This document shows positions 1 through 64,000 of a DNA stretch of 64,000 bases, piece after piece. This stretch comes from Billgrantia tianxiuensis (GTDB lineage Bacteria; Pseudomonadota; Gammaproteobacteria; Pseudomonadales; Halomonadaceae). The translations under genes were made by a program, and so were the position numbers. The stretch spans positions 3,720,001 to 3,784,000 of the forward strand of contig NZ_CP035042.1 in the NCBI RefSeq assembly GCF_009834345.1, read 5' to 3'. The notes below the pieces were generated by a model. That model saw only the letters and a list, made by a program, of their open reading frames with translations. It was not told the origin of the DNA and ran no database searches. Position 1 is the stretch's first letter, and each line of letters starts with the position of its first letter.

Positions 1-1130
1 AGTGTCGGCCCGGCGAAGCCGACCAGCACCGCCAGCGCCGTCAACACACCGAGCCACAGCGGCAGCCAACCCGGCGGCGGCAGAGTAAGCGGCAGGAAAG
101 TGGTCAGCAAAGCCAGCAACGCGGCCTGCCCGGCCAGGCCCAGCAACGCTCCCAGGAACGATGCCGCCAGAGCCAGCCACAGCAATTGCAGTGCAAACAG
201 CCAGGTCAGGTCGCGCTGGGTGGCACCGAAACAGCGCAGCAGCGCCGCGGTATCGAGATGTCGTTCGACGTAACGCCGCGTCGCCATCGCCACCGCCACG
301 CCAGCCAGCAGCACGGCGGCGAGACCGGCCAGACTCAGATATTTCTCAGCCCGCTCCAGGGCATTGCCGAGCCCCGGGCGGTCGCGGCGCACGTCACGCA
401 CCTCGACCCCATCGCGGCGCAGCCGCTCGAGCAGCGGAGCCAGCTGTTCCAGCGCCTGGGGCGGACCGGCGGCGAGCAGCTCGAACTCCACCCGTGCGCC
501 GGGCTGCACCAGATTGGTGGCGTCGAGGTCATCGACATGCACCATCAGGCGTGGATTGAAATTACCGAAGCCGGCGGACTGATCCGGCTCGCGCTCGACC
601 AGGCCAGTCACCGTCAGTTCGCCCTCGCCCACCTGGATGCGATCGCCAAGCTCGGCCTCAAGCAGCAGCGCCAGGCGCGGCGCCAGCCAGGCCTCGCCGG
701 GGGCGGGTCCGTGGTCCACGGTTTCGATGCCTGCGCCACGGTCGACGTAGACCTGACCGTAATGAGGGTAGGCGCTGTCGACCGCCTTCAGGCTTGCCGG
801 CTGAAAGGCCTCGCCCAGGCTGACCATGGTCACCATGTCGACTTGGTCGCTCAGCGTCATCCCGGCCTCTTCCAGCGTACGACGCAGCTCGTCGCCGAAG
901 GGCCGGCCCTGCTCCAGCACCAGGTCGCCCCCCAGCAGTTGACCGGCCTGGCGGGTCAGGCCGCGGTCCAGGCGGTCGAGGAAGAAACCGATCATAGTGG
1001 AAGCCGCCACTGCCAGGGCCAAGGCAACGAACAGCGCACGAACGTCGCTGGCACGTAGGTCACGCAGGAGCCCACGGGCGGAAAGCCGTAGCAGGTTGGT
1101 ACCGGTTGAGCGGTTCGACGTCCGGCTCAT
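1..1130 (-). CDS. ABC transporter permease, FtsX/YbbP type (partial)
   Basis: Reading left from the ATG at 1130 gives an open frame of 376 codons that runs off the window, so only the N-terminal part is visible. A first membrane segment lies near residues 33-55, followed by a large soluble periplasmic-type domain. A cluster of hydrophobic segments begins around residue 260 and includes a stretch rich in Leu/Ala near the window edge. This layout fits the FtsX-like permeases that partner LolD-like ATPases. The ATPase gene lies immediately upstream and its stop overlaps this start by 4 bp (ATGA), so the two are co-translated. In E. coli the equivalent pair is YbbA-YbbP beside tesA, the same neighbourhood as here. 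The transported substrate is not known. Confidence 0.85.
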   Translation of the reverse strand, partial: MSRTSNRSTGTNLLRLSARGLLRDLRASDVRALFVALALAVAASTMIGFFLDRLDRGLTRQAGQLLGGDLVLEQGRPFGDELRRTLEEAGMTLSDQVDMVTMVSLGEAFQPASLKAVDSAYPHYGQVYVDRGAGIETVDHGPAPGEAWLAPRLALLLEAELGDRIQVGEGELTVTGLVEREPDQSAGFGNFNPRLMVHVDDLDATNLVQPGARVEFELLAAGPPQALEQLAPLLERLRRDGVEVRDVRRDRPGLGNALERAEKYLSLAGLAAVLLAGVAVAMATRRYVERHLDTAALLRCFGATQRDLTWLFALQLLWLALAASFLGALLGLAGQAALLALLTTFLPLTLPPPGWLPLWLGVLTALAVLVGFAGPT

Positions 1131-1882
1131 GCGCCCACCTCGTCGCGCACGAGTTCGACCAGCCGCCCCTCCTCCAGACGCAGGCAGCGGTCGCAGCGCG
1201 CCGCCAGGGCGTGATCGTGGGTCACCAGTACCAGGGTGGTCCCAGCCTCGCGGTTGAGCTGGAACAGCAGCTCAATGATGCGCCCCCCGGTTGCCTGGTC
1301 CAGGTTGCCGGTGGGCTCGTCGGCAAAGACCAGCTCGGCGCCGGTGACAAAGGCCCGCGCCAACGCAACGCGCTGCTGTTCGCCGCCGGAAAGCTGCTTG
1401 GGCAGGTGATCCAGGCGTTCACCGAGCCCTACCCGGGTCAGCCAGTCGCGTGCCCGCGCCGAGGCATCGGGCAGCGGCGAAAGCTCGAGGGGAAGCAGCA
1501 CATTCTCCAGCGCCGTGAGGGTCGGCAGCAGTTGGAAGTTCTGGAACACGAAACCGACCCGACCGGCACGCAGCCGGGCGCGACCGTCCTCGTCGAGCTT
1601 GCCCAATGTCTCGCCAAACAGCTCGAGCTCACCGCCACTCGGCTCATCGAGCCCCGCCAGCAATCCGAGCAGGGTCGACTTGCCCGCCCCGCTCTGCCCG
1701 AGGATCGCCACGCTCTCGCCGGGGAACACTTCTAGCGTCAAGCCACTCAGAATGGTGAGCCGCCGCTCTCCGCTCACGACCTGCTTGCTCAGTTGCCGAG
1801 CATGTAGAATCGGTCTGGCATCACGCCTGGAGCCGGAAGTCGTGGCGGGCGCTACAGCATCTCGAATCGAGGAGTCGGACAT
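1127..1882 (-). CDS. ybbA: ABC transporter ATP-binding protein, YbbA/LolD type
   Basis: 251-aa ATPase. Walker A GQSGAGKST lies at about residues 62-70, with the LSGGEQQR signature and the Walker B segment LVFADEPT further on, in the order and spacing of the LolD/MacB-type ATPases that drive FtsX-like permeases. I chose the ATG at 1882 (MSDSSIRD); the frame stays open further upstream but that part would lie inside tesA. Its start codon overlaps the tesA start on the other strand by 2 bp, so each gene's ribosome-binding region lies within the other gene. It is co-transcribed with the downstream permease. Confidence 0.9.
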   Translation of the reverse strand: MSDSSIRDAVAPATTSGSRRDARPILHARQLSKQVVSGERRLTILSGLTLEVFPGESVAILGQSGAGKSTLLGLLAGLDEPSGGELELFGETLGKLDEDGRARLRAGRVGFVFQNFQLLPTLTALENVLLPLELSPLPDASARARDWLTRVGLGERLDHLPKQLSGGEQQRVALARAFVTGAELVFADEPTGNLDQATGGRIIELLFQLNREAGTTLVLVTHDHALAARCDRCLRLEEGRLVELVRDEVGA

Positions 1883-2594
1883 GGTGAAAGGTTTCCCCAT
1901 TGGTGTGATCGGTATGTGTCGAGCCTGGCCAATCCGGTGGCGTGCACGCTTCCCTGGCTCGACAGGCGCCATGCTGCTCGCCATGATGCTGGCGGCCTCG
2001 GCGGCCATGGCTGCCGAGAGGCCGGTAGTGCTGGTCATGGGCGACAGCCTGAGCACCGCCTATGGCATCGAACAGGAAACAGGCTGGGTCAGCCTGCTGG
2101 AAGAGCGGCTCGACGGACACGCACGGGTGGTCAATGCCAGCATCAGCGGCGAAACGAGCAGCGGTGGCGCCAGCCGGCTCCCCGAGCTACTCGGACAGCA
2201 CGAACCGGACATCGTTCTGCTCGAACTGGGCGGCAATGACGGCCTGCGCGGCCTGCCACCCAGCCAGCTCGAAGCCAACCTGGCCGGCATGATCGAGGCC
2301 AGCCAGACCACTGGTGCCGAAGTCCTGCTGCTCGGTATCGACATTCCGCCCAACTACGGGCCGGCTTATCGCCGCGCCTTCACCGATGTGTTCATCCGCC
2401 TGGCCGATAATTACGATACACCGCTGGTGCCCTTCCTGCTCGAAGGGATAGCACTCGAGGAAGGCATGATGCAGGACGACGGCATTCATCCCACCAGCGA
2501 GGCACAGTCGATCATTCTTGACAACGTATGGCCGGAACTGGCGCCGCTGCTGAAAGGCAACGGCGTGGAGCTGGCCGAAGCCGCACAGGAGTGA
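1881..2594 (+). CDS. tesA: Periplasmic thioesterase/arylesterase TesA, SGNH hydrolase
   Basis: SGNH/GDSL-family hydrolase that cleaves acyl thioesters and esters in the periplasm. It shows the block I GDS serine (about residue 56 from this start), the GGND block and the C-terminal DDGIHPT Asp-His pair, so the catalytic set is complete. A signal peptide ends at AAMA/AERP. The ATG at 1881 is preceded by AGGAG six bases upstream, which decides the start (237 aa). ATGs at 1914 and 1971 are alternatives; the last gives 207 aa, close to the E. coli precursor length, but lacks positive charge before the hydrophobic core. Divergent from ybbA, as in many gammaproteobacteria. Confidence 0.9.
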   Translation: MVKGFPIGVIGMCRAWPIRWRARFPGSTGAMLLAMMLAASAAMAAERPVVLVMGDSLSTAYGIEQETGWVSLLEERLDGHARVVNASISGETSSGGASRLPELLGQHEPDIVLLELGGNDGLRGLPPSQLEANLAGMIEASQTTGAEVLLLGIDIPPNYGPAYRRAFTDVFIRLADNYDTPLVPFLLEGIALEEGMMQDDGIHPTSEAQSIILDNVWPELAPLLKGNGVELAEAAQE

Positions 2595-2658
2595 CTCTGG
2601 CCAATGGTCCATTTACGGTCTATATTTTGACTACTGGTAATTTATCAGGAGTACCCTC

Positions 2659-2922
2659 ATGCGCACCGAGACCATAAGCTACCTCAAGCAAAATGCGGCC
2701 ACACTCAACGTCGAGGAGCCCTTGGTCATCACTCAAAAGGGCAAGCCCACCTACGTGGTGGAGTCCTATGCCGCCCACGAGCGTCGCGAGCAGGCCATCG
2801 CCTTGCTCAAGCTGCTGAGCCTGGGCGAGAAGAGCCGTGAACAAGGCAAGACCATGAGCGCCGAGGAGTTCATGACTCGACTCGAGGCCAGACACGAGGC
2901 ACGTCGTGGCGAATCATCGTGA
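2659..2922 (+). CDS. Type II antitoxin, Phd/YefM family
   Basis: 87-aa protein whose first 50 residues match the Phd/YefM DNA-binding fold (MRTETISYLKQNAATLN..., then PLVITQKGKPTYVVESY). The remainder is a charged helical tail expected to wrap the toxin. A clear Shine-Dalgarno sequence (CAGGAG) precedes the ATG. It comes first in a two-gene operon and overlaps the toxin start by 4 bp, the usual antitoxin-first order. Such antitoxins normally autorepress their promoter together with the toxin. The AT-rich stretch at about 2610-2640 is the only room for that promoter and operator. Confidence 0.88.
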   Translation: MRTETISYLKQNAATLNVEEPLVITQKGKPTYVVESYAAHERREQAIALLKLLSLGEKSREQGKTMSAEEFMTRLEARHEARRGESS

Positions 2923-3266
2923 CCACGCCACACCGAGTGGTCTTCGAAACTACGGCTGAGCTCTCCCTGGAATCCTGCGAAAACTTCCTGCTGGACCAGC
3001 TCGAACTCTCGCTGCCCCGTGTCGAGAAGATCTCACATGATCTCGTCACGACCAGTCTCGAGCGGCTCACGACTCAACCCCATATCTATCCTGTCTGCCG
3101 ACTGGCCCTGGAGCTGGGCATCAGCCACTACCGTGAGCTACTCATCGATGGCTATCGTGTCATCTACCGCGTCTGGGGCGAGCCACCGCAGATCTCGATC
3201 TACCTCTTCGCCCATCAGCGCCAGGACTTCAAGCAACTCCTCTTCGAGTATCAGCTACTCTCCTGA
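2919..3266 (+). CDS. Type II toxin, RelE/ParE superfamily
   Basis: 115-aa protein with a GTG start inside GTGA, overlapping the antitoxin stop. The pattern YRELLIDGYRVIYRV followed by a beta strand and a FAHQRQD motif is typical of RelE/ParE toxins. RelE members cleave mRNA on the ribosome and ParE members poison gyrase; the sequence does not let me decide. The last 16 bp overlap the 3' end of the convergent EamA gene, which suggests the module was inserted tightly against its neighbour or that the gene ends evolved into each other. Confidence 0.85.
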   Translation: MTTPHRVVFETTAELSLESCENFLLDQLELSLPRVEKISHDLVTTSLERLTTQPHIYPVCRLALELGISHYRELLIDGYRVIYRVWGEPPQISIYLFAHQRQDFKQLLFEYQLLS

Positions 3267-4174
3267 GCCACCGCCGGCGCCTTCTGCCACTGCTGCAGGC
3301 CGAGCCCGCCGAGGATCAGCACCAGCCCGACCAGGGTGGAGACGAGGATCGGCTCGCCTACCACCAGGTAAAGCAGCAGCAGCGACACTGGCGGCGACAG
3401 GAAGATCAGGTTCGAGACCTTGGCCGTGCGCGACACCCGATGCATGGCCATCTGCCACAGCACGAAGGCGATGCCCATCTCGAACAGGCCGACATAGACC
3501 CCAGCGCCCACGGCCGCCCAGCCGTGCCAGGAAAAGCCGGGGCCAATCAGCATCAGCAACGTGAGCACCGGCAGGCCGACGCTGAAGTTTTGCCACTGGG
3601 CCACCAGCGGCGGGCGGGCGTCGCGCACATTGAGCAGCCAGTAGAGCGCCCACAGCAGCGTCGAGCCCAGGGCCAGCCCCACGCCCAGCGGATCGGCAAA
3701 GGCCACGTCGAGCACCTGCCCCCGCGTGGCGATCACCCACACGCCCGAGTAGGCGACCAGCCCCGCCAGCACGTCGATGCGCGTGAGCCGTTGCCCCAGG
3801 ATAGGCACCGCGAGAAAGGCCATGGCCAGCGCCCAGGTGTAGTTGAGCGCCATGGCCTCCTGCCCCGGCAGGCGGTCGTAGGCGCCGAACAGCACCAGAT
3901 AGTAGGCCACCGGGTTCATCAAGCCAGCCCAGGCCGCGGTGCGCCAGCCATGCCGCAACGCCTCGCCGAGCAGGCCCTGGCGAACCACCATCACCCCCAT
4001 CAACAGCCACGACACCAGCGACGCCAGCCACATCAGTTCCAGCGGCGACATGTAGGCCAGGGCCACCTTGAAGGCGGTGGCAACGGTCGACCACAGCGCC
4101 ACTGCCCCCAGGCCGAAAAGCATCGCCTCGCGATCCTGGCGCAAGGTATCCACCCTCGTCGTAATAGCCCTCAT
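3251..4174 (-). CDS. EamA-family (DMT superfamily) transporter
   Basis: 307-aa integral membrane protein with about ten hydrophobic segments in two repeats, the EamA/DMT layout. The first repeat begins LFGLGAVALWSTVATAFKVAL and contains the SPLELMWLA segment found in this family; the second contains LGSTLLWALYWLL. Members export amino acids and other metabolites, and nothing here fixes a substrate. It is translationally coupled (ATGA overlap) to the SelT/W/H-like gene upstream, so the two form an operon. Its 3' end overlaps the convergent toxin gene by 16 bp. Confidence 0.88.
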   Translation of the reverse strand: MRAITTRVDTLRQDREAMLFGLGAVALWSTVATAFKVALAYMSPLELMWLASLVSWLLMGVMVVRQGLLGEALRHGWRTAAWAGLMNPVAYYLVLFGAYDRLPGQEAMALNYTWALAMAFLAVPILGQRLTRIDVLAGLVAYSGVWVIATRGQVLDVAFADPLGVGLALGSTLLWALYWLLNVRDARPPLVAQWQNFSVGLPVLTLLMLIGPGFSWHGWAAVGAGVYVGLFEMGIAFVLWQMAMHRVSRTAKVSNLIFLSPPVSLLLLYLVVGEPILVSTLVGLVLILGGLGLQQWQKAPAVAQESS

Positions 4175-4440
4175 CGATCGATATGCCCCAGATCCCGCCC
4201 GGGGTCGAGCCGGTCACGCACCCGCTGCTTGAGCTGCTTGCTGTCGGGAAAGCCGCCGTCGCGCTTGCGCTCCCACAACGACTCGTCGTCGTAGAAGATT
4301 TCGAAGTAGCCCCCGTGGGAGGGTACCAGCGCCACCTCCTCCAGTTCCTCGCCGAAGGTGGAAAGCAGCTCCTGAGCCAGCCAGGCGCTGCGCAGCAGCC
4401 ACTGGCATTGGGTACAGTAATGAATGCGGATGCGTGACAT
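4171..4440 (-). CDS. SelT/SelW/SelH-family thioredoxin-fold protein
   Basis: 89-aa Rdx-type protein. Its N-terminal IHYCTQCQW carries the CxxC redox motif of bacterial SelW homologues, and GGYFEIFYDDESLWERKRDGGFPDSKQLKQ matches the conserved middle and end of the family. The motif uses cysteine; no in-frame TGA is read through, so this is not a selenoprotein. I prefer the ATG at 4440 because AGGGTGG lies just upstream of it; a GTG at 4449 is possible. It overlaps the EamA transporter start by 4 bp. The cellular role of bacterial members is not established. Confidence 0.87.
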   Translation of the reverse strand: MSRIRIHYCTQCQWLLRSAWLAQELLSTFGEELEEVALVPSHGGYFEIFYDDESLWERKRDGGFPDSKQLKQRVRDRLDPGRDLGHIDR

Positions 4441-4495
4441 GCGGACCACCCTGTCGCAACAATGGAATGGAGATAATAGCAGCCAAGGAGCCTGA

Positions 4496-5812
4496 ATGGC
4501 CGAACGCGAGATCAGTCAGTCGCGTCTCTACGAATGGTTGACGGGTGACGACGACAGCCGCATGTGCAAGGACATTCCCGACGCAGCGTGCCGCGAGCAG
4601 CCGCACAACTTCTTCCTGCACCTGTTCGCCGCCCTGGGCAACAAGCTGGCCGACGAACTCTCCAGCGCCAGGTTGGTACTGCCCTGGCTGCTCGGAGTCA
4701 TCGGCGCTCCGCTGTGGATGGTCGGGCTGCTGGTACCGATTCGTGAGTCGGGCGCGCTGCTGCCGCAACTGTTCGTCGCCGGCTTCATCCGCCTCAAGCC
4801 GCAGCGCAAATGGGCGTGGGTGGTCGGTGGTGTCATCCAGGCCTTGGCCGCCGCGATTCTCGCCTTGCTCGCCCTGTATGGCCAGGGCAGCCTGGGCGGT
4901 GCCCTGGTGCTGGCCACGCTGATCGCCCTGTCGCTGGCCCGAGGGCTCTCCTCCATCGCCACCAAGGACGTGTTGGGCAAGACCATCGCCAAGGGCCGAC
5001 GCGGCAACCTGATGGGCTGGAGCGGCAGTGTCGCCGGCGCCGTGACCTTGGCCGCCGGCGGCACCCTGATGCTGTTCGAGGATCGCCCTGGCGAGCTGGC
5101 CCTCGCGGTTCTGCTGGGAGTCGCCGCCCTGGGCTGGCTGCTCAACGCCGCGTGCGCGGCACGCATCAAGGAGGAGCCCGGCGCGGTGGAGGGCGGTGAG
5201 AACGCCTGGAGCAGTATCAAGCTCGGGCTGCGCCTGCTACGTGACGATCGCGATTTCCTGCACTTCAACCTGTCGCGCTCGCTGCTGCTGGCCAGCGCCC
5301 TGGCGCTACCTTACGTCGCCCTGCTCGGCCAACAGCAGAGCGGCGCCGAGCTGGGCGGCCTGGGCGTGCTGGTCGTGGTATCGGGTGTTGCGGGCATGCT
5401 GGCCAACCCGGTCTGGGGCAAACGCGCCGACGCCTCGAGCCGCAACGTGCTGCGCGACACCGGCTTGGGAGCCGCGACCTGCTGTCTGCTCGGTGCCGGT
5501 ATCGCCTGGCTGCCGGGCGAGTGGACGCAAACGGTATGGCCCTACGCCATCGTCTATGCTCTGCTTGTCATCGCCCATGCCGGCGTGCGCCTGGGTCGCA
5601 AGACCTATCTGGTCGACATGGCGGGGCAGGACCGGCGTGCCCTCTATGTCGCTCTCTCGAACACTCTTACCGGCGGCATGATGTTGCTGGTGGGCGGTGC
5701 GACAGGAGTGTTGGCACAGTGGCTGGGCACCGCCTCGCTGCTGGTGGCCCTGGCCTTCATGGCACTGGCCGCCGCCGCCTCGGCCGCGCGCTTGCCGGAA
5801 GTCGAGCAATAG
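4496..5812 (+). CDS. MFS transporter
   Basis: 438-aa membrane protein with a soluble N-terminal stretch of about 50 residues (KDIPDAACREQPHNFFLHL) followed by roughly twelve hydrophobic segments, consistent with a major facilitator. A large hydrophilic central loop (IKEEPGAVEGGENAW) separates two six-helix halves. Homologues in marine gammaproteobacteria are annotated only as MFS permeases, so I assign no substrate. It is divergent from the SelT/W/H-EamA operon and leads toward the LOV gene 64 bp downstream. Confidence 0.85.
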   Translation: MAEREISQSRLYEWLTGDDDSRMCKDIPDAACREQPHNFFLHLFAALGNKLADELSSARLVLPWLLGVIGAPLWMVGLLVPIRESGALLPQLFVAGFIRLKPQRKWAWVVGGVIQALAAAILALLALYGQGSLGGALVLATLIALSLARGLSSIATKDVLGKTIAKGRRGNLMGWSGSVAGAVTLAAGGTLMLFEDRPGELALAVLLGVAALGWLLNAACAARIKEEPGAVEGGENAWSSIKLGLRLLRDDRDFLHFNLSRSLLLASALALPYVALLGQQQSGAELGGLGVLVVVSGVAGMLANPVWGKRADASSRNVLRDTGLGAATCCLLGAGIAWLPGEWTQTVWPYAIVYALLVIAHAGVRLGRKTYLVDMAGQDRRALYVALSNTLTGGMMLLVGGATGVLAQWLGTASLLVALAFMALAAAASAARLPEVEQ

Positions 5813-5876
5813 GCTCGCAGGCGCTATAGCATAATAAAATTACATGACTGCCTAGACTCAGCCAGGAATGCTTCGA

Positions 5877-6311
5877 ATGAAACGCACCCCATTGATCAGC
5901 CCGGAACTGTTGGAGCGCATCGTCAATGCCTCGGAAGACGGCATCGTGGTCGCCGAACAGGAGGGTGACGATAACATCCTCATCTACGTCAACCAGGGCT
6001 TCGAGCGGCTCACCGGCTATAGTGCCGACGAGATTCTCTACCAGGATTGCCGCTTCCTGCAGGGAGAGGACCGCGCTCAGCCCGCCCTCGACAAGATCCG
6101 CAAGGCCCTCAGCGAGGGGCGCCCGTGTCGTGAGGTACTGCGCAACTACCGCAAGGACGGCACCCTGTTCTGGAACGAGCTGTCGATCACCCCGGTCTTC
6201 GATACCGACGACAACCTGACCTATTTCATCGGGATACAGAAGGACGTCACGGAGCGCGTCGAGGCACAAATGGAGCTTGAGCGGCTCAAGGCCGAACACG
6301 GCCTCTCCTGA
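5877..6311 (+). CDS. Short LOV-domain blue-light photoreceptor
   Basis: 144-aa single-domain LOV protein. The flavin-adduct motif reads YQDCRFLQ with the photoactive cysteine at about residue 58, and it is followed by the LOV segments REVLRNYRKDGTLFWNELS and YFIGIQKDVTERVE. Sequence and length closely resemble the short LOV proteins of Pseudomonas putida (PpSB1-LOV), which carry the same QDC variant instead of the plant NC. There is no fused kinase, cyclase or DNA-binding domain; after the LOV core comes only a C-terminal helix of about 20 residues that probably dimerises. The ATG at 5877 is preferred over 5868 because AGGA is spaced 9 bases from it. Its output partner is unknown and none is adjacent. 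Confidence 0.9.
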   Translation: MKRTPLISPELLERIVNASEDGIVVAEQEGDDNILIYVNQGFERLTGYSADEILYQDCRFLQGEDRAQPALDKIRKALSEGRPCREVLRNYRKDGTLFWNELSITPVFDTDDNLTYFIGIQKDVTERVEAQMELERLKAEHGLS

Positions 6312-6346
6312 TACCTTCGGTCACGCAAAAAAATTTCACGCAGGGC

Positions 6347-6375
6347 TTGCTCTCGTCGCCTCCCGGATATATATA
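6347..6375 (+). promoter_or_regulatory. Candidate sigma-70 promoter for the small acidic gene
   Basis: TTGCTC and TATATA separated by exactly 17 bases, 120 bp before the ATG at 6495, in the gap between the LOV gene and the next gene. Read by eye only. Confidence 0.4.
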
Positions 6376-6494
6376 GCCGTCAGGTGCCAATCATTGGTAC
6401 CGATGGCGCTTCAGGTCCGTCGCTTCGGACGCGAAGCGAAAGTGCGACACGTCGATCGCCGAGCGGTCGACACCGGGCCATGGGAGGATTTCGC

Positions 6495-6707
6495 ATGAGC
6501 CATGAACCCCTTGTCAACGACTCTCACGACGACGATGAATTCCTCGAAGCGGTGAACGACGACGAGTACGTGCGTCCCCGCGCCTCGAGCCGCGCCGACA
6601 CCCTGCGTGCCCGACGCCGCGTCGAGGCCCTGCTCGAAGAGCGGCGCCTGCAGCGCGCCATCGAGGACGACTGGATGCTCCTCGACGAAGAGGAAGAAGA
6701 GGAGTAG
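6495..6707 (+). CDS. Small acidic protein, PA3496-like
   Basis: 70-aa protein with an Asp/Glu-rich N-terminus, a basic RARRRVEALLEERRLQRAIEDDW helix and a terminal run of six glutamates. The RRRxExxLEERRLxRxIEDDW core recalls the PA3496 family of small conserved proteins in pseudomonads, whose function is not clear. GGGAGG lies 6-7 bases before the ATG, which supports this start over the longer upstream frame. There is no signal peptide or membrane segment. It sits alone between the LOV gene and ettA. Confidence 0.7.
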   Translation: MSHEPLVNDSHDDDEFLEAVNDDEYVRPRASSRADTLRARRRVEALLEERRLQRAIEDDWMLLDEEEEEE

Positions 6708-6723
6708 TCGACGGCACCTGCCA

Positions 6724-6745
6724 CGAGGCATCCCCGGATGCCTCG
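6724..6745 (+). terminator. Hairpin after the small acidic gene
   Basis: A 9-bp perfect stem (CGAGGCATC / GATGCCTCG) with a 4-base loop begins 17 bp after the stop at 6707. The downstream tract is not T-rich, so termination would be weak or the hairpin may have another role. Confidence 0.4.
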
Positions 6746-6870
6746 TCGAATTCGCCCCAAGCCCCGCCTTGTGGCCCATCCCCGAGACACCAAGCGCTAC
6801 GGCGCTGGCCTTTGCCCTGTACGGCCACTATCATCGTGGCCACTGAAACCCTCAACCCCAGTGGAATTCC

Positions 6871-8532
<1,662 letters not shown>

Positions 8533-8547
8533 GGATGCACTACCAAG

Positions 8548-8578
8548 CAAGAGGCCTCGCCGTTGGCGAGGCCTCTTG
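8548..8578 (+). terminator. Intrinsic terminator between ettA and DUF1328
   Basis: A perfect 14-bp stem (CAAGAGGCCTCGCC / GGCGAGGCCTCTTG) with loop GTT lies 16 bp after the ettA stop. The perfect symmetry and its place between convergent genes suggest it serves both directions, although T tracts are short on both sides. Confidence 0.7.
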
Positions 8579-8609
8579 TCGTTGCAGCCCACTCATATTG
8601 TGGAGAGGG

Positions 8610-8768
8610 TCACGGTCGTCTTCCAGTGATCAGCGAAACGATGAACAGCACGATGAACAGGAAGAACAGAATCTGAGCGATGGTGGTGGCCGCACCTGCG
8701 ATGCCGGTGAAACCAAGCACCCCCGCAATGATGGCGATGATAAGAAACAGCATGGCATTGCCGAGCAT
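8610..8768 (-). CDS. DUF1328-family small membrane protein
   Basis: 52-aa protein, almost entirely hydrophobic with two membrane segments ([19 protein letters not shown] and [19 protein letters not shown]) and the short tail TGRRP. This is the pattern of the YtjA/DUF1328 family. The ATG at 8768 is set by a strong AGGAGG site 8 bases upstream; the frame extends further but without support. Its function is unknown. It is convergent with ettA and shares its terminator hairpin. Confidence 0.88.
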
Positions 8769-8918
8769 AACAGACCTCCTTGACTGTCTTGGCGCCAACT
8801 CTCCTTCGGCGCAGTTACCCAAACAGGTGCCTTTCAGCCTTGCGTGAGCTGACCGAATCGTCAAGTAACTGCCAGTGACGCCTTGTATCCCAGCGCATGC
8901 CACGGAAACATGCTGCTT

Positions 8919-9833
8919 TCAATAGAAGCCAGGCTCGCCTTCCGGCCGGGTCTTGAAGCGCCGATGCAGCCACATGTACTGCTCGGGGTGCTTGCGGATC
9001 GCCTCCTCGATGAAGGCGTTGACGAGAGTGGCATCGCGTACCTCGTCGCCACTAGGGAAGTCCTCGAGTGGCGGGCGGCACTCGATGGTGTAGGTGCGAT
9101 CGTCGGGGTTGCGGTGGAACATCAGCGGTACCACCGGCGCGCCGGTCATTCGTGCGATCTTGGCGGTCAGGCGGATCGTCGCCGCCTCGACGCCGAATAG
9201 CGGCGCGAAGACGCTGACGTCGCGCCCGAAGTCCTGATCCGGCGAGTACCAGACGATATGCCCCGCCTTGATCCTGCGTACCACGCCACGCAGGTCGTGA
9301 CGATCTATCGCCTCACCGAAGATGCGGCTGCGCGCCCGGGTCATGAAACGGTCGAATAGCGGGTTGTTGTGGGGCCGGTAGACCACGTCGGAGGGAAAGT
9401 AGAGCGAATGCAAGGCCCCGCCCAGATCCAGCGTGGAGAAGTGGATGCCCACGATCAATACGCCCTTGCCCTGGGCCTGAGCCCGCTCCATATGATGCCG
9501 GCCCTTGTAGGTGACCCGGTGACGCAGATGCTTGGGGTCGCGACACCACCCGGTAGCGGTTTCGAGAATGCCGATGCCGTTGGCCTTGAAGGTCTCGCGC
9601 ACCAGCCTGTCGCGCTCGTTCTCACCAAGCTCCGGGAAACTCAGGCGCAGGTTGGTATCGACGATGTGCCGACGGCGCGGCACGGCCCACCAGGCCAGCA
9701 TGCCCAGGCCACGACCGATGGCCAGCTTGAGCCGCCAGGGTAGCCAGGCACTTGCCCGCATGGCGCCGATGGCCATCCAGGCCGGCCAGAACCGTGGGTG
9801 GGCGAAAGATGCGGGCCAATTGCGCTTGGACAT
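8919..9833 (-). CDS. lpxL: Lipid A lauroyl-type acyltransferase (LpxL/HtrB family)
   Basis: 304-aa inner-membrane enzyme of the LpxL/LpxM family, which transfers an acyl chain from acyl-ACP to lipid A. The catalytic HX4D motif is HFSTLD at residues 131-136, preceded by a basic/hydrophobic N-terminus for membrane attachment. Further family blocks include VVYRPHNNPLFDRFM and the YTIECRPPL strand near the C-terminus. It lies 12 bp downstream of alr in the same direction and probably shares its transcript. Whether it is the lauroyl or a secondary acyltransferase cannot be told from sequence alone. Confidence 0.92.
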   Translation of the reverse strand: MSKRNWPASFAHPRFWPAWMAIGAMRASAWLPWRLKLAIGRGLGMLAWWAVPRRRHIVDTNLRLSFPELGENERDRLVRETFKANGIGILETATGWCRDPKHLRHRVTYKGRHHMERAQAQGKGVLIVGIHFSTLDLGGALHSLYFPSDVVYRPHNNPLFDRFMTRARSRIFGEAIDRHDLRGVVRRIKAGHIVWYSPDQDFGRDVSVFAPLFGVEAATIRLTAKIARMTGAPVVPLMFHRNPDDRTYTIECRPPLEDFPSGDEVRDATLVNAFIEEAIRKHPEQYMWLHRRFKTRPEGEPGFY

Positions 9834-9845
9834 GCAGGGTTCCGT

Positions 9846-10994
9846 TCAAGTCCTGTTCATGACGAGGGTGCCGGGATCGGCCATGCCGTGATAGCGCCTG
9901 GGCACCCGGGGTAGGACACCGGTCAGCAGCGTGTAGCTGATGGTATCGCAGTGGCGTGCCACCTCATCGACCGATAGCACCGCCCCATGGCGGGACCTGC
10001 CCCATAGAATCACCTCGCTGCCGATCCGGGCCTCGGGTATGTCGGTGACGTCCACCGTCAGCATATCCATCGAAACCTTGCCGGCAATCGCCGTGCACCG
10101 CCCGGCCACCAGTACCGGCGTGCCATCGACGGCATGCCGATCATAGCCGTCGCCATAGCCGCAAGCCACCACTGCAATGCGCGATGGCCGCGGCGCCCGC
10201 CAGCGACCGGCATAGCCTACCGGCTCACCCTCCGCCAGGTCACGCAGGGCAATGATCTCGGAGCGAAGCGTCATCACCGGCTGCAGCCGGCGGCTGGCCT
10301 CGCTGGGTCGTTCCAGCGGATCGCTGCCATACAGCATTACTCCGGGCCGGACCCAACTGCCATGGGACTGCGGCCAGGCCAGGGTGGCCGGGGAGTTTGC
10401 CAGGCACAGCGGTGCCTTCAAGCGCTGCGCCAGGTCGCGCATGCGTTCCAGTTGGGTCTCGAAGTAACCGGCATCGACGGCATCGGCAGTGGCGAAGTGA
10501 CTCATCAGTTGCAGGCCGGTGGCATACTCGGGGACAGCCGCCAGGCGCTGCCACACCGATTCCACCTGCTCGGGGGCAAAGCCCAGCCGGTGCATGCCGG
10601 AGTCGACCTTGACCCAGACTGGGATCGGCCGGGCCGGACGATGCTCCAGCAAGGCCTGGAGCTGCCACTCGCTATGCACCGCCATCCACAGCCCGAGCGC
10701 CTCGACGCGAGCCAGCTCCGCCGCCTCGAAAATGCCTTCGAGCAATACGATGGGCGACTCGATGCCACCCAGGCGCAAGGCCTCGGCTTCCTCCAGGCAA
10801 GCCACGGCGAAGGCGGGCGGACGCTCACCCTCAGGCAGCGACTCCAGGGCGCGGGCACAGGCCACGGCGCCATGCCCGTACGCATCGGCCTTGATGACCG
10901 CCAAGGCCTGGCTGTCGCCGGCCAGTCCACGAGCCAGCGCATAGTTGTGACGCAAGGCGTCAAGATCGATATCGGCGACCAGGGGCCTCGCCAT
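9846..10994 (-). CDS. alr: Alanine racemase
   Basis: 382-aa PLP enzyme converting L-alanine to D-alanine for peptidoglycan. The PLP lysine is Lys35 in VIKADAYGHG. The catalytic tyrosine of the other face lies in VGYAGRW. The C-terminal barrel motif VSMDMLTVDVTD is also intact. Length is usual for the family. It is transcribed leftward and followed 12 bp later by lpxL. A perfect 15-bp palindrome overlapping a possible -10 element lies just upstream (separate entry). Only one alr/dadX-type gene is visible and there is no dadA neighbour, so a biosynthetic role is likelier than a catabolic one. Confidence 0.96.
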   Translation of the reverse strand: MARPLVADIDLDALRHNYALARGLAGDSQALAVIKADAYGHGAVACARALESLPEGERPPAFAVACLEEAEALRLGGIESPIVLLEGIFEAAELARVEALGLWMAVHSEWQLQALLEHRPARPIPVWVKVDSGMHRLGFAPEQVESVWQRLAAVPEYATGLQLMSHFATADAVDAGYFETQLERMRDLAQRLKAPLCLANSPATLAWPQSHGSWVRPGVMLYGSDPLERPSEASRRLQPVMTLRSEIIALRDLAEGEPVGYAGRWRAPRPSRIAVVACGYGDGYDRHAVDGTPVLVAGRCTAIAGKVSMDMLTVDVTDIPEARIGSEVILWGRSRHGAVLSVDEVARHCDTISYTLLTGVLPRVPRRYHGMADPGTLVMNRT

Positions 10995-11020
10995 GACAAC
11001 CTCCCAAAGAGTGAAACGGC

Positions 11021-11035
11021 GAAAGATTATCTTTC
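11021..11035 (-). promoter_or_regulatory. Perfect palindrome upstream of alr
   Basis: GAAAGATTATCTTTC is a perfect 15-bp palindrome with one central base, 27 bp before the alr ATG. On the minus strand its centre contains GATAAT, a good -10-like hexamer, so a bound repressor would block the promoter. No known operator that I can name matches it. Confidence 0.45.
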
Positions 11036-11055
11036 ATATGCATAGCCATTTCACG

Positions 11056-11080
11056 AAGAAAACCACCGATTTCTCGGTGG
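11056..11080 (-). terminator. Intrinsic terminator after tolC
   Basis: On the minus strand CCACCGA-GAAA-TCGGTGG is followed by TTTTCTT, 46 bp past the tolC stop. It has a seven-pair GC-rich stem, a tetraloop and a T tract. Confidence 0.75.
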
Positions 11081-11125
11081 CTCTCGAAACATAATGCCCA
11101 ATTTCTCACGATACACAGCAATTTA

Positions 11126-12589
11126 TCATGATGGTGCTCGAGGACGTTCACCGATGTTCATGACCGGATTGTTATTCGCTTCGTCAGGTAATTCCAACGA
11201 TACCCGCTCCTGCTCGGAGAGCCAGGCGTTGACGGCCTGGATCGAGTCCGGCCCGAGCAACCCGGCCTGCAGCTGAAGCTGCAACAGGCTGAGCACATAG
11301 TCGTAACGTGCCTCGGCATGCTCGGCAATGGCGTTGAACAGGTTCTGCTCGGCGTTGAGGACATCGACGATGTTGCGCGTTCCTACTTCGTAACCCGAAC
11401 GGGTCGCCTCGAGGGCGCTCTGGTTGGAAACGATCGCCTGCCGCCGCGCCTCGACGGTCTCGACGTTGTTGTTGGCCAGGGTGAAGGAGGAGCGCACCTG
11501 CTGGATGGTATCGCGCCGCTGCGCTTCGAAGTCGTACTGGCTGGCTTCGAGCAGAAACCCGCTCTGGCGGATCTGCGCCTGAGTCGAGCCACCGGTATAG
11601 AGCGGCAGACTGGCACGCAGTCCGACCTGGCTCTCCGACTGATAATCCGCCCCCGTACGATCGCTGTCCGTCCAGCCATAGTTGGCGAAGGCCGACACCA
11701 CTGGTCGCTGGCCGGCGCGGGCCACCTCGACGCTGCTGCGCGCTACTTCGATACCGGCCTCGGCCGCCAGCACCAGCGGACTGTTGGCCATCGCCAGTGC
11801 TACCCACTCTTCACGGTCGGCCGGCTCGGGAGGGGTGATGGGCACATCCTCGTCCAGCGCATCGATGCTGTCGTAGCGGTGCCCGGTCAAACGCTCCAGC
11901 GCCTCGAAGCTGACCTGCATGGCCCCCTCCGCGGCAATACGCTGGGCACGGGCCAGGTCGTAGGAAGCCTGTGCCTCGTGCACGTCGGTGATCGCGATCA
12001 GGCCTACCTCGAAGCGCTCACGGGCCTGTTCCAACTGCCGGCTGATAGCCACCTCCTGGGCACGTCGCGCACTGAGGACATCGTGGGCCCGGAGGATTTC
12101 GAAGTAGGCGTTGGCCACGTTGAAAAGCAGCTGTTGGGTGGCCGCATCGACGCCCAGGGCATCACGATCGATCTCACGCTCGGCCCGCTCGAGCTGGGCA
12201 CGGCGGCTGGGGTCGTAGAGTGCCTGCTCGGCGTCCAGGCTCAGGCCGATGGAATTGACCGTATCGTCCTGGGCGAAAGGGGAACCGCCTCCCGGAGCAC
12301 CCTCGCCTGGCGGGGTCTGGAACGTGCCGTTGGCACTGTTGTAGACCCGTGAATGCGATGCGTTGCCGCCCACTGAGATTTGCGGCAGCAGCGTACCGCG
12401 CTGCACGTCGCGAGCAGCTTCGGTGGCCCGGAAGCCGGCCTGGGTGGAAGAGAGTTCGGCGTCGTTGTCCAGCGCATCCTGGGCGATGGTCCAGAGATCG
12501 GCGGCCTGGGCATTGCCGGCCATGAGGAAACCGACGAGAACTGCCAGGCCGCGGCGTGGAAAGCGTCGTGCGAAAGGTGGGCGAAGCAT
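11126..12589 (-). CDS. tolC: TolC-family outer-membrane efflux channel
   Basis: 487-aa outer-membrane channel protein. The signal peptide ends GNAQA/ADLWTIAQDAL, and the mature start (ALDNDAELSSTQAGF) is the usual TolC opening. Two repeats of long alpha-helical segments follow, with YDPSRRAQLERAEREID and LYTGGSTQAQIRQSGF at the family's conserved beta-barrel positions. TolC trimers link inner-membrane type I, RND and MFS pumps to the outside. The ATG at 12589 is preferred because AAGGGA lies upstream; an ATG at 12610 adds seven residues but its SD is too close. It stands alone, without a pump gene, as a shared housekeeping TolC does. Confidence 0.93.
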   Translation of the reverse strand: MLRPPFARRFPRRGLAVLVGFLMAGNAQAADLWTIAQDALDNDAELSSTQAGFRATEAARDVQRGTLLPQISVGGNASHSRVYNSANGTFQTPPGEGAPGGGSPFAQDDTVNSIGLSLDAEQALYDPSRRAQLERAEREIDRDALGVDAATQQLLFNVANAYFEILRAHDVLSARRAQEVAISRQLEQARERFEVGLIAITDVHEAQASYDLARAQRIAAEGAMQVSFEALERLTGHRYDSIDALDEDVPITPPEPADREEWVALAMANSPLVLAAEAGIEVARSSVEVARAGQRPVVSAFANYGWTDSDRTGADYQSESQVGLRASLPLYTGGSTQAQIRQSGFLLEASQYDFEAQRRDTIQQVRSSFTLANNNVETVEARRQAIVSNQSALEATRSGYEVGTRNIVDVLNAEQNLFNAIAEHAEARYDYVLSLLQLQLQAGLLGPDSIQAVNAWLSEQERVSLELPDEANNNPVMNIGERPRAPS

Positions 12590-12652
12590 ATGTTCTTTTC
12601 CCTTTTTCATCCCTGCATCATGAGGACGCTAATGATACCCCAACAGCATGCA

Positions 12653-12684
12653 GAAAATATGCAGCCGACCTAATGGTCGGCTGC
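12653..12684 (-). terminator. Intrinsic terminator after rpoS
   Basis: A perfect 10-bp stem (GCAGCCGACC / GGTCGGCTGC) with a 4-base loop, then ATATTTTCT on the minus strand, 18 bp after the rpoS stop. Confidence 0.82.
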
Positions 12685-12702
12685 CTTCTCCTGACGTGGC
12701 GA

Positions 12703-13689
12703 TTATTCGTTGAAGATGTTGTCCATCGAGAGCCCCTGTTTCTCAAGAACGCGGCGCAACTTCTTGAGCGCCTCCACCTGGATCTGGCGCACCCTCTCGC
12801 GGGTCAGGCCGATCTCATCGCCAACCTCTTCCAGCGTCGCCGCCTCGTGCCCGCGCAGCCCGAAGCGTCGTACCACCACTTCCATCTGCTTCTCGGTCAG
12901 CTCCGCCAGCCATTCGTCGACGTGCTGCTTGACATCGACATCGACCAACGACGATTCGGGGCCCTGCTCGTTGTCGTCGGCCAGGGTCTCGATCAGCGGC
13001 TTGTCGCTCTCGCCACCCATCGGATAGTCCACCGAGGAGACACGCTCGTTGAGCCCCATCATCTTCTTCACCGACTCGACCGGCTTGTCGAGATAGTCGG
13101 CGATCTCTTCCGGCGTGGCCTCGTGATCCAGCTTCTGGGTCAGCTCGCGGGCCGCGCGCAGGTAGATGTTGAGCTCCTTGACCACATGTATCGGCAGGCG
13201 GATGGTGCGCGTCTGGTTCATCAGCGCCCGCTCGATGGTCTGGCGTATCCACCAGGTGGCGTAGGTAGAGAAACGGAAACCCCGCTCGGGGTCGAATTTC
13301 TCCACCGCCCGGATCAGACCGAGATTGCCCTCCTCGATCAGATCCAGCAGCGTCAGCCCCCGATTGAGGTAGCGCCGGGCGATCTTGACCACCAGGCGCA
13401 GGTTGGACTCGATCATCCTCGCCCGGCCGGCCGGATCGCCTTTCTGCGCCAGGCGGCCGTAATAGACCTCCTCTTCGGGCGTCAGCAAAGGCGAGAAGCC
13501 GATCTCGTTGAGATAGATCTGGGTGGCGTCGAGGCTGTGGTGGTAGTGCTTGTCTTCACGACTCAGCGCCTTCTCGAAGGCAGCGTCGTCGTCGCTGTCC
13601 GAAGTGTCCGAGTCCGTATCGAGGTCCTGGCCGGCCTCGGTTACGTCCTCGAGATCAACATCCTGAAGGTCCCGTTCAAGCATGCTCAT
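12703..13689 (-). CDS. rpoS: RNA polymerase sigma factor RpoS
   Basis: 328-aa group 2 sigma-70 factor for stationary phase and general stress. After an acidic N-terminus come region 1.2 ([21 protein letters not shown]), regions 2.1-2.4 ([45 protein letters not shown]), region 3 and region 4.2 ([20 protein letters not shown]). Length matches E. coli RpoS (330 aa). It follows nlpD as in most gammaproteobacteria; the 145-bp gap has a small hairpin around GGTACC (13779-13797) that could lie in the leader. In E. coli the main rpoS promoter is inside nlpD, and the same is likely here. Confidence 0.97.
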
Positions 13690-13835
13690 CGGTTGCTACC
13701 CCGTGGTTTCGTCCTGAAATGCCTGTTGCTCTGGCATGGCTTACAGCACGCAGAGTTCTATTTGTTATGACTCCTCATTGGTACCCGCGAGGTACCATGA
13801 CCACCTGTAATGTCCCGACGGCAACCGTTGTCAGA

Positions 13836-14930
13836 CTACCGTTCCGGCAGGTATTTCAAGGGGTCCTGAGGCTGGCCATCCTTGCGCACCTCGAAATGCA
13901 GCCTGACGCTTTCGGCATCGCTGTCGCCCATGGTGGCGATGACCTGACCGGCCTCGACCACATCGTTCTCCGTGACGCGGAGGCTGTCGTTGTGGGCGTA
14001 GGCGCTCAGATACTGATCGTTATGCTTGAGCAGGATGAGGTTGCCGTAGCCCCGCACCCCGCTGCCGGCATAGACCACGATACCGGGTCCGGCTGCTCTG
14101 ACAGGTTGCCCCTTTTGCCCGGCGATATCAATGCCGGCGGTAATGCTTCCACCTTCACCGAAGCGGCCGACCAGTTCACCGTCAACGGGCCACTGCCAGG
14201 GCACCTCTGCTACCGGTGTATAGGTACGACTCGCACTTTCGGGTTGACGTTCCGGCTCACCTGCCACTTGGGTGCCAGCATCCGCCTGCGGCTGGGTCGG
14301 CTCTGCCTGCTGGGACTGGTCCTGCTGGGGTTGGGGTTCAGGCTCGGCCTGTGCCGCAACGGCCGCCTCGGGTTCCACGCGAGGCTCTGGCTCGGGTTCC
14401 GGCTGGGCTTGGGGCTCCGGCTGTGCGGGTGCCCGAGTATCGGCAACGCTTTCGGCACTCGCCAACGCGGCGTCGCTGGGAACGCTCGCCTCGCCCTGGA
14501 GAGGCTCGGCAGTCAGGCGCCGATTGCGCTCGATAGCTTCCTCATCGGGCAGCAGCCAGTCATCACTGGCCGTCTGGGCTGTGCCTCCACCTCCAAGCGC
14601 GGTGGCCGTGGCGACCTGGGCCTCCCCCAGCTCACGCGACTGGGTGTCGGGAGACGGCGCTGCGGCACCATCGCTCAGGCGCAACTGCTGGCCCGGCTGA
14701 ATGCGGTAGGGAGGGCCGATCTGGTTGAGCCTGGCCAGATCGCGATAGTCCATGTCGTGACGCCAGGCGATACCGTACAGGGTATCACCGGCCTCGACCG
14801 TGTAATGACTGGCAGGAGCGCGCTCGCGGCTCACCGAGAGGTCACGAACCTGAGGAGCGCCGTACTCCTGCTGGGCGGCACAGCCAGCCACTGCCAGGGC
14901 CACGGCTGAGACGAGAAATACCTTACGCAT
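13836..14930 (-). CDS. nlpD: Lipoprotein NlpD, LysM plus M23 domain
   Basis: 364-aa outer-membrane lipoprotein. The lipobox is VAGC with the modified cysteine at residue 17. A LysM domain follows (HYTVEAGDTLYGIAWRHDMDYRDLARLN), then a long Pro/Gln/Glu-rich low-complexity linker (about residues 160-240), then a C-terminal M23 domain. In the M23 domain the first metal ligand is lost (AGIDIAG instead of HxGxD) although the later LHFEVR block stays. This agrees with E. coli NlpD, which activates amidase AmiC and does not itself cut peptidoglycan. The ATG at 14930 has AGGAGGG upstream. Its start overlaps the DUF368 stop by 8 bp. Confidence 0.93.
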   Translation of the reverse strand: MRKVFLVSAVALAVAGCAAQQEYGAPQVRDLSVSRERAPASHYTVEAGDTLYGIAWRHDMDYRDLARLNQIGPPYRIQPGQQLRLSDGAAAPSPDTQSRELGEAQVATATALGGGGTAQTASDDWLLPDEEAIERNRRLTAEPLQGEASVPSDAALASAESVADTRAPAQPEPQAQPEPEPEPRVEPEAAVAAQAEPEPQPQQDQSQQAEPTQPQADAGTQVAGEPERQPESASRTYTPVAEVPWQWPVDGELVGRFGEGGSITAGIDIAGQKGQPVRAAGPGIVVYAGSGVRGYGNLILLKHNDQYLSAYAHNDSLRVTENDVVEAGQVIATMGDSDAESVRLHFEVRKDGQPQDPLKYLPER

Positions 14931-15909
14931 TGGAGCCCTCCTGCTTGTCTGTCGATTTGTGAGAGCCGTTCCCAGCCTTGCCAGGCGCACTGCCCCCCGA
15001 ATGGCGCCCCAGCACCAGAACCAGCGCCGCACCGACCACCATGGCTACCACCACCGGCACCAGCAAGGCGGGCTCTCCGGTCAGATTGGCGTAGTCGCCG
15101 GGCGTCAGATAGCGGTAGTCGAGCGGGATCATCCGGCCTTCAGGGCCGAGCTGGTAGCGTACCAGCTCACGCCAGGGCCACAGCACCGGCAACGAACCGA
15201 TGATGAAGCCGATCAGCAGTTGCAGGGTCGCGGTGTGATAGTGGCGCAGCAGCCAGGAGAGCAGCCGCGAGAAGCCGAACAGGCCGATCAGACAGCCAAC
15301 GGCAAAGGTCGAAAGCAGCGAGAGATCGAAGCTGCGAATGCCCTGCATCACGGTGCCATAGAGCCCCATGGTCAGCAACAGGAAGCTGCCGGAGACGCCG
15401 GGCAGCAGCAAGGCGCTGATGGCGATCGCCCCGCCAACGATCAGCACCAGAGAAGGACTCCCCAACTGGTTCACCAACGGCATCAGCGATGGCAGTCCAT
15501 GAGCCAGCAGCAGGCCTACGATCAGCGGCACGAGGTGCCATAGCTTCCAGTCCGCCGGATGGCGACTGACCACGATGGCCGATGCTGCCACCAGGCCGAA
15601 GAAGAAGCCGTTGAGCAGCAGCGGATAATCGCCCATCAGCCAGACCACCAGGTGCGCCACGCTGACCAGACTGGCCCCGATACCCAGCAGCAGCGGAATG
15701 GCGAACATCAGGTTGAGATGAACGAACAGGCCGGACAGACCACTGCGGCGCCACGCCGTGAAGGCGCTGGGACCGAACTGCTTGATGGTATGGATCAGTT
15801 CCTCGTAGATGCCCGTGACGAAGGCGATGGTGCCACCGGAAACGCCGGGCACCGCATCGGCCGCCCCCATTCCGGCCCCCTTGAGGAAAATGCTGAGTTG
15901 TCGCTTCAA
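14923..15909 (-). CDS. DUF368 membrane protein (PopT-type undecaprenyl-phosphate translocase)
   Basis: 328-aa polytopic protein. Its N-terminus LKGAGMGAADAVPGVSGGTIAFVTGIYEELI is the hallmark of DUF368, and a second related motif (LLLPGVSGSFLLLTMGLYG) occurs near residue 170, showing the internal repeat. DUF368 proteins were recently identified as carriers that recycle undecaprenyl phosphate across the membrane for cell-wall synthesis (PopT). That role is taken from the family, not seen here. It overlaps pcm by 4 bp and nlpD by 8 bp, so it is embedded between surE-pcm and nlpD-rpoS. Confidence 0.88.
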   Translation of the reverse strand: MKRQLSIFLKGAGMGAADAVPGVSGGTIAFVTGIYEELIHTIKQFGPSAFTAWRRSGLSGLFVHLNLMFAIPLLLGIGASLVSVAHLVVWLMGDYPLLLNGFFFGLVAASAIVVSRHPADWKLWHLVPLIVGLLLAHGLPSLMPLVNQLGSPSLVLIVGGAIAISALLLPGVSGSFLLLTMGLYGTVMQGIRSFDLSLLSTFAVGCLIGLFGFSRLLSWLLRHYHTATLQLLIGFIIGSLPVLWPWRELVRYQLGPEGRMIPLDYRYLTPGDYANLTGEPALLVPVVVAMVVGAALVLVLGRHSGGSAPGKAGNGSHKSTDKQEGSNA

Positions 15910-16586
15910 CGAATCACTCCTTGCAGCAGCGGCACGAAGCGCACTCGCTCCAGCCGCTGGACGTCATGTTGAGTACCGCTGCGGCGCACCCGGGTCAGCC
16001 ACTGTTCGCCGTTCGGGTCGGCCAATGGCAGGATCATCACGCCCTCTTCGGAAAGCTGCGAGATCAGCACCTCGGGTAGCTCATGCGCGCAGGCCGTGAG
16101 CAGCACCACATCGAACGGGGCCGCCTCCTGCCAGCCGTGGCCGCCATCGGCCAGGCGCAGACGCGCGTTGTGCGCTTTGAGCAGGCGCAGCCGCTTCGCC
16201 GCCAGGTGATGCAAGGCATTGATTCGTTCGACCGACCAGAGTTCCGGCACCAGGCGCGACAGGATCAGGGTCTGGTAGCCGGAGCCGGTGCCGATCTCCA
16301 GCACACGCCGCGGCGCCTCGTTCATCACCAGCTCCGTCATGCGTGCCACCATCCACGGCTGGGACAGCGTCTGGCCATGACCGATGGGCAGCGAGGTATC
16401 CTCATAGGCACGGTGAGCCAATGCTTCATCGAGAAAAAGATGGCGCGGCTCGGCCGCCATCACGCCGAGCACACGCTCGTCGGTGATGCCCTGCTTGGCC
16501 AGGCGAGCCACCATGCGATCTCGCGTTCGCTGCGATGTCATGCCGACACCGCGCAGCAGCTCGGGTAATCGTTCAGGTGAATGCAT
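15906..16586 (-). CDS. pcm: Protein-L-isoaspartate O-methyltransferase
   Basis: 226-aa SAM-dependent enzyme that methylates isoaspartyl residues to start protein repair. It has the N-terminal [29 protein letters not shown] block and the SAM motif [13 protein letters not shown]; both are diagnostic for PCMT. I chose the ATG at 16586, which overlaps the surE end by 14 bp; the frame opens further upstream without a better start. It stands between surE and DUF368-nlpD-rpoS, matching the classic surE-pcm-nlpD-rpoS stress cluster with one gene inserted. Confidence 0.95.
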
Positions 16587-17319
16587 CCAGCCAGCCCTGC
16601 ACATCCGCAATGGCCGCACGCTGCGTCAGGTCGGTCTGCAGCGGCGTAATCGAAACGTAGCCTGCCTCGATGGCGGCAAAATCGGTATCCGGCCCATCAT
16701 CGGCATTCTGCCCCACGGCCGCAATCCAGTAGCGTAACCGGCCACGCGGATCGCGCACTTCCATCGGCCGCTCCGCCGGCCCGCGGTAACCCATGCGGGT
16801 CACGCGGAAGCCCTGGATCTCCTCCCAGGGCAGGTCCGGCACGTTGACATTGAGCAGGCTGCGAGGCGGCAGCGAGAGCTGGTCCGCCGCTCCCACCAGG
16901 CTTGCCGCCACGCGCCCGGCGGTGTCGAAGTGGCGCGAGCCGACCAGCGACATGGCAATGGCCGGCATGCCCAGGTTGCGCCCCTCCATGGCCGCCGCCA
17001 CGGTGCCGGAATAGAGCACGTCGTCGCCCAGGTTGCCGCCGTGATTGATGCCTGAGATCACCAGATCGGGGCGCTCGTCCCAGACGCCGTTCACCCCCAG
17101 GTAGACACAATCGGCCGGGGTGCCGTCGACACAGTGAAAGCCGTTGTCCAGCGCCGTCAGCGCCAGGGGCCGATTGAGGGTCAGCGAATTGCTGGCGCCG
17201 CTGCGATCGCGGTCGGGCGCCACCACCCGCAGCCGGGCATGGGGCTCCAGAGCTTCGTACAGGGCGCGCAGCCCCGGTGCATGTACGCCGTCATCGTTGG
17301 AAAGCAGAAGTCTGCGCAT
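16573..17319 (-). CDS. surE: 5'/3'-nucleotidase SurE
   Basis: 248-aa metal-dependent nucleotidase and exopolyphosphatase. The N-terminus [20 protein letters not shown] contains the metal-binding Asp-Asp pair at about residues 9-10. [17 protein letters not shown] and [27 protein letters not shown] are the other two signature blocks with the remaining metal ligands. Length is usual (E. coli 253 aa). It follows truD with a 4-bp gap and is coupled to pcm by overlap. Confidence 0.96.
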
Positions 17320-17323
17320 TCGA

Positions 17324-18388
17324 TTAGGCCTCCGCTGAAAGCGTCAAGTTGGGATGGGCGATGAGTTCGCGCAGTACTGCCGTGGCGAAACTGCCTCGTG
17401 GCAGTTGGAAGTCGAGACGCGCACCATCTTGCTCCCGCGTCAGCCGCGGCTGATCCAGACGCATGCGCAGGGCGCGCCGTGCCATGCGCACCCCGGCCTG
17501 CTCCAGCCCCCGGCAAAGCGTGGCATGGCGCTCGGCCACGGCACTCTCGTAACGCGCCGCCTCCCCCGTGGCAAGCGAGTCGCCCACGCCCCACAACACG
17601 CCAGTGGGATGCAGGTCGAGCCGGAGGGCACGCGCCTCCAGCTCGGCATCGGGCGTCTCGACGCCGAATTGGCTCGCCGTGCCGTCGAGCATCGCCACGT
17701 CGCCCCCGACCAGGCGCTGCCAGTTGTCATCCGTCAGACGCATCGCCGCGAGCTCGTTGAACAGGTAGCTGCGGGCGGCGGAGAGCAGCATGCCTTCGCG
17801 ATCGTCACGCTTGCGCCAGCCACGCGCCAGCAGCGCATGCGCGCGCGCCAGGTTGCGCCCTGCGGGCCCGAAGCGCTGCGGTCCGAAGAGGTTGGGTACG
17901 CCATGTTGGCACAGCCACGCCCAGCGCTCTTCGAGGTCCTGCTGCAGTGCCGCCCCCGTGATACGCAGTGAGAAGCGATTGGCGCGGTGCACGCCGCGCT
18001 TGAGCTTGCGCGGGTGACGAGCCTGCTCGAGCACTCGCACGCCGCAGCCGGCCAGCCGCTCGGCCAGTCCCTCCGGTGCCGGACGTCCCGGGAGATGCAC
18101 CGAGAGCCATTGGCGGGTCACGGCGATGCGATCCTTCATGCCGGCATAACCCACCGCCCGCGGTGCTACGTCAGATGCCTTCGCCAGGTGGCGTACCGCC
18201 TCCAGGGTGGTAAGTCCACGCTTCTCCACCCATAGCCAGAGATGCTCACCCTCCCCTTCGGGCACGAAGCCGAGAATCTCCTCGACCACGAAGTCCTCGG
18301 GCGTGCCGCGGAACTCGCCAGGGCCGGGCGGTCCAAAATCGGCTTCGGTGGCGCGAGGCCAGTCGCCTGGCCGGGAGGGATCGCTCAC
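17324..18388 (-). CDS. truD: tRNA pseudouridine(13) synthase TruD
   Basis: 354-aa enzyme making pseudouridine 13 in tRNA-Glu. The catalytic aspartate is Asp86 in [13 protein letters not shown], after the FVVEEILGF and [13 protein letters not shown] segments. The TruD-specific insertion domain carries [27 protein letters not shown] and the conserved DG/GP loop. It overlaps ispF by 4 bp upstream and leads into surE, the same order (ispD-ispF-truD-surE-pcm) found in E. coli. Confidence 0.95.
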
Positions 18389-18872
18389 TTGGCCTCCCCC
18401 ACTCGTGCCAGCAAAACCACGGCTTCGGCAGCAATGCCTTCGCCGCGTCCGGTGAAGCCCAGCCGTTCGCTGGTGGTGGCCTTGACGTTGACCGCGCCCG
18501 GGTCAAGTTCGAGATCCTCGGCGATACGCTCGCGCATGGCTTCGATATGGGGCGCCAGCTTCGGTGCCTGGGCGATCACCGTGGCATCGACGTTGCCGAC
18601 CCGATAGCCCGCCTCTTGCACCAGGACCAACACGTGGCGCAACAGAGCCCGGCTGTCGGCACCGGCCCAGACTGGGTCGGTATCGGGAAAATGACGGCCG
18701 ATGTCACCCAGCGCACAAGCACCGAGCAACGCATCGCTGATGGCATGCAGCAGGACATCGCCATCGGAATGGGCAACGAAGCCGTGGTCGAAGGGACGGC
18801 AACACCACCGATCATGAGATGGTCGCCTTCACCGAAACGGTGAACGTCGAAGCCATGGCCGATGCGTAGCAT
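18385..18872 (-). pseudogene. ispF: 2-C-methyl-D-erythritol 2,4-cyclodiphosphate synthase, frameshifted as read
   Basis: MEP-pathway enzyme that cyclises CDP-ME2P. The first 27 codons ([20 protein letters not shown]...) carry the Asp/His metal site in frame. The rest ([20 protein letters not shown] ... [14 protein letters not shown]) lies one frame away. Adding one base to the C run at 18793-18795 (CCC to CCCC, minus strand) restores a continuous 162-aa protein with every conserved block ([19 protein letters not shown]). Because IspF is normally essential and both halves are perfectly conserved, a base-calling error is far likelier than a real lesion. It abuts ispD (TGAATG) and overlaps truD by 4 bp. 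Confidence 0.9.
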
Positions 18873-19619
18873 TCAGGGCGTCTCCTCGTAGGCGTGGTTC
18901 GGCGAGGACGTTCCCTGCTGAGCGGCCAGAATGTGCTCCGCCAGCGCGAGATCCTCCGGATGAGTAATCTTGATATTGTCGCGCCGACCAGGCACCAGCC
19001 GCGGCTTGAGCCCCAGCGCCTCCACCGCCGAGGCCTCGTCGGTCACCTCGAGGCCGCTCGCGACGGCTTCGTTCAGCGCCCGGCACAGCAGGCCGTAGCG
19101 GAAGCCCTGAGGCGTCTGGGCATGCCACAGTCCGCTTCGCGACTCGGTCTGGGACACGTGCCCGTGGCCGTCGTCGCGCTTCATGGTGTCGGCTGCCGGA
19201 GTGGCCAGCAGGCTGCCGGCGGAATCTTCGCGCAGGGCCGCCCAGAGCCGCTGCAGGTCGGCCACCGTGACGCAGGGACGCGCCACGTCGTGCACCAGCA
19301 CCAGGTCGTCGTCGCGGGCCTCGCCAGCCAGCGCCGTCAGTGCCTGACGCACCGAGTCGACTCGCTCGGTGCCGCCGGGGCTGCGTCGCCACTGGTCGAA
19401 GGGCACCCAGCTCGCATCGAAGTGGGCATCATCGGGATCGAGGCACAGGCACAGGCGCGCCTCGGGAAAGGCCTGATGCAGCCGCGACAGGGTATGCGCC
19501 AGCACCGGCCGCCCGGCCAGCGCCAGGTACTGCTTGGGCAGCTCGGCACCCATGCGTCGCCCACGCCCCGCCGCGGGCACCACCAGCCACAGCCGCTCGC
19601 TGCCAGGCCGATCGCTCAT
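18873..19619 (-). CDS. ispD: 2-C-methyl-D-erythritol 4-phosphate cytidylyltransferase
   Basis: 248-aa enzyme that makes CDP-ME from MEP and CTP. The nucleotide-binding loop PAAGRGRRMG-x-ELPKQYL is at residues 14-31. VHDVARPCV and QTPQGFRYGLL, then TDEASAVEALG and IKITHPEDLALAE, are the usual later blocks. It lies between ftsB (4-bp overlap) and ispF (adjacent), the common ftsB-ispD-ispF order. Confidence 0.96.
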   Translation of the reverse strand: MSDRPGSERLWLVVPAAGRGRRMGAELPKQYLALAGRPVLAHTLSRLHQAFPEARLCLCLDPDDAHFDASWVPFDQWRRSPGGTERVDSVRQALTALAGEARDDDLVLVHDVARPCVTVADLQRLWAALREDSAGSLLATPAADTMKRDDGHGHVSQTESRSGLWHAQTPQGFRYGLLCRALNEAVASGLEVTDEASAVEALGLKPRLVPGRRDNIKITHPEDLALAEHILAAQQGTSSPNHAYEETP

Positions 19620-19963
19620 TGCGATGCCTCCGACTGCCGGGGAGTAGCGGCCTGATCCGCCGCGGATGACCCCACACTGCCCTCGATCACCACTCCGGGT
19701 ACCCAGTAGAACTGCTCGTCGGTACGCACCATACCGATATCGCTGCGCGCCCGCTCTTCGATGGCATCGAGCCCCGTCTTGAGGTCCACCACTTCGGCGG
19801 CCAGCCGCTCGTTACGGTCACGCAGCGGCTTGTTGGCGGCATCGAGCATGGCGACGCGCTCGCGTATCTCGCGCAACTCATGGATGCCGCCGTCGCCGAG
19901 CCACAGGCGATACTGCAGCAGCGCCAGCAGCAGAAGCAGGGCGATGGCGAGCCACTTGAGCAT
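19616..19963 (-). CDS. ftsB: Cell division protein FtsB
   Basis: 115-aa bitopic protein with one membrane segment (about residues 3-20, LAIALLLLLALLQYRLWLG), a coiled coil (HELREIRERVAMLDAANKPLRDRNERLAAEVVDLK) and a short C-terminal part EERARSDIGMVRTDEQFYWV that contacts FtsL/FtsQ. Domain order and size fit FtsB. It begins the operon leading to rpoS; enolase, its usual upstream neighbour, is not present here. Confidence 0.94.
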   Translation of the reverse strand: MLKWLAIALLLLLALLQYRLWLGDGGIHELREIRERVAMLDAANKPLRDRNERLAAEVVDLKTGLDAIEERARSDIGMVRTDEQFYWVPGVVIEGSVGSSAADQAATPRQSEASQ

Positions 19964-20036
19964 CGGCTGACGTCCTCATGATCTGAATGGCGGGCATTAT
20001 GCCATCATCGCCCGCCCGGCTCACGCCCTGAACGCC

Positions 20037-21169
20037 TCATATCCTGAACGGCAACGCCCTCTCGGCGGCCCGGCAGTAGGCTTCGACATGGCCGTGCTCC
20101 TCGTCGCAGAAGCGCGCCACGGCAGCGCGCAGTCCGGGATCGGCGAGGTGGTGCAACGAGCGTAGCCGCCGGGGAGCGAAGCCGCGGGTGAGCTTGTGCT
20201 CACCTTGGGTGCCGGGGTCGAAGCAGCTCAGACCCCGCGCCAGGCAATGCTCGATGCCCTGGTAGTAGCACGCCTCGAAGTGCAGGCAATCGGCCAGCAC
20301 CTCGCTACCCCAGTAGCGTCCGTAGAGCGTACGGCGTCCCTGCAGGCAAAGCGCGGCGGCCACCGGCTGGCCATCGAGGCGCGCCTGGATCAACACCAGC
20401 GCTTCAGGCATGGCGCGCCGCAGGCGGCGGAAGAAATCGAGATTGAGGTAGCCGTGGCGCCCTCGCTCCAGGTAGGTGATCTCGTAGCAGCGGAAGAAGT
20501 GCTCCAGCTCCCGCTCGCCAATCTCCTCGCTCTCTAGGCGATGCAGCGTGAGCCCCTGTTCGGCCACCCGCCGGCGCTCACGGCGTATCGACTTTCGCCG
20601 CTTCGAGGTCAGCGCGGCCAGAAAGCCGTCGAAATCTCCGTAGCCCTGGTCGCGCCACTGGAACTGCACGCCATGACGCACCAGCAGCTCGGGCGCACCG
20701 CAAGCCAGGCATCGATCTCGCCGCCTTCGGCGTAGAGCAGATGCCAGCTCGACAGTGCCGTTCCCTCCCACGCTGCGGCCAGCGCATTCCGCGCGGCCAG
20801 GGGATCCTCACCGCTGGCCAGCGCCAGCCGCGGCCCCGGCACGGGAGAGAAAGGAATCGCCGTGAGTCCCTTGGGATAGTAGCGCCCCCCGGCACGTTCC
20901 CAGGCATCGGCCCAGGCCCAATCGAATACGTATTCGCCGTAGGAGTGGAACTTGTGATAGTACGGCATGGCGCCGACCAGCGACTCGCCGCGCCACAGGG
21001 TCAGGTGGCGCGGCAGCCAGCCGGTCGAACGGCTGGCTGCCCCGCTCGCCTCGAGCGCATGCAGGAATTCGTGGCGCAGGAAAGGGTGATCGTCGCCGAC
21101 CAGTGCGTTCCATTGCACTGCCGGCACGGCCTCTATGGCGGGCAGCTGCTTGAGGATCAGCTCGGACAT
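20037..21169 (-). pseudogene. FemAB/GNAT-like acyltransferase (PF04339-type), frameshifted as read
   Basis: Two overlapping minus frames together give one protein of about 377 aa. The first part (MSELILKQLPAIEAVPAVQWNALVGDD...GEIDAWLAVRPE) and the second (LLVRHGVQFQWRDQGYGDFDGFLAALTSKRRKSIRRERRR ... PRRLRSLHHLADPGL) join if the C run at 20691-20693 is one base longer. This is the pattern of the large FemAB-like/GNAT family annotated as peptidoglycan biosynthesis/recognition proteins; the substrate of these proteins is not known. It lies alone between ftsB and the divergent edd operon. As with ispF, the single missing base in a C run suggests a sequencing error. Confidence 0.82.
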
Positions 21170-21262
21170 GGGGGTACCCGGAAGGTGTGACCGAAGCGCC
21201 GGCTGACAATTGGCCGACGGCCGCCTACATTGTGCCCAGACCTGCCGAACCTTTTCCATCGC

Positions 21263-21277
21263 CGTAATAAAACTACA
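21263..21277 (+). promoter_or_regulatory. HexR-like operator upstream of edd
   Basis: The 15-mer at this position matches 14 of 15 positions of the gammaproteobacterial HexR consensus TGTARTWWWAYTACA as I remember it (the first T is C). It lies about 100 bp before the edd start, on the upstream side of a candidate promoter. Confidence 0.5.
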
Positions 21278-21295
21278 TACTTTCGGCAAATGCCC

Positions 21296-21324
21296 TTCAT
21301 TTCCGCCGTGCGATGGGAGATAAT
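21296..21324 (+). promoter_or_regulatory. Candidate edd promoter
   Basis: TTCATT and GATAAT with a 17-base spacer, 40 bp before the edd ATG. A palindrome starts 2 bases after the -10, where the transcript would begin. Confidence 0.4.
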
Positions 21325-21326
21325 TT

Positions 21327-21338
21327 TGTAAATTTACA
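21327..21338 (+). promoter_or_regulatory. Palindromic operator TGTAAATTTACA before edd
   Basis: A perfect 12-bp palindrome immediately after the candidate -10 box of edd. A sibling of the form TGTAAnnTTACA lies upstream of zwf (37032-37043), so one regulator probably binds both; HexR is the obvious candidate. Confidence 0.5.
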
Positions 21339-21363
21339 TCCATCAACGACGCGAGGTGTCCCC

Positions 21364-23245
<1,882 letters not shown>

Positions 23246-23249
<4 letters not shown>

Positions 23250-24213
23250 CCCGACCGGCCCTGATCGGCGACATCGGGGGCACAAATGCCCGCTTCGCCC
23301 TGGTAACCCCGGGCGAGCACGCGCCGCGAGAGATCCTTGCCTTGCCCTGCGCCGACTATCCCGGCCTGGTGGAGGCGGTACGCGACTACCTGGAGCGGGT
23401 CGGGTTGGCCGCCGAGGCGGCGCCACGGGAAGCCTGCCTGGCCTTCGCCTGTCCCATCGGCGACGACCGCGTGACCATGACCAACAACCACTGGTCGTTC
23501 TCGCGTCGCGAGGCACAGACGGCGCTTGGCCTCGAGCGGCTCAAGGTGATCAACGACTTCACCGCCCAGGCCCTGGGGGTACCGCACCTGACGCCCGACG
23601 AGCTGGTCGAGGTACAGCCTGGCGTGGCTCGCGACCACGCCACCTGCCTGGTCATCGGACCGGGTACCGGGCTCGGCGTGGCCGGCATCTTTCCCGGCCG
23701 CCATGCCTGGATCCCGCTGCCCACCGAAGGCGGCCACGTCACCTTTGCTCCCACCGACGAGCGCGAGCAGAACCTGCTGCGTCACTTCCGCAATCGCTAT
23801 GGCCGGGTCTCCGTGGAGCGCATCCTGTGCGGCCAGGGACTGCTCGACCTCTATCTTGCCCACTGCTCGTTGAAAGGCGCCAACCCCGCCTGCCAGACGC
23901 CGGCCGAAGTGACCGCCGCCGCGACAGGCGGCGATGGCATCGCCCGTGATACCCTGCTGCGGTTTCTCAAGATTCTCGGCGATGTCTGCGGTGACGCCGC
24001 GCTGACCATGGGGCACAGGGCGGGGTCTACCTGTGTGGCGGCATCCTGCCACGGCTGCTGGACTGGCTGCCCCAGAGCCGCTTCGTCGAAGCCTTCACCG
24101 ACAAGGGCCGCATGAGCGGCTACACCCGCACCATTCCGGTCCGGGTGGTCACCGCACCCTGGCCGGGTCTACTGGGCGCCGCCGAGGCACTGCGCAACGA
24201 AGAAGTGGAATGA
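23246..24213 (+). pseudogene. glk: Glucokinase, frameshifted as read
   Basis: ATP-dependent glucose kinase of the Glk/ROK-like group that supplies glucose 6-phosphate for Zwf-Edd-Eda. The N-terminus LIGDIGGTNARFAL is the phosphate-1 motif; VINDFTAQALGV and the ATP loop LVIGPGTGLGVAG follow. The C-terminal VYLCGGILPRLLDWL and TAPWPGLLGAAEAL are found one frame away. One extra G in the run at 24010-24013 (ATGGGG to ATGGGGG) joins them into 322 aa, the usual Glk length. It overlaps edd by 4 bp (ATGA). Confidence 0.9.
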
Positions 24214-24240
24214 CGAAGTGAAGCAAGGAGAGGTGAACGA

Positions 24241-25227
24241 ATGATTCCCGCAAGCCTGCGAGCCCTGATCGACGAGACCGACGGCCAGCGTGAGTGCGAG
24301 TGGGCCGACCGCCGCGTGTGGCTGGCCCGCGAATCCTGGGGCGAACTGGTGGTCTGCTTGCAGGGCGCCCAGGTGCTTCACTTTCTACCCGCGCCCGAAA
24401 CCGCGCGTAATGCGCCCGAAGCCACACGTACTGACCTTCCCGCGCCCGCCCCCGCACAAGCTGGCACGCCGGAAGTCATGGGCGAGGGAGAAGAGGCGCT
24501 GGTGCCCGGCGGCTGGCTGTGGGTCACGCCTACGCCCCAGGCGCTGCCCGGCGCCATCCGCGGCGGCATCCCACTGTGCTGGCCATGGTTCGCCGACGAG
24601 CGCGGCGCCGACGAAAGTCCGGATCGCTCCGGCCCCATGCACGGCCCGGCGCGCCTGGCCCAATGGCGTCTGGACGCAGTGGACGAGCACGAGGGCGGCG
24701 TCGAGCTGCATCTCTCTCCCACCGAGCGTCTGCATAGCCAGTTGGTACCACGCGCGGTGATCCAGGCCAATGCCCGGCGCCTGCACGTGGAGCTGATCAC
24801 CGAGCATGCCGGCGAGACCCCAGTGAAGCTGAGCGGCGCCCTGCACAGTTACCTGGCCGTGGCCGACAGCTTCGCCTGCCGCGCCGAGGGCCTGGCCGGC
24901 GCCCGTTACCTGGACAAGCTGGCGGGTTTTGCCGAACGCGAGCAGCAGGGCGAACTCGCCGTGCGCGGCGGGCTCGACCGCATCTACCATAGCAACGCCG
25001 AGGTGGTGCTCGACGACGGCCACCGACGCCTGCGCGTCGCCCGCCAGGGCAGCGATTCAGCAGTGGTGTGGCACCCGGGCGAGACACCGCCCGACGACAC
25101 GCCGGTCATGGCTGCACGCCACTTCCTCTGCGTGGAGTCGGCCAATACCCGCCTCGACCCAGTATGGCTGGTGCCCGGCGCCCAGCATCTGCTGGGCACT
25201 ACCTTGTCGTGCGAGGCAGGCTCGTGA
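24241..25227 (+). CDS. D-hexose-6-phosphate mutarotase, YeaD type
   Basis: 328-aa aldose-epimerase-fold protein expected to interconvert anomers of glucose 6-phosphate. Conserved pieces include RGGIPLCWPWFAD, GPMHGPARLAQW with the catalytic His region, HSYLAVAD and the closing ARHFLCVESAN. Between the GAQVLHF strand and the GGWLWVTP strand sits an Ala/Pro/Glu-rich insert of about 35 residues that the family usually lacks. SD AGGAGAGG precedes the ATG. It is translationally coupled to the aldo/keto reductase and belongs to the edd-glk operon. Confidence 0.87.
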   Translation: MIPASLRALIDETDGQRECEWADRRVWLARESWGELVVCLQGAQVLHFLPAPETARNAPEATRTDLPAPAPAQAGTPEVMGEGEEALVPGGWLWVTPTPQALPGAIRGGIPLCWPWFADERGADESPDRSGPMHGPARLAQWRLDAVDEHEGGVELHLSPTERLHSQLVPRAVIQANARRLHVELITEHAGETPVKLSGALHSYLAVADSFACRAEGLAGARYLDKLAGFAEREQQGELAVRGGLDRIYHSNAEVVLDDGHRRLRVARQGSDSAVVWHPGETPPDDTPVMAARHFLCVESANTRLDPVWLVPGAQHLLGTTLSCEAGS

Positions 25228-26102
25228 AGCACGCTGCCGGAGCGCTGGAGACGCCTTTCCTGCTGGGCATGATGCGCCTGCACGAGGTGACCGACCTGCA
25301 CCCTCCTGCGCGCCTGGCCGACTGGATCGAAGCCCGCCTCGATGAGGGGCTCGAGTGGTTCGATCATGCCGACATCTACGGCGATACCCAGGGCGAGGCC
25401 CTGTTCGGTGCCGCCTTGCGCGCGCGCCCCGGGCTCGCGACACGTATCAGGGTCGTCACCAAGGCCAGCATCGTCACGCCGGAGCGCGACGTCTCGCCGT
25501 TTCGCGTCAAGCACTACGACAGCTCGCCGCAATACCTTGCCCGCAGCATCGAGGCATCCCTGGCCCGCCTCGGCGTCGAACATCTCGATCATTTCCTGCT
25601 GCACCGCCCCAGTCCGCTGATGGACGCCGAGGCCACCGGTCGAGCGCTGGACGACGCCATCGATGCCGGCAAGGTCGGCGCCGTTGGGATCTCGAATTTC
25701 CTGCCAGACCAGTGGAGACGCCTGCAGGCGGCAATGCACCATCGCCTGACGACCCACCAATTGCAGCTCTCGCTGGACCATCACCAACCGCTGTTCGATG
25801 GCACTTACGATGCACTGGTCGGCGACGGCCTGATACCGCTCGCATGGTCGCCCCTGGGCGGCGGCCAGGTCTTCCAAGGGCCGGCCGAACGGCTGCTGAT
25901 CCGGCTCGCCGAGGAGCGCGACATCACGCCGGCCGGGCTGGCATTGGCCTGGCTGCGCGCCTTGCCGGGTCGCCCACGACCGGTGATCGGCAGCCTGCGT
26001 GAAGAGCGCATCGTGGCCTTGCATGCCGACGCCCGGACGGAGATGGATCGCCCCACCTGGTATGCCCTGCTGGAGTCCGCTCGGGGTCACGAGGTGGCCT
26101 GA
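25224..26102 (+). CDS. Aldo/keto reductase
   Basis: 292-aa (GTG start inside GTGA, overlapping the mutarotase stop). The TIM-barrel aldo/keto reductase pattern is clear: WFDHADIYGDTQGEALFG includes the Asp/Tyr catalytic region, RVVTKASIV the Lys, and HLDHFLLHRPSPLMD the His. VGAVGISNFLPDQW and VIGSLREERI form the NADPH end. It resembles the YdhF-type group. The physiological substrate is unknown; its place among sugar genes suggests a sugar or sugar aldehyde. Confidence 0.87.
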   Translation: MKHAAGALETPFLLGMMRLHEVTDLHPPARLADWIEARLDEGLEWFDHADIYGDTQGEALFGAALRARPGLATRIRVVTKASIVTPERDVSPFRVKHYDSSPQYLARSIEASLARLGVEHLDHFLLHRPSPLMDAEATGRALDDAIDAGKVGAVGISNFLPDQWRRLQAAMHHRLTTHQLQLSLDHHQPLFDGTYDALVGDGLIPLAWSPLGGGQVFQGPAERLLIRLAEERDITPAGLALAWLRALPGRPRPVIGSLREERIVALHADARTEMDRPTWYALLESARGHEVA

Positions 26103-26138
26103 GGTTCGCCGCTCACAACGACAACACGAGGAATTCAC

Positions 26139-27113
26139 ATGCTACCCGTCATTGCCTTCGGCGAAGCCCTGGTCGATATGCTCTCCAGCCGCCTCGGCGA
26201 TCTTGCCGGCGACGCCCCGGAAATCTTCACGCCCTACGCCGGCGGCGCCCCGGCCAACGTGGCGGTGGCCTGCGCGCGCCTGGGGGTTCCCAGCCGCTTT
26301 CTCGGCATGCTCGGCGCCGACCACTTCGGCGACTTCCTCGCCGCGGAGCTTGCCTCGCACGGCGTCGACCTCTCCGGCGTGGTGCGCACCCACGAGGCAC
26401 GCACGGCACTGGCCTTCGTCTCCCGCGATGCCAACGGCGAGCGCACCTTCGACTTCTACCGCCCGCCCGCTGCCGACCTGCTATACCGTCTGGAACACCT
26501 GCCGGCCAGCGTGTTCGCGGAACCCGCCATCGTACATTTCTGCAGCAATAGCCTGACCGAGACGGAAATCGCCGAGACGACCCTGGCCATGGCCGACATG
26601 GCCGGCCGCGCCGGCTGCCTGGTCAGCGTCGATGCCAACCTGCGTCACAATCTGTGGCCCGACGGCCGTACCGATATCGCCCTGGTCACTCGGTTGATCG
26701 ACCATGCCGATCTGGTCAAGCTCTCGACCGACGAACTCGACTACCTGCGCGCCGATCATCCTGCCGATGCCTGGCTGGCCGAGCGGCTCGCCGCCGGTGT
26801 CAAGCTGGTGGTGATCACCGACGGTCCCGGCGAGGTGCGTGCCTTCGGCGTCGGCAGGGAGCTGCGTCATATGCCGCCAGCCGTCGAGGCGGTGGATACC
26901 ACCGCCGGAGGCGACGCCTTCATCGGCGGCCTGCTGGCCGAGCTGGCCGGCTTCCTCGGGGAACGTGGAGCGGAGGGCAACTGGCATCAGGACGACGCCT
27001 TCCTGCAGCGTGCGCTGGGCACCGCCGCCAACTGCGGCGCTCACGCCGTGACACGCCCCGGCGCCTACGCCGCCCTGCCCGACCGCAACGACCTGACCCG
27101 CCTGCGCGGCTAG
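26139..27113 (+). CDS. Fructokinase-type carbohydrate kinase, PfkB family
   Basis: 324-aa ribokinase-fold kinase. The N-terminal FGEALVDM and GGAPANVAVACARLG motifs and the C-terminal anion-hole motif DTTAGGDAFIGGLL with the catalytic Asp are complete. FYRPPAADLLY and NLRHNLW-type segments are typical of bacterial fructokinases (ScrK) rather than KDG kinase, so fructose 6-phosphate formation is the best guess. SD and a 36-bp gap separate it from the aldo/keto reductase. Its last 4 bp overlap the convergent cra gene. Confidence 0.85.
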   Translation: MLPVIAFGEALVDMLSSRLGDLAGDAPEIFTPYAGGAPANVAVACARLGVPSRFLGMLGADHFGDFLAAELASHGVDLSGVVRTHEARTALAFVSRDANGERTFDFYRPPAADLLYRLEHLPASVFAEPAIVHFCSNSLTETEIAETTLAMADMAGRAGCLVSVDANLRHNLWPDGRTDIALVTRLIDHADLVKLSTDELDYLRADHPADAWLAERLAAGVKLVVITDGPGEVRAFGVGRELRHMPPAVEAVDTTAGGDAFIGGLLAELAGFLGERGAEGNWHQDDAFLQRALGTAANCGAHAVTRPGAYAALPDRNDLTRLRG

Positions 27114-28114
27114 CAGCCCACCGAGGAGCGGGCCGGCAGGCGACGACGCAGCGTACGCGGCACGACCTGCTGCCCGATTCGATAGTCCCCAAGCGAAGCG
27201 GCAATGGCGCAGGTGAGTGCGGCCGACGCGATACGATCGTGATCCTGTACCGCCGAATTGACCGGCAGCGGCAGGAAGTCGAGCAGCCGGCTGTCGCCGA
27301 AGGTGCCCAAACGCAGCGTCTGTGGCAGCCCGCCCTCCTCCAACAGCACATCGAACACCCCGTCGAGCAGCGTGTACGAAGCCGTGACCAGAGCGTCCGG
27401 AAGACCGTCACGCTCGAGCAGCTCGCGCATCATGCGGGCGCCATCGGCACGGTCGTAGCGCTCGGCCCCGAGAATCAGCGGTTCAATGTCGCGCCCTTTC
27501 AGCGCCTGCTGGAAGCCAGCCCGCCGTTCACGGCTGATGGAAAGCACCGGCACCGCATCCAGCCAGGCGATGCGCTTCACCGACACGTCAAGCAGCGAGC
27601 GGGTCAACTGCTCGGCGGCTTCGCGATCGTTGCTCACCACGCTGGCAAAGCGCTGGGGGTCGAAGCCACGGTCCACCGCCACCACCGGCAGCCCACCACG
27701 CTGCAGTTCGTCATAGAAAGGGTCGTCCATGGGCAGGCAGCTGGCGGTGATCAGCACCTCGCAACGCTGGGCACGCAGCGACAGTGCCAGATCGCGCTCG
27801 GTATCCGCCTGGTCGTCGGAGCCGACGATCAGCAGTTGGTAGCCCTGCTCTCGGGCACCGCGCTCGAGGCGCTTGGCCAGGCGCGCGTAGCTGACGTTCT
27901 CGAGGTCGGGCACGATCAATCCCAGCAGACGGCTCGATCCGCGCCGCAGTGCCGCAGCCTGGGCATCGACCCGATAATGATGCTGGCGAACCACCGCCAT
28001 GACCCGGTCCACGGTGTCCTGGCTGATGCGGCGTTCGGCGGCCTTGCCGTTGATGACATAGCTGGCAGTCGTGCGCGAGACCCCAGCCAGTCGGGCGATT
28101 TCGGCGAGTGTCAT
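27110..28114 (-). CDS. cra: Catabolite repressor/activator Cra (FruR), LacI family
   Basis: 334-aa LacI-type regulator. The N-terminal helix-turn-helix MTLAEIARLAGVSRTTASYVINGKA and hinge are characteristic of FruR/Cra (TTASYVINGK). The effector domain begins LLGLIVPDLENVSYARLAKRLE, again Cra-like. Cra senses fructose 1-phosphate and controls carbon flow. It is divergent from fruBKA, and two close matches to the Cra box lie in the 196-bp gap, so it likely represses the fru operon until F1P accumulates. Confidence 0.92.
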   Translation of the reverse strand: MTLAEIARLAGVSRTTASYVINGKAAERRISQDTVDRVMAVVRQHHYRVDAQAAALRRGSSRLLGLIVPDLENVSYARLAKRLERGAREQGYQLLIVGSDDQADTERDLALSLRAQRCEVLITASCLPMDDPFYDELQRGGLPVVAVDRGFDPQRFASVVSNDREAAEQLTRSLLDVSVKRIAWLDAVPVLSISRERRAGFQQALKGRDIEPLILGAERYDRADGARMMRELLERDGLPDALVTASYTLLDGVFDVLLEEGGLPQTLRLGTFGDSRLLDFLPLPVNSAVQDHDRIASAALTCAIAASLGDYRIGQQVVPRTLRRRLPARSSVGC

Positions 28115-28208
28115 GGCAATCCTCTATAGGCAAGGGGCGATTCTACGTCACGCCCGGGCCTTTCCGCCCCCTCCCAAAGTCTAAGTAAACGCGGCTTGCG
28201 AAACCAGA

Positions 28209-28220
28209 TGAATCGTTCCA
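28209..28220 (+). promoter_or_regulatory. Cra operator 1 in the cra-fruB gap
   Basis: TGAATCGTTCCA matches 11 of 12 positions of the Cra box TGAAWCGNTTCA. It is centred about 95 bp before fruB. Confidence 0.7.
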
Positions 28221-28239
28221 GCATGAAAAACATGTCAGG

Positions 28240-28251
28240 TGACACGATTCA
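28240..28251 (+). promoter_or_regulatory. Cra operator 2 in the cra-fruB gap
   Basis: TGACACGATTCA matches 11 of 12 positions of the Cra box and starts exactly 31 bp (three helical turns) after operator 1, so both sites face the same side of the DNA. Confidence 0.68.
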
Positions 28252-28310
28252 GCATAGCTGACGCATGACGTCAAAGCCTGCTGAGTCACCCAGCCACCTT
28301 CAGGAGAACC

Positions 28311-31196
28311 ATGATGCTCAGCCTACGCCCCGGGGATGTCCGCCTCGATTGTCGGGCCACCGACTGGCGCGAAGCACTGGAGCAGGCCGCCGAGTCGCTG
28401 CATCAGTCGGGGCTGACCGCCCCCGCTTATCGCGACGGCCTGTTCCAGCGCGAGTCGCAATCCTCCACCTTTCTCGGCAATGCCATTGCCATTCCTCACG
28501 GCACGCCCGAGAGTCGCGAGCATGTGCGCAAGACCGGCGTACGTGTGCTGCAGTTTCCGGATGGCGTCGAGTGGCATGACGGCCAGCGCGTCCATGTACT
28601 GGTGAGCATTGCCGCCCAGAGCGACGAGCATCTCGACATCCTGCGCCAGCTCACCCATGTGCTCGATGACGACGGCGTCGGCGATCGCCTTGCCGCCGCA
28701 CGCTCCGCCGCCGAGGTTGCCGCCCTGCTGTCGAAAGCGGTGGTGGAGGCGCGCCTGGACGCCGAGACCCTGTGCCTCGGTTTCCCTGCTCGCGACACCC
28801 GCGAGTTGGCCCTGGCCGGAGCCGCCCGCCTGCGCCAGCTTGGCTGCGTCGAGAGCCGTTTCGTCGCTGCGGTGGCCGAGCGAGAACCGCTTCCACTCGG
28901 CCAGGGGCTGTGGCTGGCCGCCAGCGAGCATGGTGTGGAAAGTCCGGCACTGGCCCTGGCCACCCCCGAGGCGGAGCCGTCCGGCACCGACGCCGCGGTG
29001 AAGGGCGTGTTCTGCCTGGCGGCCCAGGGCGACGCCCATCGCGGCCTGCTGGAGCGTATCCTGGCGCTGCTCGACAGCGGCGCCGCGGCCGAACTGCCTG
29101 GCGCCGACGCCGCCACCGTGCTGGCCCGGCTGGCGGGCGAGTCGGCCATGGCCCATACCCGGCTCGCTCGGGTGCTCAACGCCCACGGCCTGCATGCCCG
29201 TCCAGCCAAGCAACTGGTGCAGGTCGCCCGGCATCAGGGCTTGCCCATCCAGGTGCGCCTGGCCGAAGGCGGCGGCGCCGCGGTGCCGGCCACCAGCCTG
29301 ACCAAGGTGATCAACCTCGGTGCCCGGCGCGGCCAGCAGTTGATCTTCTCCGCCGAGGGCGACAACGCCCAGGCGGCGCTCGACGCCGTCTGCCGGGCCG
29401 TGGCGGACGGACTCGGCGAACAGGTATTGCCCTTCGACGAGAGCCGCGAGCGCATCACACCACTCGCGGATGCCGCTCCCCCGGAGCCGCTGCCCGATGA
29501 CACTCCCCACCAGGGCGTGGCAGCCTCGCCGGGGCTCGCCATTGCCCCGGTCTTCGTGCTGCAGACACCACGTTTCGATTATCCCGAGCGTGCCGCCGAC
29601 CCCACCGAGCAGCAGCGGCGCCTGCAAAACGCCATCGGCGAGGGCGTGGCACAGCTCGAGGTGCTGGAGCGCGAAGCCCGCGGCGGCGAGGTGGCCCAGA
29701 TCCTCTCCATGCACGAGGAGATGCTGCGCGACCCCGAGCTGTTCGAGGCGGCCCGCGAGAGCATCCAGGACGGCCGCTCCGCAGAGGCCGCCTGGTGGGA
29801 TGCCATCGAGACCGCCGCCCATGCCCAGGAAATGCTCGCCGATCGGCTGCTCGCCGAACGCGCCGCCGACCTGCGCGACGTCGGACGCCGCGTACTCGGC
29901 ATTCTGTGCCAGGTGAGCCGACCGGAGCCGCCGGAAACGCCCTACATCCTGGTCACCGACGACATCGGCCCCTCCGACGTGGCGCGCCTCGACACGCGCC
30001 GGGTACGTGGCCTGCTCACCGCTCGCGGCGGTGCCACCGCGCACAGCGCCATCCTGGCCCGGGCGCTGGGCATTCCTGCCGTGGTGGGCGCCGGCGAGCG
30101 CGTACTGACGCTGGCAGGCGGCGAGGAGCTGATCCTCGACGGCGAGCGCGGCCGGGTGATCCCAGCGCCCTCCGCCGAGCGCCGCGCCGCCGCCGAGCAG
30201 CGCCTGGCAGAGCGCCAGCAACGCGAAGCCGAGGCGTGGGAGGCGCGCTTCGAGGAGGCTCGTACCCGCGACGGTCACCGCGTCGAAGTGGCCGCCAACC
30301 TGGGCAATACCGCCCATGCCGCCGATGCCGTGGAGCGCGGCGCCGAAGGCGTCGGCCTGCTGCGTACCGAATTCCTGTTCATGGCCCATGCCCAGGAGCC
30401 GGATCTCGACACCCAGATCGGCGAATACCGTGAGGCGCTCGATGCCCTCGACGGCCGCCCGCTGGTGGCCCGCACCCTGGACGTGGGCGGTGACAAGCCG
30501 CTGCCCTACTGGCCGGTTCCCCGGGAGGACAATCCCTTCCTCGGCCTGCGCGGCATTCGCCTGACCCTGACCCGCCCCGAGGTGCTCGAGACCCAGCTGC
30601 GCGCGCTGCTGATGGCGGCCGCTCCCGGCTCGGAGCAAGCGCCGAGGCCGCTGCGCATCATGCTGCCGATGATCAAGGACATCGCCGAGTTCCGCGCGGC
30701 ACGCGCCATTCTCGACCGCCTGCTTGACGAGATTCCTGCCGCCGAGCGTGCCACCGACGTGCAGCTCGGCGTGATGATCGAGGTACCCTCGGCCGCCCTG
30801 CTGGCACCGACGCTGGCCGCCGAAGTCGACTTCTTCTCGGTGGGCACCAATGACCTGACCCAGTACACGCTGGCCATCGACCGCGATCACCCCGCGCTCT
30901 CGGCCCAGGCCGACGGCCTGCACCCGGCGGTGCTGCGCCTGATCGAGATGACCGTGACGGCGGCCCATGCCCGCGGCAAGTGGGTCGGCGTTTGCGGCGA
31001 GCTGGCCAGCGATGCCCTGGCCGTGCCGGTGCTGGTCGGGCTCGGCGTCGACGAGCTCTCGGTCAGCGCACGACAGGTACCGCTGGTCAAGGCGCGGCTG
31101 CGCGAGTTCGACCTCGCCGAAGCCCGTGCCCAGGCCGAGCTGGCGCTGGCCCAGGCCACCAGTGAGGCGGTTCGCGACGCCCTGGAGGTGCGCTGA
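28311..31196 (+). CDS. fruB: PTS fructose-specific EIIA-HPr-EI fusion protein
   Basis: 961-aa multiphosphoryl transfer protein that carries phosphate from PEP to the membrane permease FruA. Domain order: EIIA-Fru (residues 1-150, active His63 in AIPHGTP), a middle linker domain, HPr (about 280-370, His295 in NAHGLHARPA), and enzyme I (about 400-961, His578 in GGATAHSAILARALGIPAVVGAG, plus the PEP-site blocks LRTEFLFM and EVPSAALL). All three phospho-histidines are present, so the chain is self-sufficient, as in pseudomonads. Start at 28311 or the next ATG at 28314; AGGAGA precedes. First gene of fruBKA under Cra operators. Confidence 0.95.
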   Translation: MMLSLRPGDVRLDCRATDWREALEQAAESLHQSGLTAPAYRDGLFQRESQSSTFLGNAIAIPHGTPESREHVRKTGVRVLQFPDGVEWHDGQRVHVLVSIAAQSDEHLDILRQLTHVLDDDGVGDRLAAARSAAEVAALLSKAVVEARLDAETLCLGFPARDTRELALAGAARLRQLGCVESRFVAAVAEREPLPLGQGLWLAASEHGVESPALALATPEAEPSGTDAAVKGVFCLAAQGDAHRGLLERILALLDSGAAAELPGADAATVLARLAGESAMAHTRLARVLNAHGLHARPAKQLVQVARHQGLPIQVRLAEGGGAAVPATSLTKVINLGARRGQQLIFSAEGDNAQAALDAVCRAVADGLGEQVLPFDESRERITPLADAAPPEPLPDDTPHQGVAASPGLAIAPVFVLQTPRFDYPERAADPTEQQRRLQNAIGEGVAQLEVLEREARGGEVAQILSMHEEMLRDPELFEAARESIQDGRSAEAAWWDAIETAAHAQEMLADRLLAERAADLRDVGRRVLGILCQVSRPEPPETPYILVTDDIGPSDVARLDTRRVRGLLTARGGATAHSAILARALGIPAVVGAGERVLTLAGGEELILDGERGRVIPAPSAERRAAAEQRLAERQQREAEAWEARFEEARTRDGHRVEVAANLGNTAHAADAVERGAEGVGLLRTEFLFMAHAQEPDLDTQIGEYREALDALDGRPLVARTLDVGGDKPLPYWPVPREDNPFLGLRGIRLTLTRPEVLETQLRALLMAAAPGSEQAPRPLRIMLPMIKDIAEFRAARAILDRLLDEIPAAERATDVQLGVMIEVPSAALLAPTLAAEVDFFSVGTNDLTQYTLAIDRDHPALSAQADGLHPAVLRLIEMTVTAAHARGKWVGVCGELASDALAVPVLVGLGVDELSVSARQVPLVKARLREFDLAEARAQAELALAQATSEAVRDALEVR

Positions 31197-32170
31197 TGGC
31201 CCGCGTGCTCACCCTGACGCTCAACCCCGCGCTGGATCTTTCCGTAAGCCTGGAGCGACTGACGCCGGGCGCGGTCAACCGCACCCGCGAGACCCACCTG
31301 ACGGCGGCCGGCAAGGGCGTCAACGTGGCCCGGGTGCTGGCCGATCTCGGCCACGATGTCACCGTGTCGGGCTTTCTCGGCGCCGACAACGACGGCCCCT
31401 TCCTGCGCGCCTTCGAAGCCACGGGCGTAGAGGACGCCTTCCTGCGCGTGCCCGGCGAGACTCGCATCAACGCCAAGCTCGCCGAAGCCGACGGCCGGGT
31501 CACCGACATCAATGGACCCGGCGCCGCCATCGATGCCGCCGCCTGGCAGCGCCTGCTCGACGGTCTCGATACGCGTATCGGTGATCCAAGGCGACGGCCC
31601 GACGCCGTGGTAATCGCCGGCAGCCTGCCGCCCGGCGTGGCGCCGGCCGATCTCTCCGTGCTCACCGCCCGCCTGCGCGAAGCCGGGCTGTCGGTATGGG
31701 TCGATACCAGCGGCGAAGCGTTGACCCGGGCCATCGAGGCTCGCGCCACCGCGGTCAAGCCCAACGAACAGGAACTCACTGCCTGGGCCGGCGAGAGCCT
31801 GGAAAACGCCGAGGCACGGCTCAAGGCAGCGCTGCGTCTGTATGCCGCCGGCATCGAGGAGGCCGTGGTCTCCGCCGGCCCCGCCGGCGTGCTGTGGGTC
31901 AGCCGCCGCGGCGCCTGGCAGGCCATGCCGCCGCGCCTGGCGGTCGCCAGCACCGTGGGAGCCGGCGATACCCTGCTTGCCGCCCTGCTTCACGGTGTGC
32001 TGTCGGGCCACCCTCCCGATCAGGCCTTGCGCCTGGCCACCGCCCTTTCTGCCGAATCGGTTCGTCACGTAGGCGTGGGCAATCTCCACGCCGACGACTT
32101 CCCGCAACTCCAACAACAGACCCGCGTACGTCGCCTCAATGACGTCGACGCAGGGGGAGCCCTCGCATGA
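31196..32170 (+). CDS. fruK: 1-phosphofructokinase
   Basis: 324-aa PfkB-family kinase that phosphorylates fructose 1-phosphate to fructose 1,6-bisphosphate. TLTLNPALDLSV and GGKGVNVA-type segment AAGKGVNVARVLADLG form the sugar site; SLPPGV and the anion-hole motif VGAGDTLLAALL (catalytic Asp) the phosphoryl-transfer site. It overlaps fruB (TGATG) and fruA (ATGA), so the three are one translational unit. Confidence 0.95.
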   Translation: MARVLTLTLNPALDLSVSLERLTPGAVNRTRETHLTAAGKGVNVARVLADLGHDVTVSGFLGADNDGPFLRAFEATGVEDAFLRVPGETRINAKLAEADGRVTDINGPGAAIDAAAWQRLLDGLDTRIGDPRRRPDAVVIAGSLPPGVAPADLSVLTARLREAGLSVWVDTSGEALTRAIEARATAVKPNEQELTAWAGESLENAEARLKAALRLYAAGIEEAVVSAGPAGVLWVSRRGAWQAMPPRLAVASTVGAGDTLLAALLHGVLSGHPPDQALRLATALSAESVRHVGVGNLHADDFPQLQQQTRVRRLNDVDAGGALA

Positions 32171-33915
32171 ACGTGATCATCGTTACCGCCTGCCCCAGCG
32201 GCATGGCCACCACTTTCCTCGCCGCCCGTCGCCTGGAGCAGGCCGCCCGTCGGCTGGGTTGGCAAGCCAGCGTCGAAATGCACAGCCAGCTCGAAACCGT
32301 CGAGCCCGCCTCGGCCGAAGCCATTGCCGCAGCCGACCTGGTCGTGGTTGCCGCCGATCCGATCCCTGCCGCCGAACGCTTTGCCGGCAAGCGCCTGTTC
32401 CAAGCGACCGTCAACGAGGCACTGCCCGACCCCGAGGCGTTCCTGCAACGCGCCCACCGCGAGGCCGACACCTTCACGCCTCCCGCCGCCAGCACAGCCC
32501 CGCCTGTCCGGCAGGCAGCCCCCGGTGGCAGCCGGATCGTCGCCGTGACCGCCTGCCCCACCGGGGTGGCCCATACCTTCATGGCCGCCGAGGCACTGAG
32601 TGAGGCGGGCAGGAGTCTTGGCCATGCGATCCGGGTGGAGACCCAAGGCTCCGTCGGCGCCCAGGACAAGCTCACCGACGAGGAGATCGCCGCAGCCGAC
32701 GTCGTGATCCTTGCCTGCGATATCGAGGTCGACCCGACCCGCTTCGCCGGCAAGCGCATCTATCGCACCTCCACCGGCAACGCGCTCAAGAAGCCCCGAC
32801 CGACCATAGAGGCAGCCCTCGACCAGGCCGAGGTGGAGGACACCGCCAACGCCTCACGCCGCAGCGAGGCGAAAAAGAGCCTGAAGGAAAAAGGCGTCTA
32901 CAAGCACCTGCTCACAGGCGTCTCCTTCATGCTGCCCATGGTGGTGGCCGGCGGCCTGTTGATCGCACTCTCCTTCGTCTTCGGCATCGAGGCCTTCGAA
33001 CAGGAGGGTACGCTGGCCGCGGCGCTGATGCAGATCGGCGGTGGCACCGCCTTCGCCCTGATGATTCCGGTACTGGCCGGCTACATCGCCTACTCCATCG
33101 CCGACCGACCCGGCATCGCCCCGGGTATGATCGGCGGCATGCTGGCGGCGGATATCGGCGCTGGCTTCATCGGCGGCATTCTCGCTGGCTTCCTCGCCGG
33201 CTACGTGGCGCTGGCGGTGAGCCGGCACGTCAAGTTGCCGAAGAGCGTCGAGTCGCTCAAGCCGATCCTGATCATTCCGCTGATCGCCAGCCTGGTGACC
33301 GGGCTGACCATGATCTACGTGATCGGCGAGCCGGTGGCGGCGATCCTCGCCGGCCTGACCAGCTTCCTCGCCGGCATGAGCTCTGCCAATGCCGTGCTGC
33401 TCGGCATCCTGCTCGGCGCCATGATGTGCTTCGACCTGGGTGGGCCGGTCAACAAGGCGGCTTATACCTTCGGTGTTGGCCTGCTCTCCACCCAGACCTA
33501 TGCGCCGATGGCGGCGATCATGGCCGCCGGCATGGTGCCGGCCATCGGCATGGGCATCGCCAGCTTCGTCGCCCGCCACAAGTTCTCAGAGCCGGAGCGC
33601 GAAGCGGGCAAGGCATCGTTCGTGCTGGGGTTGTGCTTCATCAGTGAGGGCGCCATCCCCTTCGCCGCCAAGGACCCGCTGCGCGTCATCCCGACCTGCA
33701 TGCTGGGCGGCGCCATCACCGGAGCCCTCTCCATGCTGGTCGGCGCGCAGCTGATGGCTCCCCATGGCGGCATCTTCGTGCTGCTGATTCCCAACGCTAT
33801 CACCCCGGTAGTGCTCTATCTCGGCGCTATCGTCGCCGGCTCGCTGATCACCGGCCTGGGCTACGCTGCGATCAAGCGCGGCGCGGCACCGGTGGCGGTG
33901 GGCGCCACCGCCTGA
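32167..33915 (+). CDS. fruA: PTS fructose permease EIIB'-EIIB-EIIC
   Basis: 582-aa membrane permease that imports fructose as fructose 1-phosphate. Two EIIB-like domains precede the channel: the second has the phospho-cysteine Cys130 in VTACPTGVAHTFMAAEAL, and the first (EIIB') has a matching TACPSGMATTF with Cys9, which E. coli FruA has lost. The EIIC part (from about residue 235) has some nine membrane segments with FMLPMVVAGGLLIAL and GGPVNKAAYTFG. It ends the fru operon; a hairpin follows. Confidence 0.94.
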   Translation: MNVIIVTACPSGMATTFLAARRLEQAARRLGWQASVEMHSQLETVEPASAEAIAAADLVVVAADPIPAAERFAGKRLFQATVNEALPDPEAFLQRAHREADTFTPPAASTAPPVRQAAPGGSRIVAVTACPTGVAHTFMAAEALSEAGRSLGHAIRVETQGSVGAQDKLTDEEIAAADVVILACDIEVDPTRFAGKRIYRTSTGNALKKPRPTIEAALDQAEVEDTANASRRSEAKKSLKEKGVYKHLLTGVSFMLPMVVAGGLLIALSFVFGIEAFEQEGTLAAALMQIGGGTAFALMIPVLAGYIAYSIADRPGIAPGMIGGMLAADIGAGFIGGILAGFLAGYVALAVSRHVKLPKSVESLKPILIIPLIASLVTGLTMIYVIGEPVAAILAGLTSFLAGMSSANAVLLGILLGAMMCFDLGGPVNKAAYTFGVGLLSTQTYAPMAAIMAAGMVPAIGMGIASFVARHKFSEPEREAGKASFVLGLCFISEGAIPFAAKDPLRVIPTCMLGGAITGALSMLVGAQLMAPHGGIFVLLIPNAITPVVLYLGAIVAGSLITGLGYAAIKRGAAPVAVGATA

Positions 33916-33935
33916 CGCCTCCATAACAGGCGTTC

Positions 33936-33980
33936 AAGCGCCGATGCACGCCGCCCGTTGGACGACATGCATCGGCGCTT
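33936..33980 (+). terminator. Hairpin after fruA
   Basis: A 13-bp perfect inverted repeat (AAGCGCCGATGCA / TGCATCGGCGCTT) around a 19-base loop, 20 bp after the fruA stop. The T tract is short (TTTC), so it may act as a pause or mRNA-stabilising 3' end more than a strong terminator. Confidence 0.55.
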
Positions 33981-34017
33981 TCGCGTAAGTACCGCTAATC
34001 GCGCCTGATCAACGGAT

Positions 34018-34044
34018 AAAAAAAGCCCGGCCAGAAGGCCGGGC
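34018..34044 (-). terminator. Intrinsic terminator of zwf-pgl-eda
   Basis: On the minus strand GCCCGGCC-TTCT-GGCCGGGC is followed by seven T residues, 56 bp past the eda stop. A textbook Rho-independent terminator. Confidence 0.9.
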
Positions 34045-34099
34045 ACAATGACAGCAACTGGCTGCCAAGAGAGCACGAGAAAGAGGTCAGTTAAGCCGC

Positions 34100-34762
34100 T
34101 CAGTGATGAAAACGCTGGGCGGCTTCCTTGGCGAGCTGGCGGATGCCGTTCCAGTCCTCGGCCTCGACCAGGGACTTCGGCGTCAGCCAGGAGCCACCCA
34201 CGCACATCACGTTCTTCAGCGCCAGGTAGTCCTCGGCGTTGTCGAGGTTGATGCCGCCGGTGGGACAGAAACGCGCTTCGGGAATCGGTCCGGCAAAGGC
34301 CTTCAGCGCCTTGACGCCGCCGCTGGCCTCGGCAGGGAAGAACTTGAAGCGGCGGTAGCCGTATTGCCAGCCGGTCATCAGTTCGGACACCGTGGCCACG
34401 CCGGGCAGCATCGGCACCGGGCTGGTGACACCATAGCGGTATAACGCCTCGGTGGTACCGGGCGTGACCACGAAATCGGCACCTACCTGCTCGCTCTGGC
34501 GATACTGCGCCGGGGTCAGCACGGTTCCCACGCCAATGCTGGCCTGCGGCAGGGCCTCCTTGAGACGGCGAATCGCCTCCAGGGCACAGTCGGTGCGCAG
34601 GGTCACTTCCAGCACGGTGAGCCCCCCCTCGACCAGGGCGCGGCCCAGCGGCACGGCATCTTCCACCCGCTCGATGGCCAGCACCGGGATGACCTCGGCC
34701 TTGAGGCAGATGCTGTCGAGTTCGGTGGTGCGCGTGGACGGCAGCTGTTTCTCGATGGTCAT
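34100..34762 (-). CDS. eda: KDPG/KHG aldolase
   Basis: 220-aa class I aldolase splitting KDPG into pyruvate and glyceraldehyde 3-phosphate, the last Entner-Doudoroff step. VIPVLAIERVEDAVPLGRALVEGG, the Glu in LEVTLRT, VGTVLTPAQ and the Schiff-base lysine region YRRFKFFPAEASGG are all present, then FCPTGGI for the phosphate. The ATG at 34762 has GGAG upstream; a TTG at 34768 is less likely. Last gene of zwf-pgl-eda. Confidence 0.95.
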   Translation of the reverse strand: MTIEKQLPSTRTTELDSICLKAEVIPVLAIERVEDAVPLGRALVEGGLTVLEVTLRTDCALEAIRRLKEALPQASIGVGTVLTPAQYRQSEQVGADFVVTPGTTEALYRYGVTSPVPMLPGVATVSELMTGWQYGYRRFKFFPAEASGGVKALKAFAGPIPEARFCPTGGINLDNAEDYLALKNVMCVGGSWLTPKSLVEAEDWNGIRQLAKEAAQRFHH

Positions 34763-34777
34763 GAGCAAGACTCCAGT

Positions 34778-35455
34778 TCAGGGGGCCCAGTAGACAGCCA
34801 GTGGGCAGGAAAGAAAGGCGCGGATCGGCAATTCACGCGAATCGTCGCCGGACAGGGCGCGGGCCAAAACGCTGCGCTTGTCGTCGCCGGTGATGTGCAA
34901 CACGTGGCGACGCGCCTGGTGCAGCCGGTCGGCGCTGAGGGTGATGCGCGCCTGGGGCTGGCTCGGCGTACGCGTGGCCAGTACCGGAGCGTCGGTGGTG
35001 AGCCCCAGCTCCAGCTCGCGGCTGTCGGGAAACAGCGAGGCGGTATGACCGTCGCCACCCATGCCCAGCACCACCAGGCTGGCCGGCCACGACAACGCCT
35101 CGATACGCCGGGTCACCGCCTCGACACCCTGCTCGGGCGTCTCGTCGTCGGTGGTCAGCGAGACGAAGCTGGCCGCCTCCGCCTGGTCCTGCAGCAGGTG
35201 GCGCCGTACCAGCCGGGCATTGCTCGCCTCGTCGGTCTCGCTCACCCAGCGCTCGTCGGCCAGGGTCACGTCGACCCGCTCCCAGGGCAACGACTGTCTG
35301 GCCAGAGCCTGGAAGAAAGGCACCGGGGTGGAGCCTCCGGAGAGCACTAGCAGGGCTCTGTCGTTCTGGCTCAGATCCTGGCGCAGCGCTTCGGCGGCGG
35401 CTTCGGCAAGCTGCTCGGCGAGCTGCTCGCGCGGCCCGGCTGCTAGATTCGTCAT
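34778..35455 (-). CDS. pgl: 6-phosphogluconolactonase
   Basis: 225-aa DevB-type lactonase hydrolysing 6-phosphogluconolactone between Zwf and Edd. LLVLSGGSTPVPFFQALA, VTLADERWV, VVLGMGGDGHTASLFP and the late ITLSADRL motif are the family's blocks. ATG at 35455 with GAGGA upstream; an ATG at 35485 lacks a good site. It sits between zwf (54-bp gap) and eda. Confidence 0.94.
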   Translation of the reverse strand: MTNLAAGPREQLAEQLAEAAAEALRQDLSQNDRALLVLSGGSTPVPFFQALARQSLPWERVDVTLADERWVSETDEASNARLVRRHLLQDQAEAASFVSLTTDDETPEQGVEAVTRRIEALSWPASLVVLGMGGDGHTASLFPDSRELELGLTTDAPVLATRTPSQPQARITLSADRLHQARRHVLHITGDDKRSVLARALSGDDSRELPIRAFLSCPLAVYWAP

Positions 35456-35509
35456 GTCAGTAGTCCTCGTACCAGCTGCGCCCATCCTGGGTAATCATGG
35501 CGATGGAGG

Positions 35510-36964
35510 CTACCGGCCCCAGGAGCCGGCGGGGTAACGCCGTGGCGGCTCGCCCATCTCCTTCCAGGCGGCGACCAGGCTGTCGCACCAGTGCCAGGCG
35601 TGCTCGACCTCGTCGCGACGCACGAACAAGTACTGGCGCCCCTTCATCACTTCCAGCAGCAGACGCTCGTAAGCATCGGGAATGCGCGCCTGGGGAAAGG
35701 CGCTGCCGAAATCCAGATGCAGCGGGCCACGGCGCAGGCGCATGCCGCGATCCAGACCGCTATCCTTGGTAAGCACCTCGAGCGCGATACCTTCGTCGGG
35801 CTGCAGGCGAATGACCAGCTTGTTGGCGGCCAGGTTGCGCTGGTCGGGATCGAAGATGTAGTGCGCCTGCTGGCGAAAGTGGATCACGATCTGCGAGAGC
35901 TTCTCGGGCATGCGCTTGCCGGTGCGCAGGTAGAACGGCACCCCAGCCCAGCGCCAGTTGGAGACGCCGGTCTTCATGGCGACGAAGGTCTCGGTGCCGC
36001 TCTCGAGGTTGGCGCCCTCCTCCTCGAGGTAGCCGGGAACGCCCTTGCCGTTGATGGTGCCGGCAATGTACTGGCCGCGCACCACGTCGCGATTCAGCTT
36101 GGCCTCGCTGAAGGGCTGCAGTGCCTTGAGCACCTTGACCTTCTCGTCGCGGATGGCATCGGCATCCAGGTTGGCCGGCGGATCCATGGCGATCAGGCAG
36201 ACCAGTTGCAGCAGGTGGTTCTGCACCATGTCGCGCAGCTGGCCGGCACGGTCGAAGTAGCCCCAGCGCCCCTCGATGCCGACCTGCTCGGCCACGGTGA
36301 TTTCGACGTGGGAGATATGGTTCTGGTTCCACTGGGTGCCGAACAGGGGATTGGCAAAACGCAGCGCGATCAGGTTCTGAACGGTTTCTTTGCCGAGGTA
36401 GTGGTCGATTCGATAGACCCGCGACTCCGGGAACACTTCGCCGATGGCGTCGTTGATCTCGCAGGAGGACTCGAAGTCGTAACCGATCGGCTTCTCGACC
36501 ACCACGCGGGAGAGATCGTCCAGGCATTCGCCGGCCTGCAGGTTGCGGCAGATATCGCCATACAGGCTCGCCGGCACGGCAAGGTAGACCACCAGGGGAC
36601 AGACCACGGTGTCATGGCGTACGGCCTTGCGCCATTCGCTTATGCCACGGTAGCCCTCGGCGGTGGCGAAATCGAGCTGCAGGTAGTCGAGACGCGCGGT
36701 GAAGCGTTTGATTGCCCCACGATCGAGTTCGGCAGGCTTGACGTAGGTCTGCAGGGTTTCGGCCACGCGTCGCCGGAAAGCGTCGGACTCCATCTCCTGA
36801 CGGGCCAGCCCCAGGATACGGGTATCGTCGTGTAGCAGACCTTCGCGGTCGAGATGGTAGAGTGCCGGGTAGAGCTTGCGCAGCGACAGGTCGCCCAAGG
36901 CACCGAACAGCGCGAGATCGATGACTGGCCGGCTCTCTTCCTCAGGCCGCTTGCTTGCGTTCAT
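35510..36964 (-). CDS. zwf: Glucose-6-phosphate 1-dehydrogenase
   Basis: 484-aa NAD(P)-dependent enzyme. The coenzyme loop [17 protein letters not shown] lies near residue 20, the substrate and catalytic block [14 protein letters not shown] near 185, and VVEKPIGYD before it. The C-terminal half is complete to [11 protein letters not shown] prefer the ATG at 36964, preceded by GGGGGCGG, over the one at 36976. First gene of zwf-pgl-eda, divergent from hexR, with a promoter and a palindrome upstream. Confidence 0.96.
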
Positions 36965-36993
36965 GTCCGCCCCCATCTGGTTAACTTACATAA

Positions 36994-37022
36994 AAAGTAC
37001 GCAAAAACAGGCTTGGCATCAA
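36994..37022 (-). promoter_or_regulatory. Candidate zwf promoter
   Basis: Minus strand: TTGATG, 17 bases, TACTTT, 30 bp before the zwf ATG. Confidence 0.4.
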
Positions 37023-37031
37023 CTGATTTTT

Positions 37032-37043
37032 TGTAATATTACA
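37032..37043 (-). promoter_or_regulatory. Palindromic operator TGTAATATTACA before zwf
   Basis: A perfect 12-bp palindrome just upstream of the candidate -35 box of zwf. It has the same TGTAAnnTTACA form as the site at the edd promoter. HexR, encoded next door, is the likely ligand. Confidence 0.5.
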
Positions 37044-37116
37044 CCCAAAATAGAGGTTTCCGATCCTTCAATTCGCGCCCGCCCCGACTCCGCGATAGGA
37101 TAGCCGGCGTCAATGT

Positions 37117-37131
37117 TGTTAAATCACTACA
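37117..37131 (+). promoter_or_regulatory. Weak HexR-like site before hexR
   Basis: TGTTAAATCACTACA agrees with 12 of 15 positions of the HexR consensus, 29 bp before the hexR ATG. It could allow autoregulation. Confidence 0.3.
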
Positions 37132-37159
37132 TTATCAGCTTTAGAGAGTCTCTTCTGCC

Positions 37160-38020
37160 ATGGCCCACGACCTGCTGCAACGAATCCGCCAACGCCTCGA
37201 TGAGCTCAACCGCTCCGAGCGCAAGGTAGCAGACGTCATCCTGGCCGATCCGGCCCGGGCCACCGGTCTGAGCATTGCCAGTCTGGCCCAGGCGGCTTCC
37301 GTCAGTGAGCCCACGGTCAACCGCTTCTGCCGTAGTTTCAATGCCAAGGGCTATCCCGATTTCAAGATCAAGCTAGCCCAGAGCCTGGCCGGGGGCACCC
37401 CCTATGTCAGCCAGTCGGTGGAGCCGGGCGATGGTGCCGCGGACTACACGCGCAAGATCTTCGGCGCTACCATCGCCGCCCTGGACGAGGCCAGCCGCAC
37501 CATCGACCCGGCCCGCATCGAGCGGGTGGTGGACTACCTGATCCAGGCCAAGCAGATCCACTTCTTCGGTCTCGGCGCATCCGGTGCCGTGGCTCAGGAT
37601 GCCCAGCACAAGTTCTTCCGCTTCAATCTTCCGGTCACTTCCTACGTCGACGTGCTGATGCAGCGCATGGTCGCATCGGCCTGCCATACCGGCGACGTGG
37701 TGGTGGTGATCTCCTGGACCGGTCGCACCCGCGAGCTGGTCGAGATCGCCCAACTCGCGCGCGAGAGCGGCGCCGTGGTACTGGGTATCACCGCCCCCGG
37801 CTCGCCGCTGGCGGCGGAGTGCACCGAGACGCTCGAAGTACCCACGCCGGAGGACACCGACGTCTACATGCCGATGACTTCGCGCATGATCCAGCTCACC
37901 CTGATCGACGTGCTGGCCACCGGCGTCACCCTGCGCCGCGGCGAGGATTTCCTGCCCCACCTGAAGAAGATCAAGGACAGCCTGCGGGAAACCCGCTACC
38001 CGCCCGGTGCGCGCGGCTAA
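37160..38020 (+). CDS. hexR: Transcriptional regulator HexR, RpiR family
   Basis: 286-aa regulator with an N-terminal RpiR helix-turn-helix ([21 protein letters not shown] ... [23 protein letters not shown]) and a C-terminal SIS sugar-phosphate domain ([22 protein letters not shown] ... [21 protein letters not shown]). HexR binds KDPG and represses or activates Entner-Doudoroff genes. It is divergent from zwf-pgl-eda, the common HexR arrangement, and palindromes suitable for it lie in this gap and before edd. It converges with dgoA with only 3 bp between. Confidence 0.93.
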
Positions 38021-38023
38021 ACT

Positions 38024-38640
38024 TCAGCTACGACCCTCACCTGCCGCGGCCAGCCAGGCCGCTACCAGCGCACGCGCCTGCTCGCCCACCTGCGCAGGCG
38101 ACTGCCCTGGGCGGTAGAGCGCACTGCCCAGGCCGGCACCGTCCACGCCGGCAGCACGCCAAACGGCGAACTCATCCGCGCCGATGCCGCCCACGGCATA
38201 GAGGCGGGTAGCGGCCGGCAGTACCGCTCGCAGCGCCTTCATACCCTCCACACCCACCTGCACGGCGGGAAACAGCTTCAGCCCCGTTGCCCCGGCATCC
38301 AGCGCATCGAAGGCCTCCGATGGCGTCAGCACACCTGGCCAGCTCTGCATGTCGAGGCGTCGCGTCTCCCCGATCACCGCCGGACGGCAGTTGGGCGAAA
38401 CCACCAGTCGCCCGCCGGCGGCATGCACGGCACGAACCTCATCCACGCCGAGCACGGTGCCGGCGCCTACCAGCGCACGCTCGCCCAGCGCCTCGGCCAG
38501 GCGGCGGATGCTTTCGAGCGGGTCGGGGAGTTAAGAGGGACTTCCAGAGTGGTGATGCCAGCAGCGATGACGGCTTCGCCAACCGCCACCGCCTCCTCGG
38601 GGTGGATACCGCGCAGGATGCCGATCAGGGGCAAGGTCAT
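38024..38640 (-). pseudogene. dgoA: 2-dehydro-3-deoxy-6-phosphogalactonate aldolase, frameshifted as read
   Basis: Eda-like class I aldolase that splits KDPGal. The first part MTLPLIGILRGIHPEEAVAVGEAVIAAGITTLEVPLNSP and the second (LVGAGTVLGVDEVRAVHAAGG ... GLKLFPAVQVGVEGMKAL with the Schiff-base Lys) are in different frames. Lengthening the C run at 38525-38528 by one base gives NSPDPLESIRRLAEALGERALVGAGTVL and an intact 205-aa protein. A sequencing error is likely. Last gene of dgoR-dgoD-dgoK-dgoA; ATG 38640 has GGAG upstream. Confidence 0.88.
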
Positions 38641-38659
38641 GTCCGTCTCCATAAGGTTG

Positions 38660-39619
38660 TCACGCGCCGGCCCGTGCCAGTCCCAGGCCAGCCAGTACCG
38701 CCGCTTCGCCATCGAGACGCCGGCTGGTATGACCGAGCGCCCCGAGGGCCAGCGCATAGCGCTCGCACAGCGCCTCGCTGCCGATCAGGGTGATGGGAAC
38801 ACTCGCCAGCTCGTGCCGAACACCGCCGAGTTCGAGGCCAATGGCGAGCCCCGAGAGGCGCGCTCCCAGCCGGGCTCGCCGCGCCTCACCGGCAGGCAGC
38901 GAATCGTCGAGCAGGTCGGCGGCACGCAGACCGAACAGCCACTGGCTGAAGCGCCCCGGCTCGTCGGCTGCCTCACGCACCGCGCCGATGAACGCCTCGC
39001 GACAGCCGGACTCGACGAGCCCGGCGTCGGCCACTGTGTGCCTGAGCACCGACTGACCGGCCAACAGGCCATAGAGTTCACCGGTCAGGTAAGTGGCGAA
39101 GCGCTTGACCTCGCCGCCCTCCAGCCACGCCCACTTGGCATGGGTACCCGGCAGGCACACCAGCCCCGAAAACTCCGGCTCCCAGGCCACCAGTCCGGCC
39201 AGTTGCGTCTCCTCGCCGCGCATCACGTCGAAGCCGCGCTTCGCGGCGTCGGCATGCTGGCACAGCCCCGGCAGCAGGCGCACCTCGAGCCGCGCATCGC
39301 GCAGCGAAGGAGCCACGGCGCCGCGAGTCAGCTCTTCCAGGCGCGTCGGCAACGGCAGGTAGGCCGCTTCACGCCAGCCCTGGCGGGCGCCAGCCATGCC
39401 GCAAATCCACACCGCCACGCGTCCCGAAGCGGGCAGCCAGTCGCCGACGGTCTCCAGTAGCGCAGGCTCGTAGTCCTCCGGCGCCAGGGCCAGCATGCCC
39501 TTGTCGCTGCCGCCCCGGGCCAGCACTTCGCCACGCTCGTCCAGCCCCCAGGCGCGCAGGTGGCTCGAGCCCCAGTCCACCGCGACCCATGCCAGCCGCT
39601 CGCGTACCTCATCGCTCAT
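38660..39619 (-). CDS. dgoK: 2-dehydro-3-deoxygalactonokinase
   Basis: 319-aa kinase making KDPGal from 2-keto-3-deoxygalactonate. WVAVDWGSSHLRAWGLD is the phosphate loop of the DgoK family; ICGMAGARQGW, VCLPGTHAKWAWLEGG and the late VTLIGSEALCERYALAL follow. The ATG at 39619 has AGGAGG eight bases upstream. Between dgoD and dgoA in one operon. Confidence 0.93.
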   Translation of the reverse strand: MSDEVRERLAWVAVDWGSSHLRAWGLDERGEVLARGGSDKGMLALAPEDYEPALLETVGDWLPASGRVAVWICGMAGARQGWREAAYLPLPTRLEELTRGAVAPSLRDARLEVRLLPGLCQHADAAKRGFDVMRGEETQLAGLVAWEPEFSGLVCLPGTHAKWAWLEGGEVKRFATYLTGELYGLLAGQSVLRHTVADAGLVESGCREAFIGAVREAADEPGRFSQWLFGLRAADLLDDSLPAGEARRARLGARLSGLAIGLELGGVRHELASVPITLIGSEALCERYALALGALGHTSRRLDGEAAVLAGLGLARAGA

Positions 39620-39629
39620 GACGACCTCC

Positions 39630-40778
39630 TCACCACTCGGCGATGGAGCCGTCCTCATGGCTCCACACCGGATTGCGCCAGCGATGCCCCACCTTGGCCC
39701 GCTCCTCGACGAATGCCTCGTCGATCTCCACGCCGAGACCGGGTCCCTGGGGAATGGCACAGAAGCCCTCCTCGATGGACAGTGCTGACTTGTCGACCAG
39801 ATAGTCGAGTACGTCGTTGTCGCGGTTGTAGTGGATGCCCATGCTCTGCTCCTGAATGAAGGCGTTGTGGCTCACTGCATCCAGGTGGAGCGAGGCGGCC
39901 AGGGTCAGTGGGCCGAGCGGACAGTGCGGTGCCAGGGCCACGTCGTGGGCCGAGGCCAGCGCAGCGATCTTCAGCCCTTCGCTGATGCCGCCGCAGTGGG
40001 AGAGGTCGGGCTGGATGATGTCGATCATGCCGTCGGCAAGCAGGTCGCGGAATTCGAACCGGGTGTGCAGGCGCTCGCCGGTGGCCAGCGGATAGCCCAG
40101 GCCGCCGGCGATGTGCTTCAGGCTAGGCAGGTGCTCGGGGGCCACCGGCTCCTCGACGAACATCGGGTGGTAGGGCTCCAGCTCGCGCAGCAGCGCCTTG
40201 GCCATGGGCCGATGCACACGGCCGTGAAAATCGATGGCAATGCCCACTTCGGATCCTACCGCCTCGCGGGCCTCGGCCACCCGGGCCACTGCCTCGTCGA
40301 TCTTGCGGTGCGAGTCGACGATCTGCATCTCGGCAGTGCCGTTCATCTTGAACGCAGTGAAGCCGCGCGTCACCAGCTCCCGGGCGCCCGCCCCCACATC
40401 GCTCGGCCGATCGCCTCCGGTCCAGGCATACATGCGCATGCGCTCGCGCACCGCGCCGCCCAACAATTGATGCACCGGCACCCCCAGGTCGCGCCCCTTC
40501 AGGTCCCATAGCGCCTGGTCGATGCCGGCGATGGCACTCATCAGAATCGGGCCGCCGCGATAGAAGCCGGCGCGATAGAGCGTATTCCACAGGTGCTCGA
40601 TACGATGCGGATCCTGGCCGACCAGATAGTCGGCGAGTTCGTGCACCGCGGCCTCCACCGTAGCGGCGCGGCCCTCGATGACCGGCTCACCCCAGCCGTA
40701 GCAGCCCTCGTCGGCCTCGATCTTGAGGAACAGCCAGCGCGGCGGCACCTGCCAGGTCTTGAGTCGAGTGATCTTCAT
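39630..40778 (-). CDS. dgoD: D-galactonate dehydratase
   Basis: 382-aa enolase-superfamily enzyme that dehydrates D-galactonate. The mandelate racemase-like barrel has DFHGR with a metal-site Asp, [10 protein letters not shown] with a Glu, and [11 protein letters not shown] with the third Glu; the His-containing [14 protein letters not shown] segment and the lid ([12 protein letters not shown]) match DgoD. Full length compared with E. coli DgoD (382 aa). It overlaps dgoR by 4 bp. Confidence 0.95.
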
Positions 40779-41575
40779 AGTGAACGCTCCTTGGCCTGCG
40801 TGTCGAGTGCGGCTACCGGTACGACAGCCGAATGAGAGGAAACGTCGGTCACAATGCCCAGATCGACGGCGGTACGTCGCAGCACGTCGGCAGCGGCCGC
40901 TTCGGCAGCGTCGGCATCGCGACGACGAATCGCCTCGAGCAGGCGGCCATGGCGCACCAGGCTGTCATCCAGGTCGGCCTCGAGGGGCTGGAGGTGGGCC
41001 TGAGAGCGCTGGATCAGGGCAATGATCGAGGGGCGCAGCAAATGCCCCATCTGGCGCCATACCAGGTTGTGGCTGGCGTGGTAGACGGCATCATGAAAGG
41101 CCACGTCGTACTCGGCATGCCGCGCGCTGGCTTCCGGCCTGCCGGCGGTATGTCGCATGCCCTCGTAGGCCGCCTCCAAGCGTTCGAGATCCTCCCTTTC
41201 GGCTGCCTGGGCTGCCAGGCGGGCGACGGCCGGCTCCGCTGAATAGCGAAAGGCGAATATCTCGCGCAGCAGGTCGGCGTCAGGCGTTTGGATATCGGCC
41301 ATCCACTCGCTCACCAAGGGATCGAGCAGGTGCCAATCGCCGATCTCGCAGACCACGCTGCCACGCCCTGCGGTGCGCTCGATCAGGCCGAGGGCGACCA
41401 GGGTCGCCAGGGCGTTGCGCACCTGGTTGCGGCTGACTTCGAAGTGCTGGCAGAGGTCGCGTTCGCGAGGAAACGTCTCGCCTGGACGCCAGCGCCCGGC
41501 CAGCAGCGCCTGGCCCAGCAGTCGTGCCAGACCGTCGGCGCCACCATGGTGGCGAGGCAGCGAAGCCAGGGTCAT
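40775..41575 (-). CDS. dgoR: GntR/FadR-type regulator of galactonate genes
   Basis: 266-aa regulator. An N-terminal winged helix ([33 protein letters not shown]) is joined to a FadR-type all-helical ligand domain ([19 protein letters not shown] ... [11 protein letters not shown] ... [16 protein letters not shown]). First gene of the dgo operon and coupled to dgoD. A 15-bp palindrome with the GntR-like half-site ATGTC lies 14 bp before its start, and the same palindrome precedes the sodium symporter gene, so this is the likely repressor of both. Confidence 0.9.
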
Positions 41576-41588
41576 GTCGTCCTCCTGA

Positions 41589-41603
41589 AAATGTCAGACA
41601 TTT
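41589..41603 (-). promoter_or_regulatory. Palindromic operator before dgoR
   Basis: AAATGTCAGACATTT, a perfect 15-bp palindrome with one central base, between the symporter terminator and the dgoR start. Its 13-bp core recurs at 43353-43365. Probable DgoR site. Confidence 0.7.
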
Positions 41604-41650
41604 ATCACATCCAGCATCATACCCCACCCTGCATGATGCAAATACCCGGG

Positions 41651-41680
41651 GAAAAGCAGCGGGGTTTTCTCGGCCCCGCT
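41651..41680 (-). terminator. Terminator after the symporter gene
   Basis: Minus strand: AGCGGGG, 9-base loop, CCCCGCT, then GCTTTTC, 27 bp past the stop at 41707. Confidence 0.6.
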
Positions 41681-41706
41681 CAACCTCAGCCCCGCCTCGA
41701 CATGCT

Positions 41707-43305
41707 TCAGCCGCCGGCGAAGGCCGCATAGATGACGATGACCAACACCACCAGCGCGAGGCTGGCAGGCACGGCGCCGCGCCAGGGGGTGAGATCGACG
41801 TCGCCGCTGTACTCGTGCACCCAATCGGTCTCGCGCGGGCGCAGCTTGCCCACGATCAACATGATCGCCACCAGCAGCACGAATACCAGGGCCACGAAAT
41901 GGAACTCGTGCATGATCGTCGGCAGCCGGTCGAACGGCGGCACGAAGTAGCCGGCGGCGATCATCAGGCAACCGCCTACCAGGGCGATCTTGGCGGCCAT
42001 GGGCGGCACACGCTTGGTCAGCAAGCCCACGATCACCACTGCCAGAATGGGAATGAAATAGATGGCGTTCATGCGCTGCAGGTAGCCGAACAGGCTCTCC
42101 TGGCCCGCCAGTAGCGGCGCGATGGTCATGGTGGTAATGGCCATGATCCAGCCGAACACCTTGCCCGACTTCACCACCTCCTCGTCGCTGGCGTCCTTCT
42201 TCAGCACGCCCTTGTAGATACCCAGGCTGAAGATGGTAGTAGTGCTGTTGAGCGCCGAGTTGAACGACGACAGGATGGCACCCACCATCACCGCCGCGAA
42301 GAAGCCGGTGAGGTAGGGCGGCAGCACGTTGAACACCAGATGGCCGTAGGCCTCGTCGGCGCGAACGCCCTGATCGGCATAGAGGTGATAGGCGATGATG
42401 CCCGGCAGCACCAGGTAAAGCGGACCCAGCAGTTTGAAGAAGCCGGTGAGCAACACCCCCTTCTGGCCTTCGGCCAGGTTCTTGGCGGCAAAGGTACGCT
42501 GGATGATCTGCTGGTTGGTGGTCCAGTAGAAGAGATTGATCAGGAATACGCCGGTGAAGAGCGTGGAGAATGGCACCTGCTGGTCGGCCCCGCCCAGCGA
42601 GTTGAGCTTGTCCGGATCGCTCTGCTTGAGAACGTTCCAGCCCTCGATCACGCCGCCATCGCCGCTCACCGCCTGCAAACCGAAGTAGGCAATGACGAAG
42701 CCGCCGATCAGCAGACCGATGCCGTTCAGGGTGTCCGATACGGCCACCGTGCGCAGTCCGCCGAACAGGGCATAGATGGAGCCGATGATCCCGACGATCC
42801 AGACCGTCAGCCACAGCAGCAGGGTCGACGACTCGATCCCGGTCAGCCCGGAAAGATCGAGCATGCCCTGCAGGCCCATGGCACCGGAGTAGAGAATGAT
42901 CGGCAGCAGGATCACGGCATAGGCGATCAGGAAGATCACGTTGGCGATCAGTTGGGTACCCGAGTCGAAACGAATTGCCAACAGTTGCGGCAGCGTGGCG
43001 ATACCGCTCCTGAGGAAACGTGGCAGGAAGAACAGCGCCAACGCCACCAGTGCGATGACCGCCACCACCTCCCATGCCATCACGCTCAAGCCGTCGCTGA
43101 AGGCGGCACCGTTGAGGCCCACCATCTGCTCGGTGGAGAGGTTGGTCATCAGCAGCGAGCCGGCGATCAGCGGGAAGGTGAGACTGCGCCCGGCCAGAAA
43201 GTAGCCGCGACTGCTTACATGGTCGTCGCGACGGGTCAGGCGCCAGGTGATGAAGGCGACCAGGCCGGTAAAGAACAGGAACGACAGCAGGGTCAAGGCA
43301 TGCAT
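41707..43305 (-). CDS. Sodium:solute symporter, YidK/SglT-like
   Basis: 532-aa SSS-family transporter with about fourteen hydrophobic segments. [58 protein letters not shown] and [19 protein letters not shown] are close to E. coli YidK, a putative sugar symporter. The neighbourhood and shared operator suggest import of galactose, galactonate or a related sugar acid. The ATG at 43305 is preferred (AGGGAG upstream); the frame continues to 43353 but that would start inside the operator. Confidence 0.9.
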
Positions 43306-43352
43306 GCGGGTACACTCCCTTGCAAGCAATAGCAGTCCGTTGCGCCAGCACA

Positions 43353-43365
43353 AATGTCTGACATT
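43353..43365 (-). promoter_or_regulatory. Palindromic operator before the symporter
   Basis: AATGTCTGACATT is the reverse complement of the core of the dgoR site, 48 bp before the symporter ATG. Probable DgoR site. Confidence 0.68.
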
Positions 43366-43559
43366 GATGAATTCACTACATTTTATGCAGAGAAAGCACT
43401 CCTTGCATGCTTCTTTAGTCTAACAAACCGATAAAAATTAAGTAACCTTACCGAAATTCCACAAGCGCAGCTCAATGCACCAATGCAAGCAGGTCCAGAT
43501 ATTCTGACGTCACGGGCTTATCATAACCTGCATAATTGATACAAAAGATATGTGCACAC

Positions 43560-43584
43560 AAAAACTCCGGCCATGCGACCGGAG
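43560..43584 (-). terminator. Terminator after the lipoprotein gene
   Basis: Minus strand: CTCCGGTC-GCAT-GGCCGGAG (one G-T pair) followed by TTTTTGTGT, 40 bp past the stop at 43624. Confidence 0.75.
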
Positions 43585-43623
43585 CTGTAGATAACTTATT
43601 CGGCTTTACAGTCACGAAACGTA

Positions 43624-44286
43624 TCAAAACAACCTTGGCACCGACATTAAAGCCTCACTCCTATAGTCATCCAAGGCCTTTTCTACTATCTCGACCCACG
43701 CAGCCTCAGTAGCAACTTGCCGACTTTGCTGCGCATGAATCGCCACGACCTCCTGTGCACTACCTTCGCGCAACTCAAGGTCGGTAGAGATTCTCGTATT
43801 TAGTGTAATAGCCCAAAAACCCGGACTGAACCATGCCCAGAATTCATTAATATAGACATCTATAATCGGAGCATCAACTCCCGGACCAGCCGGCTCAGCA
43901 AGTACATTGTATCCTGCCTCTTGCAGGGCCAGGGTCAGACTGCTGCGCACCACCTCTTCAACCGACTGCCCTTCCTCCAGAAGAATATCACCCATTGCTT
44001 TACCATAACTATTTCTCTTCCTCCCAATCGCCCTTGCCTTGATTTCATCCGAAGCTTGGCTCACTCCTCCGGATCCAAGGGAAGGAGTACTAGGCTCTCT
44101 TGGTGCCTCTTCAAAGATTCGTCGATCTACAACCTCTCCTATCAAGACTTCCTGTCCCGCACCAATATATTGTTCCGAACTCACTTCCGGAACAGCCAAT
44201 GCTATCTCGCTGCGATTTGTAGCACATCCTGCAAGAAACACCATGAGGAATATTGCCATCAACCCTGCGTTCGACTTGAGCTTCAA
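43624..44286 (-). CDS. Low-GC lipoprotein of unknown function, YajG-like layout
   Basis: About 220 aa. A signal peptide with lipobox FLAGC puts the lipidated Cys near residue 21. The TTG at 44286 is the preferred start because GGAG lies just upstream; a TTG at 44325 adds an odd N-terminus. The C-terminal half (VVRSSLTLALQEAGYNVL ... ISTDLELREG ... AWVEIVEKALDDY) resembles the YajG/lipoprotein_16 arrangement, but I am not sure of the family. Base composition is near 50 % GC and it uses codons such as ATA, AGA and AAT that neighbours avoid, which indicates transfer. It stands alone with its own terminator. Confidence 0.75.
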   Translation of the reverse strand: MKLKSNAGLMAIFLMVFLAGCATNRSEIALAVPEVSSEQYIGAGQEVLIGEVVDRRIFEEAPREPSTPSLGSGGVSQASDEIKARAIGRKRNSYGKAMGDILLEEGQSVEEVVRSSLTLALQEAGYNVLAEPAGPGVDAPIIDVYINEFWAWFSPGFWAITLNTRISTDLELREGSAQEVVAIHAQQSRQVATEAAWVEIVEKALDDYRSEALMSVPRLF

Positions 44287-44489
44287 CAGCCTATCTCCAT
44301 TTATTTTCAATTTTAATATTGTCAATAAACTTTAAGCCTGAAGTTATGAAAGACATAAGAATATCGACCAAGACCTTATATCAGCCTCTTACGATTTAAT
44401 GCAAGCGTATGCATCACTACACCTACCAACACGTGCAGCGAGGTAGCGCACATCTATCACATACACCGCACAACATTTCGTAACACCAC

Positions 44490-44518
44490 TTTCGCAGAGC
44501 GCTCAACCAAGCTAGAAT
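44490..44518 (+). promoter_or_regulatory. Candidate promoter of the aryl-polyene operon
   Basis: TTTCGC and TAGAAT with a 17-base spacer, ending 21 bp before the first gene, in an AT-rich 250-bp gap. Confidence 0.38.
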
Positions 44519-44539
44519 CCGCCCCTTTGCCCATGAGCC

Positions 44540-45217
44540 GTGAGAGTCGTGTCCTTTTTCCTACATCTCGAAGACTGGCGGGGATGGCATCCCAAAGAGA
44601 CAGTGGCCATCTGCGACCCAAGCCACCGCATCTCGGCTCAGCCAGGCAAGAACCTGCCAGCCATGCTGCGCCGACGTCTAGATGATGCTGGGCGCGCCAC
44701 CTGCGAGATACTCAGCGCGCTGGCCCCGGAAGCTGGCTTACCGTTGATACACGCTTCTCGACATGGCGATACCACCCATACCCTGGGCATGCTCGAAGCA
44801 CTAGAGAGCGGCGAGCCCATCTCCCCGACGCGCTTTTCCATGTCGGTTCACAACGCAGTGCTGGGTGTCCACTCCATTTCGTGCGCTCATCATCGTCCCT
44901 TGCAGGCTCTGGGGGCCTGTGGTGATGAGTTCGACGCCGTTCTCCTCGAAGCTCAGGGTTATCTCCTGGAAGGTCACCGAGCCGTCGTGGCAGTTTTCTC
45001 GGAAGGCTCGCTTCCCTCGGCTTACCAAGGGCACACAGAGCACCCGGGTACTGCCTGCGCTGTCGGCATGCGGTTAACGCTGGATCGGGGACGAAGGCTC
45101 ATGGCCTCTGACCCGATACGCAGTGCCCGCCCAACCCCTATTGAAGTGATGGCCTGGCTGAGCGGGAACACACCTTTCCTTGCTGGCCGGCAGCGGTGGC
45201 AAATGGAGGCGGGATGA
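44540..45217 (+). CDS. apeC: Aryl-polyene chain-length factor-like protein (PF13723)
   Basis: 225-aa shortened ketosynthase-like protein. The blocks LHLEDWRGWHP, LPAMLRRRLDDAGRATCEIL, SRHGDTTHTLGMLEAL and FSMSVHNAVLGVHSIS match the ketoacyl-synthase N-terminal 2 family that opens most aryl-polyene clusters. It lacks the active-site Cys and the C-terminal half, and by analogy with the Xenorhabdus system pairs with the ketosynthase at 57.1 kb as chain-length factor. GTG start; the ATG at 44533 is in another frame and leads to an early stop. First gene of the cluster, overlapping the next by 4 bp. Confidence 0.85.
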   Translation: MRVVSFFLHLEDWRGWHPKETVAICDPSHRISAQPGKNLPAMLRRRLDDAGRATCEILSALAPEAGLPLIHASRHGDTTHTLGMLEALESGEPISPTRFSMSVHNAVLGVHSISCAHHRPLQALGACGDEFDAVLLEAQGYLLEGHRAVVAVFSEGSLPSAYQGHTEHPGTACAVGMRLTLDRGRRLMASDPIRSARPTPIEVMAWLSGNTPFLAGRQRWQMEAG

Positions 45218-46002
45218 AGTTGGACAGGTGGTGGCGTGGGCTAGGCACTGCACTTTCCTTCATTGCCTTCGGCTTGGGCGGCGTGTTCATCGGCTTGGCA
45301 GTCGCACCCCTGCTGAGCCTATGCGTACACGACACCGAACGGCGGCAGCGTATGGCGAGGCACCTTATCCAACGCTGCTTCCGCGGCTTCATCGGATTGA
45401 TGCGGTGCCTCGGAGTACTCGACTATCACTTTAGTCATCAGGAACGACTGCAGCGCCCTGGGCTGCTGGTGCTGGCCAACCATCCCTCATTGATCGACGT
45501 GATATTCCTGCTGGCGCATATGCCCCACGCAAACTGCATCGTCAAGGGCCGGTTGGCCAGCAACCCTTTCACCCGCGGCCCGATTCGCGCAGCAGGGTAT
45601 ATCACCAACAATGAGCCCGAAGCGGTGCTGGAAGCCGCTGGCGAGAGCCTTAGGAGAGGCGATTCGCTGGTCCTTTTTCCAGAAGGCACTCGCACCAAGC
45701 CACAACGTCCTATCAAGTTCAGACGCGGCGGGGCAAATATCGCCTTACGCACGAAAACGGCTATCACACCAGTACTGATACGTTGTACTCCTACCACATT
45801 GACCAAGGGCGAACCTTGGTATCATATCCCGGCGAGCAAGGTCCGGATGGAACTACATGTTCTCGAAGACCTGCCCATTAACGACGATAACCAACAGCCA
45901 ACCGGGCAGCTCGCCAGAATACTGACACATCGGCTGAACAATCATTTCAACAGGGAACTGGGACGACTTCACCATGAGCGAGACATGCGACCTAACGCTT
46001 GA
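45214..46002 (+). CDS. 1-acyl-sn-glycerol-3-phosphate acyltransferase-like protein
   Basis: 262-aa membrane-bound PlsC-family acyltransferase. An N-terminal membrane segment is followed by the HX4D motif NHPSLID (His90, Asp95) and FPEGTRTKP. In aryl-polyene clusters such enzymes are thought to help join the polyene to a lipid anchor. Start ATG at 45214 inside the previous stop (ATGA). The gene overlaps the first ACP by 29 bp. Confidence 0.87.
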   Translation: MKLDRWWRGLGTALSFIAFGLGGVFIGLAVAPLLSLCVHDTERRQRMARHLIQRCFRGFIGLMRCLGVLDYHFSHQERLQRPGLLVLANHPSLIDVIFLLAHMPHANCIVKGRLASNPFTRGPIRAAGYITNNEPEAVLEAAGESLRRGDSLVLFPEGTRTKPQRPIKFRRGGANIALRTKTAITPVLIRCTPTTLTKGEPWYHIPASKVRMELHVLEDLPINDDNQQPTGQLARILTHRLNNHFNRELGRLHHERDMRPNA

Positions 46003-46243
46003 ACTCAAGCGCCTGATCATCGACACGCTGGAGCTCGAAGACATCACGCCGGCGGATATCGACTCCGAGGCTCCTTTGTTCGGAGAGGGTCTGGGCCTCG
46101 ACTCCATCGATGCACTCGAACTCGGCTTGGCATTGCAAAAGCGCTACGGTATCAAGCTCGATGCCGAAGCCGAGGAAACTCACCACCATTTCGCCAGCCT
46201 GAACGCCCTGCAGTCCCTTGTGGAGGCCCGTCGTGTCAACTGA
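45974..46243 (+). CDS. apeE: Acyl carrier protein 1 of the aryl-polyene cluster
   Basis: 89-aa carrier protein. The phosphopantetheine serine is Ser44 in GLGLDSIDALELG. Acidic helix II and the following KRYGIKLD are typical. It differs from housekeeping AcpP (DSLD replaced by DSID). The gene is preceded and followed by overlapping genes, so its start is set by overlap; ATG with weak SD in the acyltransferase end. Confidence 0.9.
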   Translation: MSETCDLTLELKRLIIDTLELEDITPADIDSEAPLFGEGLGLDSIDALELGLALQKRYGIKLDAEAEETHHHFASLNALQSLVEARRVN

Positions 46244-46499
46244 TATCGCCGCTGCCAATCGCACCGAGATTTTCTCTCATGTGCGCAAGACCCTGGTCGA
46301 GTTGTTCGAACTCGACGCCGACGACGTCAAGCCCGAAGCGCGACTCTACGAGGACCTCGATATCGACAGTATCGACGCCGTGGACCTAGTCGTCGAACTC
46401 AAGCAGTTCACCGGTCGGCGCATCAACCCCGACGACTTCAAGTCGGTGCGCACCATCGATGACGTGGTCAATGCCGTCGAACGCTTGATGCAGCACTGA
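46233..46499 (+). CDS. apeF: Acyl carrier protein 2 of the aryl-polyene cluster
   Basis: 88-aa carrier protein with Ser46 in DLDIDSIDAVDLV. I chose the GTG at 46233 because GGAGG lies 7 bases upstream; it overlaps the end of ACP1. The pair of different ACPs is a constant feature of aryl-polyene clusters and suggests separate roles in elongation and final processing. Confidence 0.9.
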   Translation: MSTDIAAANRTEIFSHVRKTLVELFELDADDVKPEARLYEDLDIDSIDAVDLVVELKQFTGRRINPDDFKSVRTIDDVVNAVERLMQH

Positions 46500-46502
46500 G
46501 AG

Positions 46503-47039
46503 ATGCCGAAGCAAGCGATCAAGTGGCTCGGCGTCGGCATGGCGCTGGCTTGGCCAGTGCTGGTCTTCAGCCTGCACGATCACTTGGGTAGCTGGCCGCT
46601 GTTGATGATCGGTGCCGCGTTGCTCGCCTGGCGAATGCCACAGGCTCGCTATCTGGCCTCCGTGATGGCAGCACTGTTGCTGGCGTTGGGTGGCTTGGGG
46701 CATGCCGAACTCGGCATGCGTGCCTACCCCGTCGCCGTCAGCGCCATCATGCTGGCCCTCTTTCTGTCCAGCCTGTGGCAGGGCATGCCGATCGTCGAGC
46801 GTCTGGCGCGCCTGCGTGAACCCGACCTGCCACCGGCCGCGATACGCTATACCCGCCGGGTCACCTGGGCATGGTGTGGCTTCTTCGTCCTCAATGGAGC
46901 CATCGCCTGCTGGACCGCCCTGTATGCCGACCTGGCGACCTGGACGCTGTACAACGGCGTCATCAGCTACGCCCTTATCGCCACCATGTTTGCCGGTGAA
47001 TGGCTGCTGCGTCATCGGTTGCGAAGGAGTCTGTCGTGA
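46503..47039 (+). CDS. COG4648-type inner-membrane protein
   Basis: 178-aa protein with about five membrane segments (VGMALAWPVLVFSL, MAALLLALGGLG, VSAIMLALFLSSLW, WAWCGFFVLNGAIACW, YNGVISYALIATMFAGE) and the conserved RLREPDLPP loop. Homologues occur in aryl-polyene clusters in this position. Role unknown; perhaps part of the membrane assembly or export site. It overlaps the ligase gene by 4 bp. Confidence 0.83.
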   Translation: MPKQAIKWLGVGMALAWPVLVFSLHDHLGSWPLLMIGAALLAWRMPQARYLASVMAALLLALGGLGHAELGMRAYPVAVSAIMLALFLSSLWQGMPIVERLARLREPDLPPAAIRYTRRVTWAWCGFFVLNGAIACWTALYADLATWTLYNGVISYALIATMFAGEWLLRHRLRRSLS

Positions 47040-48739
47040 CATTCGTTCCGCTCACTCGACTGCCCTGGCGTAGAGCAATCAAGAGCCGTCACTCACTGCC
47101 ACGGCAGTGGGTCGACCCGTTCTCACTACCTCAACGTATCGATGCCTGGCGTCGCTGGCTGGCCAACCAGCCCGCCGGCCACTGGCTACTCTGCCAACGT
47201 CACCCCGAGGATTTCTGCGCGGCCCTGGCAGCGTTGTGGGAAAGCGGCCGCATCGCGGTGCTGCCGGCCGACGACCGTCCTGAAACCCTGACACGGCTCG
47301 CCGCCGAGGTCGACGGTGTGCTGCCTGAAGCCCCTGGCGAACATGACCCCGATCATCATGAGACTGCCACTCTCCCTCTCCCCAAGATACTCTCCCCCAC
47401 ATCCACGGCAGTCGTCCTGTACACCTCCGGTTCCACCGGCGACCCCGTACGCCTGGCCAAGCGTTTCGACCAGCTCGATGCGGAATTGGCCGCGCATGCC
47501 GAGCTGTGGCCATTGGCCGGTAGCTGTGTCATCTCTCAGGTCAGTCACCAGCACATCTATGGTTTGCTCACCGGCGTGTTGCACCCGTTATGCGCCGGCG
47601 TTCCCTTTTGTGGCGACGAGTGTCGTTATCCCGAAGTGCTGATCACGCGCCTCCAGGAAGCTGGCGATGCCGGCCTTGCCCCCGTGGTAGTGAGCTCTCC
47701 CGCTCAGTTGTCACGCTTGCCGGAGCACCTGCCATGGAGCGACTCGCCCCGCCTCAGTCGCGTGTTCTCCTCCGGCGCGCCCTTGGCGACAGAGCATGCC
47801 CAGCACACGGAGCGCCTGTTACAGGCGCCGGTGATCGAGATCTATGGCAGTACAGAGACCGGAGGAATCGCTCAGCGTCGACAAATGCAAGGCTCCGCCT
47901 GGCAGGCCCTGCCCGGCGTGGAGCTGTCATTCGTGGACGAACGCCTGGCGCTGCGTTCGCCGTTTCTGGAAGCCCCGCGGAGTTGGTGGCAACAACCCGA
48001 CCGGGTGGCGTCGACGATCGACGGCTTCGAGCTGCTGGGCCGTGCCGATCGCCTGGTAAAGATCGGCGGCAAACGGGTCTCGCTGGATCATATCGAGAAT
48101 GCCCTCACCACCACTCCGGAAGTCACTGAGGCACGTTGTATCGATCTTGGTCGAACCGATAGTCGTCTGGGGGTCGTGGTCGCTCTGCACGATGAGTTCA
48201 TACCGCACCGGCACGACAGCCGCCATGAGCTGATACAGCGTCTGCGAACGCATCTGTCACGCCACCTTGAGCGAGTCGCCATTCCCCGCTACTGGCGCTT
48301 CGTCGATACCCTGCCGAGCAATGCCCAAGGCAAGCTCGACCGCAGCCTGGCCAATCGACTGTTCGCCGATCTCGACGACGCAAAGGCGCCACGCTGGCTG
48401 GGTGAACACCGCCCGGATCCTTCTTCCTGCCTCTTGACCCTGGAAGTGCCGGAACGCCTGATCTTTCTCGAAGGGCATTTCGAAGAGTATCCGCTGGTGC
48501 CAGGCGTGGTCATGGTGCAGTGGGCCATCGAACTTGCCGGCGACAGCTTCGGTGAGTCAGGCGAATTCCAGGGTATCGAGCGCTTGAAGTTTCAGCGTGC
48601 GCTACGCCCCGGGGCACGCTTCACACTGCAATTGACGCGTCGCGACGACGGTCTCGCTTTCGCCATCGACTCGCATGAGGGACGCCACTGCACCGGGCAA
48701 ATTCGCCTGCAATCCCCGAACGGAGAGGATCATGGCTGA
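47036..48739 (+). CDS. Acyl-AMP ligase fused to a hotdog dehydratase
   Basis: 567 aa, GTG start inside GTGA. The N-terminal 450 residues form an adenylating ligase: P-loop VLYTSGSTGDP near residue 130, IYGSTETGG near 270, LGRADRLVKIGGKRVSL near 340 and the C-terminal Lys region PSNAQGKLDR. This should activate the aromatic starter. The last 100 residues (RLIFLEGHFEEYPLVPGVVMVQW ... FQRALRPGARFTLQL) are a FabA/FabZ-like dehydratase with the catalytic His in GHFEEYPLVPG; in other organisms this is a separate protein (ApeI). The join is in frame with no sign of error, so it looks like a true fusion. Confidence 0.88.
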   Translation: MTFVPLTRLPWRRAIKSRHSLPRQWVDPFSLPQRIDAWRRWLANQPAGHWLLCQRHPEDFCAALAALWESGRIAVLPADDRPETLTRLAAEVDGVLPEAPGEHDPDHHETATLPLPKILSPTSTAVVLYTSGSTGDPVRLAKRFDQLDAELAAHAELWPLAGSCVISQVSHQHIYGLLTGVLHPLCAGVPFCGDECRYPEVLITRLQEAGDAGLAPVVVSSPAQLSRLPEHLPWSDSPRLSRVFSSGAPLATEHAQHTERLLQAPVIEIYGSTETGGIAQRRQMQGSAWQALPGVELSFVDERLALRSPFLEAPRSWWQQPDRVASTIDGFELLGRADRLVKIGGKRVSLDHIENALTTTPEVTEARCIDLGRTDSRLGVVVALHDEFIPHRHDSRHELIQRLRTHLSRHLERVAIPRYWRFVDTLPSNAQGKLDRSLANRLFADLDDAKAPRWLGEHRPDPSSCLLTLEVPERLIFLEGHFEEYPLVPGVVMVQWAIELAGDSFGESGEFQGIERLKFQRALRPGARFTLQLTRRDDGLAFAIDSHEGRHCTGQIRLQSPNGEDHG

Positions 48740-49490
48740 AGCGCGCCCCTGTATCCTGATTCCGGTCTATAACCACCCCACCACGATCGGCCCGGTATGC
48801 GACGAACTCGCTTTCCTGGGAATACCGCTGCTACTGGTGGACGATGGCTGCGACGACGAGTGCGCGGCTGAGCTCGACCGCCTGGCCACGGGCGGCCATC
48901 ACCTGTTGCGACTGACTAGCAACCAGGGCAAGGGCGCCGCGGTACGTGCCGGACTCCAGGAAGCCCAGCGACTGGGATATACCCACGCCCTGCAGGTGGA
49001 CGCCGACGGCCAGCATGCCAGTGAAGACCTGCCGGCCTTTCTCGCCACACTGGAGTCGGCTCCCGAGACGTTGGTGGTCGGCTATCCCCGCTATGATGCC
49101 AGCGTTCCGCGAATGCGCTTCTTCGGTCGCTACGCGACCCACGTCTGGGTGTGGATCAACACCCTGTCCCTGGAGATCCGCGACTCCATGTGCGGCGTCA
49201 GGCTCTATCCGGTCGCCGCGCTCAATCGTCTGCTGGCACGCCACCCCTGCGGTGATCGCATGACCTTCGACACCGAGGTACTGGTACGCTGGCACTGGGC
49301 TGGCGGCGCCCTGGCGCACCGCCCGGTACGCGTGCACTATCCGCGCGATGGCGTGAGCCACTTCGCGTTGTGGCGCGACAACCGCCAGATCTCCGCCATG
49401 CACACCCGTTTGTTCTTCGGCATGTTGCTGCGCTTGCCCCGCCTGCTGGCTCGATGCCTGCGCAGGCAATACGCGAGGGTAGCCTTATGA
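48732..49490 (+). CDS. Family 2 glycosyltransferase
   Basis: 252-aa GT-A-fold enzyme: ILIPVYNHPTTIGPV starts the fold, LLLVDDGCDDE and LQVDADGQHASED give the two Asp metal sites, and FFGRYATHVWVW ... SMCGVRLYPVAAL follow. In aryl-polyene clusters this enzyme, with the next acyltransferase, is thought to build the sugar-lipid part to which the polyene is attached. No membrane segment at the C-terminus. Start ATG at 48732 overlapping the ligase end. Confidence 0.87.
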   Translation: MAEARPCILIPVYNHPTTIGPVCDELAFLGIPLLLVDDGCDDECAAELDRLATGGHHLLRLTSNQGKGAAVRAGLQEAQRLGYTHALQVDADGQHASEDLPAFLATLESAPETLVVGYPRYDASVPRMRFFGRYATHVWVWINTLSLEIRDSMCGVRLYPVAALNRLLARHPCGDRMTFDTEVLVRWHWAGGALAHRPVRVHYPRDGVSHFALWRDNRQISAMHTRLFFGMLLRLPRLLARCLRRQYARVAL

Positions 49491-50428
49491 ATCGCCATTG
49501 GGCTCGGATCGGTGAGCGCGGCACCCTTGCCGGCATGACGCTGATGGTGGCGATACAGCGCCACCTGGGACGCTGGCCCTTCCGACTCGTTCTGGCGCCG
49601 GTCATGCTGTGGTACTTCCTGGCGCATGCCACGGCACGACGTGCCTCTCAGTCCTATCTGCAACGTCTCTATCCTGCTCTCGAACGACGACCACTCGCCC
49701 GCTGGTGGCACAGCTACCGCCACTTTCTCACCTTCGGCGATGCGCTGATGGACAAGGTCGCGGCGTGGAGTGGGGACATCGCCGACGGACGCCTGACCGG
49801 CCCGGGCATCGAACGCTTCACTGCCGCCATCGACGGTGGCCGGGGCGGCCTGATCCTGGTCGCCCACCACGGCAATCTCGACGTGGCCAATGCCCTGGCT
49901 GAACGCCACCCGGGACTCGAACTGACGGTGCTGATGCATACCCGCAATGCGCGCAAGTTCAACGCGCTACTGGAACGTGTCACGGGCCGGCCCCGCCCGC
50001 ATGTGCTCGAAGTCAGCGCGATCACGCCGGCCACCGCCCAGGCGCTGGCCGAACGCATTCACACCGGTGGCTATGTGGTCATCGCCGCCGATCGGCTGTC
50101 CTTGTCAGGGGGACGCACGCAGTGCCTCGATTTCTTCGGCGATCGCGCCATGTTCCCCGAGGGCCCATTCTGGCTCGCTGCGTTACTGCGTTGCCCGCTC
50201 TACACCCTCGCCTGCGTGCGCGAGGATGGCAGCTTCCGGATCGACTTCGAAGCCATTGACGACACCGGGAACCTGCCACGCCGTCAGCGCGAAGCGTGGA
50301 TCTCCGAGGCCATGCAGCGCCATGCCGATCACCTGGCCGAGCGCGTTCGGCAGCATCCCCTGCAATGGTTCAATTTCTATCCGTTCTGGATGAACGACAC
50401 TGGATTTCACCATGACGACACTGCATGA
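49487..50428 (+). CDS. Lipid A acyltransferase-like protein (LPLAT)
   Basis: 313-aa member of the LpxL/LPLAT family. After a hydrophobic N-terminus, HHGNLD (HX4D) lies near residue 127, followed by LHMHTRN-type and VVIAADRLSL segments. It overlaps the GT2 gene by 4 bp. I believe GT and acyltransferase parts are fused in some known clusters (ApeJ), whereas here they are separate proteins. Confidence 0.84.
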   Translation: MNRHWARIGERGTLAGMTLMVAIQRHLGRWPFRLVLAPVMLWYFLAHATARRASQSYLQRLYPALERRPLARWWHSYRHFLTFGDALMDKVAAWSGDIADGRLTGPGIERFTAAIDGGRGGLILVAHHGNLDVANALAERHPGLELTVLMHTRNARKFNALLERVTGRPRPHVLEVSAITPATAQALAERIHTGGYVVIAADRLSLSGGRTQCLDFFGDRAMFPEGPFWLAALLRCPLYTLACVREDGSFRIDFEAIDDTGNLPRRQREAWISEAMQRHADHLAERVRQHPLQWFNFYPFWMNDTGFHHDDTA

Positions 50429-51983
50429 CCCGCTTGCCGGCCCCACCAGCAGCGAGGCGCTCACGCTGGATGGCTCGGCCGTGACCCTCGAGGACGTATT
50501 GGCCGTTACCGAAGGCCGCCGGCGCGTCGTGCTGTCGTCGGCGCCCGAATTCCGTGAACGCATAGCACGCGGCAATGCGTTTCTCGAACGCCTGCTGGAG
50601 GAAGACGGCGTGGTCTACGGCGTCACCACCGGCTATGGCGACTCCTGTACCCGCGCAGTGCCCGCCTCCGACCTGGAGCAACTGCCGCGCCAGCTATATA
50701 CCTTCCACGGCTGTGGCCTGGGCGAGGTGCTGTCGGTGGAAGCCGCGCGGGCCGTGGTCATGGTGCGGCTGGTGTCGCTGTGCCGCGGGGTCTCGGGGGT
50801 CAGCGTCGAGCTCCTCGAACGACTGGCCTGGTTGCTCGAGCATGATGTCGTACCGGTCATTCCCGAAGAAGGCTCGGTGGGCGCCAGCGGCGACCTGACG
50901 CCGCTGTCGTACCTGGCCGCCGTGCTGTGTGGCGAACGTGAAGTGTTCGACCGCGGCCAGCGTCGCGCCACGTCGGAGGTCTTCGCCGAACACGGCCTCG
51001 TCCCCTATCGCCTCAAGCCCAAGGAAGGCCTGGCACTGATGAACGGCACCGCGGTGATGACCGCGCTGGGTGTGTTCGCCTTCGCCCGGACGACCTACCT
51101 GGCGCGGCTGGCCACGCGCATTACCGCACTGTCGGTCTACGCGCTGGACGGCAATCCCTATCATTTCGACGCCGACCTGTTCGCCGCCAAGCCGCACCCC
51201 GGGCAAAACCGCGTGGCCGAGCGGCTGCGCGACGATCTGCATGCTCCCGCCACGCCACGCAACTCGCCCCGCCTGCAGGACCGTTACTCGACGCGCTGCG
51301 CCCCGCATGTGATCGGCGTAGTGGAAGATGCCCTGCCCTGGTGGCGCCAATTTCTCGAAACCGAACTCAACAGCGCCAACGACAACCCACTGATCGATGC
51401 CGAGCACGGCAAGGTCATGCATGGCGGCCATTTCTACGGCGGCCATGTCGCCTTCGCCATGGATAGTCTCAAGCAAGCCTGTGCCAACCTGGCCGACCTG
51501 CTCGATCGTCAGTTGGCGCTGCTGGTCGACACTCGCTTCAACCATGGCCTGCCCAGCAACCTGAGTGGTGCCACGCCACAGCGAGCCAGCCTCAACCATG
51601 GCTACAAGGCGGTACAGATCGGCGCTTCGGCGTGGACCGCCGAGGCGCTCAAGCTGACCATGCCGGCCAGCGTCTTCTCACGCTCCACCGAATGTCACAA
51701 CCAGGACAAGGTCAGCATGGGCACCATCGCCGCCCGCGATGCACTGCGTGTCCTGACACTCGTCGAGCAGGTCGCCGCCGCCACCCTGCACGCCGCCTGC
51801 CAGGCCGTCGAGCTGCGCAGCCAGATAGCCGATGCCACCCCGCTTCCCGAACGCCTGGCCGGCTTTCTCGATGTCTGTCGATCGACGTTTCCGGCCCTGG
51901 GCGAGGATCGAGCCCTGGAACCCGAACTGCGCACCCTCTGTGGCCTGATTCGCCAACGCCGCTGGAGCCTGTATGACGCCTGA
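50412..51983 (+). CDS. MIO-type aromatic amino acid ammonia-lyase (HAL/PAL/TAL family)
   Basis: 523-aa lyase. The self-cyclising tripeptide ASG is at residues 158-160 in GSVGASGDLTPLSY. VYGVTTGYGDSC (catalytic Tyr), NDNPLID and the SVFSRSTECHNQDKVSMG block are all there, so it should be active. At the substrate-choice position it has Phe98-His99 (LYTFHGCGLG), neither the Ser-His of HAL, the Phe-Leu of PAL, nor the His-Leu of TAL. It should make the cinnamate or coumarate-type starter of the polyene. Start overlaps the acyltransferase end. Confidence 0.9.
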   Translation: MTTLHDPLAGPTSSEALTLDGSAVTLEDVLAVTEGRRRVVLSSAPEFRERIARGNAFLERLLEEDGVVYGVTTGYGDSCTRAVPASDLEQLPRQLYTFHGCGLGEVLSVEAARAVVMVRLVSLCRGVSGVSVELLERLAWLLEHDVVPVIPEEGSVGASGDLTPLSYLAAVLCGEREVFDRGQRRATSEVFAEHGLVPYRLKPKEGLALMNGTAVMTALGVFAFARTTYLARLATRITALSVYALDGNPYHFDADLFAAKPHPGQNRVAERLRDDLHAPATPRNSPRLQDRYSTRCAPHVIGVVEDALPWWRQFLETELNSANDNPLIDAEHGKVMHGGHFYGGHVAFAMDSLKQACANLADLLDRQLALLVDTRFNHGLPSNLSGATPQRASLNHGYKAVQIGASAWTAEALKLTMPASVFSRSTECHNQDKVSMGTIAARDALRVLTLVEQVAAATLHAACQAVELRSQIADATPLPERLAGFLDVCRSTFPALGEDRALEPELRTLCGLIRQRRWSLYDA

Positions 51984-52413
51984 CGACCGCCCACTACCGC
52001 GCTGCGAGACCGAGCTGACGATCCCCTTCCATGACGTCGACATGATGCAGGTGGCCTGGCATGGCCACTATGTGCGCTATCTGGAAGTCGCCCGCTGCAA
52101 GCTGCTCGATGCCATCGACTATAACTACCCGCAGATGCAGGCCTCGGGGTTCGCCTGGCCGGTGATAGATCTACGCCTGCGCTATGCCGCTCCTGCGCTG
52201 TTCGCCCAGCGCATCGCCATCGAGGCACGCCTGAGCGAGTGGGAGAACCGTCTCAAGATCGACTACACCATCCGCGATGCCGAGACGCGCAAACGCCTGA
52301 CCCGGGCCTGGAGCGTGCAGGTCGCGGTGGGACTGGACGATCGTGAAATGCGCCTGGAGTCGCCGCCGGCGCTGATCGAACGTCTTCTCGCCTGGCAGGA
52401 GGCTAACCAGTGA
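51973..52413 (+). CDS. Acyl-CoA/ACP thioesterase, 4HBT hotdog family
   Basis: 146-aa hotdog protein. TIPFHDVDMMQVAWHGHYVRYLEVAR contains the Asp of the 4-hydroxybenzoyl-CoA/YbgC type active site. It may release the polyene or an aromatic acid. It overlaps the lyase gene and the LolA-like gene. Confidence 0.88.
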   Translation: MTPDDRPLPRCETELTIPFHDVDMMQVAWHGHYVRYLEVARCKLLDAIDYNYPQMQASGFAWPVIDLRLRYAAPALFAQRIAIEARLSEWENRLKIDYTIRDAETRKRLTRAWSVQVAVGLDDREMRLESPPALIERLLAWQEANQ

Positions 52414-52967
52414 TGCGTCATCTCCCATGGACACTGTGTGTCGCCCTGAACCTGATAGGTCCGGCGGCCTGGGCAGCTCCCGATAGCGACGCTCTCGCCG
52501 AGCACCTGGCCACGCATGCGCCGCAATGCGGTCGCTTCGAACAATCGCGCTGGCTGGCCGATCTCGAGGCACGCCTGGTCAGCCGCGGTCATTTCCAGCA
52601 AGACAAAGAGGGCGTCGTCTGGCAAACCACCGCTCCCGTCAACGATCGTGTGGTCCTGAATGCAGACAATGACGACCTGCCGCTGGGCTTCCAGATCATC
52701 GCCCCGGTCTTCACTGGTCTTCTCTCGGGGAACTGGCAGGCATTGGAGCATCACTTCACGATCGAACTCAGTGGCGAGCTGGAAGACTGGCAAGCCACGC
52801 TGGTACCCAACGAAGCTGCTGTCGCCGAACGACTCACGCAACTGCTGGTGAGCGGCAACCGGCAAGTGGAGCAGGTCGGACTCGAGTTTGCCGACGGCGA
52901 CCGGCTCGACCTGACCCTGACACCGGCCACTTGCGGCAGCCTCGACGACGGTGATCCTGCATCGTGA
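52413..52967 (+). CDS. LolA-like periplasmic carrier
   Basis: 184 aa. Signal peptide ending AWA/APDSD. FEQSRWLADLEARLVSRGHF and the strand pattern resemble LolA but with little identity to the housekeeping protein. Its place next to the MMPL exporter suggests it ferries the polyene lipid across the periplasm. ATG at 52413 overlaps the thioesterase stop (TGATG); a GTG three bases earlier is possible. Confidence 0.82.
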   Translation: MRHLPWTLCVALNLIGPAAWAAPDSDALAEHLATHAPQCGRFEQSRWLADLEARLVSRGHFQQDKEGVVWQTTAPVNDRVVLNADNDDLPLGFQIIAPVFTGLLSGNWQALEHHFTIELSGELEDWQATLVPNEAAVAERLTQLLVSGNRQVEQVGLEFADGDRLDLTLTPATCGSLDDGDPAS

Positions 52968-55267
52968 GCGATGCACAACATCCTACCCGTGGCGAGCGCC
53001 TCGCGGCCTGGGGCTGGGCCGTGCTGCTGCTGGGGTGCGCCATCCTGCTGGCAAGTTTGCTGAGCCAGGGAACGCCGCTGGATACACGCATCACTGCACT
53101 ACTTCCCAAAACCCACCAGACGGTATTGATCGAACAGGCCGAACAGCGCCTGACCCAAGCCTTCGAGGATCGCTTCGTGCTACTGGTCCACGGCGAGTCC
53201 CCACGCCGGCTGGTCGCTGACCTCAAGGCCCGCCTGCGGAACTCCGCCAGCGTCAGCGACCTCGACGACAATAGCTTCGAGCGTCCCGACAGCGCCCTGG
53301 CGCCATACCGCTATCGTCTGCTGGCCGAGCCACTGGCCAGCGCCGATAGTGACGCCTGGGTCCAGCACGGCCTGAGGCGGTTGTTCACCCCCGGCAACGA
53401 TATCGATCTCCGGCGCGATCCTTTCGGTCTGCTCGACGCCTGGCTGGAACGACGCCTGGACGGTCCCATCCGCTTGGTCGATGGTCTGCCGGCCGTCAGC
53501 GACCAGGATAAACACTGGTTCATCGTCAGTGGCCGACTGTCCGCCAGCCCCTACGACATGGCCCTGCAGCGGCGCCTCACCGCTGCGCTGTCGAGCTTTC
53601 GGGATGCCCACCCCGAGGCCCAGTTGTTGCGTGGCGGCCTGGTGTTCCATGCTGCCGCCGGGGCTAACCAGGCCAAACGGGAAATCTCCACCATCGGACT
53701 GGGGTCGCTGCTGGGTATCGGCTTGTTGCTATGGGGTACGTTTCGACGTGGTGCGATCCTCGCCAGCCTGCTGCTGCCGGTCGCGTGTGGTGTGCTGTTC
53801 GCGCTGCCATTGACCTGGTTGCTGTTCGGCACGCTCAACCTGCTCACGCTGGCTTTCGGCGCCAGCCTGATTGGCATCGCGGTCGACTATGCCCTGCATC
53901 TGCAATGCGCTCGCCAACTGGCTCCCGAGCAAACGCTGACACGCCTTTGGCCCGGATTGTTGCTGGGTCTGGTATCCAGTCTGGCGGCCTATCTCGCCCA
54001 ACTCGCCACCCCCTTGCCGGGGCTACGTCAGATGGCCACTTTCGCCGCGCTGGGACTGATCGGCGCGTGGCTGACCGTGCGGCTATGGCTACCGTGGTTC
54101 TCCCCACGCCCTCACACCGCGACGACACGCATCGCAGCCCGGCTGGACCGGCTGCGCTTGCCACCCCAAGCAACATATCGTTGGAGCCTGCTGGCCTTGC
54201 TTGGCTTGGTCGCGGGGGTACTGATCGTCACGCGCCTGACAGCCAACGACGACCTGCGCCAGCTCAACCCTTCGCCCGCCGCCCTGATCGCCGAGCAGCA
54301 ACGCGTGCAGACCTTGCTGGAACGTCCCTCCGGCAGCCGCTATCTGGTCGTCACCGCCGAACATGAAGCCGGCCTGCTGGAGCGACTGGAAGCCCTCGAG
54401 GCGCCTTTGGCGGAACTGCGGGAGCAGGGGCACCTGACGCACTACCGTCACCTCGCCCAGGCGGTACCCTCTCCGGCTACCCAGCAAGTCAATCTGGACC
54501 GGGTGCGTCAAGCCTATGCCAGTGCCTTGCCCGAATTCATCGCCAGGGCCGGACTTCCGCCGGCACTGCTGGAAGCGGCCCAGGAACCGCTACGCAGGGT
54601 GCCGCTGTTGACCCTCGAGGAATGGCTAAAGATGTCGGCGGGACGTGCCGATAGCATGCTGTGGCTTGGCGAGGTGTCCACGTCCGATACCGCGACTCCC
54701 GAACTGGCCGCCCTGATCGCGCTGGGCGACACCGATGAGATGGCCCAGCAAGCACTCACTCGGCTCGCCGCACCAGCGCATGTCCATTACCAGGACCGGG
54801 TGGCAACGCTTTCCGATCATCTGGCACGGCTGCGCGATCAGATCGCCATGTGGTTGGCGGTCGCCGTGGTGGGGTTGGCGTTGCTGTTCGGCTGGCGTTA
54901 TCGCGGCCTGGCCTGGCGCGTGTTGCTGCCGCCGCTGGGAGCGCTGGTCGCGACCCTCGCGCTGTTCAGCGCTTTGAACATCGGCCTGACGCTGTTTCAT
55001 CTGCTGGGGCTGCTGCTGGTGCTGGGTATCGGTCTCGATGCCGGAATCTTCAGCACCGAGCACCCCGACAGCCCGGCAGCCTGGCTGGCGATCAGCCTGT
55101 CCTGCGCATCGAGCCTGCTGGCTTTCGGCCTGCTCTCCTTCAGCGCCACGCCGGCCTTGCACTACCTGGGCCTGACCTGCCTTGTCGGCCTCGCGGCGAC
55201 CTGGGCCCTGGTGCCCTTCGCCAGGGCGGACACCAGGAGCCTTTTTTCCAAACACAGCCAGCCATGA
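52964..55267 (+). CDS. MMPL/RND-family lipid exporter
   Basis: 767-aa inner-membrane exporter. One N-terminal membrane segment, a periplasmic domain of about 200 residues, five grouped segments with the GASLIGIAVDYALHLQ motif, then the same arrangement repeated (second group LLVLGIGLDAGIFS). The internal Asp residues of both repeats fit proton-driven RND/MMPL carriers. It is coupled by GTGA overlap to the LolA-like gene and is the likely pump for the finished aryl-polyene lipid. Confidence 0.88.
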   Translation: MSDAQHPTRGERLAAWGWAVLLLGCAILLASLLSQGTPLDTRITALLPKTHQTVLIEQAEQRLTQAFEDRFVLLVHGESPRRLVADLKARLRNSASVSDLDDNSFERPDSALAPYRYRLLAEPLASADSDAWVQHGLRRLFTPGNDIDLRRDPFGLLDAWLERRLDGPIRLVDGLPAVSDQDKHWFIVSGRLSASPYDMALQRRLTAALSSFRDAHPEAQLLRGGLVFHAAAGANQAKREISTIGLGSLLGIGLLLWGTFRRGAILASLLLPVACGVLFALPLTWLLFGTLNLLTLAFGASLIGIAVDYALHLQCARQLAPEQTLTRLWPGLLLGLVSSLAAYLAQLATPLPGLRQMATFAALGLIGAWLTVRLWLPWFSPRPHTATTRIAARLDRLRLPPQATYRWSLLALLGLVAGVLIVTRLTANDDLRQLNPSPAALIAEQQRVQTLLERPSGSRYLVVTAEHEAGLLERLEALEAPLAELREQGHLTHYRHLAQAVPSPATQQVNLDRVRQAYASALPEFIARAGLPPALLEAAQEPLRRVPLLTLEEWLKMSAGRADSMLWLGEVSTSDTATPELAALIALGDTDEMAQQALTRLAAPAHVHYQDRVATLSDHLARLRDQIAMWLAVAVVGLALLFGWRYRGLAWRVLLPPLGALVATLALFSALNIGLTLFHLLGLLLVLGIGLDAGIFSTEHPDSPAAWLAISLSCASSLLAFGLLSFSATPALHYLGLTCLVGLAATWALVPFARADTRSLFSKHSQP

Positions 55268-55290
55268 TGGCAACAGGAGTAACGAATCAC

Positions 55291-56553
55291 ATGGACACTC
55301 ATGACACCACCGATGTCGCCATCATCGGCGCAGGCCCTTCCGGGGCCGCGGCGGCCGCCTGGCTCGCCCGACGCGGCCTGCATGTCCGGGTCATCGAGCG
55401 CAGTCGCTTCCCACGCTTCTCCATCGGCGAGAGTCTGCTGCCGCAGTGCATGGTGCACCTCGAGGCCTGCGGCCTGCTAGAGGCCGCACGGGCTGGTGAC
55501 TTCCAGCCCAAGAACGGCGCCGCCTTCACCTGGCGCGGCCAGGACACCGCCATCGATTTCCGAGACAAGTTTAGCCCCGGCCCCGGTACCACATGGCAGG
55601 TCGAGCGCGCCGATTTCGACCAGCGCCTGATCGAGGGGGCACGCCAAGCCGGTGCCGAGGTCGAATTCGACACCAGCGTCGAAGCCTTCGTCGCCGACGC
55701 CGACCACCCCTCCCTCACGCTGGTTGGTCCGAGCGGCGAGCGACGTTCGCTACGCTCCCGTTTCGTGCTCGACGCCAGTGGCTACGGCCGTGTCCTGGCG
55801 CGTCTCACCGGCCTCGCCCGGCCCTCGACCCTGGAATCGCGCTGCGCCCTGTTCACCCACATCGAGGATCATATCGTCTGCCCGCGGCACGACCGCGAGA
55901 AGATCCTGATCGGCCTGCACCCCGATCATCCGGGCATCTGGTATTGGCTGATTCCCTTTCGGAATGGACGCGCCTCGGTTGGCGTGGTCGGCGACCGGGC
56001 AACGCTCGAAGCCACCGGTATCGACGATAGCGAACGCCTGTGGCACTTCATCCATGCCGAACCCCGGCTTGCCGAGTTGCTGGCCAATGCCGAAACCACA
56101 CGCGACGTCGGCCGCCTGGAAGGCTATTCCGCCGATGTCCAGCAATTGCACGGCCCCGGCTTTGCCCTATTGGGCAATGCCGGCGAATTCCTCGACCCGG
56201 TGTTTTCCTCGGGAGTGACGATCGCATTGGACTCGGCACTGCGTGCCGCCCCCTTGGTCGAGCGTCAGCTCGCCGGAGAAAAAATCGACTGGGAGACCCA
56301 GTTCGAACAGCCGCTGCGGCGCGGCGTGGCTACCTTCCGTGAATTCGTCGATGCCTGGTACGACGGACGCCTGCCACGCATTATCTTCAACGCGCAACAA
56401 ACGCCGCGTATCCGCGCGATGATCAGTTCGGTGCTTGCCGGCTATGCCTGGGACGAAAACAACCCCTTCGTCGCCGCCAGCCGCCGTCGGCTGAACAGTC
56501 TGGCTGAGGCCTGCAGCGACGAAGCATCCTCCATCATCAGCGAGGTTTGCTAG
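55291..56553 (+). CDS. FAD-dependent oxidoreductase, tryptophan-halogenase/GGR-like
   Basis: 420-aa flavoprotein. The FAD motif VAIIGAGPSGAAAAAWLARRG is at the N-terminus, RFSIGESLLP follows, and ALLGNAGEFLDPVFSSGVTIAL is the second FAD contact. The WxWxIP motif of true flavin halogenases is replaced by WYWLIPF, so halogenation is unlikely. Such enzymes occur in aryl-polyene and flexirubin clusters; the reaction is not known, perhaps oxidation of the aromatic head. The ATG at 55291 with AGGAG upstream is chosen over 55264/55267. Confidence 0.85.
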   Translation: MDTHDTTDVAIIGAGPSGAAAAAWLARRGLHVRVIERSRFPRFSIGESLLPQCMVHLEACGLLEAARAGDFQPKNGAAFTWRGQDTAIDFRDKFSPGPGTTWQVERADFDQRLIEGARQAGAEVEFDTSVEAFVADADHPSLTLVGPSGERRSLRSRFVLDASGYGRVLARLTGLARPSTLESRCALFTHIEDHIVCPRHDREKILIGLHPDHPGIWYWLIPFRNGRASVGVVGDRATLEATGIDDSERLWHFIHAEPRLAELLANAETTRDVGRLEGYSADVQQLHGPGFALLGNAGEFLDPVFSSGVTIALDSALRAAPLVERQLAGEKIDWETQFEQPLRRGVATFREFVDAWYDGRLPRIIFNAQQTPRIRAMISSVLAGYAWDENNPFVAASRRRLNSLAEACSDEASSIISEVC

Positions 56554-57120
56554 GTGCGACGTCCTTTCCTTCGTCATGCGTTGTTGGCTGCCGCCCTGGC
56601 ACTACTGGTCGGCTGTGCCGGGCAGCCGGTCGATGCACCGCTCCCCAAGCCGGCGGCACTGTCCGACCTGGGCACGCGGATGCAACGCCTGACGTTCGAA
56701 CATCAGGACCAGCGACACGAACTGATCGGCGTCTTGCGTCACGACGAACAATCGCTGCGCCTGGCCCTGCTGAGCCCTCAAGGTCAACGCTTGCTGACCC
56801 TTGAGCATGACGAGCATGGAGCCCGTTTCGTTGCCGACACATCGTTCGATCCCGCATTTTCGGCCGAGTGGCTTGCCAGTCGCCTGGCCTGGAGCCTGTG
56901 GCCTTCAGCATCATTGACACAGGCCTTCGAGGGCAGCGACTGGTCACTGGCGGAAGATCGCGAGGAGCGCACCGTCCGCTACCGGGGACGAGACATCGCG
57001 CACATCACCGGAAGCGCCGAATGCCGTATCATCGACGATTTCGAAGGTGATTATCGCTTGTATATCGCACCACTTGACGACGCAACCGACCGGACAGCCG
57101 CTACATGCCCAGCCGATTGA
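56554..57120 (+). CDS. DUF3261 lipoprotein
   Basis: 188 aa, GTG start directly after the oxidoreductase stop. Lipobox LVGC places the lipid cysteine at residue 21. The rest, with RMQRLTFEHQDQRHELIGVLR and LLSPQGQRLLTLEHD, fits DUF3261, a family found in aryl-polyene clusters. It likely sits in the outer membrane and may take part in final placement of the lipid. Confidence 0.83.
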   Translation: MRRPFLRHALLAAALALLVGCAGQPVDAPLPKPAALSDLGTRMQRLTFEHQDQRHELIGVLRHDEQSLRLALLSPQGQRLLTLEHDEHGARFVADTSFDPAFSAEWLASRLAWSLWPSASLTQAFEGSDWSLAEDREERTVRYRGRDIAHITGSAECRIIDDFEGDYRLYIAPLDDATDRTAATCPAD

Positions 57121-58297
57121 CTCCCTTGCAGGCCCAGCCCTGCCGTCTCTTGCCCCGGCGCTGATCTGCCCCCTGGGCGATGACTTGGTGACGATCGCCG
57201 ATGCCTTGTTCAACGGTCGTCGAGGCTTGGTGTACGACGACACCTTCACTCCTGGCCGCCCATTGCCGCTGGGACGAGTGAGATCTCCCCTGCCCGATGC
57301 CGGCAGCCTGCCGGCGGCACACCGTTCGCGCAATAATCAGTTGCTGGCCGCGGCACTGGAGCGACTCGAGCCGACACTCGATGCCTTTCGCCGGCGTCGC
57401 CCCCAGGCACGCATCGGGGTGATCCTCGGCACCAGCACCTCGGGCATCGGCGAGACCGAAATCGCCCTGACCAGACGTCAACGGGAAGGCGATTGGCCAG
57501 CGGATTTTCGCTACCAGCGCCACGAGATCGGCTCTCCAGCCTGCTTCGTCGCCGAGTGGCTCGGCCTCGAGGGGCCGGCCTATACGTTGTCCACCGCTTG
57601 CACGTCGAGCGCCCGGGCCCTGGCCAGTGCCAAGCGCCTGCTGGCAAGTGGCGCCTGCGATGCGGTGATCGCCGGCGGCGCCGACAGTCTTTGCGGCCTG
57701 ACCGTCAATGGCTTCGCCTCGCTCGAGGCGCTCAGCGATAGCCCCTGCCAGCCATTCTCGGCCAATCGTGACGGTATCAATCTGGGCGAAGCCGCGGCAC
57801 TGTTCCTGGTCACCGCCGAAGCCGGCGGCATCCAGCTCAGCGGCTATGGCGAGACCAGCGACGCCTATCATATTTCCGCGCCGCGACCCGACGGCCAGGG
57901 AGCCATCGCAGCCATCCAGGCGGCGCTGGACATGGCTCGGCTGCCCGCCACCGCCATCGACTATCTCAACCTGCACGGTACCGCGACCCGACAGAACGAC
58001 AGCATGGAAGCCCTGGCCATCTCCCAGCTCTTTGGCGACACACTCCCATGCAGCTCGACCAAGGCCTTGACCGGCCATACGTTGGGCGCCTGTGGCGCAC
58101 TGGAAGCGGCCTTCTGCTGGATGGCCCTCGACGCCGGCCGGTTGCCGCCCCACGTCCATGACGGCCAGCTCGACCCGGAGCTATCGCCGCTGAGCTATGC
58201 CTCGGTCGGGAAACATGACGGCTCCCGCGCGATCAGCAATGCCTTCGCTTTCGGTGGCAACAACATCGCCCTGCTGTTGGAACGTATTCATGACTGA
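57105..58297 (+). CDS. apeO: Beta-ketoacyl-ACP synthase (aryl-polyene), N-terminus possibly frameshifted
   Basis: About 397 aa. The Cys-His-His triad is complete: STACTSSARALA, LHGTATRQND and ALTGHTLGACGALE. It is the likely partner of the chain-length factor at 44.5 kb. The conserved frame (APALICPLGDDLVTI) has no ATG near its start; in-frame options are GTG 57047 and TTG 57074, deep in the previous gene. The ATG at 57105, overlapping the DUF3261 end as is usual here, is one base out of frame. An extra C in a C run near 57123-57131 would join MPSRLTPL to PALPSLAPALICPLG. I therefore set the start at 57105. Confidence 0.8.
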
Positions 58298-58784
58298 CTC
58301 CTCGACATTCCACAGGCTCGATCTGCCCTGCGACATTGCTCCTTACGTGCCGCATCGACACGGCATGTGCCTGCTCGACACTCTGCTCGAGGCGGGAGAC
58401 GAACACCTGCATGCCGAAGTCACTCCTCGCCGTGACGACCTGTTTGCCAGCGCCGATGGCATACCCGGCTGGGTGGGACTCGAATGGCTTGCCCAGGCCG
58501 TTGCCGCCTGGGCCGGCGTACAGGCCGTGAACGGAGGAGGCACGCCACAAATCGGCTTTCTGCTCGGCACCCGACGCTATCGATGTCAGACACCGCAGTT
58601 TGCGTTCGACCAACCGATACGCATCGAGGTCGAACTCGATTTTCGTGCCGACAACGGCCTGGGAGCCTTTCGCGGACGACTGCTGGACAGCGACGGCCGA
58701 GAGCTCGCCACCACCACGCTCAACGTCTTTCAGCCCGAGTCTCGAGAGGCGCTGGAGGCCATGCAACAGGAGAGCACCCCATGA
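58290..58784 (+). CDS. apeP: 3-hydroxyacyl-ACP dehydratase (aryl-polyene)
   Basis: 164-aa hotdog protein of the ApeP/FabA-like type. CDIAPYVPHRHGMCLLDTLLEAGDEHL has the PHRxxMxLLD core with the catalytic His, then the helix GWVGLEWLAQAVAAWAG. It probably pairs with the dehydratase domain fused to the acyl-AMP ligase, because the related enzymes ApeI and ApeP form a heterodimer. ATG overlaps the ketosynthase end. Confidence 0.87.
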   Translation: MTDSSTFHRLDLPCDIAPYVPHRHGMCLLDTLLEAGDEHLHAEVTPRRDDLFASADGIPGWVGLEWLAQAVAAWAGVQAVNGGGTPQIGFLLGTRRYRCQTPQFAFDQPIRIEVELDFRADNGLGAFRGRLLDSDGRELATTTLNVFQPESREALEAMQQESTP

Positions 58785-59505
58785 CCGATACCATTCTGGT
58801 CACCGGCTCGAGCCGCGGCATCGGTCGCGCCATTGCCCTGCGCCTGGCGCGGGATGGCTTCGATGTCGTGCTGCACTGTCGTCATCGCAGGGAGGCTGCC
58901 GAAGCGGTCGCCGATGACATTCGCGCACTGGGGCGCGGTGCCCGCGTCCTGTGCTTCGATGTCGCCGACCGCGAAGCGGCACGGCATGCCATAGAAACCG
59001 ATATCGAAGCGCATGGCGCCTATTACGGCGTGGTCTGCAACGCCGGCATCACCGCCGATGGCGCGTTTCCCGCTCTCTCCGACGAGGACTGGGATAGCGT
59101 CATCCATACCAATCTCGATGGCTTCTATAACGTGGTCAAACCCTGGTCATGCCGATGATTCGCCGTCGTGCTCCAGGCCGTATCGTGGTGATGTCCTCGG
59201 TGTCGGGATTGATGGGTAATCGCGGCCAGGTCAACTACAGCGCCGCCAAGGCCGGCTTGATCGGTGCGGTGAAGGCCCTGGCGGTGGAGCTGGCCAAACG
59301 GCGAATCACGGTCAATTGTGTCGCCCCGGGATTGATCGACACCGACATGACCGATGACTTGGTCACCGAGGAAGCTCTCAAGCTGATTCCCATGCGTCGC
59401 ACAGGCACCAGCGAGGAAGTCGCCGCCACGGTAGGCTTTCTGTGCTCCCCTGATGCCGGCTACATCACCCGGCAGGTCTTCGCCGTGAATGGAGGAATGT
59501 GCTGA
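58781..59505 (+). pseudogene. apeQ: 3-ketoacyl-ACP reductase (aryl-polyene), frameshifted as read
   Basis: FabG-type short-chain reductase. TILVTGSSRGIGRAIALRLA (NADPH loop), VCNAGITADGAF and, in the next frame, GRIVVMSSVSGLMGNRGQVNYSAAKAGLIG (Ser-Tyr-Lys catalytic residues) and FAVNGGMC. The frame breaks at the C run 59141-59143: one more C gives VVKPLVMPMIRRRAPGR and an intact 241-aa enzyme. Likely a sequencing error. ATG overlaps apeP by 4 bp. Confidence 0.9.
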
Positions 59506-60764
59506 TGCCAAGCGACGCGTTACGCAAGGATGGACTCGGCCGCCGGGTGGTGGTCACCGGCATGGCCGGCTTCTCGCCGATCGGCAATGACTGGCCAAGC
59601 ATACGGACACGCCTCGAGCGTCTGCAAAGCGGCATTCGTCACATGGATGACTGGTCCAGCTATGAAGGCCTCAACACGCGTCTTGGTGCCCCCGTCAACG
59701 ACTTCACGCTACCCGAGCACTACCACCGCCGCGCGCTGCGCAGCATGGGCCGGGGCGCCCAGATGGCCACCCGAGCCAGCGAACTGGCGCTGGAGGATGC
59801 CGGGCTGCTTGGCTCCCCGCTATTGGGTAGCGGCCAGCTGGGAATCGCCTACGGTGCATCGGCGGGAGAACCCGACGCAGTGGCCGATTTCGGCAACATG
59901 CTGATCAACAAGTCGACCGACGGTCTCAACGCCAATTCCTATATCCGCATGATGGCCCATACCGCGCCGGTCAACATCGGGGTGTTCCTCGGCGTGCGCG
60001 GGAGAATCCATACCACTTCGAGTGCCTGCACCTCAGGCAGCCAGGGCATTGGCTACGCCTATGAAGCGATTCGCTTCGGCCGCCAGACGGCGATGATCGC
60101 CGGTGGCTGCGAGGAGCTGTCGGCTTCCGAGGCGGCCGTCTTCGATACGCTGTTCGCCACCAGCACCCGCAACGATGCTCCTCACACCTCGCCGCGTCCC
60201 TTCGATGCCGAGCGCGATGGGCTGGTGATCGGTGAAGGTGCCGGCACCCTGATTCTCGAGGAGCTGGAACACGCCAAGGCACGCGGTGCCACCATCTACG
60301 CAGAGCTGGTTGGCTTCGGCACCAACAGCGATGGCCGGCATGTCACTCAGCCCGATGCCGCCATGATGGAACGAGCCATTCGCCAGGCTCTCGATGATGC
60401 CGGACTACGACCGGAGCAGATCGGCTATGTCAGCGCGCATGGTACCGCCACCGATCGTGGCGACATCGCCGAAAGTCACGCTACGCATGCCGTATTCGGT
60501 TCCAGGCTGCCCATCAGCGCCTTCAAGAGCTTTACCGGCCATACGCTGGGTGCCTGCGGTGCGCTAGAGGCCTGGGTCGCCATCGAGATGATGCGCGAGG
60601 GATGGTTCCACGCCACCGCCAACCTCGACCGGCCCGATGGCGCTTGCGCGGATCTCGATTATCTACGCGGCGAGGCAAGACACATCGACTGCGAATATGT
60701 GATGAGCAATAACTTTGCCTTCGGCGGCATCAACACCTCGTTGATTTTCCGTCGCTGGCCATGA
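59505..60764 (+). CDS. apeR: Beta-ketoacyl-ACP synthase, FabF-like (aryl-polyene)
   Basis: 419-aa ketosynthase. Active Cys175 in TTSSACTSGSQGIGYAYEAI, His in SAHGTATDRGD and FTGHTLGACGALE. In the Xenorhabdus pathway the second ketosynthase (ApeR) forms a homodimer distinct from ApeO-ApeC; this gene fits it by position and sequence type. ATG overlaps the reductase stop (TGATG), with GGAGGA upstream. Confidence 0.9.
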   Translation: MPSDALRKDGLGRRVVVTGMAGFSPIGNDWPSIRTRLERLQSGIRHMDDWSSYEGLNTRLGAPVNDFTLPEHYHRRALRSMGRGAQMATRASELALEDAGLLGSPLLGSGQLGIAYGASAGEPDAVADFGNMLINKSTDGLNANSYIRMMAHTAPVNIGVFLGVRGRIHTTSSACTSGSQGIGYAYEAIRFGRQTAMIAGGCEELSASEAAVFDTLFATSTRNDAPHTSPRPFDAERDGLVIGEGAGTLILEELEHAKARGATIYAELVGFGTNSDGRHVTQPDAAMMERAIRQALDDAGLRPEQIGYVSAHGTATDRGDIAESHATHAVFGSRLPISAFKSFTGHTLGACGALEAWVAIEMMREGWFHATANLDRPDGACADLDYLRGEARHIDCEYVMSNNFAFGGINTSLIFRRWP

Positions 60765-60838
60765 CGATGCCACAAAGCATCTTTCACGATGCCGACCATC
60801 GGCGCCATAAACCCAAACCATGAAATAAGGGAACTTCA

Positions 60839-61291
60839 ATGACCAAGGGACTTCTTGCACTCGGCATCCTTTGCGGCGGCCTGGTGCTGGCCACGACGAG
60901 CCATGCACGCGATACCACACTCATGCTTTCCATCGAAGAGGCCATGAATAGCCCTGCGGCCAGGGAGCAGCTCGATCCAGACATCCGCTTCTACTTTGCC
61001 GATACTCCACATGGAGAGGTCGTCACCAACCACGGTAATTTCGTCACCAACAAGAAGACCAACGCCTTCAACAAGAGCGATGAGGAAGCCTGCAAGTGGG
61101 TCATGCTCTCCGCGCTGATCAGCCTGCAGGAGCGCGTCCAGGCCGAAGGCGGCAATGCCGTCATCAACATCGAAAGCTACTACAAGCGGCAGCCCATGGC
61201 ATCGAGCAGTGAATACGAATGCCATGCCGGCGCCATCATGGCGGGTGTGGCGCTGCGTGGCGATGTCGTCACCCTGAACGGAGCGGAATGA
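60839..61291 (+). CDS. Secreted protein of unknown function in the aryl-polyene cluster
   Basis: 150-aa protein with a signal peptide ending SHA/RDTTLML and no lipobox. VQAEGGNAVINIESYYKRQPMASSSEYECHAGAIMAGVALRGDVV recalls YbjQ-like assemblies, where GA-NAV-I and Y-C-A-G-V segments recur, but I cannot place it firmly. Homologues are sometimes labelled excinuclease subunits, which is surely wrong. It overlaps the PPTase start, so it belongs to the cluster. Confidence 0.72.
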   Translation: MTKGLLALGILCGGLVLATTSHARDTTLMLSIEEAMNSPAAREQLDPDIRFYFADTPHGEVVTNHGNFVTNKKTNAFNKSDEEACKWVMLSALISLQERVQAEGGNAVINIESYYKRQPMASSSEYECHAGAIMAGVALRGDVVTLNGAE

Positions 61292-61884
61292 CGTCTCGTC
61301 TCGACCTCCTTCTGGCACAAGCCCCCGCCGGCAGCAGCGGGGCTTGTCTTTCGCAATTAGGGCGGGAGTTACTTTCCCGGCTGGCCGCCCGGCAGGGAAT
61401 CGACTGCACCGTGGGCGGCTGGTCGCCCAGAGGCAGCGGTGCACCGCGGCACCCGGCTCTCCCTTCCCCCTGGCAGGCTTGCCTCAGCCACCGTGGCCGA
61501 CGTGTGGTCGCGGGGTTGGCCACGGTGCCGGTCGGCATCGACATCGAGCAATCTCGTCCCAGGCATGGGGCTCGCCTGGCAGAACTGGTCGAACTGCTAC
61601 CCGAAGCCTGGGTACGCCGGGCCATACTCGAGGCCGCCAACCCGCTGGAGGCATTCTACAGTGCGTGGACGCTGCACGAAGCTCTGTTCAAACTCGACAG
61701 CCTCTCAGGGCTGACGCCAAGTAGCGTATTGGAAACCCGACTTGCTCGCTTGCTCCCCGGTGGCAACGTCCAGGCGTGGCAATGGCAGCAAGACGGCTGG
61801 ACATTGAGCATCTGCAGCCACGCATGCAGGCTCGGCATCCACCCTCTTCCCCAGTTGGCGATCACGAAGCGTCATTGGCCGTAA
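61288..61884 (+). CDS. 4'-phosphopantetheinyl transferase
   Basis: 198-aa Sfp/AcpT-type enzyme that loads the two cluster ACPs. The Mg site GIDIEQ (Asp85, Glu87) is intact. The second motif reads WTLHEALFK (residues 127-135), with His130 where most family members have Lys in WxxKEAxxK. Short (no N-terminal half like Sfp). ATG overlaps the secreted-protein stop (ATGA). Last gene of the cluster. Confidence 0.85.
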   Translation: MTSRLDLLLAQAPAGSSGACLSQLGRELLSRLAARQGIDCTVGGWSPRGSGAPRHPALPSPWQACLSHRGRRVVAGLATVPVGIDIEQSRPRHGARLAELVELLPEAWVRRAILEAANPLEAFYSAWTLHEALFKLDSLSGLTPSSVLETRLARLLPGGNVQAWQWQQDGWTLSICSHACRLGIHPLPQLAITKRHWP

Positions 61885-61968
61885 GAAGCGGCTCTCGCCG
61901 CAGACTTGCCAGCGCCGCCTTGGCCTACAACAATAGCGCCTCTACCTCCCACGCCCGCAAGGAGCCCC

Positions 61969-62838
61969 ATGCACCGGATCGCCCTCTCTGCCCTCCCCTT
62001 GGCCACCTTCCTCTCGCTGTTCGCTCAGGGGGCCGCCGCCGAGACCTTCCGCTTCACCGCCATTCCCGACGAGGATCAGGCCCGCCTGGTGGAGCGTTTC
62101 TCCCAGGTGGCCGACTATCTGGAGCAGCGCCTCGGCGTCGAGGTGGAGTACGTGCCGGTGAAGTCCTACAGTGCCGCGGTTACCGCCTTCCGTAACGATC
62201 AGGTGCAGCTGGCCTGGTTCGGCGGCTTGTCGGGCGTGCAGGCACGGCGCTTGGTGCCGGGCTCCCAAGCGCTGGCCCAGGGCAGCGAGGATGGCGCCTT
62301 CGTCAGCTATTTCATCGCCCACGAGTCCACCGGCCTCGAGCGCGCCGACGAACTGCCCGACGAGATCGAAGGCATGAGCCTGACATTCGGCTCACGCACT
62401 TCCACTTCCGGCCGCCTGATGCCGGAGCACTTCTTGCGCCAGCGCTTCGACAATGCCAATCCGGAGCGCCTTTTCTCCCGCGTAGGCTACTCCGGCGACC
62501 ACTCACGTACTATTGCGCTGGTGGAAGCCGGCACCTACGACATCGGTGCGGTCAACTATACGGTATGGGAGGCCGCCGTCGAGGATGGCCGGGTCAATAC
62601 CGACCAGGTCCAGGTGGTCTGGGCCACACCGCCCTACCCCGACTACAACTGGACGCTGCGCGGCGATGCCGACGAGCGCTTCGGCGAGGGCTTCACCGAG
62701 GAAGTCCGGGCCGCCTTCCTCGAGATGGATGACCCGGAGCTGCTCGCCACCTTTCCCCGCGAGGCGTTCATCCCCGCCGACAACGAGCTCTACGCCCCCA
62801 TCGAGGAGGTGGCCGAGGAACTCGGCCTGCTGCGCTGA
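61969..62838 (+). CDS. PhnD-type ABC substrate-binding protein, putative selenate transporter type
   Basis: 289-aa periplasmic protein with a signal peptide ending GAAA/ETFRF. TAIPDEDQARLVERFSQVADYLE, VEYVPVKSYSAAVTAF, LAWFGGLSGVQARRLVPGSQALAQ and SGRLMPEHFLRQ closely follow the putative selenate-binding proteins of the PhnD superfamily, whose ligand was inferred from neighbourhood with selD. A phosphonate or phosphite role is possible. AAGGAG precedes the ATG at 61969. First of three genes. Confidence 0.85.
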   Translation: MHRIALSALPLATFLSLFAQGAAAETFRFTAIPDEDQARLVERFSQVADYLEQRLGVEVEYVPVKSYSAAVTAFRNDQVQLAWFGGLSGVQARRLVPGSQALAQGSEDGAFVSYFIAHESTGLERADELPDEIEGMSLTFGSRTSTSGRLMPEHFLRQRFDNANPERLFSRVGYSGDHSRTIALVEAGTYDIGAVNYTVWEAAVEDGRVNTDQVQVVWATPPYPDYNWTLRGDADERFGEGFTEEVRAAFLEMDDPELLATFPREAFIPADNELYAPIEEVAEELGLLR

Positions 62839-63602
62839 TGGAGGGAGAGCAACGTCGCCTGCTGGTTCGCTTCGATGGTGAGGACATCGGGCATGGCGCG
62901 CATGTCGTCCTGCCACGCCTGACCCTCGCCTTGCGTGAGGGCGAAAGGGTCGCGTTGCTCGGCCAGAGCGGCGCCGGCAAGTCGACGCTGCTCGGCGAGC
63001 TGCGCCGCCGACTCGACCGCCAGGCTGCCTGGTGCCCACAGCATCACGGCCTGGTGCCGCAGCTCGCGGTGTATCACAACGTCTTCATGGGGCGCCTGCC
63101 GGAGCATTCGGCGCTGGCCAACCTGTGGAACCTCGTGCATCCCCTGCGCCGCCCATGGCGAGAGGTGTCCACGCTGTGCGATGAGCTGGGCCTGGCCGAT
63201 CTGATGCGCCGCCCGGTGGGCCAGCTCTCCGGCGGCCAGCGCCAACGGGTAGCCATTGCCCGGGCGCTCTACCAGGCCCGGCCGCTGTTCCTCGGCGACG
63301 AACCGGTCGCCAGCGTCGACCCCCACCAGGCCTTGCGCCTGCTGAGCCTGATCGATGCCCGCCACACCACTTCGGTCGTCGCCCTGCACCAGCGCGAGCT
63401 GGCGCTGACCCACTTCGATCGCGTCTGGGGATTGCGTGACGGTCGTCTGGTGATCGATGCGCCGACCGACTCGCTCACCCTGGCCGAGCTGGACGCGCTC
63501 TACCCCGACGCCGATGCCGCGAGGCACATCCCTGATGCGCGTGACGCCGATAGCGGCGTGCCGGGCGTCAACGCCCTCCCCTGCCCACGGGGGCGACCGT
63601 GA
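62838..63602 (+). CDS. ABC transporter ATP-binding protein, PhnC-like
   Basis: 254-aa ATPase. Walker A LGQSGAGKST, the signature LSGGQRQR and Walker B segment PLFLGDEPVAS are intact. HHGLVPQLAVYHNVFMGRL is close to PhnC-type importers. A C-terminal tail of about 30 residues follows the ATPase core. It overlaps the binding protein (TGATG) and the permease (GTGA). Confidence 0.9.
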   Translation: MEGEQRRLLVRFDGEDIGHGAHVVLPRLTLALREGERVALLGQSGAGKSTLLGELRRRLDRQAAWCPQHHGLVPQLAVYHNVFMGRLPEHSALANLWNLVHPLRRPWREVSTLCDELGLADLMRRPVGQLSGGQRQRVAIARALYQARPLFLGDEPVASVDPHQALRLLSLIDARHTTSVVALHQRELALTHFDRVWGLRDGRLVIDAPTDSLTLAELDALYPDADAARHIPDARDADSGVPGVNALPCPRGRP

Positions 63603-64000
63603 GCGACAGCCTGTCGGCCCAGCCCCCATCGGGGTGGAGAGAGTGGTGGCGGGGCAAGTCGCCCGGCCTGCGCCTGGCCCGCCATACTCTGGCCCTGGTG
63701 GCACTGGCGGTGCTGCTGGTGCCTTTCGCCGATCTTGCCGTCCACACCCGCGATCCCTGGGGAGAGCTCGGCCGCATGGCGGCCGGCCTGGCCTGGCCCG
63801 CCTGGGGCGCGCTGGAGTCGCCCTTCTCGGCGCTCGGCCTCACCGTGGCGGTGGCGCTGTGGGGTACGCTTGCCGGGGTGATCCTGGGCTTTCCCCTGGC
63901 CCTGCTGTTCGCCCGTTCACGACTGGTCAGGGCCGGTTGCGCTTTCGTGCGCGCCATCCATGAGCTGTTCTGGGCACTTCTGTTCCTGCAGGTGTTCGGC
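63599..64000 (+). CDS. ABC transporter permease, PhnE-like (partial)
   Basis: GTG start inside GTGA; the first 134 codons are visible and the frame leaves the window. A membrane segment at about residues 30-50 is followed by LTVAVALWGTLAGVILGFPLALLFARS and the beginning of the permease loop RAIHELFWALLFLQVFG, which is PhnE-like. Confidence 0.87.
   Translation, partial: MSDSLSAQPPSGWREWWRGKSPGLRLARHTLALVALAVLLVPFADLAVHTRDPWGELGRMAAGLAWPAWGALESPFSALGLTVAVALWGTLAGVILGFPLALLFARSRLVRAGCAFVRAIHELFWALLFLQVFG

Follow-up and report, generated by a model that had tools for sequence, protein, structure and literature searches.

Indels that depend on run length are known from mismatch-repair mutators, and insect endosymbionts provide examples of frame rescue at poly(A) runs. 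Run-associated indels have also been described for long-read sequencing. The part of PMC8486125 used here reports that nanopore homopolymer errors are mainly deletions, that they are worse in high-G+C genomes beyond a run length of four, and that C and G runs are called less well than those of A and T. In one nanopore assembly, deletions followed runs that were mostly four to five bases long, and A/T runs were most often affected, according to the sections of that report drawn on here (PMC12007338).

The window analysed here, a stretch of 64,000 bases of the Billgrantia tianxiuensis chromosome, contains eight genes that lose their reading frame at short G or C runs. We consider these frame losses to be most likely errors of the assembly consensus, caused by under-called G/C runs that probably stem from long reads (probability about 0.97). 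Three points are inferred: how long the runs really are in the cell, which platform was used, and which strain this is, presumably B. tianxiuensis BC-M4-5. The genome of BC-M4-5 was obtained with PacBio RSII and Illumina sequencing, from which Canu assembled a single circle, as stated in the part of PMC8014003 that concerns the assembly.

Materials and methods

The window covers positions 3,720,001-3,784,000 of a single contig of 5,015,118 bases (completeness 95.21). The G+C content was 63.9% in a 344-kb sample of the assembly. Named loci were matched via a ligase-like protein of the window, and ten of eleven belonged to Halomonadaceae (Halomonas, Litchfieldella, Vreelandella, Billgrantia). 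Identities of the compared genomes were determined for the edd-glk stretch. The closest one was G036 with 96%, followed by G010 and G008 with 90% and G030 with 87%.

For the frame test, predicted proteins of relatives were used as tblastn queries against the window; a shift very near the end of a gene could be overlooked by this test. For the local length test, the net length within 30 bases of a site was compared between the window and each relative. These two tests replaced a nucleotide vote (at least half of the relatives sharing an identical gap), which had missed the FemAB-like gene and apeO.

For the indel survey, three regions of the B. tianxiuensis genome, starting at 900, 2260 and 3680 kb, were aligned with G036; the 3680-kb region contains the window. 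Indels were kept where identity was at least 80% and no further gap occurred within 20 columns on each side. Stretches at 200, 1600, 3000 and 4500 kb stayed outside the indel counts: the G036 counterparts of the first three were not in the comparison set, and the 4500-kb stretch aligned at only 76%. Run-loss rates were computed for runs with identical flanks in B. tianxiuensis and G036. The comparison with G030 was regarded as the fairest control pair.

Results

Eight genes of the window are one base short at G/C runs

The affected genes are listed below. The ape gene names are those of an earlier sequence-only reading of this DNA.

18388..18872, minus strand: ispF (YgbB family); frame lost at GGG 18793-18795, proteins of relatives match in two frames
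20040..21382, minus strand: FemAB-like gene (PF04339); frame lost at GGG 20691-20693, two frames
21313..23249, plus strand: edd-like gene (dehydratase, ILVD_EDD N and C domains); frame lost at GGGGG 22434-22438
23246..24210, plus strand: glk (glucokinase); frame lost at GGGG 24010-24013, two frames
35460..36976, minus strand: zwf (glucose-6-phosphate dehydrogenase); last ~20 residues out of frame, CCCC 35517-35520
38027..38730, minus strand: KDPG/KHG-type aldolase gene (dgoA in the sequence-only reading); frame lost at GGGG 38525-38528
57105..58297, plus strand: beta-ketoacyl synthase gene (apeO in the sequence-only reading); frame lost near the start, CCCC 57153-57156
58781..59505, plus strand: short-chain reductase gene (apeQ in the sequence-only reading); frame lost at CCC 59141-59143

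In tblastn, the proteins of relatives change frame across the site in ispF, the FemAB-like gene, edd, glk, the aldolase gene, apeQ and zwf. For apeO, the opening residues conserved in relatives are read in a different frame from the remainder, and the switch lies at 57,153-57,156. As assembled, none of the eight genes has a frame that is open for a full-length product. The Pfam domains of the pieces and of the intact copies fit the gene names given earlier; the aldolase could be assigned only to the KDPG/KHG type.

Taking all eight sites together, the window was exactly one base short within 30 bases of the site in 48 of 52 comparisons with relatives. This was the case against all relatives compared for ispF (4/4), the FemAB-like gene (5/5), glk (8/8), the aldolase gene (4/4), apeO (8/8) and apeQ (8/8). 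For edd, seven of eight relatives carried the additional base and the eighth showed equal length. For zwf, four of seven relatives did so, and the remaining three differed by 0, 2 and 4 bases. Alignment to relatives, which had been proposed as a check, showed the extra base in nearly all comparisons.

The sequence-only reading had named six genes (ispF, the FemAB-like gene, edd, glk, dgoA and apeQ), and both the runs it pointed to and the frame losses were found again, with two frames in tblastn and a one-base deficit against relatives. It had placed a probable seventh shift, in apeO, at 57.12 kb; the shift itself was recovered, at a position about 30 bases away. Its count of six to seven genes was too low, since it had missed zwf and since the compared parts of the genome are affected likewise.

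At the glk site, the G run is broken by a C in G036, and in G030 it is unbroken and one base longer than in the window, which fits a synonymous change together with a shortened run. At sites where two G/C tracts are separated by one base in G036, the simplest reading is that a synonymous change lengthened the run, which was then under-called. Because G030 has the unbroken run, glk is such a site.

A local hot spot was considered and rejected: although 5.3 kb of window sequence contain four of the shifts, random placement reached this number in 98% of 5,000 simulations. Further flagged frame changes near 4,447, 21,187, 24,033-24,218, 34,774 and 55,188 were taken, by judgement, as alternative starts or doubtful open reading frames.

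Two of the eight genes lie in a block at about 43,455-61,906, called an ape cluster in the sequence-only reading, which contains beta-ketoacyl synthase, acyltransferase, AMP-binding and aromatic amino acid lyase domains. The block is absent from G030, where its flanks are 49 bases apart, and the aligned stretches of G036 and G010 contain nothing that matches it. Among the more distant relatives, it occurs, for example, in G005, G079 and the named loci L003, L004 and L009. Four long open reading frames at or inside the edges of the block (41594-43351, 43624-44325, 52964-55267 and 60836-61444) had no Pfam match at 1e-5, and some of them may be spurious. No tRNA or tmRNA genes were found in the whole window.

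Single-base deletions prevail in all compared regions

The alignment of the three regions with G036 covered 143,434 coding bases. It showed 42 deletions of a single base in B. tianxiuensis, compared with 4 single-base insertions. The other indels were one 25-base insertion and 12 indels with a length that is a multiple of three. The density of single-base deletions was 0.292, 0.293 and 0.294 per kb in the three regions, and they showed no excess clustering there. The window holds 7 of the surveyed deletions, where 9.6 were expected from the rest of the sample. As judged from these counts, the effect is spread over the compared genome parts and is not confined to the window. One of the deletions, at window position 61,966, lies outside the eight genes, though it is counted in the 42 and in the 7 of the window; as read, it is located in the spacer ahead of the start of a phosphonate-binding protein gene.

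Of the 118 G036 genes that were wholly covered, 33 carried at least one deletion in B. tianxiuensis, a count that takes in two overlapping genes sharing one deletion. Ten of the 33 were compared with NCBIfam. Five were above the curated cut-off (acnB, cydD, an RND efflux permease, an efflux outer-membrane subunit and a beta-N-acetylhexosaminidase), two had a match below the cut-offs (YbbP and PhnE), and the other three did not reach the threshold for a match.

At least two of the 42 deletions, at 2,299,601 and 3,793,821, are not simple run losses. Two of the four insertions are located in the window, one at 4,447 in a doubtful open reading frame and one at 9,887 near the 3' end of a gene; the others lie at 2,278,910 and 2,289,433.

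The control comparisons gave a different picture for pairs with and without the B. tianxiuensis assembly. Compared with G030 over 48,403 coding bases, it showed 11 deletions, one of which was not run-linked, and no insertion, whereas G030 against G036 showed no deletion and two insertions in 47,713 coding bases. Four control pairs among relatives, which share sequences and are more divergent than B. tianxiuensis and G036, had 3 single-base deletions and as many insertions in 149,898 coding bases.

Losses increase with the length of G/C runs

The proportion of G/C runs that had lost one base rose from 0/2264 at length 3 to 10/469 at length 4, 10/87 at length 5, 3/7 at length 6 and 2/4 at length 7. 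None of 439 A/T runs of at least three bases was changed. At runs of at least four, the loss was 25/567 for G/C versus 0/66 for A/T (p = 0.10), so that the restriction to G/C is only suggestive for this class. A called G/C run of at least three bases was touched by 41 of the 42 deletion junctions, compared with 17.4% of random junctions.

A census of runs was discarded as evidence. G/C runs of at least seven bases occurred at 1.2 per 100 kb in B. tianxiuensis versus 7.0 in G036, yet the values were 2.9 in G030, 1.2 in G010, 2.5 in G008 and 2.5 in G005. Because the other relatives are also low, the census speaks neither for nor against a loss.

Copies of the 23S rRNA gene disagree with each other

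The four 23S copies of B. tianxiuensis differ in length at five G/C runs, with 2, 1, 1, 1 and 3 of the four copies being one base short (8 of 20 cells). In the 23S copies of G030, the length is constant at those five columns, one of which lies in a stretch where both genomes differ. Losses that occur in some copies and not in others at one site point to stochastic error.

The four copies (L109, L112, L114 and L116) are also split two to two at one C/T position, and all of them are without one A of a pair that is present in G030 and G010. Thus, not every difference in 23S is a run loss. Near alignment column 527, one of the four 23S copies of G030 (L115) is unlike the other three.

The four 16S copies were identical. 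None of 44 runs of four and 8 runs of five was shortened in them, where about 1.9 losses were expected from the measured rates, and rpoB was intact. Both observations count against under-calling, yet they are compatible with chance.

Hit genes are under unrelaxed selection

Compared with G036, dN/dS was 0.094 for the hit genes, 0.089 for the portion after the shift and 0.096 for the other genes. No in-frame stops were found downstream of the shifts in hit genes; elsewhere, there was one in the hit genes outside the post-shift part and one in the other genes. Neither the relaxed selection nor the further lesions after the shifts that would be expected of pseudogenes were seen.

Discussion

Our comparative data argue for a consensus in which G/C runs of about four or more bases would have been called one base short. 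The source would most likely be noisy single-molecule long reads, with a consensus for which short-read correction was lacking or incomplete. The sequence-only reading had put forward homopolymer under-calling as the cause, and the bias towards deletions, the rise with run length, the equal density in the three regions, the unrelaxed selection and the discordant 23S copies fit it better than any known biology. What speaks against it is the reported use of Illumina data: if the strain is BC-M4-5, most such errors should be gone. In that case, correction apparently did not make full use of the Illumina data.

The indels could also be real if the lineage were a mutator in which mismatch repair is defective and runs shrink in the living chromosome. 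The rise of loss with run length is what replication slippage would produce. However, slippage should yield gains as well, and 42 deletions stand against 4 insertions. It should also strike A/T runs, of which 0 of 439 with at least three bases were changed, although the contrast is only suggestive at four or more (p = 0.10). The gene for IspF, which is essential in E. coli, is among those that lose their frame, and with 33 of 118 genes hit and 23S copies that contradict each other, we regard a mutator as very improbable. We give the same low credence to true pseudogenes, that is, to individual genes that lost their function and are now decaying. The frames as assembled would indeed give no full-length product, but the lesion is of one kind everywhere, the hit genes evolve under the same dN/dS as the others, and the part beyond the shift is equally constrained and free of in-frame stops.

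A further possibility is that the cell does carry the short runs. A free-living halophile would then keep more than one in four of its sampled genes out of frame at G/C runs and rescue the proteins by slippage in transcription or translation, which would fit the unchanged selection before and after the shifts. This is the least probable of the three. Called runs are as short as three bases, relatives have the longer run in 48 of 52 comparisons, and the discordance between 23S copies would be left without explanation.

If this assembly is used as the reference of the species, automatic annotation could label about one quarter of the genes as pseudogenes, as in the sample of 118. Extrapolated to the coding part, 0.29 deletions per kb would amount to very roughly 1,200 false frame losses. 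It would be wrong to claim that glucose entry or the Entner-Doudoroff route is missing (glk, zwf, edd) or that the aryl polyene cluster is broken, and the assembly would introduce a bias into comparisons of gene content. The value of these results is a warning about the assembly; this is technically useful, and the biology is ordinary.

The pattern resembles that of mismatch-repair mutators in its dependence on run length. It differs from them in that gains are very few, A/T runs of at least three bases show no loss, the proportion of hit genes is high (33 of 118) and the 23S copies are discordant. Among the papers listed by our literature searches, we recognised no study with exactly this profile for PacBio RSII. 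The closest match is with uncorrected long-read assemblies, where single-base deletions at homopolymers of four to five and more bases split conserved genes, as described in the relevant parts of PMC12007338 and PMC8486125. Both of these concern nanopore data, whereas the likely platform here is PacBio RSII. Moreover, A/T runs were the most affected in the assembly described in that part of PMC12007338, whereas here no A/T run of at least three bases was changed. A feature in common with the portion of PMC8486125 considered is that C/G runs fare worse than A/T runs.
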